Position numbers and translations under genes: made by a program
Notes under the pieces: generated by a model
What the model saw: the letters and a program-made list of their open reading frames with translations, nothing else
Databases searched by the model: none
What the model was told of the DNA's origin: nothing
Part shown: positions 1 to 64,000 of the stretch, piece by piece
Numbering within the stretch: the stretch's first letter is position 1
Layout: each line of letters begins with the position of its first letter
Assembly (NCBI GenBank): GCA_945859605.1
Contig: OX243824.1
Span: 29,814,448-29,878,447, forward strand
Length of the DNA stretch: 64,000 nucleotides
Direction: 5' to 3'
Source of the DNA: Lumbricus rubellus
Taxonomy: Eukaryota > Annelida > Clitellata > Crassiclitellata > Lumbricidae

Positions 1-458
1 CGACGGCTGGCACCACCACCAAGACCGAAGAAACGACGTCTTCGTCGACTGGTACACCGACCACCACAGAACAAACGACTGCTGTCTTTAGCACCACCAA
101 GACGGAAGAAACGACGTCTTCGTCGACTGGTACACCGACCGCCACAGAACAAACGACGGCTGGCACCACCACCAAGACCGAAGAAACGACGTCTTCGTCG
201 ACTGGTACACCGACCGCCACAGAACAAACGACGGCTGGCACCACCACCAAGACCAAAGAAATGACGTCTTCGTCGACTGGTACACCGACCACCACAGAAC
301 AAACGACTGCTGTCTTTAGCACCACCAAGACCGAAGAAACGACGTCTTTGTCGACTGGTACACCGACCGCCACAGAACAAACGACTGCTGTGTTTAGCAC
401 CACCAAGACCGAAGAAACGACGTCTTCGTCGACTGGTACACCGACCGCCACAGAACAA
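1..458 (+). repeat. Divergent 75/78-bp repeat units at the left edge of the array
   Basis: There are six units: 1-74 (missing one base at the edge), 75-152, 153-227, 228-302, 303-380 and 381-458. Two types occur. The 75-bp type begins TTAGTTTKTEE and the 78-bp type begins TTAVFSTTKTEE. Both continue TTSSSTGTPT and end in TEQ. Compared with the main unit they lack one Thr codon before SSS, have Glu-Glu where the main array has Asp-Glu, and have Gly where it has Ala. The 75-bp type also lacks one codon in the VIG segment. The unit at 228 carries Lys in place of the first Glu and an ATG at 261. All length differences are whole codons. They look like an older or separately evolving flank of the same array. 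Confidence 0.9.
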
Positions 459-3400
459 ACGACTGCTGTCTTTAGCACCACCAAGACCGAAGAAACGACT
501 ACATCTTCGTCGACTGCTACACCGACCGCCACAGAACAAACGACGTCTGTCCTTGGCACCACCAAGACCGACGAAACGACTACATCTTCGTCGACTGCTA
601 CACAAACCGCCACAGAACAAGCGACGTCTGTCATTGGCACCACCAAGACCGACGAAACGACTACATCTTCGTCGACTGCTACACCGACCGCCACAGAACA
701 AACGACGTCTGTCATTGGCACCACCAAGACCGACGAAACGACTACATCTTCGTCGACTGCTACACCGACTGCCACAGAACAAACGACGTCTGTCCTTAGC
801 GCCACCAAGAGCGACGAAACGACTACATCTTCGTCGACTGCTACACCGACCGCCACAGAACAAACGTCGTCGACTGCTACACCGACCGCTACAGAACAAA
901 CGACGTCTGTCATTGGCACCACCAAGACCGACGAAACGACTACATCTTCGTCGACTGCTAAACCGACCGCCACAGAACAAACGACGTCTGTCCTTGGCAC
1001 CACCATGACCGACGAAACGACTACAACTTGGTCGACTGCTACACCGACCGCCCCAGAACAAACGACATCTGTCACTGGCACCACCAAGACCGACGAAACG
1101 ACTACATCATCGTCGACTGCTACACCGACCGCCACAGAACAAACGACGTCTGTCCTTGGCACCACAAAGACCGACGAAACGACTACATCTTCGTCGACTG
1201 CTACACCGACCGCCACAGAACAAACGACGTCTGTCATTGGCACCACCAAGAACGACGAAACGACTACGTCTTCGTCGACTGCTACACCGACCACCACAGA
1301 ACAAACGACGTCTGTCCTTGACACCACCAAGACCGACGAAACGACTACATCTTCGTCGACTGCTACACCGACCGCCACAGAACAAACGACGTCTGTAAGT
1401 GGCACCACCAAGACCGACGAAACGACTACATCTTCGTCGACTGCTACACCGACCGCCACAGAACAAGCGACCTCTGTCCTTGATACCAACAAGACCGACG
1501 AAACGACTACATCTTCGTCGACTGCTACACCGACCGCCACAGAACAAACGACGTCTGTCACTAGCACCACCAAGACCGACGAAACGACTACGTCTTCGTC
1601 GACTGCTACACCGACCGCCACAGAACAAACGACGTCTGTCATTGGCACCACCAAGACCGACGAAACGACTACATCTTCGTCGACTCCTACACCGACCGCC
1701 ACAGAACAAACGACGTCTGTCATTGGCACCACCAAGACCGACGAAACGACTACGCCTTCGTCGACTGCTACACCGACCGCCCCAGAACAAACGACATCTG
1801 TCACTGGCACCACCAAGACCGACGAAACGACTACATCATCGTCGACTGCTACACCGACCGCCACAGAACAAACGACGTCTGTCCTTGGCACCACCAAGAC
1901 CGACGAAACGACTACATCTTCGTCGACTGCTACACCGACCGCCACAGAACAAACGACGTCTGTCATTGGCACCACCAAGACCGACGAAACGACTACATCT
2001 TCGTCGACTCCTACACCGACCGCCACAGAACAAACGACGTCTGTCATTGGCACCACCAAGACCGACGAAACGACTACGCCTTCGTCGACTGCTACACCGA
2101 CCGCCCCAGAACAAACGACATCTGTCACTGGCACCACCAAGACCGACGAAACGACTACATCATCGTCGACTGCTACACCGACCGCCACGGAACAAACGAC
2201 GTCTGTCCTTGGCACCACCAAGACCGACGAAACGACTACATCTTCGTCGACTGCTACACCGACCGCCACAGAACAAACGACGTCTGTCATTGGCACCACC
2301 AAGACCGACGAAACGACTACATCTTCGTCGACTGCTACACCGACCGCCACAGAACAAACGACGTCTGTCATTGGCACCACAAAGACCGACGAAACGACTA
2401 CATCTTCGTCGACTGCTACACCGACCGCCACAGAACAAACGACGTCTGTCCTCGACACCACCAAGACCGACGAAACGACTACATCTTCGTCGACTGCTAC
2501 ACCGACCGCCACAGAACAAACGACATTTGTCACTGGCACCACCAAGACCGACGAAACGACTACATCATCCTCGACTGCTACACCGGCCGCCACAGAACAA
2601 ACGACGTCTGTCCTTGGCACCACCAAGACCGACGAAACGACCACATCTTCGTCGACTGCTACACCGACCGCCATAGAACAAACGACGTCTGTCATTGGCA
2701 CCACCAAGACCGACGAAACGACTACATCTTCGTCGACTGCTACACCGACCACCACCGAACAAACGACGTCTGTCCTTGACACCACCAAGACCGACGAAAC
2801 GACTACATCTTCGTCGACTGCTACACCGACCGCCACAGAACAAACGACGTCTGTCATTGGCACCACCAAGACCGACGAAACGACTACATCTTCGTCGACT
2901 CCTACACCGACCGCCACAGAACAAACGACGTCTGTCATTGGCACCACCAAGACCGACGAAACGACTACGCCTTCGTCGACTGCTACACCGACCGCCCCAG
3001 AACAAACGACATCTGTCACTGGCACCACCAAGACCGACGAAACGACTACATCATCGTCGACTGCTACACCGACCGCCACGGAACAAACGACGTCTGTCCT
3101 TGGCACCACCAAGACCGACGAAACGACTACATCTTCGTCGACTGCTACACCGACCGCCACAGAACAAACGACGTCTGTCATTGGCACCACCAAGACCGAC
3201 GAAACGACTACATCTTCGTCGACTGCTACACCGACCGCCACAGAACAAACGACGTCTGTCATTGGCACCACAAAGACCGACGAAACGACTATATCTTCGT
3301 CGACTGCTACACCGACCGCCACAGAACAAACGACGTCTGTCCTCGACACCACCAAGACCGACGAAACGACTACATCTTCGTCGACTGCTACACCGACCGC

Positions 3401-6400
3401 CACAGAACAAACGACATCTGTCACTGGCACCACCAAGACCGACGAAACGACTACATCATCCTCGACTGCTACACCGACCGCCACAGAACAAACGACGTCT
3501 GTCCTTGGCACCACCAAGACCGACGAAACGACCACATCTTCGTCGACTGCTACACCGACCGCCATAGAACAAACGACGTCTGTCATTGGCACCACCAAGA
3601 CCGACGAAACGACTACATCTTCGTCGACTGCTACACCGACCACCACAGAACAAACGACGTCTGTCCTTGACACCACCAAGACCGACGAAGCGACTACATC
3701 TTCGTCGACTGCTACACCGACCGCCACAGAACAAACGACATCTGTCACTGGCACCACCAAGACCGACGAAACGACTACATCATCGTCGACTGCTACACCG
3801 ACCGCCACAGAACAAACGACGTCTGTCCTTGGCACCACCAAGACCGACGAAACGACTACATCTTCGTCGACTGCTACACCGACCGCCACAGAACAAACGA
3901 CGTCTGTCATTGGCACCACCAAGACCGACGAAACGACTGCATCTTCGTCGACTGCTACACCGACCGCCACAGAACAAACGACGTCTGTCATTGGCACCAC
4001 CAAGACCGACGAAACGACTACATCTTCGTCGACTGCTACACCGACCGCCACAGAACAAACGACGTCTGTCATTGGCACCACCAAGACCGACAAAACGACT
4101 ACATCTTCGTCGTCTGCTACAACGACCGCCACAGAAATATCGACGTCTTTCATTGGCACCACCAAGACCGACGAAACGACTACATCTTCGTCGACTGCTA
4201 CACCGACCGCCACAGAACAAACGACGTCTGTCATTGGCACCACCAAGACCGACGAAACGACTACATCTTCGTCGACTGCTACACCGACCGCTACAGAACA
4301 AACGACGTCTGTCATTGGCACCACCAAGACCGACGAAACGACTACATCTTCGTCGACTGCTAAACCGACCGCCACAGAACAAACGACGTCTGTCCTTGGC
4401 ACCACCATGACCGACGAAACGACTACATCTTCGTCGACTGCTACACCGACCGCCACTAAACAAGCGACGTCTGTCATTGGCACCACCAAGACCGACGAAA
4501 CGACTACATCTTCGTCGACTGCTACACCGACCACCACAGAACAAACGACGTCTGTCATTGGCACCACCAAGACCGACGAAACGACTACATCTTCGTCGAC
4601 TGCTACACCGACCGCCACAGAACAAACGACGTCTGTCCTTGACACCACCAAGACCGACGAAACGACTACATCTTCGTCGACTGCTACACCGACCGCCACA
4701 GAACAAACGACATCTGTCATTGGCACCACCAAGACCGACGAAACGACAACATCTTCGTCGACTGCTACACCGTCCGCCACAGAACAAACGACGTCTGTCA
4801 TTGGCACCACCAAGACCGACGAAACGACTACATCTTCGTCGACTGCTACACCGACCGCCACAGAACAAACGACGTCTGTCATTGGCACCACCAAGACCGA
4901 CGAAACGACTACATCTTCGTCGACTGCTACACCGACCGCCACAGAACAAGCGACCTCTGTCCTTGATACCAACAAGACCGACGAAACGACTACATCTTCG
5001 TCGACTGCTACACCGACCGCCACAGAACAAACGACGTCTGTCACTGGCACCACCAAGACCGACGAAACGACTACGTCTTCGTCGACTGCTACACCGACCG
5101 CCACAGAACAAACGACGTCTGTCATTGGCACCACCAAGACCGACGAAACGACTACATCTTCGTCGACTGCTACACCGACCGCCACAGAACAAACGACGTC
5201 TGTCCTTGACACCACCAAGACCGACGAAACGACTACATCGTCGTCGACTGCTACACCGACCGCCACAGAACAAACGACAACTGTCATTGGCACCACCAAG
5301 ACCGACGAAACGACAACATCCTCGTCGACTGCTACACCGTCCGCCACAGAACAAACGACGTCTGTCATTGGCACCACCAAGACCGACGAAACGACTACAT
5401 CTTCGTCGACTGCTACACCGACCGCCACAGAACAAACGACGTCTGTCATTGGCACCACCAAGACCGACGAAACGACTACATCTTCGTCGACTCCTACACC
5501 GACCGCCACAGAACAAACGACGTCTGTCATTGGCACCACCAAGACCGACGAAACGACTACATCTTCGTCGACTGCTACACCGACCGCCACAGAACAAACG
5601 ACGTCTGTCATTGGCACCACCAAGACCGACGAAACGACTACATCTTCGTCGACTGCTAAACCGACCGCCACAGAACAAACGACGTCTGTCCTTGGCACCA
5701 CCATGACCGACGAAACGACTACATCTTCGTCGACTGCTACACCGACCGCCACAGCACAAACGACGTCTGTCATTGGCACCACCAAGACCGACGAAACGAC
5801 TACATCTTCGTCGACTGCTACACCGACCACCACAGAACAAACGACGTCTGTCAGTGGCACCACCAAGACCGTCGAAACGACTACATCTTCGTCGACTGCT
5901 ACACCGACCGCCACAGAACAAACGACGTCTGTCATTGGCACCACCAAGACCGACGAAACGACTACATCTTCGTCGACTGCTACACCGACCGCCACAGAAC
6001 AAACGACGTCTGTCATTGGCACCACCAAGACCGACGAAACGACTACATCTTCGTCGACTGCTACACCGATCGCCACAGAACAAACGACGTCTGTCATTGG
6101 CACCACCAAGACCGACGAAACGACTACGTCTTCGTCGACTGCTACACCGACCACCACAGAACAAACGACGTCTGTCCTTGACACCACCAAGACCGACGAA
6201 ACGACTACATCTTCGTCGACTGCTACACCGACCGCCACAGAACAAACGACGTCTGTCATTGGCACCACCAAGACCGACGAAACGACTACATCTTCGTCGA
6301 CTGCTACACCGACCACCACAGAACAAACGACGTCTGTCAGTGGCACCACCAAGACCGACGAAACGACTACATCTTCGTCGACTGCTACACCGACCGCCAC

Positions 6401-9400
6401 AGAACAAGCGACGTCGGTCATTGGCACCACCAAGACCGACGAAACGACTACATCTTCGTCGACTGCTACACCGACCGCCACAGAACAAACGACGTCTGTC
6501 ATTGGCACCACCAAGAACGACGAAACGACTACGTCTTCGTCGACTGCTACACCGACCACCACAGAACAAACGACGTCTGTCCTTGACACCACCAAGACCG
6601 ACGAAACGACTACATCTTCGTCGACTGCTACACCGACCGCCACAGAACAAACGACGTCTGTCATTGGCACCACCAAGACCGACGAAACGACTACATCTTC
6701 GTCGACTGCTACACCGACCGCCACAGAACAAACGACGTCTGTCATTGGCACCACCAAGACCGACGAAACGACTACGCCTTCGTCGACTGCTACACCGACC
6801 GCCACAGAACAAACGACATCTGTCACTGGCACCACCAAGACCGACGAAACGACTACATCATCGTCGACTGCTACACCGACCGCCACAGAACAAACGACGT
6901 CTGTCCTTGGCACCACCAAGACCGACGAAACGACTACATCTTCGTCGAATGCTACACCGACCGCCACAGAACAAACGACGTCTGTCATTGGCACCACCAA
7001 GACCGACGAAACGACTACATCTTCGTCGACTGCTACACCGACCGCCACAGAACAAACGACGTCTGTCCTTGGCACCACCAAGACCGACGAAACGACTACA
7101 TCTTCGTCGACTGCTACACAGACCGCCACAGAACAAGCGACGTCTGTCATTGGCACCACCAAGACCGACGAAACGACTACATCTTCGTCGACTGCTACAC
7201 CGACCGCCACAGAACAAACGACGTCTGTCATTGGCACCACCAAGACCGACGAAACGACTACATCTTCGTCGACTGCTACACCGACTGCCACAGAACAAAC
7301 GACGTCTGTCCTTAGCGCCACCAAGAGCGACGAAACGACCACATCTTCGTCGACTGCTACACCGACCGCCACAGAACAAACGTCGTCGACTGCTACACCG
7401 ACCGCTACAGAACAAACGACGTCTGTCATTGGCACCACCAAGACCGACGAAACGACTACATCTTCGTCGACTGCTAAACCGACCGCCACAGAACAAACGA
7501 CGTCTGTCCTTGGCACCACCATGACCGACGAAACGACTACAACTTGGTCGACTGCTACACCGACCGCCCCAGAACAAACGACATCTGTCACTGGCACCAC
7601 CAAGACCGACGAAACGACTACATCATCGTCGACTGCTACACCGACCGCCACAGAACAAACGACGTCTGTCCTTGGCACCACAAAAACCGACGAAACGACT
7701 ACATCTTCGTCGACTGCTACACCGACCGCCACAGAACAAACGACGTCTGTCATTGGCACCACCAAGAACGACGAAACGACTACGTCTTCGTCGACTGCTA
7801 CACCGACCACCACAGAACAAACGACGCCTGTCCTTGACACCACCAAGACCGACGAAACGACTACATCTTCGTCGACTGCTACACCGACCGCCACAGAACA
7901 AACGACGTCTGTCATTGGCACCACCAAGACCGACGAAACGACTACATCTTCGTCGACTGCTACACCGACCACCACAGAACAAACGACGTCTGTCATTGGC
8001 ACCACCAAGACCGACGAAACGACTACATCTTCGTCGACTGCTACACCGACCGCCACAGAACAAGCGACCTCTGTCCTTGATACCAACAAGACCGACGAAA
8101 CGACTACATCTTCGTCGACTGCTACACCGACCGCCACAGAACAAACGACGTCTGTCACTAGCACCACCAAGACCGACGAAACGACTACGTCTTCGTCGAC
8201 TGCTACACCGACCGCCACAGAACAAACGACGTCTGTCATTGGCACCACCAAGACCAACGAAACGACTACATCTTCGTCGACTCCTACACCGACCGCCACA
8301 GAACAAACGACGTCTGTCATTGGCACCACCAAGACCGACGAAACGACTACGCCTTCGTCGACTGCTACACCGACCGCCCCAGAACAAACGACATCTGTCA
8401 CTGGCACCACCAAGACCGACGAAACGACTACATCATCGTCGACTGCTACACCGACCGCCACAGAACAAACGACGTCTGTCCTTGGCACCACCAAGACCGA
8501 CGAAACGACTACATCTTCGTCGACTGCTACACCGACCGCCACAGAACAAACGACGTCTGTCATTGGCACCACCAAGACCGACGAAACGACTACATCTTCG
8601 TCGACTCCTACACCGACCGCCACAGAACAAACGACGTCTGTCATTGGCACCACCAAGACCGACGAAACGACTACGCCTTCGTCGACTGCTACACCGACCG
8701 CCACAGAACAAACGACGTCTGTCATTGGCACCACAAAGACCGACGAAACGACTACATCTTCGTCGACTGCTACACCGACCGCCACAGAACAAACGACGTC
8801 TGTCATTGGCACCACCAAGACCGACGAAACGACTACATCTTCGTCGACTCCTACACCGACCGCCACAGAACAAACGACGTCTGTCATTGGCACCACCAAG
8901 ACCGACGAAACGACTACGCCTTCGTCGACTGCTACACCGACCGCCACAGAACAAACGACGTCTGTCATTGGCGCCACCAAGACCGACGAAACGACTACAT
9001 CTTCGTCGACTGCTACACCGACCGCCACAGAACAAACGACGTCTGTCATTGGCACCACCAAGACCGACGAAACGACTACATCTTCGTCGACTGCTACACC
9101 GACCACCACAGAACAAACGACGTCTGTCAGTGGCACCACCAAGACCGACGAAACGACTACATCTTCGTCGACTGCTACACCGACCGCCACAGAACAAGCG
9201 ACGTCGGTCATTGGCACCACCAAGACCGACGAAACGACTACATCATCGTCGACTGCTACACCGACCGCCACAGAACAAACGACGTCTGTCCTTAGCGCCA
9301 CCAAGAGCGACGAAACGACTACATCTTCGTCGACTGCTACACCGACCGCCACAGAACAAACGTCGTCGACTGCTACACCGACCGCTACAGAACAAACGAC

Positions 9401-12400
9401 GTCTGTCATTGGCACCACCAAGACCGACGAAACGACTACATCTTCGTCGACTGCTAAACCGACCGCCACAGAACAAACGACGTCTGTCCTTGGCACCACC
9501 ATGACCGACGAAACGACTACAACTTGGTCGACTGCTACACCGACCGCCCCAGAACAAACGACATCTGTCACTGGCACCCCCAAGACCGACGAAACGACTA
9601 CATCATCGTCGACTGCTACACCGACCGCCACAGAACAAACGACGTCTGTCCTTGGCACCACAAAGACCGACGAAACGACTACATCTTCGTCGACTGCTAC
9701 ACCGACCGCCACAGAACAAACGACGTCTGTCATTGGCACCACCAAGAACGACGAAACGACTACGTCTTCGTCGATTGCTACACCGACCACCACAGAACAA
9801 ACGACGTCTGTCCTTGACACCACCAAGACCGACGAAACGACTACATCTTCGTCGACTGCTACACCGACCGCCACAGAACAAACGACGTCTGTCATTGGCA
9901 CCACCAAGACCGACGAAACGACTACATCTTCGTCGACTGCTACACCGACCACCACAGAACAAACGACGTCTGTAAGTGGCACCACCAAGACCGACGAAAC
10001 GACTACATCTTCGTCGACTGCTACACCGACCGCCACAGAACAAGCGACCTCTGTCCTTGATACCAACAAGACCGACGAAACGACTACATCTTCGTCGACT
10101 GCTACACCGACCGCCACAGAACAAACGACGTCTGTCACTTGCACCACCAAGACCGACGAAACGACTACGTCTTCGTCGACTGCTACACCGACCGCCACAG
10201 AACAAACGACGTCTGTCATTGGCACCACCAAGACCGACGAAACGACTACATCTTCGTCGACTCCTACACCGACCGCCACAGAACAAACGACGTCTGTCAT
10301 TGGCACCACCAAGACCGACGAAACGACTACGCCTTCGTCGACTGCTACACCGACCGCCCCAGAACAAACGACATCTGTCACTGGCACCACCAAGACCGAC
10401 GAAACGACTACATCTTCGTCGACTGCTACACCGACCACCACAGAACAAACGACGTCTGTAAGTGGCACCACCAAGACCGACGAAACGACTACATCTTCGT
10501 CGACTGCTACACCGACCGCCACAGAACAAGCGACCTCTGTCCTTGATACCAACAAGACCGACGAAACGACTACATCTTCGTCGACTGCTACACCGACCGC
10601 CACAGAACAAACGACGTCTGTCACTTGCACCACCAAGACCGACGAAACGACTACGTCTTCGTCGACTGCTACACCGACCGCCACAGAACAAACGACGTCT
10701 GTCATTGGCACCACCAAGACCGACGAAACGACTACATCTTCGTCGACTGCTACACCGACCGCCACAGAACAAACGACGTCTGTCATTGGCACCACCAAGA
10801 CCGACGAAACGACTACGCCTTCGTCGACTGCTACACCGACCGCCCCAGAACAAACGACATCTGTCACTGGCACCACCAAGACCGACGAAACGACTACGCC
10901 TTCGTCGACTGCTACACCGACCGCCCCAGAACAAACGACATCTGTCACTGGCACCACCAAGACCGACGAAACGACTACATCATCGTCGACTGCTACACCG
11001 ACCGCCACGGAACAAACGACGTATGTCCTTGGCACCACCAAGACCGACGAAACGACTACATCTTCGTCGACTGCTACACCGACCGCCACAGAACAAACGA
11101 CGTCTGTCATTGGCACCACCAAGACCGACGAAACGACTACATCTTCGTCGACTGCTACACCGACCGCCACAGAACAAACGACGTCTGTCATTGGCACCAC
11201 AAAGACCGACGAAACGACTACATCTTCGTCGACTGCTACACCGACCGCCACAGAACAAACGACGTCTGTCCTCGACACCACCAAGACCGACGAAACGACT
11301 ACATCTTCGTCGACTGCTACACCGACCGCCACAGAACAAACGACATCTGTCACTGGCACCACCAAGACCGACGAAACGACTACATCATCCTCGACTGCTA
11401 CACCGACCGCCACAGAACAAACGACGTCTGTCCTTGGCACCACCAAGACCGACGAAACGACCACATCTTCGTCGACTGCTACACCGACCGCCATAGAACA
11501 AACGACGTCTGTCATTGGCACCACCAAGACCGACGAAACGACTACATCTTCGTCGACTGCTACACCGACCACCACAGAACAAACGACGTCTGTCCTTGAC
11601 ACCACCAGGACCGACGAAACGACTACATCTTCGTCGACTGCTACACCGACCGCCACAGAACAAACGACGTCTGTCATTGGCACCACCAAGACCGACGAAA
11701 CGACTACATCTTCGTCGACTCCTACACCGACCGCCACAGAACAAACGACGTCTGTCATTGGCACCACCAAGACCGACGAAACGACTACGCCTTCGTCGAC
11801 TGCTACACCGACCGCCCCAGAACAAACGACATCTGTCACTGGCACCACCAAGACCGACGAAACGACTACATCATCGTCGACTGCTACACCGACCGCCACG
11901 GAACAAACGACGTCTGTCCTTGGCACCACCAAGACCGACGAAACGACTACATCTTCGTCGACTGCTACACCGACCGCCACAGAACAAACGACGTCTGTCA
12001 TTGGCACCACCAAGACCGACGAAACGACTACGCCTTCGTCGACTGCTACACCGACCGCCCCAGAACAAACGACATCTGTCACTGGCACCACCAAGACCGA
12101 CGAAACGACTACATCATCGTCGACTGCTACACCGACCGCCACAGAACAAACGACGTCTGTCATTGGCACCACCAAGACCGACGAAACGACTACATCTTCG
12201 TCGACTGCTACACCGACCGCCACAGAACAAACGACGTCTGTCATTGGCACCACCAAGACCGACGAAACGACTACATCTTCGTCGACTCCTACACCGACCG
12301 CCACAGAACAAACGACGTCTGTCATTGGCACCACCAAGACCGACGAAACGACTACGCCTTCGTCGACTGCTACACCGACCGCCCCAGAACAAACGACATC

Positions 12401-15400
12401 TGTCACTGGCACCACCAAGACCGACGAAACGACTACATCATCGTCGACTGCTACACCGACCGCCACGGAACAAACGACGTCTGTCCTTGGCACCACCAAG
12501 ACCGACGAAACGACTACATCTTCGTCGACTGCTACACCGACCGCCACAGAACAAACGACGTCTGTCATTGGCACCACCAAGACCGACGAAACGACTACAT
12601 CTTCGTCGACTGCTACACCGACCGCCACAGAACAAACGACGTCTGTCATTGGCACCACAAAGACCGACGAAACGACTACATCTTCGTCGACTGCTACACC
12701 GACCGCCACAGAACAAACGACGTCTGTCCTCGACACCACCAAGACCGACGAAACGACTACATCTTCGTCGACTGCTACACCGACCGCCACAGAACAAACG
12801 ACATCTGTCACTGGCACCACCAAGACCGACGAAACGACTACATCATCGTCGACTGCTACACCGACCGCCACAGAACAAACGACGTCTGTCCTTGGCACCA
12901 CCAAGACCGACGAAACGACCACATCTTCGTCGACTGCTACACCGACCGCCATAGAACAAACGACGTCTGTCATTGGCACCACCAAGACCGACGAAACGAC
13001 TACATCTTCGTCGACTGCTACACCGACCACCACAGAACAAACGACGTCTGTCCTTGACACCACCAGGACCGACGAAACGACTACATCTTCGTCGACTGCT
13101 ACACCGACCGCCACAGAACAAACGACGTCTGTCATTGGCACCACCAAGACCGACGAAACGACTACATCTTCGTCGACTCCTACACCGACCGCCACAGAAC
13201 AAACGACGTCTGTCATTGGCACCACCAAGACCGACGAAACGACTACGCCTTCGTCGACTGCTACACCGACCGCCCCAGAACAAACGACATCTGTCACTGG
13301 CACCACCAAGACCGACGAAACGACTACATCATCGTCGACTGCTACACCGACCGCCACGGAACAAACGACGTCTGTCCTTGGCACCACCAAGACCGACGAA
13401 ACGACTACATCTTCGTCGACTGCTACACCGACCGCCACAGAACAAACGACGTCTGTCATTGGCACCACCAAGACCGACGAAACGACTACATCTTCGTCGA
13501 CTGCTACACCGACCGCCACAGAACAAACGACGTCTGTCATTGGCACCACAAAGACCGACGAAACGACTACATCTTCGTCGACTGCTACACCGACCGCCAC
13601 AGAACAAACGACGTCTGTCCTCGACACCACCAAGACCGACGAAACGACTACATCTTCGTCGACTGCTACACCGACCGCCACAGAACAAACGACGTCTGTC
13701 ATTGGCACCACCAAGACCGACGAAACGACTACATCTTCGTCGACTCCTACACCGACCGCCACAGAACAAACGACGTCTGTCATTGGCACCACCAAGACCG
13801 ACGAAACGACTACGCCTTCGTCGACTGCTACACCGACCGCCACAGAACAAACGACGTCTGTCATTGGCACCACCAAGACCGACGAAACGACTACATCTTC
13901 GTCGACTGCTACACCGACCGCCACAGAACAAACGACGTCTGTCATTGGCACCACCAAGACCGACGAAACGACTACATCTTCGTCGACTGCTACACCGACC
14001 ACCACAGAACAAACGACGTCTGTCAGTGGCACCACCAAGACCGACGAAACGACTACATCTTCGTCGACTGCTACACCGACCGCCACAGAACAAGCGACGT
14101 CGGTCATTGGCACCACCAAGACCGACGAAACGACTACATCATCGTCGACTGCTACACCGACCGCCACAGAACAAACGACGTCTGTCCTTAGCGCCACCAA
14201 GAGCGACGAAACGACTACATCTTCGTCGACTGCTACACCGACCGCCACAGAACAAACGTCGTCGACTGCTACACCGACCGCCACAGAACAAACGACGTCT
14301 GTCATTGGCACCACCAAGACCGACGAAACGACTACATCTTCGTCGACTGCTAAACCGACCGCCACAGAACAAACGACGTCTGTCCTTGGCACCACCATGA
14401 CCGACGAAACGACTACAACTTGGTCGACTGCTACACCGACCGCCCCAGAACAAACGACATCTGTCACTGGCACCCCCAAGACCGACGAAACGACTACATC
14501 ATCGTCGACTGCTACACCGACCGCCACAGAACAAACGACGTCTGTCCTTGGCACCACCAAGACCGACGAAACGACTACATCTTCGTCGACTGCTACACCG
14601 ACCGCCACAGAACAAACGACGTCTGTCATTGGCACCACCAAGAACGACGAAACGACTACGTCTTCGTCGATTGCTACACCGACCACCACAGAACAAACGA
14701 CGTCTGTCCTTGACACCACCAAGACCGACGAAACGACTACATCTTCGTCGACTGCTACACCGACCGCCACAGAACAAACGACGTCTGTCCTTGGCACCAC
14801 CAAGACCGACGAAACGACTACATCTTCGTCGACTGCTACACCGACCACCACAGAACAAACGACGTCTGTAAGTGGCACCACCAAGACCGACGAAACGACT
14901 ACATCTTCGTCGACTGCTACACCGACCGCCACAGAACAAGCGACCTCTGTCCTTGATACCAACAAGACCGACGAAACGACTACATCTTCGTCGACTGCTA
15001 CACCGACCGCCACAGAACAAACGACGTCTGTCACTTGCACCACCAAGACCGACGAAACGACTACGTCTTCGTCGACTGCTACACCGACCGCCACAGAACA
15101 AACGACGTCTGTCATTGGCACCACCAAGACCGACGAAACGACTACATCTTCGTCGACTCCTACACCGACCGCCACAGAACAAACGACGTCTGTCATTGGC
15201 ACCACCAAGACCGACGAAACGACTACGCCTTCGTCGACTGCTACACCGACCGCCCCAGAACAAACGACATCTGTCACTGGCACCACCAAGACCGACGAAA
15301 CGACTACATCATCGTCGACTGCTACACCGACCGCCACAGAACAAACGACGTCTGTCCTTGGCACCACCAAGACCGACGAAACGACTACATCTTCGTCGAC

Positions 15401-18400
15401 TGCTACACCGACCGCCACAGAACAAACGACGTCTGTCATTGGCACCACCAAGACCGACGAAACGACTACATCTTCGTCGACTCCTACACCGACCGCCACA
15501 GAACAAACGACGTCTGTCATTGGCACCACCAAGACCGACGAAACGACTACGCCTTCGTCGACTGCTACACCGACCGCCCCAGAACAAACGACATCTGTCA
15601 CTGGCACCACCAAGACCGACGAAACGACTACATCATCGTCGACTGCTACACCGACCGCCACGGAACAAACGACGTCTGTCCTTGGCACCACCAAGACCGA
15701 CGAAACGACTACATCTTCGTCGACTGCTACACCGACCGCCACAGAACAAACGACGTCTGTCATTGGCACCACCAAGACCGACGAAACGACTACATCTTCG
15801 TCGACTGCTACACCGACCGCCACAGAACAAACGACGTCTGTCATTGGCACCACAAAGACCGACGAAACGACTACATCTTCGTCGACTGCTACACCGACCG
15901 CCACAGAACAAACGACGTCTGTCCTTGACACCACCAAGACCGACGAAACGACTACATCATCCTCGACTGCTACACCGACCGCCACAGAACAAACGACGTC
16001 TGTCCTTGGCACCACCAAGACCGACGAAACGACCACATCTTCGTCGACTGCTACACCGACCGCCATAGAACAAACGACGTCTGTCATTGGCACCACCAAG
16101 ACCGACGAAACGACTACATCTTCGTCGACTGCTACACCGACCACCACAGAACAAACGACGTCTGTCCTTGACACCACCAGGACCGACGAAACGACTACAT
16201 CTTCGTCGACTGCTACACCGACCGCCACAGAACAAACGACGTCTGTCATTGGCACCACCAAGACCGACGAAACGACTACATCTTCGTCGACTCCTACACC
16301 GACCGCCACAGAACAAACGACGTCTGTCATTGGCACCACCAAGACCGACGAAACGACTACGCCTTCGTCGACTGCTACACCGACCGCCCCAGAACAAACG
16401 ACATCTGTCACTGGCACCACCAAGACCGACGAAACGACTACATCATCGTCGACTGCTACACCGACCGCCACGGAACAAACGACGTCTGTCCTTGGCACCA
16501 CCAAGACCGACGAAACGACTACATCTTCGTCGACTGCTACACCGACCGCCACAGAACAAACGACGTCTGTCATTGGCACCACCAAGACCGACGAAACGAC
16601 TACGCCTTCGTCGACTGCTACACCGACCGCCCCAGAACAAACGACATCTGTCACTGGCACCACCAAGACCGACGAAACGACTACATCATCGTCGACTGCT
16701 ACACCGACCGCCACAGAACAAACGACGTCTGTCATTGGCACCACCAAGACCGACGAAACGACTACATCTTCGTCGACTGCTACACCGACCGCCACAGAAC
16801 AAACGACGTCTGTCATTGGCACCACCAAGACCGACGAAACGACTACATCTTCGTCGACTCCTACACCGACCGCCACAGAACAAACGACGTCTGTCATTGG
16901 CACCACCAAGACCGACGAAACGACTACGCCTTCGTCGACTGCTACACCGACCGCCCCAGAACAAACGACATCTGTCACTGGCACCACCAAGACCGACGAA
17001 ACGACTACATCATCGTCGACTGCTACACCGACCGCCACGGAACAAACGACGTCTGTCCTTGGCACCACCAAGACCGACGAAACGACTACATCTTCGTCGA
17101 CTGCTACACCGACCGCCACAGAACAAACGACGTCTGTCATTGGCACCACCAAGACCGACGAAACGACTACATCTTCGTCGACTGCTACACCGACCGCCAC
17201 AGAACAAACGACGTCTGTCATTGGCACCACAAAGACCGACGAAACGACTACATCTTCGTCGACTGCTACACCGACCGCCACAGAACAAACGACGTCTGTC
17301 CTCGACACCACCAAGACCGACGAAACGACTACATCTTCGTCGACTGCTACACCGACCGCCACAGAACAAACGACATCTGTCACTGGCACCACCAAGACCG
17401 ACGAAACGACTACATCATCCTCGACTGCTACACCGACCGCCACAGAACAAACGACGTCTGTCCTTGGCACCACCAAGACCGACGAAACGACCACATCTTC
17501 GTCGACTGCTACACCGACCGCCACAGAACAAACGACGTCTGTCATTGGCACCACCAAGACCGACGAAACGACTACATCTTCGTCGACTGCTACACCGACC
17601 ACCACAGAACAAACGACGTCTGTCCTTGACACCACCAGGACCGACGAAACGACTACATCTTCGTCGACTGCTACACCGACCGCCACAGAACAAACGACGT
17701 CTGTCATTGGCACCACCAAGACCGACGAAACGACTACATCTTCGTCGACTCCTACACCGACCGCCACAGAACAAACGACGTCTGTCATTGGCACCACCAA
17801 GACCGACGAAACGACTACGCCTTCGTCGACTGCTACACCGACCGCCCCAGAACAAACGACATCTGTCACTGGCACCACCAAGACCGACGAAACGACTACA
17901 TCATCGTCGACTGCTACACCGACCGCCACGGAACAAACGACGTCTGTCCTTGGCACCACCAAGACCGACGAAACGACTACATCTTCGTCGACTGCTACAC
18001 CGACCGCCACAGAACAAACGACGTCTGTCATTGGCACCACCAAGACCGACGAAACGACTACATCTTCGTCGACTGCTACACCGACCGCCACAGAACAAAC
18101 GACGTCTGTCATTGGCACCACAAAGACCGACGAAACGACTACATCTTCGTCGACTGCTACACCGACCGCCACAGAACAAACGACGTCTGTCCTCGACACC
18201 ACCAAGACCGACGAAACGACTACATCTTCGTCGACTGCTACACCGACCGCCACAGAACAAACGACATCTGTCACTGGCACCACCAAGACCGACGAAACGA
18301 CTACATCATCCTCGACTGCTACACCGACCGCCACAGAACAAACGACGTCTGTCCTTGGCACCACCAAGACCGACGAAACGACCACATCTTCGTCGACTGC

Positions 18401-21400
18401 TACACCGACCGCCACAGAACAAACGACGTCTGTCATTGGCACCACCAAGACCGACGAAACGACTACATCTTCGTCGACTGCTACACCGACCACCACAGAA
18501 CAAACGACGTCTGTCCTTGACACCACCAAGACCGACGAAGCGACTACATCTTCGTCGACTGCTACACCGACCGCCACAGAACAAACGACGTCTGTCACTG
18601 GCACCACCAAGACCGACGAAACGACTACATCATCGTCGACTGCTACACCGACCGCCACAGAACAAACGACGTCTGTCCTTGGCACCACCAAGACCGACGA
18701 AACGACTACATCGTCGTCGACTGCTACACCGACCGCCACAGAACAAACGACGTCTGTCATTGGCACCACCAAGACCGACGAAACGACTGCATCTTCGTCG
18801 ACTCCTACACCGACCGCCACAGAACAAACGACGTCTGTCATTGGCACCACCAAGACCGACGAAACGACTACATCTTCGTCGACTGCTACACCGACCGCCA
18901 CAGAACAAACGACGTCTGTCATTGGCACCACCAAGACCGACGAAACGACTACATCTTCGTCGACTGCTACACCGACCGCCACAGAACAAACGACGTCTGT
19001 CATTGGCACCACCAAGACCGACAAAACGACTACATTTTCGTCGTCTGCTACAACGACCGCCACAGAAATATCGACGTCTTTCATTGGCACCACCAAGACC
19101 GACGAAACGACTACATCTTCGTCGACTGCTACACCGACCGCCACAGAACAAACGACGTCTCTCATTGGCACCACCAAGACCGACGAAACGACTACATCTT
19201 CGTCGACTGCTACACCGACCGCTACAGAACAAACGACGTCTGTCATTGGCACCACCAAGACCGACGAAACGACTACATCTTCGTCGACTGCTAAACCGAC
19301 CGCCACAGAACAAACGACGTCTGTCCTTGGCACCACCATGACCGACGAAACGACTACATCTTCGTCGACTGCTACACCGACCGCCACAGAACAAGCGACG
19401 TCTGTCATTGGCACCACCAAGACCGACGAAACGACTACATCTTCGTCGACTGCTACACCGACCACCACAGAACAAACGACGTCTGTCATTGGCACCACCA
19501 AGACCGACGAAACGACTACATCTTCGTCGACTGCTACACCGACCGCCACAGAACAAACGACGTCTGTCCTTGACACCACCAAGACCGACGAAACGACTAC
19601 ATCTTCGTCGACTGCTACACCGACCGCCACAGAACAAACGACATCTGTCATTGGCACCACCAAGACCGACGAAACGACAACATCGTCGTCGACTGCTACA
19701 CCGTCCGCCACAGAACAAACGACGTCTGTCATTGGCACCACCAAGACCGACGAAACGACTACATCTTCGTCGACTGCTACACCGACCGCCACAGAACAAA
19801 CGACGTCTGTCATTGGCACCACCAAGACCGACGAAACGACTACATCTTCGTCGACTGCTACACCGACCGCCACAGAACAAGCGACCTCTGTCCTTGATAC
19901 CAACAAGACCGACGAAACGACTACATCTTCGTCGACTGCTACACCGACCGCCACAGAACAAACGACGTCTGTCACTGGCACCACCAAGACCGACGAAACG
20001 ACTACGTCTTCGTCGACTGCTACACCGACCGCCACAGAACAAACGACGTCTGTCATTGGCACCACCAAGACCGACGAAACGACTACATCTTCGTCGACTG
20101 CTACACCGACCGCCACAGAACAAACGACGTCTGTCCTTGACACCACCAAGACCGACGAAACGACTACATCTTCGTCGACTGCTACACCGACCGCCACAGA
20201 ACAAACGACAACTGTCATTGGCACCACCAAGACCGACGAAACGACAACATCCTCGTCGACTGCTACACCGTCCGCCACAGAACAAACGACGTCTGTCATT
20301 GGCACCACCAAGACCGACGAAACGACTACATCTTCGTCGACTGCTACACCGACCGCCACAGAACAAACGACGTCTGTCATTGGCACCACCAAGACCGACG
20401 AAACGACTACATCTTCGTCGACTCCTACACCGACCGCCACAGAACAAACGACGTCTGTCATTGGCACCACCAAGACCGACGAAACGACTACATCTTCGTC
20501 GACTGCTACACCGACCGCTACAGAACAAACGACGTCTGTCATTGGCACCACCAAGACCGACGAAACGACTACATCTTCGTCGACTGCTAAACCGACCGCC
20601 ACAGAACAAACGACGTCTGTCCTTGGCACCACCATGACCGACGAAACGACTACATCTTCGTCGACTGCTACACCGACCGCCACAGCACAAACGACGTCTG
20701 TCATTGGCACCACCAAGACCGACGAAACGACTACATCTTCGTCGACTGCTACACCGACCACCACAGAACAAACGACGTCTGTCAGTGGCACCACCAAGAC
20801 CGTCGAAACGACTACATCTTCGTCGACTGCTACACCGACCGCCACAGAACAAACGACGTCTGTCATTGGCACCACCAAGACCGACGAAACGACTACATCT
20901 TCGTCGACTGCTACACCGACCGCCACAGAACAAACGACGTCTGTCATTGGCACCACCAAGACCGACGAAACGACTACATCTTCGTCGACTGCTACACCGA
21001 TCGCCACAGAACAAACGACGTCTGTCATTGGCACCACCAAGACCGACGAAACGACTACGTCTTCGTCGACTGCTACACCGACCACCACAGAACAAACGAC
21101 GTCTGTCCTTGACACCACCAAGACCGACGAAACGACTACATCTTCGTCGACTGCTACACCGACCGCCACAGAACAAACGACGTCTGTCATTGGCACCACC
21201 AAGACCGACGAAACGACTACATCTTCGTCGACTGCTACACCGACCACCACAGAACAAACGACGTCTGTCAGTGGCACCACCAAGACCGACGAAACGACTA
21301 CATCTTCGTCGAATGCTACACCGACCGCCACAGAACAAACGACGTCTGTCATTGGCACCACCAAGACCGACGAAACGACTACATCTTCGTCGACTGCTAC

Positions 21401-24400
21401 ACCGACCGCCACAGAACAAACGACGTCTGTCATTGGCACCACCAAGAACGACGAAACGACTACGTCTTCGTCGACTGCTACACCGACCACCACAGAACAA
21501 ACGACGTCTGTCCTTGACACCACCAAGACCGACGAAACGACTACATCTTCGTCGACTGCTACACCGACCGCCACAGAACAAACGACGTCTGTCATTGGCA
21601 CCACCAAGACCGACGAAACGACTACATCTTCGTCGACTGCTACACCGACCACCACAGAACAAACGACGTCTGTCATTGGCACCACCAAGACCGACGAAAC
21701 GACTACATCTTCGTCGACTGCTACACCGACCGCCACAGAACAAGCGACCTCTGTCCTTGATACCAACAAGACCGACGAAACGACTACATCTTCGTCGACT
21801 GCTACACCGACCGCCACAGAACAAACGACGTCTGTCCTTGACACCACCAAGACCGACGAAACGACTACATCTTCGTCGACTGCTACACCGACCGCCACAG
21901 AACAAACGACATCTGTCACTGGCACCACCAAGACCGACGAAACGACAACATCTTCGTCGACTGCTACACCGACCGCCACAGAACAAACGACGTCTGTCAT
22001 TGGCACCACCAAGACCGACGAAACGACTACATCTTCGTCGACTGCTACACCGACCGCCACAGAACAAACGACGTCTGTCATTGGCACCACCAAGACCGAC
22101 GAAACGACTACGCCTTCGTCGACTGCTACACCGACCGCCACAGAACAAACGACATCTGTCACTGGCACCACCAAGACCGAAGAAACGACTACATCATCGT
22201 CGACTGCTACACCGACCGCCACAGAACAAACGACGTCTGTCCTTGGCACCACCAAGACCGACGAAACGACTACATCTTCGTCGACTGCTACACCGACCGC
22301 CACAGAACAAACGACGTCTGTCATTGGCACCACCAAGACCGACGAAACGACTACATCTTCGTCGACTGCTACACCGACCGCCACAGAACAAACGACGTCT
22401 GTCCTTGGCACCACCAAGACCGACGAAACGACTACATCTTCGTCGACTGCTACACAGACCGCCACAGAACAAGCGACGTCTGTCATTGGCACCACCAAGA
22501 CCGACGAAACGACTACATCTTCGTCGACTGCTACACCGACCGCCACAGAACAAACGACGTCTGTCATTGGCACCACCAAGACCGACGAAACGACTACATC
22601 TTCGTCGACTGCTACACCGACTGCCACAGAACAAACGACGTCTGTCCTTAGCGCCACCAAGACCGACGAAACGACTACATCTTCGTCGACTGCTACACCG
22701 ACCGCCACAGAACAAACGTCGTCGACTGCTACACCGACCGCTACAGAACAAACGACGTCTGTCATTGGCACCACCAAGACCGACGAAACGACTACATCTT
22801 CGTCGACTGCTAAACCGACCGCCACAGAACAAACGACGTCTGTCCTTGGCACCACCATGACCGACGAAACGACTACAACTTGGTCGACTGCTACACCGAC
22901 CGCCCCAGAACAAACGACATCTGTCACTGGCACCACCAAGACCGACGAAACGACTACATCTTCGTCGACTGCTACACCGACCGCCACAGAACAAACGACG
23001 TCTGTCCTTGGCACCACAAAAACCGACGAAACGACTACATCTTCGTCGACTGCTACACCGACCGCCACAGAACAAACGACGTCTGTCATTGGCACCACCA
23101 AGAACGACGAAACGACTACGTCTTCGTCGACTGCTACACCGACCACCACAGAACAAACGACGTCTGTCCTTGACACCACCAAGACCGACGAAACGACTAC
23201 ATCTTCGTCGACTGCTACACCGACCGCCACAGAACAAACGACGTCTGTCATTGGCACCACCAAGACCGACGAAACGACTACATCTTCGTCGACTGCTACA
23301 CCGACCACCACAGAACAAACGACGTCTGTCATTGGCACCACCAAGACCGACGAAACGACTACATCTTCGTCGACTGCTACACCGACCGCCACAGAACAAG
23401 CGACCTCTGTCCTTGATACCAACAAGACCGACGAAACGACTACATCTTCGTCGACTGCTACACCGACCGCCACAGAACAAACGACGTCTGTCACTAGCAC
23501 CACCAAGACCGACGAAACGACTACGTCTTCGTCGACTGCTACACCGACCGCCACAGAACAAACGACGTCTGTCATTGGCACCACCAAGACCGACGAAACG
23601 ACTACATCTTCGTCGACTCCTACACCGACCGCCACAGAACAAACGACGTCTGTCATTGGCACCACCAAGACCGACGAAACGACTACGCCTTCGTCGACTG
23701 CTACACCGACCGCCCCAGAACAAACGACATCTGTCACTGGCACCACCAAGACCGACGAAACGACTACATCATCGTCGACTGCTACACCGACCGCCACAAA
23801 ACAAACGACGTCTGTCCTTGGCACCACCAAGACCGACGAAACGACTACATCTTCGTCGACTGCTACACCGACCGCCACAGAACAAACGACGTCTGTCATT
23901 GGCACCACCAAGACCGACGAAACGACTACATCTTCGTCGACTCCTACACCGACCGCCACAGAACAAACGACGTCTGTCATTGGCACCACCAAGACCGACG
24001 AAACGACTACGCCTTCGTCGACTGCTACACCGACCGCCACAGAACAAACGACGTCTGTCATTGGCACCACAAAGACCGACGAAACGACTACATCTTCGTC
24101 GACTGCTACACCGACCGCCACAGAACAAACGACGTCTGTCATTGGCACCACCAAGACCGACGAAACGACTACATCTTCGTCGACTCCTACACCGACCGCC
24201 ACAGAACAAACGACGTCTGTCATTGGCACCACCAAGACCGACGAAACGACTACGCCTTCGTCGACTGCTACACCGACCGCCACAGAACAAACGACGTCTG
24301 TCATTGGCACCACCAAGACCGACGAAACGACTACGCCTTCGTCGACTGCTACACCGACCGCCCCAGAACAAACGACATCTGTCACTGGCACCACCAAGAC

Positions 24401-27400
24401 CGACGAAACGACTACATCATCGTCGACTGCTACACCGACCGCCACGGAACAAACGACGTCTGTCCTTGGCACCACCAAGACCGACGAAACGACTACATCT
24501 TCGTCGACTGCTACACCGACCGCCACAGAACAAACGACGTCTGTCATTGGCACCACCAAGACCGACGAAACGACTACATCTTCGTCGACTGCTACACCGA
24601 CCGCCACAGAACAAACGACGTCTGTCATTGGCACCACAAAGACCGACGAAACGACTACATCTTCGTCGACTGCTACACCGACCGCCACAGAACAAACGAC
24701 GTCTGTCCTCGACACCACCAAGACCGACGAAACGACTACATCTTCGTCGACTGCTAAACCGACCGCCACAGAACAAACGACGTCTGTCCTTGGCACCACC
24801 ATGACCGACGAAACGACTACATCTTCGTCGACTGCTACACCGACCGCCACAGAACAAGCGACGTCTGTCTTTGGCACCACCAAGACCGACGAAACGACTA
24901 CATCTTCGTCGACTGCTACACCGACCACCACAGAACAAACGACGTCTGTCATTGGCACCACCAAGACCGACGAAACGACTACATCTTCGTCGACTGCTAC
25001 ACCGACCGCCACAGAACAAACGACGTCTGTCACTGGCACCACCAAGACCGACGAAACGACTACGTTTTCGTCGACTGCTACACCGACCGCCACAGAAATA
25101 TCGACGTCTGTCATTGGCACCACCAAGACCGACGAAACGACTACGTCTTCGTCGACTGCTACACCGACCGCCACAGAACAAACGACGTCTGTCATTGGCA
25201 CCACCAAGACCGACGAAACGACTACATCTTCGTCGACTGCTACACCGACCGCCACAGAACAAACGACGTCTGTCCTTGACACCACCAAGACCGACGAAAC
25301 GACTACATCTTCGTCGACTGCTACACCGACCGCCACAGAACAAACGACATCTGTCACTGGCACCACCAAGACCGACGAAACGACAACATCTTCGTCGACT
25401 GCTACACCGACCGCCACAGAACAAACGACGTCTGTCATTGGCACCACCAAGACCGACGAAACGACTACATCTTCGTCGACTGCTACACCGACCGCCACAG
25501 AACAAACGACGTCTGTCATTGGCACCACCAAGACCGACGAAACGACTACGCCTTCGTCGACTGCTACACCGACCGCCACAGAACAAACGACATCTGTCAC
25601 TGGCACCACCAAGACCGACGAAACGACTACATCATCGTCGACTGCTACACCGACCGCCACAGAACAAACGACGTCTGTCCTTGGCACCACCAAGACCGAC
25701 GAAACGACTACATCTTCGTCGAATGCTACACCGACCGCCACAGAACAAACGACGTCTGTCATTGGCACCACCAAGACCGACGAAACGACTACATCTTCGT
25801 CGACTGCTACACCGACCGCCACAGAACAAACGACGTCTGTCCTTGGCACCACCAAGACCGACGAAACGACTACATCTTCGTCGACTGCTACACAGACCGC
25901 CACAGAACAAGCGACGTCTGTCATTGGCACCACCAAAACCGACGAAACGACTACATCTTCGTCGACTGCTACACCGACCGCCACAGAACAAACGACGTCT
26001 GTCATTGGCACCACCAAGACCGACGAAACGACTACATCTTCGTCGACTGCTACACCGACTGCCACAGAACAAACGACGTCTGTCCTTAGCGCCACCAAGA
26101 GCGACGAAACGACTACATCTTCGTCGACTGCTACACCGACCGCCACAGAACAAACGTCGTCGACTGCTACACCGACCGCTACAGAACAAACGACGTCTGT
26201 CATTGGCACCACCAAGACCGACGAAACGACTACATCTTCGTCGACTGCTACACCGACCGCCACAGAACAAACGACGTCTGTCCTTGGCACCACCATGACC
26301 GACGAAACGACTACAACTTGGTCGACTGCTACACCGACCGCCCCAGAACAAACGACATCTGTCACTGGCACCACCAAGACCGACGAAACGACTACATCAT
26401 CGTCGACTGCTACACCGACCGCCACAGAACAAACGACGTCTGTCCTTGGCACCACAAAAACCGACGAAACGACTACATCTTCGTCGACTGCTACACCGAC
26501 CGCCACAGAACAAACGACGTCTGTCATTGGCACCACCAAGAACGACGAAACGACTACGTCTTCGTCGACTGCTACACCGACCACCACAGAACAAACGACG
26601 TCTGTCCTTGACACCACCAAGACCGACGAAACGACTACATCTTCGTCGACTGCTACACCGACCGCCACAGAACAAACGACGTCTGTCATTGGCACCACCA
26701 AGACCGACGAAACGACTACATCTTCGTCGACTGCTACACCGACCACCACAGAACAAGCGACGTCTGTCATTGGCACCACCAAGACCGACGAAACGACTAC
26801 ATCTTCGTCGACTGCTACACCGACCACCACAGAACAAACGACGTCTGTCATTGGCACCACCAAGACCGACGAAACGACTACATCTTCGTCGACTGCTACA
26901 CCGACCGCCACAGAACAAACGACGTCTGTCCTTGACACCACCAAGACCGACGAAACGACTACATCTTCGTCGACTGCTACACCGACCGCCACAGAACAAA
27001 CGACGTCTGTCCCTGGCACCACCAAGACCGACGAAACGACTACATCTTCGTCGACTCCTACACCGACCGCCACAGAACAAACGACGTCTGTCATTGGCAC
27101 CACCAAGACCGACGAAACGACTACGCCTTCGTCGACTGCTACACCGACCGCCCCAGAACAAACGACATCTGTCACTGGCACCACCAAGACCGACGAAACG
27201 ACTACATCATCGTCGACTGCTACACCGACCGCCACAGAACAAACGACGTCTGTCCTTGGCACCACCAAGACCGACGAAACGACTACATCTTCGTCGACTG
27301 CTACACCGACCGCCACAGAACAAACGACATCTGTCATTGGCACCACCAAGACCGACGAAACGACTACATCTTCGTCGACTCCTACACCGACCGCCACAGA

Positions 27401-30400
27401 ACAAACGACGTCTGTCATTGGCACCACCAAGACCGACGAAACGACTACGCCTTCGTCGACTGCTACACCGACCGCCCCAGAACAAACGACATCTGTCACT
27501 GGCACCACCAAGACCGACGAAACGACTACATCATCGTCGACTGCTACACCGACCGCCACGGAACAAACGACGTCTGTCCTTGGCACCACCAAGACCGACG
27601 AAACGACTACATCTTCGTCGACTGCTACACCGACCGCCACAGAACAAACGACGTCTGTCATTGGCACCACCAAGACCGACGAAACGACTACATCTTCGTC
27701 GACTGCTACACCGACCGCCACAGAACAAACGACGTCTGTCATTGGCACCACAAAGACCAACGAAACGACTACATCTTCGTCGACTGCTACACCGACCGCC
27801 ACAGAACAAACGACGTCTGTCCTCGACACCACCAAGACCGACGAAACGACTACATCTTCGTCGACTGCTACACCGACCGCCACAGAACAAACGACATCTG
27901 TCACTGGCACCACCAAGACCGACGAAACGACTACATCATCCTCGACTGCTACACCGACCGCCACAGAACAAACGACGTCTGTCCTTGGCACCACCAAGAC
28001 CGACGAAACGACCACATCTTCGTCGACTGCTACACCGACCGCCATAGAACAAACGACGTCTGTCATTGGCACCACCAAGACCGACGAAACGACTACATCT
28101 TCGTCGACTGCTACACCGACCACCACAGAACAAACGACGTCTGTCCTTGACACCACCAAGACCGACGAAGCGACTACATCTTCGTCGACTGCTACACCGA
28201 CCGCCACAGAACAAACGACATCTGTCACTGGCACCACCAAGACCGACGAAACGACTACATCATCGTCGACTGCTACACCGACCGCCACAGAACAAACGAC
28301 GTCTGTCCTTGGCACCACCAAGACCGACGAAACGACTACATCTTCGTCGACTGCTACACCGACCGCCACAGAACAAACGACGTCTGTCATTGGCACCACC
28401 AAGACCGACGAAACGACTGCATCTTCGTCGACTCCTACACCGACCGCCACAGAACAAACGACGTCTGTCATTGGCACCACCAAGACCGACGAAACGACTA
28501 CATCTTCGTCGACTGCTACACCGACCGCCACAGAACAAACGACGTCTGTCATTGGCACCACCAAGACCGACGAAACGACTACATCTTCGTCGACTGCTAC
28601 ACCGACCGCCACAGAACAAACGACGTCTGTCATTGGCACCACCAAGACCGACAAAACGACTACATCTTCGTCGTCTGCTACAACGACCGCCACAGAAATA
28701 TCGACGTCTTTCATTGGCACCACCAAGACCGACGAAACGACTACATCTTCGTCGACTGCTACACCGACCGCCACAGAACAAACGACGTCTGTCATTGGCA
28801 CCACCAAGACCGACGAAACGACTACATCTTCGTCGACTGCTACACCGACCGCTACAGAACAAACGACGTCTGTCATTGGCACCACCAAGACCGACGAAAC
28901 GACTACATCTTCGTCGACTGCTAAACCGACCGCCACAGAACAAACGACGTCTGTCCTTGGCACCACCATGACCGACGAAACGACTACATCTTCGTCGACT
29001 GCTACACCGACCGCCACAGAACAAGCGACGTCTGTCATTGGCACCACCAAGACCGACGAAACGACTACATCTTCGTCGACTGCTACACCGACCACCACAG
29101 AACAAACGACGTCTGTCATTGGCACCACCAAGACCGACGAAACGACTACATCTTCGTCGACTGCTACACCGACCGCCACAGAACAAACGACGTCTGTCCT
29201 TGACACCACCAAGACCGACGAAACGACTACATCTTCGTCGACTGCTACACTGACCGCCACAGAACAAACGACATCTGTCATTGGCACCACCAAGACCGAC
29301 GAAACGACAACATCTTCGTCGACTGCTACACCGTCCGCCACAGAACAAACGACGTCTGTCATTGGCACCACCAAGACCGACGAAACGACTACATCTTCGT
29401 CGACTCCTACACCGACCGCCACAGAACAAACGACGTCTGTCATTGGCACCACCAAGACCGACGAAACGACTACATCTTCGTCGACTGCTACACCGACCGC
29501 CACAGAACAAGCGACCTCTGTCCTTGATACCAACAAGACCGACGAAACGACTACATCTTCGTCGACTGCTACACCGACCGCCACAGAACAAACGACGTCT
29601 GTCACTGGCACCACCAAGACCGACGAAACGACTACGTCTTCGTCGACTGCTACACCGACCGCCACAGAACAAACGACGTCTGTCATTGGCACCACCAAGA
29701 CCGACGAAACGACTACATCTTCGTCGACTGCTACACCGACCGCCACAGAACAAACGACGTCTGTCCTTGACACCACCAAGACCGACGAAACGACTACATC
29801 TTCGTCGACTGCTACACCGACCGCCACAGAACAAACGACATCTGTCATTGGCACCACCAAGACCGACGAAACGACAACATCCTCGTCGACTGCTACACCG
29901 TCCGCCACAGAACAAACGACGTCTGTCATTGGCACCACCAAGACCGACGAAACGACTACATCTTCGTCGACTGCTACACCGACCACCACAGAACAAACGA
30001 CGTCTGTCATTGGCACCACCAAGACCGACGAAACGACTACATCTTCGTCGACTCCTACACCGACCGCCACAGAACAAACGACGTCTGTCATTGGCACCAC
30101 CAAGACCGACGAAACGACTACATCTTCGTCGACTGCTACACCGACCGCTACAGAACAAACGACGTCTGTCATTGGCACCACCAAGACCGACGAAACGACT
30201 ACATCTTCGTCGACTGCTAAACCGACCGCCACAGAACAAACGACGTCTGTCCTTGGCACCACCATGACCGACGAAACGACTACATCTTCGTCGACTGCTA
30301 CACCGACCGCCACAGCACAAACGACGTCTGTCATTGGCACCACCAAGACCGACGAAACGACTACATCTTCGTCGACTGCTACACCGACCACCACAGAACA

Positions 30401-33400
30401 AACGACGTCTGTCAGTGGCACCACCAAGACCGTCGAAACGACTACATCTTCGTCGACTGCTACACCGACCGCCACAGAACAAACGACGTCTGTCATTGGC
30501 ACCACCAAGACCGACGAAACGACTACATCTTCGTCGACTGCTACACCGACCGCCACAGAACCAACGACGTCTGTCATTGGCACCACCAAGACCGACCAAA
30601 CGACTACATCTTCGTCGACTGCTACACCGATCGCCACAGAACAAACGACGTCTGTCATTGGCACCACCAAGACCGACGAAACGACTACGTCTTCGTCGAC
30701 TGCTACACCGACCACCACAGAACAAACGACGTCTGTCCTTGACACCACCAAGACCGACGAAACGACTACATCTTCGTCGACTGCTACACCGACCGCCACA
30801 GAACAAACGACATCTGTCATTGGCACCACCAAGACCGACGAAACGACTACATCTTCGTCGACTGCTACACCGACCACCACAGAACAAACGACGTCTGTCA
30901 GTGGCACCACCAAGACCGACGAAACGACTACATCTTCGTCGACTGCTACACCGACCGCCACAGAACAAGCGACGTCGGTCATTGGCACCACCAAGACCGA
31001 CGAAACGACTACATCATCGTCGACTGCTACACCGACCGCCACAGAACAAACGACGTCTGTCCTTGACACCACCAAGACCGACGAAACGACTACATCTTCG
31101 GCGACTGCTACACCGACCGCCACAGAACAAACGACGTCTGTCACTGGCACCACCAAGACCGACGAAACGACTACGTCTTCGTCGACTGCTACACCGACCG
31201 CCACAGAACAAACGACGTCTGTCCTTGATACCAACAAGACCGACGAAACGACTACATCTTCGTCGACTGCTACACCGACCGCCACAGAAATATCGACGTC
31301 TGTCATTGGCACCACCAAGACCGACGAAACGACTACGTCTTCGTCGACTGCTACACCGACCGCCACAGAACAAACGACGTCTGTCATTGGCACCACCAAG
31401 ACCGACGAAACGACTACATCTTCGTCGACTGCTACACCGACCGCCACAGAACAAACGACGTCTGTCCTTGACACCACCAAGACCGACGAAACGACTACAT
31501 CTTCGTCGACTGCTACACCGACCGCCACAGAACAAACGACATCTGTCACTGGCACCACCAAGACCGACGAAACGACAACATCTTCGTCGACTGCTACACC
31601 GACCGCCACAGAACAAACGACGTCTGTCATTGGCACCACCAAGACCGACGAAACGACTACATCTTCGTCGACTGCTACACCGACCGCCACAGAACAAACG
31701 ACGTCTGTCATTGGCACCACCAAGACCGACGAAACGACTACGCCTTCGTCGACTGCTACACCGACCGCCACAGAACAAACGACATCTGTCACTGGCACCA
31801 CCAAGACCGACGAAACGACTACATCATCGTCGACTGCTACACCGACCGCCACAGAACAAACGACGTCTGTCTTTGGCACCACCAAGACCGACGAAACGAC
31901 TACATCTTCGTCGAATGCTACACCGACCGCCACAGAACAAACGACGTCTGTCATTGGCACCACCAAGACCGACGAAACGACTAAGTCTTCGTCGACTGCT
32001 ACACCGACCGCCACAGAACAAACGACGTCTGTCATTGGCACCACGAAGACCGACGAAACGACTACATCATCCTCGACTGCTACACCGACCGCCACAGAAC
32101 AAACGACGTCTGTCCTTGGCACCACCAAGACCGACGAAACGACCACATCTTCGTCGACTGCTACACCGACCGCCACAGAACAAACGACATCTGTCACTGG
32201 CACCACCAAGACCGACGAAACGACTACATCTTCGTCAACTGCTACACCGACCGCCACAGAACAAACGACGTCTGTCATTAGCACCACCAAGACCGACGAA
32301 ACGACTACATCTTCGTCGACTGCTACACCGACCGCCACAGAACAAACGACGTCTGTCATTGGCACCACCAAGACCGACGAAACGACTACATCTTCGTCGT
32401 CTGCTACAACGACCGCCACAGAAATATCGACGTCTTTCATTGGCACCACCAAGACCGACGAAACGACTACATCTTCGTCGACTGCTACACCGACCGCCAC
32501 AGAACAAACGACGTCTGTCATTGGCACCACCAAGACCGACGAAACGACTACATCTTCGTCGACTGCTACACCGACCGCCACAGAACAAACGACGTCTGTC
32601 ATTGGCACCACCAAGACCGACGAAACGACTACATCTTCGTCGACTGCTAAACCGACCGCCACAGAACAAACGACGTCTGTCTTTGGCACCACCATGACCG
32701 ACGAAACGACTACATCTTCGTCGACTGCTACACCGACCGCCACAGAACAAACGACGTCTGTCATTGGCACCACCAAGACCGACGAAACGACTACATCTTC
32801 GTCGACTGCTACACCGACCACCACAGAACAAACGACGTCTGTCAGTGGCACCACCAAGACCGACGAAACGACTACATCTTCGTCGACTGCTACACCGACC
32901 GCCACAGAACAAACGACGTCTGTCATTGGCACCACCAAGACCGACGAAACGACTACATCTTCGTCGACTGCTACACCGACCGCCACAGAACAAACGACGT
33001 CTGTCATTGGCAACACCAAGACCGACGAAACGACTACATCTTCGTCGACTGCCACACCGATCGCCACAGAACAAACGACGTCTGTCATTGGCACCACCAA
33101 GACCGACGAAACTACTACGTCTTCGTCGACTGCTACACCGACCACCACAGAACAAACGACGTCTGTCCTTGACACCACCAAGACCGACGAAACGACTACA
33201 TCTTCATCGACTGCTACACCGACCGCCACAGAACAAACGACGTCTGTCAGTGGCACCACCAAGACCGACGAAACGACTACATCTTCGTCGTCTGCTACAA
33301 CGACCGCCACAGAAATATCGACGTCTTTCATTGGCACCACCAAGACCGACGAAACGACTACATCTTCGTCGACTGCTACACCGACCGCCACAGAACAAAC

Positions 33401-36400
33401 GACGTCTGTCATTGGCACCACCAAGACCGACGAAACGACTACATCTTCGTCGACTGCTACACCGACCACCACAGAACAAACGACGTCTGTCAGTGGCACC
33501 ACCAAGACCGACGAAACGACTACATCTTCGTCGACTGCTACACCGACCGCCACAGAACAAGCGACGTCGGTCATTGGCACCACCAAGACCGACGAAACGA
33601 CTACATCATCGTCGACTGCTACACCGACCGCCACAGAACAAACGACGTCTGTCCTTGACACCACCAAGACCGACCAAACGACTACATCTTCGGCGACTGC
33701 TACACCGACCGCCACAGAACAAACGACGTCTGTCACTGGCACCACCAAGACCGACGAAACGACTACGTCTTCGTCGACTGCTACACCGACCGCCACAGAA
33801 CAAACGACGTCTGTCCTTGATACCAACAAGACCGACGAAACGACTACATCTTCGTCGACTGCTACACCGACCGCCACAGAAATATCGACGTCTGTCATTG
33901 GCACCACCAAGACCGACGAAACGACTACGTCTTCGTCGACTGCTACACCGACCGCCACAGAACAAACGACGTCTGTCATTGGCACCACCAAGACCGACGA
34001 AACGACTACATCTTCGTCGACTGCTACACCGACCGCCACAGAACAAACGACGTCTGTCCTTGACACCACCAAGACCGACGAAACGACTACATCTTCGTCG
34101 ACTGCTACACCGACCGCCACAGAACAAACGACATCTGTCACTGGCGCCACCAAGACCGACGAAACGACAACATCTTCGTCGACTGCTACACCGACCGCCA
34201 CAGAACAAACGACGTCTGTCATTGGCACCACCAAGACCGACGAAACGACTACATCTTCGTCGACTGCTACACCGACCGCCACAGAACAAACGACGTCTGT
34301 CATTGGCACCACCAAGACCGACGAAACGACTACACCTTCGTCGACTGCTACACCGACCGCCACAGAACAAACGACATCTGTCACTGGCACCACCAAGACC
34401 GACGAAACGACTACATCATCGTCGACTGCTACACCGACCGCCACAGAACAAACGACGTCTGTCCTTGGCACCACCAAGACCGACGAAACGACTACATCTT
34501 CGTCGAATGCTACACCGACCGCCACAGAACAAACGACGTCTGTCATTGGCACCACCAAGACCGACGAAACGACTAAGTCTTCGTCGACTGCTACACCGAC
34601 CGCCACAGAACAAACTACGTCTGTCATTGGCACCACAAAGACCGACGAAACGACTACATCTTCGTCGACTGCTACACCGACTGCCACAGAACAAACGACG
34701 TCTGTCCTCGACACCACGAAGACCGACGAAACGACTACATCATCCTCGACTGCTACACCGACCGCCACAGAACAAACGACGTCTGTCCTTGGCACCACCA
34801 AGACCGACGAAACGACCACATCTTCCTCGACTGCTACACCGACCGCCACAGAACAAACGACATCTGTCACTGGCACCACCAAGACCGACGAAACGACTAC
34901 ATCTTCGTCAACTGCTACACCGACCGCCACAGAACAAACGACGTCTGTCATTAGCACCACCAAGACCGACGAAACGACTACATCTTCGTCGACTGCTACA
35001 CCGACCGCCACAGAACAAACGACGTCTGTCATTGGCACCACCAAGACCGACGAAACGACTACATCTTCGTCGTCTGCTACACCGACTGCCACAGAAATAT
35101 CGACGTCTGTCATTGGCACCACCAAGACCGACGAAACGACTACATCTTCGTCGACTGCTACACCGACCGCCACAGAACAAACGACGTCTGTCATTGGCAC
35201 CACCAAAACCGACGAAACGACTACATCTTCGTCGACTGCTACACCGACCGCTACAGAACAAACGACGTCTGTCATTGGCACCACCACGACCGACGAAACG
35301 ACTACATCTTCGTCGACTGCTAAACCGACCGCCACAGAACAAACGACGTCTGTCTTTGGCACCACCATGACCGACGAAACGACTACATCTTCGTCGACTG
35401 CTACACCGACCGCCACAGAACAAACGACGTCTGTCATTGGCACCACCAAGACCGACGAAACGACTACATCTTCGTCGACTGCTACACCGACCACCACAGA
35501 ACAAACGACGTCTGTCAGTGGCACCACCAAGACCGACGAAACGACTACATCTTCGTCGACTGCTACACCGACCGCCACAGAACAAACGACGTCTGTCATT
35601 GGCACCACCAAGACCGACGAAACGACTACATCTTCGTCGACTGCTACACCGACCGCCACAGAACAAACGACGTCTGTCATTGGCAACACCAAGACCGACG
35701 AAACGACTACATCTTCGTCGACTGCCACACCGATCGCCACAGAACAAACGACGTCTGTCATTGGCACCACCAAGACCGACGAAACGACTACGTCTTCGTC
35801 GACTGCTACACCGACCACCACAGAACAAACGACGTCTGTCCTTGACACCACCAAGACCGACGAAACGACTACATCTTCGTCGACTGCTACACCGACCGCC
35901 ACAGAACAAACGACGTCTGTCATTGGCACCACCAAGACCGACGAAACGACTACATCTTCGTCGACTGCTACACCGACCACCACAGAACAATCGACGTCTG
36001 TCATTGGCACCACCAAGACCGACGAAACGACTACATCTTCGTCGACTGCTACACCGACCGCCACAGAACAAGCGACCTCTGTCCTTGATACCAACAAGAC
36101 CGACGAAACGACTACATCTTCGTCGACTGCTACACCGACCGCCACAGAACAAACGACGTCTGTCAGTGGCACCACCAAGACCGACGAAACGACTACATCT
36201 TCGTCGTCTGCTACAACGACCGCCACAGAAATATCGACGTCTTTCATTGGCACCACCAAGACCGACGAAACGACTACATCTTCGTCGACTGCTACACCGA
36301 CCGCCACAGAACAAACGACGTCTGTCATTGGCACCACCAAGACCGACGAAACGACTACATCTTCGTCGACTGCTACACCGACCGCTACAGAACAAACGAC

Positions 36401-39400
36401 GTCTGTCATTGGCACCACCAAGACCGACGAAACGACTACATCTTCGTCGACTGCTAAACCGACCGCCACAGAACAAACGACGTCTGTCCTTGGCACCACC
36501 ATGACCGACGAAACGACTACATCTTCGTCGACTGCTACACCGACCGCCACAGAACAAGCGACGTCTGTCATTGGCATCACCAAAACCGACGAAACGACTA
36601 CATCTTCGTCGACTGCTACACCGACCACCACAGAACAAACGACGTCTGTCAGTGGCACCACCAAGACCGACGAAACGACTACATCTTCGTCGACTGCTAC
36701 ACCGACCGCCACAGAACAAACGACGTCTGTCATTGGCACCACCAAGACCGACGAAACGACTACATCTTCGTCGACTGCTACACCGACCGCCACAGAACAA
36801 ACGACGTCTGTCATTGGCACCACCAAGACCGACGAAACGACTACATCTTCGTCGACTGCCACACCGATCGCCACAGAACAAACGACGTCTGTCATTGGCA
36901 CCACCAAGACCGACGAAACGACTACGTCTTCGTCGACTGCTACACCGACCACCACAGAACAAACGACGTCTGTCCTTGGCACCACCAAGACCGACGAAAC
37001 GACTACATCTTCGTCGACTGCTACACCGACCGCCACAGAACAAACGACGTCTGACATTGGCACCACCAAGACCGACGAAACGACTACATCTTCGTCGACT
37101 GCTACACCGACCACCACAGAACAAACGACGTCTGTCAGTGGCACCACCAAGACCGACGAAACGACTACATCTTCGTCGACTGCTACACCGACCGCCACAG
37201 AACAAGCGACCTCTGTCCTTGATACCAACAAGACCGACGAAACGACTACATCTTCGTCGACTGCTACACCGACCACCACAGAACAAACGACGTCTGTCAG
37301 TGGCACCACCAAGACCGACGAAACGACTACATCTTCGTCGACTGCTACACCGACCGCCACAGAACAAGCGACCTCTGTCCTTGATACCAACAAGACCGAC
37401 GAAACGACTACATCTTCGTCGACTGCTACACCGACCGCCACAGAACAAACGACGTCTGTCATTGGCACCACCAAGACCGACGAAACGACTACATCTTCGT
37501 CGACTGCTACACCGACCACCACAGAACAAACGACGTCTGTCAGTGGCACCACCAAGACCGACGAAACGACTACATCTTCGTCGACTGCTACACCGACCGC
37601 CACAGAACAAGCGACCTCTGTCCTTGATACCAACAAGACCGACGAAACGACTACGTCTTCGTCGACTGCTACACCGACCGCCACAGAACAAACGACGTCT
37701 GTCCTTGATACCAACAAGACCGACGAAACGACTACATCTTCGTCGACTGCTACACCGACCGCCACAGAAATATCGACGTCTGTCATTGGCACCACCAAGA
37801 CCGACGAAACGACTACGTCTTCGTCGACTGCTACACCGACCGCCACAGAACAAACGACGTCTGTCATTGGCACCACCAAGACCGACGAAACGACTACATC
37901 TTCGTCGACTGCTACACCGACCGCCACAGAACAAACGACGTCTGTCCTTGACACCACCAAGACCGACGAAACGACTACATCTTCGTCGACTGCTACACCG
38001 ACCGCCACAGAACAAACGACATCTGTCACTGGCACCACCAAGACCGACGAAACGACAACATCTTCGTCGACTGCTACACCGACCGCCACAGAACAAACGA
38101 CGTCTGTCATTGGCACCACCAAGACCGACGAAACGACTACATCTTCGTCGACTGCTACACCGACCGCCACAGAACAAACGACGTCTGTCATTGGCACCAC
38201 CAAGACCGACGAAACGACTACGCCTTCGTCGACTGCTACACCGACCGCCACAGAACAAACGACATCTGTCACTGGCACCACCAAGACCGACGAAACGACT
38301 ACATCATCGTCGACTGCTACACCGACCGCCACAGAACAAACGACGTCTGTCTTTGGCACCACCAAGACCGACGAAACGACTACATCTTCGTCGAATGCTA
38401 CACCGACCGCCACAGAACAAACGACGTCTGTCATTGGCACCACCAAGACCGACGAAACGACTAAGTCTTCGTCGACTGCTACACCGACCGCCACAGAACA
38501 AACTACGTCTGTCATTGGCACCACAAAGACCGACGAAACGACTACATCTTCGTCGACTGCTACACCGACCGCCACAGAACAAACGACGTCTGTCCTCGAC
38601 ACCACGAAGACCGACGAAACGACTACATCATCCTCGACTGCTACACCGACCGCCACAGAACAAACGACGTCTGTCCTTGGCACCACCAAGACCGACGAAA
38701 CGACCACATCTTCGTCGACTGCTACACCGACCGCCACAGAACAAACGACATCTGTCACTGGCACCACCAAGACCGACGAAACGACTACATCTTCGTCAAC
38801 TGCTACACCGACCGCCACAGAACAAACGACGTCTGTCATTAGCACCACCAAGACCGACGAAACGACTACATCTTCGTCGACTGCTACACCGACCGCCACA
38901 GAACAAACGACGTCTGTCATTGGCACCACCAAGACCGACGAAACGACTACATCTTCGTCGTCTGCTACAACGACCGCCACAGAAATATCGACGTCTTTCA
39001 TTGGCACCACCAAGACCGACGAAACGACTACATCTTCGTCGACTGCTACACCGACCGCCACAGCACAAACGACGTCTGTCATTGGCACCACCAAGACCGA
39101 CGAAACGACTACATCTTCGTCGACTGCTACACCGACCGCCACAGAACAAACGACGTCTGTCATTGGCACCACCAAGACCGACGAAACGACTACATCTTCG
39201 TCGACTGCTAAACCGACCGCCACAGAACAAACGACGTCTGTCTTTGGCACCACCATGACCGACGAAACGACTACATCTTCGTCGACTGCTACACCGACCG
39301 CCACAGAACAAACGACGTCTGTCATTGGCACCACCAAGACCGACGAAACGACTACATCTTCGTCGACTGCTACACCGACCACCACAGAACAAACGACGTC

Positions 39401-42400
39401 TGTCAGTGGCACCACCAAGACCGACGAAACGACTACATCTTCGTCGACTGCTACACCGACCGCCACAGAACAAACGACGTCTGTCATTGGCACCACCAAG
39501 ACCGACGAAACGACTACATCTTCGTCGACTGCTACACCGACCGCCACAGAACAAACGACGTCTGTCATTGGCAACACCAAGACCGACGAAACGACTACAT
39601 CTTCGTCGACTGCCACACCGATCGCCACAGAACAAACGACGTCTGTCATTGGCACCACCAAGACCGACGAAACGACTACGTCTTCGTCGACTGCTACACC
39701 GACCACCACAGAACAAACGACGTCTGTCCTTGACACCACCAAGACCGACGAAACGACTACATCTTCGTCGACTGCTACACCGACCGCCACAGAACAAACG
39801 ACGTCTGTCAGTGGCACCACCAAGACCGACGAAACGACTACATCTTCGTCGTCTGCTACAACGACCGCCACAGAAATATCGACGTCTTTCATTGGCACCA
39901 CCAAGACCGACGAAACGACTACATCTTCGTCGACTGCTACACCGACCGCCACAGAACAAACGACGTCTGTCATTGGCACCACCAAGACCGACGAAACGAC
40001 TACATCTTCGTCGACTGCTACACCGACCACCACAGAACAAACGACGTCTGTCAGTGGCACCACCAAGACCGACGAAACGACTACATCTTCGTCGACTGCT
40101 ACACCGACCGCCACAGAACAAGCGACGTCGGTCATTGGCACCACCAAGACCGACGAAACGACTACATCATCGTCGACTGCTACACCGACCGCCACAGAAC
40201 AAACGACGTCTGTCCTTGACACCACCAAGACCGACCAAACGACTACATCTTCGGCGACTGCTACACCGACCGCCACAGAACAAACGACGTCTGTCACTGG
40301 CACCACCAAGACCGACGAAACGACTACGTCTTCGTCGACTGCTACACCGACCGCCACAGAACAAACGACGTCTGTCCTTGATACCAACAAGACCGACGAA
40401 ACGACTACATCTTCGTCGACTGCTACACCGACCGCCACAGAAATATCGACGTCTGTCATTGGCACCACCAAGACCGACGAAACGACTACGTCTTCGTCGA
40501 CTGCTACACCGACCGCCACAGAACAAACGACGTCTGTCATTGGCACCACCAAGACCGACGAAACGACTACATCTTCGTCGACTGCTACACCGACCGCCAC
40601 AGAACAAACGACGTCTGTCCTTGACACCACCAAGACCGACGAAACGACTACATCTTCGTCGACTGCTACACCGACCGCCACAGAACAAACGACATCTGTC
40701 ACTGGCGCCACCAAGACCGACGAAACGACAACATCTTCGTCGACTGCTACACCGACCGCCACAGAACAAACGACGTCTGTCATTGGCACCACCAAGACCG
40801 ACGAAACGACTACATCTTCGTCGACTGCTACACCGACCGCCACAGAACAAACGACGTCTGTCATTGGCACCACCAAGACCGACGAAACGACTACACCTTC
40901 GTCGACTGCTACACCGACCGCCACAGAACAAACGACATCTGTCACTGGCACCACCAAGACCGACGAAACGACTACATCATCGTCGACTGCTACACCGACC
41001 GCCACAGAACAAACGACGTCTGTCCTTGGCACCACCAAGACCGACGAAACGACTACATCTTCGTCGAATGCTACACCGACCGCCACAGAACAAACGACGT
41101 CTGTCATTGGCACCACCAAGACCGACGAAACGACTAAGTCTTCGTCGACTGCTACACCGACCGCCACAGAACAAACTACGTCTGTCATTGGCACCACAAA
41201 GACCGACGAAACGACTACATCTTCGTCGACTGCTACACCGACCGCCACAGAACAAACGACGTCTGTCCTCGACACCACGAAGACCGACGAAACGACTACA
41301 TCATCCTCGACTGCTACACCGACCGCCACAGAACAAACGACGTCTGTCCTTGGCACCACCAAGACCGACGAAACGACCACATCTTCCTCGACTGCTACAC
41401 CGACCGCCACAGAACAAACGACATCTGTCACTGGCACCACCAAGACCGACGAAACGACTACATCTTCGTCAACTGCTACACCGACCGCCACAGAACAAAC
41501 GACGTCTGTCATTAGCACCACCAAGACCGACGAAACGACTACATCTTCGTCGACTGCTACACCGACCGCCACAGAACAAACGACGTCTGTCATTGGCACC
41601 ACCAAGACCGACGAAACGACTACATCTTCGTCGTCTGCTACAACGACTGCCACAGAAATATCGACGTCTTTCATTGGCACCACCAAGACCGACGAAACGA
41701 CTACATCTTCGTCGACTGCTACACCGACCGCCACAGAACAAACGACGTCTGTCATTGGCACCACCAAAACCGACGAAACGACTACATCTTCGTCGACTGC
41801 TACACCGACCGCTACAGAACAAACGACGTCTGTCATTGGCACCACCACGACCGACGAAACGACTACATCTTCGTCGACTGCTAAACCGACCGCCACAGAA
41901 CAAACGACGTCTGTCATTGGCACCACCATGACCGACGAAACGACTACATCTTCGTCGACTGCTACACCGACCGCCACAGAACAAACGACGTCTGTCATTG
42001 GCACCACCAAGACCGACGAAACGACTACATCTTCGTCGACTGCTACACCGACCACCACAGAACAAACGACGTCTGTCAGTGGCACCACCAAGACCGACGA
42101 AACGACTACATCTTCGTCGACTGCTACACCGACCGCCACAGAACAAACGACGTCTGTCATTGGCACCACCAAGACCGACGAAACGACTACATCTTCGTCG
42201 ACTGCTACACCGACCGCCACAGAACAAACGACGTCTGTCATTGGCAACACCAAGACCGACGAAACGACTACATCTTCGTCGACTGCCACACCGATCGCCA
42301 CAGAACAAACGACGTCTGTCATTGGCACCACCAAGACCGACGAAACGACTACGTCTTCGTCGACTGCTACACCGACCACCACCGAACACACGACGTCTGT

Positions 42401-45400
42401 CATTGACACCACCAAGACCGACGAAACGACTACATCTTCGTCGACTGCTACACCGACCGCCACAGAACAAACGACGTCTGTCATTGGCACCACCAAGACC
42501 GACGAAACGACTACATCTTCGTCGACTGCTACACCGACCACCACAGAACAATCGACGTCTGTCATTGGCACCACCAAGACCGACGAAACGACTACATCTT
42601 CGTCGACTGCTACACCGACCGCCACAGAACAAGCGACCTCTGTCCTTGATACCAACAAGACCGACGAAACGACTACATCTTCGTCGACTGCTACACCGAC
42701 CGCCACAGAACAAACGACGTCTGTCAGTGGCACCACCAAGACCGACGAAACGACTACATCTTCGTCGTCTGCTACAACGACCGCCACAGAAATATCGACG
42801 TCTTTCATTGGCACCACCAAGACCGACGAAACGACTACATCTTCGTCGACTGCTACACCGACCGCCACAGAACAAACGACGTCTGTCATTGGCACCACCA
42901 AGACCGACGAAACGACTACATCTTCGTCGACTGCTACACCGACCGCTACAGAACAAACGACGTCTGTCATTGGCACCACCAAGACCGACGAAACGACTAC
43001 ATCTTCGTCGACTGCTAAACCGACCGCCACAGAACAAACGACGTCTGTCCTTGGCACCACCATGACCGACGAAACGACTACATCTTCGTCGACTGCTACA
43101 CCGACCGCCACAGAACAAGCGACGTCTGTCATTGGCATCACCAAAACCGACGAAACGACTACATCTTCGTCGACTGCTACACCGACCACCACAGAACAAA
43201 CGACGTCTGTCAGTGGCACCACCAAGACCGACGAAACGACTACATCTTCGTCGACTGCTACACCGACCGCCACAGAACAAACGACGTCTGTCATTGGCAC
43301 CACCAAGACCGACGAAACGACTACATCTTCGTCGACTGCTACACCGACCGCCACAGAACAAACGACGTCTGTCATTGGCACCACCAAGACCGACGAAACG
43401 ACTACATCTTCGTCGACTGCCACACCGATCGCCACAGAACAAACGACGTCTGTCATTGGCACCACCAAGACCGACGAAACGACTACGTCTTCGTCGACTG
43501 CTACACCGACCACCACAGAACAAACGACGTCTGTCCTTGGCACCACCAAGACCGACGAAACGACTACATCTTCGTCGACTGCTACACCGACCGCCACAGA
43601 ACAAACGACGTCTGTCATTGGCACCACCAAGACCGACGAAACGACTACATCTTCGTCGACTGCTACACCGACCACCACAGAACAAACGACGTCTGTCAGT
43701 GGCACCACCAAGACCGACGAAACGACTACATCTTCGTCGACTGCTACACCGACCGCCACAGAACAAGCGACCTCTGTCCTTGATACCAACAAGACCGACG
43801 AAACGACTACATCTTCGTCGACTGCTACACCGACCACCACAGAACAAACGACGTCTGTCAGTGGCACCACCAAGACCGACGAAACGACTACATCTTCGTC
43901 GACTGCTACACCGACCGCCACAGAACAAGCGACCTCTGTCCTTGATACCAACAAGACCGACGAAACGACTACATCTTCGTCGACTGCTACACCGACCGCC
44001 ACAGAACAAACGACGTCTGTCATTGGCACCACCAAGACCGACGAAACGACTACATCTTCGTCGACTGCTACACCGACCGCCACAGAACAAACGACGTCTG
44101 TCAGTGGCACCACCAAGACCGACGAAACGACTACATCTTCGTCGACTGCTACACCGACCGCCACAGAACAAGCGACCTCTGTCCTTGATACCAACAAGAC
44201 CGACGAAACGACTACATCTTCGTCGACTGCTACACCGACCACCACAGAACAAACGACGTCTGTCAGTGGCACCACCAAGACCGACGAAACGACTACATCT
44301 TCGTCGACTGCTACACCGACCGCCACAGAACAAGCGACCTCTGTCCTTGATACCAACAAGACCGACGAAACGACTACATCTTCGTCGACTGCTACACCGA
44401 CCGCCACAGAACAAACGACGTCTGTCATTGGCACCACCAAGACCGACGAAACGACTACATCTTCGTCAACTGCTACACCGACCGCCACAGAACAAACGAC
44501 GTCTGTCATTGGCACCACCAAGACCGACGAAACGACTACATCTTCGTCGACTGCTACACCGACCGCCACAGAACAAACGACGTCTGTCATTGGCACCACC
44601 AAGACCGACGAAACGACTACATCTTCGTCGTCTGCTACAACGACCGCCACAGAAATATCGACGTCTGTCATTGGCACACCCAAGACCGACGAAACGACTA
44701 CATCATCGTCGACTGCTACACCGACCGCCACAGAACAAACGACGTCTGTCATTGGCACAACCAAGACCGACGAAACGACTACATCTTCGTCGACTGCTAC
44801 ACCGACCGCTACAGAACAAACGACGTCTGTCATTGGCACCACCAAGACCGACGAAACGACTACATCTTCGTCGACTGCTAAACCGACCGCCACAGAACAA
44901 ACGACGTCTGTCCTTGGCACCACCATGACCGACGAAACGACTACATCTTCGTCGACTGCTACACCGACCGCCACAGCACAAACGACGTCTGTCATTGGCA
45001 CCACCAAGACCGACGAAACGACTACATCTTCGTCGACTGCTACACCGACCACCACAGAACAAACGACGTCTGTCAGTGGCACCACCAAGACCGTCGAAAC
45101 GACTACATCTTCGTCGACTGCTACACCGACCGCCACAGAACAAACGACGTCTGTCATTGGCACCACCAAGACCGACGAAACGACTACATCTTCGTCCACC
45201 GCTACACCGACCGCCACAGAACAAACGACGTCTGTCATTGGCACCACCAAGACCGACGAAACGACTACATCTTCGTCGACTGCTACACCGACCGCCACAG
45301 AACAAACGACGTCTGTCATTGGCACCACCAAGACCGACGAAACGACTACATCTTCGTCGACTGCTACACCGATCGCCACAGAACAAACGACGTCTGTCAT

Positions 45401-48400
45401 TGGCACCACCAAGACCGACGAATCGACTACGTCTTCGTCGACTGCTACACCGACCACCACAGAACAAACGACGTCTGTCTTTGACACCACCAAGACCGAC
45501 GAAACGACTACATCTTCGTCGACTGCTACACCGACCGCCACAGAACAAACGACGTCTGTCATTGGCACCTTCAAGACCGACGAAACGACTACATCTTCGT
45601 CGACTGCTACACCGACCACCACAGAACAAACGACGTCTGTCAGTGGCACCACCAAGACCGACGAAACGACTACATCTTCGTCGACTGCTACACCGACCGC
45701 CACAGAACAAGCGACGTCGGTCATTGGCACCACCAAGACCGACGAAACGACTACATCTTCGTCGACTGCTACACCGACCGCCACAGAACAAACGACGTCT
45801 GTCCTTGACACCACCAAGACCGACGAAACGACTACATCTTCGGCGACTGCTACACCGACCGCCACAGAACAAACGACGTCTGTCACTGGCACCACCAAGA
45901 CCGACGAAACGACTACGTCTTCGTCGACTGCTACACCGACCGCCACAGAACAAACGACATCTGTCCTTGATACCAACAAGACCGACGAAACGACTACAAC
46001 TTCGTCGACTGCTACACCGACCGCCACAGAACAAACGACATCTGTCACTGGCACCACCAAGACCGACGAAACGACTACGTCTTCGTCGACTGCTACACCG
46101 ACCGCCACAGAACAAACGACGTCTGTCATTGGCACCACCAAGACCGACGAAACGACTACATCTTCGTCGACTGCTACACCGACCGCCACAGAACAAACGA
46201 CGTCTGTCCTTGACACCACCAAGACCGACGAAACGACTACATCTTCGTCGACTGCTACACCGACCGCCACAGAACAAACGACATCTGTCACTGGCACCAC
46301 CAAGACCGACGAAACGACTACATCTTCGTCGACTGCTACACCGACCGCCACAGAACAAACGACGTCTGTCATTGGCACCACCAAGACCGACGAAACGACT
46401 ACATCTTCGTCGACTGCTACACCGACCGCCACAGAACAAACGACGTCTGTCATTGGCACCACCAAGACCGACGAAACGACTACGCCTTCGTCGACTGCTA
46501 CACCGACCGCCCCAGAACAAACGACATCTGTCACTGGCACCACCAAGACCGACGAAACGACTACATCATCGTCGACTGCTACACCGACCGCCACAGAACA
46601 AACGACGTCTGTCCTTGACACCACCAAGACCGACGAAACGACTACATCTTCGTCGACTGCTACACCGACCGCCACAGAACAAACGACGTCTGTCATTGGC
46701 ACCACCAAGACCGACGAAACGACTACATCTTCGTCGACTGCTACACCGACCACCACAGAACAATCGACGTCTGTCATTGGCACCACCAAGACCGACGAAA
46801 CGACTACATCTTCGTCGACTGCTACACCGACCGCCACAGAACAAGCGACCTCTGTCCTTGATACCAACAAGACCGACGAAACGACTACATCTTCGTCGAC
46901 TGCTACACCGACCGCCACAGAACAAACGACGTCTGTCAGTGGCACCACCAAGACCGACGAAACGACTACATCTTCGTCGTCTGCTACAACGACCGCCACA
47001 GAAATATCGACGTCTTTCATTGGCACCACCAAGACCGACGAAACGACTACATCTTCGTCGACTGCTACACCGACCGCCACAGAACAAACGACGTCTGTCA
47101 TTGGCACCACCAAGACCGACGAAACGACTACATCTTCGTCGACTGCTACACCGACCACCACAGAACAAACGACGTCTGTCAGTGGCACCACCAAGACCGA
47201 CGAAACGACTACATCTTCGTCGACTGCTACACCGACCGCCACAGAACAAGCGACGTCGGTCATTGGCACCACCAAGACCGACGAAACGACTACATCATCG
47301 TCGACTGCTACACCGACCGCCACAGAACAAACGACGTCTGTCCTTGACACCACCAAGACCGACCAAACGACTACATCTTCGGCGACTGCTACACCGACCG
47401 CCACAGAACAAACGACGTCTGTCATTGGCACCACCAAGACCGACGAAACGACTACATCTTCGTCGACTGCTACACCGACCACCACAGAACAAACGACGTC
47501 TGTCAGTGGCACCACCAAGACCGACGAAACGACTACATCTTCGTCGACGGCTACACCGACCGCCACAGAACAAACGACGTCTGTCCTTGACACCACCAAG
47601 ACCGACGAAACGACTACATCTTCGTCGACTGCTACACCGACCGCCACAGAACAAACGACATCTGTCACTGGCACCACCAAGACCGACGAAACGACAACAT
47701 CTTCGTCGACTGCTACACCGACCGCCACAGAACAAACGACGTCTGTCATTGGCACCACCAAGACCGACGAAACGACTACATCTTCGTCGACTGCTACACC
47801 GACCGCCACAGAACAAACGACGTCTGTCATTGGCACCACCAAGACCGACGAAACGACTACGCCTTCGTCGACTGCTACACCGACCGCCACAGAACAAACG
47901 ACATCTGTCACTGGCACCACCAAGACCGACGAAACGACTACATCATCGTCGACTGCTACACCGACCGCCACAGAACAAACGACGTCTGTCCTTGGCACCA
48001 CCAAGACCGACGAAACGACTACATCTTCGTCGACTGCTACACCGACCGCCACAGAACAAACGACGTCTGTCATTGGCACCACCAAGACCGACGAAACGAC
48101 TAAGTCTTCGTCGACTGCTACACCGACCGCCACAGAACAAACTACGTCTGTCATTGGCACCACAAAGACCGACGAAACGACTACATCTTCGTCGACTGCT
48201 ACACCGACCGCCACAGAACAAACGACGTCTGTCCTCGACACCACGAAGACCGACGAAACGACTACATCATCCTCGACTGCTACACCGACCGCCACAGAAC
48301 AAACGACGTCTGTCCTTGGCACCACCAAGACCGACGAAACGACCACATCTTCGTCGACTGCTACACCGACCGCCACAGAACAAACGACATCTGTCACTGG

Positions 48401-51400
48401 CACCACCAAGACCGACGAAACGACTACATCTTCGTCAACTGCTACACCGACCGCCACAGAACAAACGACGTCTGTCATTAGCACCACCAAGACCGACGAA
48501 ACGACTACATCTTCGTCGACTGCTACACCGACCGCCACAGAACAAACGACGTCTGTCATTGGCACCACCAAGACCGACGAAACGACTACATCTTCGTCGT
48601 CTGCTACAACGACCGCCACAGAAATATCGACGTCTTTCATTGGCACCACCAAGACCGACGAAACGACTACATCTTCGTCGACTGCTACACCGACCGCCAC
48701 AGAACAAACGACGTCTGTCATTGGCACCACCAAGACCGACGAAACGACTACATCTTCGTCGACTGCTACACCGACCGCCACAGAACAAACGACGTCTGTC
48801 ATTGGCACCACCAAGACCGACGAAACGACTACATCTTCGTCGACTGCTAAACCGACCGCCACAGAACAAACGACGTCTGTCTTTGGCACCACCATGACCG
48901 ACGAAACGACTACATCTTCGTCGACTGCTACACCGACCGCCACAGAACAAACGACGTCTGTCATTGGCACCACCAAGACCGACGAAACGACTACATCTTC
49001 GTCGACTGCTACAACGACCACCACAGAACAAACGACGTCTGTCAGTGGCACCACCAAGACCGACGAAACGACTACATCTTCGTCGACTGCTACACCGACC
49101 GCCACAGAACAAACGACGTCTGTCATTGGCACCACCAAGACCGACGAAACGACTACATCTTCGTCGACTGCTACACCGACCGCCACAGAACAAACGACGT
49201 CTGTCATTGGCACCACCAAGACCGACGAAACGACTACATCTTCGTCGACTGCTACACCGACCGCCACAGAACAAACGACGTCTGTCATTGGCACCACCAA
49301 GACCGACGAAACGACTACATCTTCGTCGTCTGCTACAACGACCGCCACAGAAATATCGACGTCTGTCATTGGCACACCCAAGACCGACGAAACGACTACA
49401 TCTTCGTCGACTGCTACACCGACCGCCACAGAACAAACGACGTCTGTCATTGGCACCACCAAGACCGACGAAACGACCACATCTTCGTCGACTGCTACAC
49501 CGACCGCTACAGAACAAACGACGTCTGTCATTGGCACCACCATGACCGACGAAACGACTACATCTTCGTCGACTGCTACACCGACCGCCACAGCACAAAC
49601 GACGTCTGTCATTGGCACCACCAAGACCGACGAAACGACTACATCTTCGTCGACTGCTACACCGACCACCACAGAACAAACGACGTCTGTCAGTGGCACC
49701 ACCAAGACCGTCGAAACGACTACATCTTCGTCGACTGCTACACCGACCGCCACAGAACAAACGACGTCTGTCATTGGCACCACCAAGACCGACGAAACGA
49801 CTACATCTTCGTCCACTGCTACACCGACCGCCACAGAACAAACGACGTCTGTCATTGGCACCACCAAGACCGACGAAACGACTACATCTTCGTCGACTGC
49901 TACACCGACCGCCACAGAACAAACGACGTCTGTCATTGGCACCACCAAGACCGACGAAACGACTACATCTTCGTCGACTGCTACACCGATCGCCACAGAA
50001 CAAACGACGTCTGTCATTGGCACCACCAAGACCGACGAAACGACTACGTCTTCGTCGACTGCTACACCGACCACCACAGAACAAACGACGTCTGTCCTTG
50101 ACACCACCAAGACCGACGAAACGACTACATCTTCGTCGACTGCTACACCGACCGCCACAGAACAAGCGACGTCTGTCATTGGCACCACCAAGACCGACGA
50201 AACGACTACATCTTCGTCGACTGCTACACCGACCACCACAGAACAAACGACGTCTGTCAGTGGCACCACCAAGACCGACGAAACGACTACATCTTCGTCG
50301 ACTGCTACACCGACCGCCACAGAACAAGCGACGTCGGTCATTGGCACCACCAAGACCGACGAAACGACTACATCATCGTCGACTGCTACACCGACCGCCA
50401 CAGAACAAACGACGTCTGTCCTTGACACCACTAAGACCGACGAAACGACTACATCTTCGGCGACTGCTCCACCGACCGCCACAGAACAAACGACGTCTGT
50501 CACTGGCACCACCAAGACCGACGAAACGACTACGTCTTCGTCGACTGCTACACCGACCGCCACAGAACAAACGACATCTGTCCTTGATACCAACAAGACC
50601 GACGAAACGACTACATCTTCGTCGACTGCTACACCGACCGCCACAGAACAAACGACGTCTGTCACTGGCACCACCAAGACCGACGAAACGACTACGTCTT
50701 CGTCGACTGCTACACCGACCGCCACAGAACAAACGACGTCTGTCATTGGCACCACCAAGACCGACGAAACGACTACATCTTCGTCGACTGCTACACCGAC
50801 CGCCACAGAACAAACGACGTCTGTCCTTGACACCACCAAGACCGACGAAACGACTACATCTTCGTCGACTGCTACACCGACCGCCACAGAACAAACGACA
50901 TCTGTCACTGGCACCACCAAGACCGACGAAACGACTACATCTTCGTCGACTGCTACACCGACCGCCACAGAACAAACGACGTCTGTCATTGGCACCACCA
51001 AGACCGACGAAACGACTACATCTTCGTCGACTGCTACACCGACCGCCACAGAACAAACGACGTCTGTCATTGGCACCACCAAGACCGACGAAACGACTAC
51101 GCCTTCGTCGACTGCTACACCGACCGCCCCAGAACAAACGACATCTGTCACTGGCACCACCAAGACCGACGAAACGACTACATCATCGTCGACTGCTACA
51201 CCGACCGCCACAGAACAAACGACGTCTGTCCTTGGCACCACCAAGACCGACGAAACGACTACATCTTCGTCGAATGCTACACCGACCGCCACAGAACAAA
51301 CGACGTCTGTCATTGGCACCACCAAGACCGACGAAACGACTACATCTTCGTCGACTGCTACACCGACCGCCACAGAACAAACGACGTCTGTCATTGGCAC

Positions 51401-54400
51401 CACAAAGACCGACGAAACGACTACATCTTCGTCGACTGCTACACCGACCGCCACAGAACAAACGACGTCTGTCCTTGACACCACCAAGACCAACGAAACG
51501 ACTACATCTTCGTCGACTGCTACACCGACCGCCACAGAACAAACGACGTCTGTCCTTGGCACCACCAAGACCGACGAAACGACCACATCTTCGTTGACTG
51601 CTACACCGACCGCCACAGAACAAACGACATCTGTCAATGGCACCACCAAGACCGACGAAACGACTACATCTTCGTCAACTGCTACACCGACCGCCACAGA
51701 ACAAACGACGTCTGTCATTAGCACCACCAAGACCGACGAAACGACTACATCTTCGTCGACTGCTACACCGACCGCCACAGAACAAACGACGTCTGTCATT
51801 GGCACCACCAAGACCGACGAAACGACTACATCTTCGTCGTCTGCTACAACGACCGCCACAGAAATATCGACGTCTTTCATTGGCACCACCAAGACCGACG
51901 AAACGACTACATCTTCGTCGACTGCTACACCGACCGCCACAGAACAAACGACGTCTGTCATTGGCACCACCAAGACCGACGAAACGACTACATCTTCGTC
52001 GACTGCTACACCGACCGCTACAGAACAAACGACGTCTGTCATTGGCACCACCAAGACCGACGAAACGACTACATCTTCGTCGACTGCTAAACCGACCGCC
52101 ACAGAACAAACGACGTCTGTCAGTGGCACCACCAAGACCGACGAAACGACTACATCTTCGTCGACTGCTACACCGACCGCCACAGAACAAACGACGTCTG
52201 TCATTGGCACCACCAAGACCGACGAAACGACTACATCTTCGTCGACTGCTACACCGACCGCCACAGAACAAACGACGTCTGTCATTGGCAACACCAAGAC
52301 CGACGAAACGACTACATCTTCGTCGACTGCCACACCGATCGCCACAGAACAAACGACGTCTGTCATTGGCACCACCAAGACCGACGAAACGACTACGTCT
52401 TCGTCGACTGCTACACCGACCACCACAGAACAAACGACGTCTGTCTTTGACACCACCAAGACCGACGAAACGACTACATCTTCGTCGACTGCTACACCGA
52501 CCGCCCCAGAACAAACGACATCTGTCACTGGCACCACCAAGACCGACGAAACGACTACATCATCGTCGACTGCTACACCGACCGCCACAGAACAAACGAC
52601 GTCTGTCCTTGGCACCACCAAGACCGACGAAACGACTACATCTTCGTCGACTGCTACACCGACCGCCACAGAACAAACGACGTCTGTCATTGGCACCACC
52701 AAGACCGACGAAACGACTACATCTTCGTCGACTGCTACACCGACCGCCACAGAACAAACGACGTCTGTCATTGGCACCACCAAGACCGACGAAACGACTA
52801 CATCTTCGTCGACTGCTACACCGATCGCCACAGAACAAACGACGTCTGTCATTGGCACCACCAAGACCGACGAAACGACTACGTCTTCGTCGACTGCTAC
52901 ACCGACCACCACAGAACAAACGACGTCTGTCATTGGCACCACCAAGACCGACGAAACGACTACATCTTCGTCGACTGCTACACCGACCGCCACAGAACAA
53001 ACGACATCTGTCACTGGCACCACCAAGACCGACGAAACGACAACATCTTCGTCGACTGCTACACCGACCGCCACAGAACAAACGACGTCTGTCCTTGGCA
53101 CCACCAAGACCGACGAAACGACTACATCTTCGTCGACTGCTACACCGACCGCCACAGAACAAGCGACCTCTGTCCTTGATACCAACAAGACCGACGAAAC
53201 GACCACATCTTCGTCGACTGCTACACCGACCGCCACAGAACAAACGACGTCTGTTACTGGCACCAGCAAGACCGACGAAACGACTACGTCTTCGTCGACT
53301 GCTACACCGACCGCCACAGAACAAACGACGTCTGTCATTGGCACCACCAAGACCGACGAAACGACTACATCTTCGTCGACTGCTACACCGACCGCCACAG
53401 AACAAACGACGTCTGTCATTGGCACCACCAAGACCGACGAAACGACTACATCTTCGTCGACTGCTACACCGATCGCCACAGAACAAACGACGTCTGTCAT
53501 TGGCACCACCAAGACCGACGAAACGACTACGTCTTCGTCGACTGCTACACCGACCACCACAGAACAAACGACGTCTGTCAGTGGCACCACCAAGACCGAC
53601 GAAACGACTACATCTTCGTCGACTGCTACACCGACCGCCACAGAACAAACGACATCTGTCACTGGCACCACCAAGACCGACGAAACGACAACATCTTCGT
53701 CGACTGCTACACCGACCGCCACAGAACAAACGACGTCTGTCCTTGGCACCACCAAGACCGACGAAACGACTACATCTTCGTCGACTGCTACACCGACCGC
53801 CACAGAACAAACGACGTCTGTCATTGGCACCACCAAGACCGACGAAACGACTACATCTTCGTCGACTGCTACACCGACCGCCACAGAACAAACGACGTCT
53901 GTCATTGGCACCACCAAGACCGACGAAACGACTACGCCTTCGTCGACTGCTACACCGACCGCCCCAGAACAAACGACATCTGTCACTGGCACCACCAAGA
54001 CCGACGAAACGACTACATCATCGTCGACTGCTACACCGACCACCAAAGAACAAACGACGTCTGTCCTTGGCACCACCAAGACCGACGAAACGAATACATC
54101 TTCGTCGACTGCTACACCGACCGCCACAGAACAAACGACGTCTGTCATTGGCACCACCAAGACCGACGAAACGACTACATCTTCGTCGACTGCTACACCG
54201 ACCGCCACAGAACAAACGACGTCTGTCATTGGCACCACAAAGACCGACGAAACGACTACATCTTCGTCGACTGCTACACCGACCGCCACAGAACAAACGA
54301 CGTCTGTCCTCGACACCACCAAGACCGACGAAACGACCACATCTTCGTCGACTGCTACACCGACCGCCACAGAACAAACGACGTCTGTCATTGGCACCAC

Positions 54401-57400
54401 CAAGACCGACGAAACGACTACATCTTCGTCGACTGCTACACCAACCGCCACAGAACAAACGACGTCTGTCATTGGCACCACCAAGACCGACGAAACGACT
54501 ACATCTTCGTCGACTGCTACACCGACCGCTACAGAACAAACGACGTCTGTCATTGGCACCACCAAGACCGACGAAACGACTACATCTTCGTCGACTGCTA
54601 AACCGACCGCCACAGAACAAACGACGTCTGTCCTTGGCACCACCATGACCGACGAAACGACTACATCTTCGTCGACTGCTACACCGACCGCCACAGAACA
54701 AGCGACGTCTGTCATTGGCATCACCAAAACCGACGAAACGACTACATCTTCGTCGACTGCTACACCGACCACCACAGAACAAACGACGTCTGTCAGTGGC
54801 ACCACCAAGACCGACGAAACGACTACATCTTCGTCGACTGCTACACCGACCGCCACAGAACAAACGACGTCTGTCATTGGCACCACCAAGACCGACGAAA
54901 CGACTACATCTTCGTCGACTGCTACACCGACCGCCACAGAACAAACGACGTCTGTCATTGGCACCACCAAGACCGACGAAACGACTACATCTTCGTCGAC
55001 TGCCACACCGATCGCCACAGAACAAACGACGTCTGTCATTGGCACCACCAAGACCGACGAAACGACTACGTCTTCGTCGACTGCTACACCGACCACCACA
55101 GAACAAACGACGTCTGTCCTTGGCACCACCAAGACCGACGAAACGACTACATCTTCGTCGACTGCTACACCGACCGCCACAGAACAAACGACGTCTGACA
55201 TTGGCACCACCAAGACCGACGAAACGACTACATCTTCGTCGACTGCTACACCGACCACCACAGAACAAACGACGTCTGTCAGTGGCACCACCAAGACCGA
55301 CGAAACGACTACATCTTCGTCGACTGCTACACCGACCGCCACAGAACAAGCGACCTCTGTCCTTGATACCAACAAGACCGACGAAACGACTACATCTTCG
55401 TCGACTGCTACACCGACCACCACAGAACAAACGACGTCTGTCAGTGGCACCACCAAGACCGACGAAACGACTACATCTTCGTCGACTGCTACACCGACCG
55501 CCACAGAACAAGCGACCTCTGTCCTTGATACCAACAAGACCGACGAAACGACTACATCTTCGTCGACTGCTACACCGACCGCCACAGAACAAACGACGTC
55601 TGTCATTGGCACCACCAAGACCGACGAAACGACTACATCTTCGTCGACTGCTACACCGACCGCCACAGAACAAACGACGTCTGTCAGTGGCACCACCAAG
55701 ACCGACGAAACGACTACATCTTCGTCGACTGCTACACCGACCGCCACAGAACAAGCGACCTCTGTCCTTGATACCAACAAGACCGACGAAACGACTACAT
55801 CTTCGTCGACTGCTACACCGACCACCACAGAACAAACGACGTCTGTCAGTGGCACCACCAAGACCGACGAAACGACTACATCTTCGTCGACTGCTACACC
55901 GACCGCCACAGAACAAGCGACCTCTGTCCTTGATACCAACAAGACCGACGAAACGACTACATCTTCGTCGACTGCTACACCGACCGCCACAGAACAAACG
56001 ACGTCTGTCATTGGCACCACCAAGACCGACGAAACGACTACATCTTCGTCAACTGCTACACCGACCGCCACAGAACAAACGACGTCTGTCATTGGCACCA
56101 CCAAGACCGACGAAACGACTACATCTTCGTCGACTGCTACACCGACCGCCACAGAACAAACGACGTCTGTCATTGGCACCACCAAGACCGACGAAACGAC
56201 TACATCTTCGTCGTCTGCTACAACGACCGCCACAGAAATATCGACGTCTGTCATTGGCACACCCAAGACCGACGAAACGACTACATCTTCGTCGACTGCT
56301 ACACCGACCGCCACAGAACAAACGACGTCTGTCATTGGCACCACCAAGACCGACGAAACGACTACATCTTCGTCGACTGCTACACCGACCGCTACAGAAC
56401 AAACGACGTCTGTCATTGGCACCACCAAGACCGACGAAACGACTACATCTTCGTCGACTGCTAAACCGACCGCCACAGAACAAACGACGTCTGTCCTTGG
56501 CACCACCATGACCGACGAAACGACTACATCTTCGTCGACTGCTACACCGACCGCCACAGCACAAACGACGTCTGTCATTGGCACCACCAAGACCGACGAA
56601 ACGACTACATCTTCGTCGACTGCTACACCGACCACCACAGAACAAACGACGTCTGTCAGTGGCACCACCAAGACCGTCGAAACGACTACATCTTCGTCGA
56701 CTGCTACACCGACCGCCACAGAACAAACGACGTCTGTCATTGGCACCACCAAGACCGACGAAACGACTACATCTTCGTCCACCGCTACACCGACCGCCAC
56801 AGAACAAACGACGTCTGTCATTGGCACCACCAAGACCGACGAAACGACTACATCTTCGTCGACTGCTACACCGACCGCCACAGAACAAACGACGTCTGTC
56901 ATTGGCACCACCAAGACCGACGAAACGACTACATCTTCGTCGACTGCTACACCGATCGCCACAGAACAAACGACGTCTGTCATTGGCACCACCAAGACCG
57001 ACGAATCGACTACGTCTTCGTCGACTGCTACACCGACCACCACAGAACAAACGACGTCTGTCTTTGACACCACCAAGACCGACGAAACGACTACATCTTC
57101 GTCGACTGCTACACCGACCGCCACAGAACAAACGACGTCTGTCATTGGCACCTTCAAGACCGACGAAACGACTACATCTTCGTCGACTGCTACACCGACC
57201 ACCACAGAACAAACGACGTCTGTCAGTGGCACCACCAAGACCGACGAAACGACTACATCTTCGTCGACTGCTACACCGACCGCCACAGAACAAGCGACGT
57301 CGGTCATTGGCACCACCAAGACCGACGAAACGACTACATCATCGTCGACTGCTACACCGACCGCCACAGAACAAACGACGTCTGTCCTTGACACCACTAA

Positions 57401-60400
57401 GACCGACGAAACGACTACATCTTCGGCGACTGCTACACCGACCGCCACAGAACAAACGACGTCTGTCACTGGCACCACCAAGACCGACGAAACGACTACG
57501 TCTTCGTCGACTGCTACACCGACCGCCACAGAACAAACGACATCTGTCCTTGATACCAACAAGACCGACGAAACGACTACATCTTCGTCGACTGCTACAC
57601 CGACCGCCACAGAACAAACGACGTCTGTCACTGGCACCACCAAGACCGACGAAACGACTACGTCTTCGTCGACTGCTACACCGACCGCCACAGAACAAAC
57701 GACGTCTGTCATTGGCACCACCAAGACCGACGAAACGACTACATCTTCGTCGACTGCTACACCGACCGCCACAGAACAAACGACGTCTGTCCTTGACACC
57801 ACCAAGACCGACGAAACGACTACATCTTCGTCGACTGCTACACCGACCGCCACAGAACAAACGACATCTGTCACTGGCACCACCAAGACCGACGAAACGA
57901 CTACATCTTCGTCGACTGCTACACCGACCGCCACAGAACAAACGACGTCTGTCATTGGCACCACCAAGACCGACGAAACGACTACATCTTCGTCGACTGC
58001 TACACCGACCGCCACAGAACAAACGACGTCTGTCATTGGCACCACCAAGACCGACGAAACGACTACGCCTTCGTCGACTGCTACACCGACCGCCCCAGAA
58101 CAAACGACATCTGTCACTGGCACCACCAAGACCGACGAAACGACTACATCATCGTCGACTGCTACACCGACCGCCACAGAACAAACGACGTCTGTCCTTG
58201 ACACCACCAAGACCGACGAAACGACTACATCTTCGTCGACTGCTACACCGACCGCCACAGAACAAACGACGTCTGTCATTGGCACCACCAAGACCGACGA
58301 AACGACTACATCTTCGTCGACTGCTACACCGACCACCACAGAACAAACGACGTCTGTCATTGGCACCACCAAGACCGACGAAACGACTACATCTTCGTCG
58401 ACTGCTACACCGACCGCCACAGAACAAGCGACCTCTGTCCTTGATACCAACAAGACCGACGAAACGACTACATCTTCGTCGACTGCTACACCGACCGCCA
58501 CAGAACAAACGACGTCTGTCAGTGGCACCACCAAGACCGACGAAACGACTACATCTTCGTCGTCTGCTACACCGACCGCCACAGAAATATCGACGTCTTT
58601 CATTGGCACCACCAAGACCGACGAAACGACTACATCTTCGTCGACTGCTACACCGACCGCCCCAGAACAAACGACGTCTGTCATTGGCACCACCAAGACC
58701 GACGAAACGACTACATCTTCGTCGACTGCTACACCGACCACCACAGAACAAACGACGTCTGTCAGTGGCACCACCAAGACCGACGAAACGACTACATCTT
58801 CGTCGACTGCTACACCGACCGCCACAGAACAAGCGACGTCGGTCATTGGCACCACCAAGACCGACGAAACGACTACATCATCGTCGACTGCTACACCGAC
58901 CGCCACAGAACAAACGACGTCTGTCCTTGACACCACCAAGACCGACCAAACGACTACATCTTCGGCGACTGCTACACCGACCGCCACAGAACAAACGACG
59001 TCTGTCATTGGCACCACCAAGACCGACGAAACGACTACATCTTCGTCGACTGCTACACCGACCACCACAGAACAAACGACGTCTGTCAGTGGCACCACCA
59101 AGACCGACGAAACGACTACATCTTCGTCGACGGCTACACCGACCGCCACAGAACAAACGACGTCTGTCCTTGACACCACCAAGACCGACGAAACGACTAC
59201 ATCTTCGTCGACTGCTACACCGACCGCCACAGAACAAACGACATCTGTCACTGGCACCACCAAGACCGACGAAACGACAACATCTTCGTCGACTGCTACA
59301 CCGACCGCCACAGAACAAACGACGTCTGTCATTGGCACCACCAAGACCGACGAAACGACTACATCTTCGTCGACTGCTACACCGACCGCCACAGAACAAA
59401 CGACGTCTGTCATTGGCACCACCAAGACCGACAAAACGACTACGCCTTCGTCGACTGCTACACCGACCGCCACAGAACAAACGACATCTGTCACTGGCAC
59501 CACCAAGACCGACGAAACGACTACATCATCGTCGACTGCTACACCGACCGCCACAGAACAAACGACGTCTGTCCTTGGCACCACCAAGACCGACGAAACG
59601 ACTACATCTTCGTCGAATGCTACACCGACCGCCACAGAACAAACGACGTCTGTCATTGGCACCACCAAGACCGACGAAACGACTAAGTCTTCGTCGACTG
59701 CTACACCGACCGCCACAGAACAAACTACGTCTGTCATTGGCACCACAAAGACCGACGAAACGACTACATCTTCGTCGACTGCTACACCGACCGCCACAGA
59801 ACAAACGACGTCTGTCCTCGACACCACGAAGACCGACGAAACGACTACATCATCCTCGACTGCTACACCGACCGCCACAGAACAAACGACGTCTGTCCTT
59901 GGCACCACCAAGACCGACGAAACGACCACATCTTCGTCGACTGCTACACCGACCGCCACAGAACAAACGACATCTGTCACTGGCACCACCAAGACCGACG
60001 AAACGACTACATCTTCGTCAACTGCTACACCGACCGCCACAGAACAAACGACGTCTGTCATTAGCACCACCAAGACCGACGAAACGACTACATCTTCGTC
60101 GACTGCTACACCGACCGCCACAGAACAAACGACGTCTGTCATTGGCACCACCAAGACCGACGAAACGACTACATCTTCGTCGTCTGCTACAACGACCGCC
60201 ACAGAAATATCGACGTCTTTCATTGGCACCACCAAGACCGACGAAACGACTACATCTTCGTCGACTGCTACACCGACCGCCACAGAACAAACGACGTCTG
60301 TCATTGGCACCACCAAGACCGACGAAACGACTACATCTTCGTCGACTGCTACACCGACCGCTACAGAACAAACGACGTCTGTCATTGGCACCACCAAGAC

Positions 60401-63400
60401 CGACGAAACGACTACATCTTCGTCGACTGCTAAACCGACCGCCACAGAACAAACGACGTCTGTCTTTGGCACCACCATGACCGACGAAACGACTACATCT
60501 TCGTCGACTGCTACACCGACCGCCACAGAACAAACGACGTCTGTCATTGGCACCACCAAGACCGACGAAACGACTACATCTTCGTCGACTGCTACAACGA
60601 CCACCACAGAACAAACGACGTCTGTCAGTGGCACCACCAAGACCGACGAAACGACTACATCTTCGTCGACTGCTACACCGACCGCCACAGAACAAACGAC
60701 GTCTGTCATTGGCACCACCAAGACCGACGAAACGACTACATCTTCGTCGACTGCTACACCGACCGCCACAGAACAAACGACGTCTGTCATTGGCACCACC
60801 AAGACCGACGAAACGACTACATCTTCGTCGACTGCCACACCGATCGCCACAGAACAAACGACGTCTGTCATTGGCACCACCAAGACCGACGAAACGACTA
60901 CGTCTTCGTCGACTGCTACACCGACCACCACAGAACAAACGACGTCTGTCCTTGACACCACCAAGACCGACGAAACGACTACATCTTCGTCGACTGCTAC
61001 ACCGACCGCCACAGAACAAACGACGTCTGTCATTGGCACCACCAAGACCGACGAAACGACTACATCTTCGTCGACTGCTACACCGACCACCACAGAACAA
61101 TCGACGTCTGTCATTGGCACCACCAAGACCGACGAAACGACTACATCTTCGTCGACTGCTACACCGACCGCCACAGAACAAGCGACCTCTGTCCTTGATA
61201 CCAACAAGACCGACGAAACGACTACATCTTCGTCGACTGCTACACCGACCGCCACAGAACAAACGACGTCTGTCAGTGGCACCACCAAGACCGACGAAAC
61301 GACTACATCTTCGTCGTCTGCTACAACGACCGCCACAGAAATATCGACGTCTTTCATTGGCACCACCAAGACCGACGAAACGACTACATCTTCGTCGACT
61401 GCTACACCGACCGCCACAGAACAAACGACGTCTGTCATTGGCACCACCAAGACCGACGAAACGACTACATCTTCGTCGACTGCTACACCGACCGCTACAG
61501 AACAAACGACGTCTGTCATTGGCACCACCAAGACCGACGAAACGACTACATCTTCGTCGACTGCTAAACCGACCGCCACAGAACAAACGACGTCTGTCCT
61601 TGGCACCACCATGACCGACGAAACGACTACATCTTCGTCGACTGCTACACCGACCGCCACAGAACAAGCGACGTCTGTCATTGGCATCACCAAGACCGAC
61701 GAAACGACTACATCTTCGTCGACTGCTACACCGACCACCACAGAACAAACGACGTCTGTCAGTGGCACCACCAAGACCGACAAAACGACTACATCTTCGT
61801 CGACTGCTACACCGACCGCCACAGAACAAACGACGTCTGTCATTGGCACCACCAAGACCGACGAAACGACTACATCTTCGTCGACTGCTACACCGACCGC
61901 CACAGAACAAACGACGTCTGTCATTGGCACCACCAAGACCGACGAAACGACTACATCTTCGTCGACTGCCACACCGATCGCCACAGAACAAACGACGTCT
62001 GTCATTGGCACCACCAAGACCGACGAAACGACTACGTCTTCGTCGACTGCTACACCGACCACCACAGAACAAACGACGTCTGTCCTTGGCACCACCAAGA
62101 CCGACGAAACGACTACATCTTCGTCGACTGCTACACCGACCGCCACAGAACAAACGACGTCTGACATTGGCACCACCAAGACCGACGAAACGACTACATC
62201 TTCGTCGACTGCTACACCGACCACCACAGAACAAACGACGTCTGTCAGTGGCACCACCAAGACCGACAAAACGACTACATCTTCGTCGACTGCTACACCG
62301 ACCGCCACAGAACAAGCGACCTCTGTCCTTGATACCAACAAGACCGACGAAACGACTACATCTTCGTCGACTGCTACACCGACCACCACAGAACAAACGA
62401 CGTCTGTCAGTGGCACCACCAAGACCGACGAAACGACTACATCTTCGTCGACTGCTACACCGACCGCCACAGAACAAGCGACCTCTGTCCTTGATACCAA
62501 CAAGACCGACGAAACGACTACATCTTCGTCGACTGCTACACCGACCGCCACAGAACAAACGACGTCTGTCATTGGCACCACCAAGACCGACGAAACGACT
62601 ACATCTTCGTCAACTGCTACACCGACCGCCACAGAACAAACGACGTCTGTCATTGGCACCACCAAGACCGACGAAACGACTACATCTTCGTCGACTGCTA
62701 CACCGACCGCCACAGAACAAACGACGTCTGTCATTGGCACCACCAAGACCGACGAAACGACTACATCTTCGTCGTCTGCTACAACGACCGCCACAGAAAT
62801 ATCGACGTCTGTCATTGGCACGCCCAAGACCGACGAAACGACTACATCTTCGTCGACTGCTACACCGACCGCCACAGAACAAACGACGTCTGTCATTGGC
62901 ACCACCAAGACCGACGAAACGACCACATCTTCGTCGACTGCTACACCGACCGCTACAGAACAAACGACGTCTGTCATTGGCACCACCATGACCGACGAAA
63001 CGACTACATCTTCGTCGACTGCTACACCGACCGCCACAGCACAAACGACGTCTGTCATTGGCACCACCAAGACCGACGAAACGACTACATCTTCGTCGAC
63101 TGCTACACCGACCACCACAGAACAAACGACGTCTGTCAGTGGCACCACCAAGACCGTCGAAACGACTACATCTTCGTCGACTGCTACACCGACCGCCACA
63201 GAACAAACGACGTCTGTCATTGGCACCACCAAGACCGACGAAACGACTACATCTTCGTCCACTGCTACACCGACCGCCACAGAACAAACAACGTCTGTCA
63301 TTGGCACCACCAAGACCGACGAAACGACTACATCTTCGTCGACTGCTACACCGACCGCCACAGAACAAACGACGTCTGTCATTGGCACCACCAAGACCGA

Positions 63401-64000
63401 CGAAACGACTACATCTTCGTCGACTGCTACACCGATCGCCACAGAACAAACGACGTCTGTCATTGGCACCACCAAGACCGACGAAACGACTACGTCTTCG
63501 TCGACTGCTACACCGACCACCACAGAACAAACGACGTCTGTCCTTGACACCACCAAGACCGACGAAACGACTACATCTTCGTCGACTGCTACACCGACCG
63601 CCACAGAACAAGCGACGTCTGTCATTGGCACCACCAAGACCGACGAAACGACTACATCTTCGTCGACTGCTACACCGACCACCACAGAACAAACGACGTC
63701 TGTCAGTGGCACCACCAAGACCGACGAAACGACTACATCTTCGTCGACTGCTACACCGACCGCCACAGAACAAGCGACGTCGGTCATTGGCACCACCAAG
63801 ACCGACGAAACGACTACATCATCGTCGACTGCTACACCGACCGCCACAGAACAAACGACGTCTGTCCTTGACACCACTAAGACCGACGAAACGACTACAT
63901 CTTCGGCGACTGCTACACCGACCGCCACAGAACAAACGACGTCTGTCACTGGCACCACCAAGACCGACGAAACGACTACGTCTTCGTCGACTGCTACACC
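1..64000 (+). CDS. Giant Thr/Ser-rich mucin-like tandem-repeat protein, internal fragment (both ends outside window)
   Basis: Seen: one frame (codons at 3-5 through 63996-63998) is open for 21,332 codons with no stop. The protein is a chain of 27-residue units, TTSVIGTTKTDE followed by TTTSSSTATPTATEQ. Each unit has 12 Thr, 4 Ser, 1 Pro, 1 Lys, 1 Asp and 2 Glu, so it is anionic and about 2.7 kDa. No start region, signal peptide, membrane segment, anchor or folded domain lies in the window. The in-frame ATGs (261, then 27 inside repeat units from 1005 to 62988) are repeat variants, not convincing starts. Known: Ser/Thr/Pro-rich tandem repeats of this type are usually extended, O-glycosylated stalks of secreted or surface proteins. 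Inferred: mucin-like extracellular role. Coding is supported because all length variants are multiples of three and none of roughly 4,700 near-stop codons has become a stop. Alternatives are a bacterial giant surface protein, or a satellite that is open by chance (less likely). I do not recognise a named gene. Confidence 0.85.
459..539 (+). repeat. Hybrid unit joining the divergent flank to the 81-bp array
   Basis: The first half (TTAVFSTTKTEE) is the 78-bp flank type. The second half (TTTSSSTATPTATEQ) is the main 81-bp type, including the extra Thr codon and Ala in place of Gly. This is the footprint expected from an in-register recombination between the two unit families, and it marks the left border of the homogenised array. 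Confidence 0.85.
864..899 (+). repeat. 36-bp mini-unit, copy 1
   Basis: Twelve codons reading TSSTATPTATEQ: a unit that has lost 15 codons between its first Thr and the SSS tract. It follows a unit with the unusual start SVLSATKSDE and lies 141 bp before the Met codon at 1005. Confidence 0.95.
2160..3779 (+). repeat. Nested tandem higher-order repeat: 11 units followed by a 9-unit copy
   Basis: The block at 2160-3050 (891 bp, 11 units) is followed by 3051-3779 (729 bp, 9 units) with the same order of variants. Both begin with a TCATCG unit carrying ACG GAA, then VIG units, a GTC CTC GAC unit and a TCATCCTCG unit. The second copy lacks two units near its end. The same 11 plus 9 arrangement recurs at 17010-17900 and 17901-18629, so the pair formed before the larger block was duplicated. 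Confidence 0.8.
7380..7415 (+). repeat. 36-bp mini-unit, copy 2
   Basis: Same 12-codon deletion form after an SVLSATKSDE unit, again 141 bp before an in-frame ATG (7521). The shared context shows common descent with the other copies. Confidence 0.95.
9360..9395 (+). repeat. 36-bp mini-unit, copy 3
   Basis: Same mini-unit after an SVLSATKSDE unit, 141 bp before the ATG at 9501. Confidence 0.95.
9976..10461 (+). repeat. Six-unit tandem duplication, left copy
   Basis: A 486-bp, six-unit block repeated directly at 10462-10947. Both copies carry the rare GTA AGT codons (9972 and 10458) and a rare Cys codon TGC (10140 and 10626), each pair exactly 486 bp apart. Confidence 0.85.
10462..10947 (+). 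repeat. Six-unit tandem duplication, right copy
   Basis: Direct repeat of the preceding 486 bp. It differs at a few codons, for example CCT replaced by GCT in the STPT unit near 10,749. Confidence 0.85.
10980..13300 (+). repeat. Higher-order block repeated at 15.6-17.9 kb, copy 1
   Basis: Variant order matches 15,633-17,900 at an offset of 4,572 bp (56 units plus one 36-bp mini-unit) for most of its length. The left end of the second copy is one unit shorter. Within the block an 18-unit sub-block (1,458 bp) is repeated from 10,980 to 12,438. An AGG codon (Arg for Lys) near 11,608 recurs near 13,066, 16,180 and 17,638. Confidence 0.7.
14256..14291 (+). repeat. 36-bp mini-unit, copy 4
   Basis: Same mini-unit and context, but with GCC rather than GCT as the Ala codon before ACA. 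This is a silent change that separates it from the other five copies. Confidence 0.95.
15633..17900 (+). repeat. Higher-order block repeated from 11.0-13.3 kb, copy 2
   Basis: Same unit order as 10,980-13,300. It overlaps the left part of the larger 16.7-24.3 kb block, showing that different duplication events used overlapping segments. Confidence 0.7.
16686..24303 (+). repeat. Higher-order block, copy 2 (about 7.6 kb)
   Basis: Same succession of variant units as 1.8-9.0 kb. It is longer mainly because of about five extra units between the KTVETT marker at 20802 and the mini-unit at 22716. Those extra units include a VLDTNKT unit and a VLD/VTG run that copy 1 lacks. Confidence 0.75.
22716..22751 (+). 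repeat. 36-bp mini-unit, copy 5
   Basis: Same mini-unit. Its upstream unit reads SVLSATKTDE, so the AGC (Ser) seen in the other five has the array-consensus ACC (Thr) here, suggesting local conversion toward consensus. Confidence 0.95.
26154..26189 (+). repeat. 36-bp mini-unit, copy 6 (last one seen)
   Basis: Same mini-unit after SVLSATKSDE, 141 bp before the ATG at 26295. The spacing of Met units from here to 62,988 is always an exact multiple of 81, so no further mini-unit exists between those points. Confidence 0.95.
27531..30968 (+). repeat. Higher-order block, copy 3 (partial, about 3.4 kb)
   Basis: Matches copy 2 at a constant offset of 9,630 bp, from 17,901 to about 21.3 kb. Shared landmarks are the Met units at 28968 and 30264 (16 units apart, as in copies 1 and 2) and the KTVETT unit at 30432. 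It carries private changes such as a Leu for Pro (ACA CTG ACC) near 29,250 and Gln for Glu (GAC CAA) near 30,597. Confidence 0.75.
31131..37610 (+). repeat. Macro-duplication, left copy (80 units, 6,480 bp)
   Basis: Followed immediately by its direct copy. Landmarks shared at an offset of 6,561 bp are the Met codons 32694/39255, 35367/41928 and 36501/43062, the GITKT unit at about 36,571/43,132 and the Asn-Lys-Thr sites 37227/43788 and 37389/43950. Left of 32,022 the offset is 6,480 bp because this copy has lost one unit there. Confidence 0.85.
32022..32102 (+). repeat. Hybrid unit at a one-unit (81-bp) loss
   Basis: This unit begins SVIGTT, like the unit at 38,502, but continues with the ACG AAG and TCATCCTCG signature of the next unit at 38,583. 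Relative to the right copy, two units have been fused into one. Confidence 0.8.
37206..37772 (+). repeat. Asn-Lys-Thr sequon cluster 1
   Basis: Four units with DTNKT have Asn codons at 37227, 37389, 37632 and 37713, interleaved mostly with SVSG units (partly a 162-bp two-unit period). Asn-X-Thr is the N-glycosylation sequon. Use of the sites is inferred only if the protein enters a eukaryotic secretory pathway. Confidence 0.7.
37611..37691 (+). repeat. Hybrid junction unit of the macro-duplication
   Basis: The left half is the ATSVLDTNKT type (as at 44,172, the corresponding point at the end of the right copy). The right half has ACT ACG TCT, as in the unit at 31,131 that begins the left copy. 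This is the expected product of unequal exchange in register within one unit. Confidence 0.75.
37611..44171 (+). repeat. Macro-duplication, right copy (81 units, 6,561 bp)
   Basis: Starts at a hybrid unit and runs in register with the left copy to about 44,171. The number of 81-bp units being 81 is a coincidence. A few differences from the left copy exist, such as CCG AAC ACA in place of CAG AAC AAA near 42,385. Confidence 0.85.
42900..49200 (+). repeat. Higher-order segment repeated at 54.5-60.8 kb, copy 1
   Basis: Matches the second copy at a constant offset of 11,583 bp (143 units). Private variants shared by both are a Phe codon TTC for Thr (45570 and 57153), GAA TCG ACT near 45,420 and 57,003, TCC ACC near 45,195 and 56,778, and ACG GCT near 47,547 and 59,130. 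Ends are approximate; the match stops inside the unit near 49,207. Confidence 0.85.
43767..44414 (+). repeat. Asn-Lys-Thr sequon cluster 2
   Basis: Asn codons at 43788, 43950, 44193 and 44355, spaced 162, 243 and 162 bp. The same spacing recurs 11,583 bp downstream. Confidence 0.7.
49300..51200 (+). repeat. KTVETT-containing block, related to 45.0, 56.6 and 62.8 kb
   Basis: The KTVETT marker at 49710 and the units after it match 45.0-46.6 kb (offset 4,617 bp) and 56.6-58.2 kb. The stretch before it, including a Met unit at 49542 not preceded by the usual TAKPT unit, matches the segment ending with the Met unit at 62988 (offset 13,446 bp, 166 units). Confidence 0.7.
54480..60790 (+). repeat. 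Higher-order segment repeated from 42.9-49.2 kb, copy 2
   Basis: Same order of about 78 units as copy 1, including the Met units at 54645, 56508 and 60477 (43062, 44925 and 48894 in copy 1). Differences include Asp for Val (TCT GAC) near 55,197, which copy 1 lacks but 37,051 and 62,161 share, indicating mixed ancestry. Confidence 0.85.
55350..55997 (+). repeat. Asn-Lys-Thr sequon cluster 3
   Basis: Asn codons at 55371, 55533, 55776 and 55938: the downstream copy of cluster 2, with identical spacing. Confidence 0.7.
62316..62558 (+). repeat. Asn-Lys-Thr sequon cluster 4 (short form)
   Basis: Only two DTNKT units (Asn at 62337 and 62499), against four at the matching places near 43.8 and 55.4 kb. 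This shows gain or loss of two-unit steps within an otherwise similar context. Confidence 0.7.
62750..64000 (+). repeat. Copy of the 49.3 kb block running off the right edge
   Basis: Repeats the order seen from about 49.3 kb: the EIS unit, the Met unit at 62988, the ATAQ unit near 63,039, the KTVETT unit at 63156 and a GCG (Ala) in the SSS tract near 63,905. The array clearly continues past the window. Confidence 0.75.

Follow-up and report, generated by a model that had tools for sequence, protein, structure and literature searches.

The 64,000-nt window, that is, the whole stretch of DNA analysed here (C17:29,814,448-29,878,447 of a 787-Mb genome), probably lies inside one giant coding exon, of which it would make up about a fifth. 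Its codons begin at base 3 of the + strand, and none of the 21,332 is a stop. Judged from sequence, the exon would encode a polymer of ~11.4 MDa that is secreted, O-glycosylated and cross-linked into a gel or glue, a reading to which we assign a probability of about 0.6. We put at even odds the fuller proposal that no described genome encodes a larger protein than this one: a single chain exceeding 113,000 residues (~11.4 MDa) from a ~340-kb exon, secreted as a gel or glue polymer with a length of tens of micrometres, in which selection keeps the frame while most residues drift. We know of no protein larger than this predicted one-chain product. The features of the window are as follows.

1..64000, + strand: interior of the giant open frame C17:29768559-30109220 (stop included), consisting nearly entirely of 27-residue units with the consensus EQTTSVIGTTKTDETTTSSSTATPTAT.
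1..500 (borders approximate), + strand: 25/26-residue units of types EQTTAGTTTKTEETTSSSTGTPTAT and EQTTAVFSTTKTEETTSSSTGTPTAT, with 3-nt deletions relative to the 81-nt consensus until base 419.
843..26180 (near 843, 7314, 9339, 14190, 22695 and 26133), + strand: six 117-nt units, each with a 36-nt (12-residue) in-frame partial unit added, which are insertions relative to the consensus.

The original prediction described the window as the inside of one coding repeat, open for at least 21,332 codons and belonging to a larger protein, and named a stop just outside it on both sides as evidence to the contrary. We looked for such stops and found the frame extending beyond the window by ~45.9 kb on the left and ~230.8 kb on the right, between a stop at 29,768,556 and a TGA at 30,109,218. 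The stop-free frame is 113,553 codons (340,659 bp) long, 5.3 times the window fragment, so the predicted length was an understatement. The product was rightly expected to be very large, but the comparison with MUC16 and titin is too small for a frame of this length. We read 93,553 of the 113,553 codons directly and found no stop among them; the remaining 60 kb, C17:30020001-30080000, was followed through the open-frame column of the search tool and the phase. In that 60-kb stretch, 16 printed matches lay entirely within the same frame, and all 24 DNA matches among those listed were in phase. Every printed genome match fell in one and the same 113,553-codon frame.

The claim of one 27-residue repeat was almost right for the window. 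The dipeptide 'EQ', used as an anchor, occurs 755 times, and 706 of the 754 spacings are 27 residues; the exceptions to the claim are the 25/26-residue units of the first ~0.5 kb and the six units with an extra 36 nt. Outside the window, 25/26-residue units come before and 47/50-residue units after, and the EQTTAGTTTKTEETTSSSTGTPTAT and EQTTAVFSTTKTEETTSSSTGTPTAT types occupy ~36 kb to its left. In a 251-kb block of the array the units are 25, 26 or 27 residues long, less often 11, 12, 14 or 35, all of which keep the frame, and the length differences between units were whole codons everywhere read. Thr and Ser account for 12,629 of the 21,332 residues of the window (59.2%) and for 58.5% of all 93,553 codons read; Pro accounts for 876 in the window. 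The calculated mass of the window fragment is 2.14 MDa, so that the earlier figures of about 2.1 MDa and 59% Thr/Ser were accurate, and its calculated pI is 4.05. A single Lys per unit had also been foreseen, and we counted 796 Lys across 789 unit slices and 705 tryptic pieces of 27 residues.

At a translation rate of 5 residues per second, the full chain would take ~6 hours to make. This favours an alternative in which the array is coding and the real product is much smaller, because the assembly length is wrong, splicing occurs within the array or transcripts end early. Such arrays also differ widely in length among alleles, as in MUC12, which ranges from 4,677 to 23,080 residues (PMC13345508). 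However, the longest exact repeat in 251 kb of array is 2,150 nt, a length that lets long reads tell the units apart and position them, and recurrent runs of units have different surroundings. The frame is also kept along its full length, which would be needless in parts that are never translated. We consider a much smaller product unlikely, while taking it seriously.

The ends of the giant frame look genic. At the 5' end an acceptor-like site, from which we infer that the exon starts at C17:29768815, is followed by a six-cysteine module. As read, the exon continues with 25/26-residue Thr/Ser units, thousands of 27-residue units, 27 cysteine-bearing 47/50-residue repeats and a unique tail rich in Ser and Thr. 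The acceptor-like site, the cysteine-rich coding pieces and the tail lend support to the claim of an extreme exon. Donor sites at its 3' end are weak. Downstream are two cysteine-module exons, and a JGI protein (P0001) joins both, matching their splice, with 113 of 124 residues identical. Extending the contig both ways, as had been proposed, thus reached the frame ends, the acceptor-like site and the tail, but established no 5' exon, start or signal peptide in the 28.8 kb upstream (C17:29740001-29768799), where a scan for 5' exons with a signal peptide gave one poor candidate. The stretch of frame before the acceptor (C17:29768559-29768814) was dropped as coding sequence because its antisense reads, by eye, like a LINE fragment.

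Pfam gave no domain above the cut-off on the exon ends, and only transposon domains passed it in the three + frames of C17:29740001-29768799 and in the + frames of the 10 kb downstream. Neither the exon ends nor the first 800 window residues matched a mucin end domain, such as von Willebrand D, SEA or cystine knot, above the cut-off, and the exon ends gave no match to spidroin N- or C-terminal domains. Several matches below the cut-off were taken as chance: MGC-24 (E 2), betacoronavirus NSP3_N (E 0.029) and DUF2613 (E 0.19) in low-complexity pieces, DDHD (E 7.6) and, in the sequence upstream, Antigen_Bd37 plus two more. The first cysteine module alone matched only PLAC (PF08686), scoring 14.3 bits where the cut-off is 26.4, and thus does not qualify as a PLAC domain; its cysteine spacing looks similar. 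The two downstream modules gave no PLAC match in Pfam, and their PDB match was to a CXXC zinc finger (E 0.21). We found ten PLAC domains above the cut-off in the genome, none of them on C17.

No relative of the repeat was found. Exact DNA patterns had no match in viral_contigs and genome_contigs, and peptide-pattern scans of these collections gave 66 and 8 pattern matches, respectively, none confirmed by tblastn. The first 3 kb of the window found nothing among plasmids and phages, nor did 600 residues of the repeat in PDB or 800 residues of each strand in Pfam. A search of 5.8 billion proteins with two repeat queries, scoring 7,988 and 7,991 candidates, gave no relative. The repeat peptides did not occur as text in papers, and the literature searched held no comparable case. 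Low-complexity sequence is hard for such tools, so these searches are weak evidence of absence, and the collections may omit the window's own genome or close ones.

Among known systems, MUC12, with up to 23,080 residues, is described as encoded in the largest human exon (PMC13345508). Like MUC16 and MUC4, it shares with the giant frame Thr/Ser/Pro-rich tandem repeats within one large exon. The giant frame is ~5 times the longest MUC12 allele and, in contrast to all three mucins, has a six-cysteine module and a Cys-bearing 47/50-residue repeat, with no sequence relative or mucin end domain found. The spider glue aggregate spidroins AgSp1 and AgSp2 also have very long repetitive coding sequences (42,270 and 20,526 bp), with repeats that are probably O-glycosylated (PMC6553539); their motifs are Gly- and Pro-rich, whereas here the units are 27-residue Thr/Ser units and no spidroin domain was found. 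The giant frame is ~8 times the coding length of AgSp1. Extreme single open frames are also known from Omnitrophota, including that of an 85,804-residue protein. The 39,678-residue protein of V. archaeovorus is another example, and these bacterial frames are described as having transmembrane helices and few known domains (PMC10066038), unlike the simple tandem array here.

The Thr-, Ser- and Pro-rich tandem repeats of the array match what is expected of a mucin. Mucin domains are typically Thr/Ser-rich, contain Pro and are poor in aromatic residues and Cys, which is the composition found here. We consider it improbable that the product is instead a giant secreted structural polymer of another kind, silk- or adhesive-like or phosphorylated, with Thr and Ser mostly free of O-glycosylation. 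Such a polymer would fit the low pI of the window fragment, glycosylation is argued from composition only, and AgSp1 is a precedent for very long repetitive adhesive genes (PMC6553539); the mucin-like composition speaks against it, as does the search of the exon ends, which found no spidroin or other silk domain.

The consensus unit contains stops in only one of the six frames. Shuffled units had on average 2.1 open frames, and at least five in 1.3% of cases. Because the consensus is open in five frames, the openness of the window by itself is weak evidence. The window has no stop-making variant against 2.6 expected (P ~0.04), and one antisense frame is also without stops across it (21,333 codons); the window alone is thus no proof of coding. 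Since tests confined to the window were too weak, we reran them on the longer array, from which 3,175 units of 25, 26 or 27 residues were cut. In the 251-kb block the + frame has no stop and the other five have 795, 127, 237, 11 and 7,414; the 11 fall in the antisense frame that is open across the window. None of the 521 inferred changes in the longer array makes a stop in the + frame, against 11.9 expected, and none of 3,000 simulations was that low, which supports the coding claim. In one test setting the mean number of stop-making changes in this frame was 1.0, scored on the consensus unit; the codons read contain no stop. Two antisense frames likewise fell below expectation (12 against 20.5 and 36 against 47.6), which indicates that the null model is approximate.

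Replacements were hardly rarer than expected over all units (339 against 339.7). The ratio of replacement to silent changes, 0.88 over the full set of units, was 0.81 among those occurring two or more times and 0.66 among those occurring three or more times. The residues of the array drift almost freely while the frame stays open. Selection appears to protect the open frame, and hence length and composition, more than the exact residues. Non-coding satellite DNA whose unit is open in this frame by chance would agree with the open consensus, the shuffled units, the near-neutral drift and the open antisense frame, but has very little chance of being correct, since satellite DNA lacks the constraint on reading frame seen in the missing stop-making changes, all other frames contain stops over the wider array, the frame passes without a break from the array into a cysteine module on one side and into another type of Cys repeat plus a unique tail on the other, and replacements become rarer among variants that spread.

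Counted from C17:29768815, the start suggested by the acceptor-like site, to the TGA, the giant exon would encode ~113,467 residues (~11.4 MDa). The array may lengthen and shorten through unequal exchange of whole units, and the exon would be transcribed and translated whole. At the 3' end it may splice in phase 1 to the two downstream cysteine-module exons or stop at its own TGA. The product would be secreted and heavily O-glycosylated on Thr and Ser, giving an extended, hydrated chain ~28 um long if each residue adds 0.25 nm. Cross-links between such chains through the cysteine-bearing repeats and modules may produce a gel, mucus, coat or glue.

Most units are expected to yield a 27-residue tryptic peptide (TDETTTSSSTATPTATEQTTSVIGTTK and its variants), which makes the proposal directly testable. 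The array also offers a very large natural data set for separating frame constraint from residue constraint, as stops are absent and replacements nearly tolerated. Should the product be made as a single chain, it would raise the upper size limit for a protein, an exon and a coding mRNA, and would pose the question of how the mRNA, the ribosome and the secretory pathway cope.

The window lies at C17:29,814,448-29,878,447 (+; C17 is contig OX243824.1); the genome comprises 368 contigs with 787,420,884 bases in total. As had been claimed from the sequence, a single + frame is open across its 64 kb (21,332 codons from base 3, no stop), a Thr/Ser-rich repeat fills this frame (706 of 754 anchor spacings are 27 residues), and the fragment has 59.2% Thr+Ser and a mass of 2.14 MDa. 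The original prediction also expected the coding stretch to exceed the window, which it does, and understated the size: 113,553 codons versus 21,332. On the left, the nearest in-frame stop is at 29,768,556. The frame was read as open for 83,814 codons up to 30,020,000 and, from 30,080,001 onward, for another 9,739 codons until a TGA at 30,109,218. For the 60 kb between, openness rests on the phase of DNA matches and on the open-frame report of a protein search. Among the matches listed, all 24 DNA matches within the 60 kb were in phase, and every listed protein match (the search gave 248 in all) fell in one stop-free frame of 113,553 codons, including 16 listed ones that lie wholly inside the 60 kb. 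This codon count agrees with the coordinates, (30,109,218 - 29,768,559)/3. We conclude that this giant frame is real and very probably coding.

The open frame in the window is by itself weaker evidence than it appears, because five of the consensus unit's six frames are free of stops, an antisense frame is open too and the units differ from the consensus at 2.7% of sites (1,723/63,784). That antisense frame is Val-rich and, read from base 64000, runs through the window without a stop (21,333 codons). The 104 distinct variants in the window included no stops (2.6 expected) and were spread almost equally over the three codon positions; a placement test gave P values of about 0.04 (stops) and 0.23 (silent excess). 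A coding array and a lucky satellite could not be separated from the window alone. In the left-hand 251-kb block, the five remaining frames contained 795, 127, 237, 11 and 7,414 stops, the 11 being those of the antisense Val-rich frame.

The longer array yielded 216 units of 25 residues, 223 of 26 and 2,736 of 27 (49, 64 and 528 distinct units, respectively). Changes were inferred on minimum spanning trees of distinct units and compared with the expectation for the same base changes. The 521 changes in the + frame comprised 182 silent (169.4 expected), 339 replacing (339.7 expected) and no stop-making changes (11.9 expected), a count as low being found in none of 3,000 simulations. Stop-making changes in the other frames numbered 24, 31, 12, 36 and 4 versus 24.4, 32.7, 20.5, 47.6 and 7.2 expected. 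The null model is approximate, since two antisense frames were also low in stop-making changes (12 vs 20.5 and 36 vs 47.6; P 0.02 and 0.03), and P values are rough because tree changes are non-independent and their count is raised by exchange between units. Four settings were compared, each with ten random trees. The + frame had a replacement/silent ratio of 0.88 for all units, 0.94 for single-step edges, 0.81 for units that occur two or more times and 0.66 for those that occur three or more times; the last setting gave 1.14, 1.14, 1.32, 1.22 and 0.80 in the other frames. The 47-residue units had 13 silent variants (7.7 expected) and 16 replacing (20.9 expected). Thr/Ser gains exceeded expectation (38 vs 26.8), and losses were as expected (121 vs 124.6). 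The plain reading is that frame breaks are not tolerated and that residue constraint is weak.

Features of the probable giant exon and of two downstream exons (C17, + strand)
Directly before 29,768,815, +: acceptor-like site, phase 1, pyrimidine content modest (0.59)
29,768,817-29,768,906, +: six-Cys module, followed by a linker
From the linker onward, for about 36 kb, +: 25- and 26-residue units
After the 25/26-residue block, +: 27-residue units
30,104,160-30,107,880, +: 27 copies of a 47/50-residue unit, one Cys each
After these copies, +: one further Cys and about nine 27-residue units
From there to the TGA at 30,109,218, +: unique Ser/Thr-rich tail of 152 residues
30,113,992-30,114,114, +: first downstream exon, cysteine module, entered in phase 1
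30,117,822-30,118,171 (stop included), +: second downstream exon, cysteine module, entered in phase 1

The peptide of the giant exon would have a mass of about 11.4 MDa, at about 100.6 Da per residue, and the arrays read from the module to the Cys repeats contain only 8 Cys. At least 10 PLAC domains above the Pfam cut-off were found in the genome, on contigs C2, C3, C5, C6, C8, C9, C16 and C20, and none on C17 among the matches listed.

The same runs of units recur at many distances (in the window, 22 pairs of runs share 8 or more identical units), and all unit lengths (25, 26, 27 and, more rarely, 11, 12, 14 and 35 residues) keep the frame. Both observations fit array growth by exchange and slippage in whole units, which would be the mechanism here. 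No exact repeat in 251 kb exceeds 2,150 nt, a length at which long reads could place the units.

The giant exon is compatible in splice phase (phase 1) with the downstream exons. The phase-1 donors close to its end score weakly, with 4.4 bits at 30,109,006 and 2.9 bits at 30,109,207, 11 bases before the TGA. Reading of the intervening 4.8 kb brought up no better candidate for the first exon of the downstream pair. When the predicted exon join was used as a protein query, the one match was P0001, a protein from a public 1,165-nt JGI contig. It spans the join, ends at the same stop and is identical at 113 of 124 residues; over its first 42 residues it agrees fully with the Lumbricus rubellus genome, and the 11 differences all lie in the Glu/Asn/Ser-rich end. 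Since the 3.7-kb intron is absent from it, P0001 is interpreted as a transcript from a related organism; it may instead be a retrocopy. P0001 also supports the first downstream exon's donor, which scores 5.9 bits.

Upstream of the giant exon, THAP, TNP-like RNase H and GTP-binding domains occur at about 2681-4965 (+) of C17:29750001-29760000, and by these domains the locus is a predicted P-element/THAP9-like transposon. In the adjoining segment (L009, C17:29760001-29770000), short degenerate repeats around CGCGACACTTAATCC at about 6950-7730 form one group per orientation, a few hundred bases apart, and are perhaps a non-autonomous mobile element. A 192-residue open frame at L009:2971-3549 (+) has a weak Pfam match to Antigen_Bd37 (17.3 bits; cut-off 25).

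PKZILLA-1 has 45,212 residues, and an Omnitrophota protein has 85,804. Human MUC12, with up to 23,080 residues, is described as holding the largest human exon (PMC13345508), the AgSp1 coding sequence is 42,270 bp (PMC6553539), a giant ORF of V. archaeovorus encodes 39,678 residues (PMC10066038), and a survey counts Omnitrophota proteins among the largest ever reported (PMC11573180). By these figures, a frame of 113,553 codons would exceed all the others. No family placement by homology was possible for the giant exon product; its working principle would be like that of giant-exon mucins. A mucin-type polymer is consistent with the composition, the acidity (calculated pI 4.05 for the window fragment), the near-lack of Cys in the arrays and the Cys-bearing pieces at the two ends. 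O-glycosylation would keep such a chain extended, the Cys-bearing pieces would cross-link it at its ends, and it may serve the worm as mucus, coat or glue.
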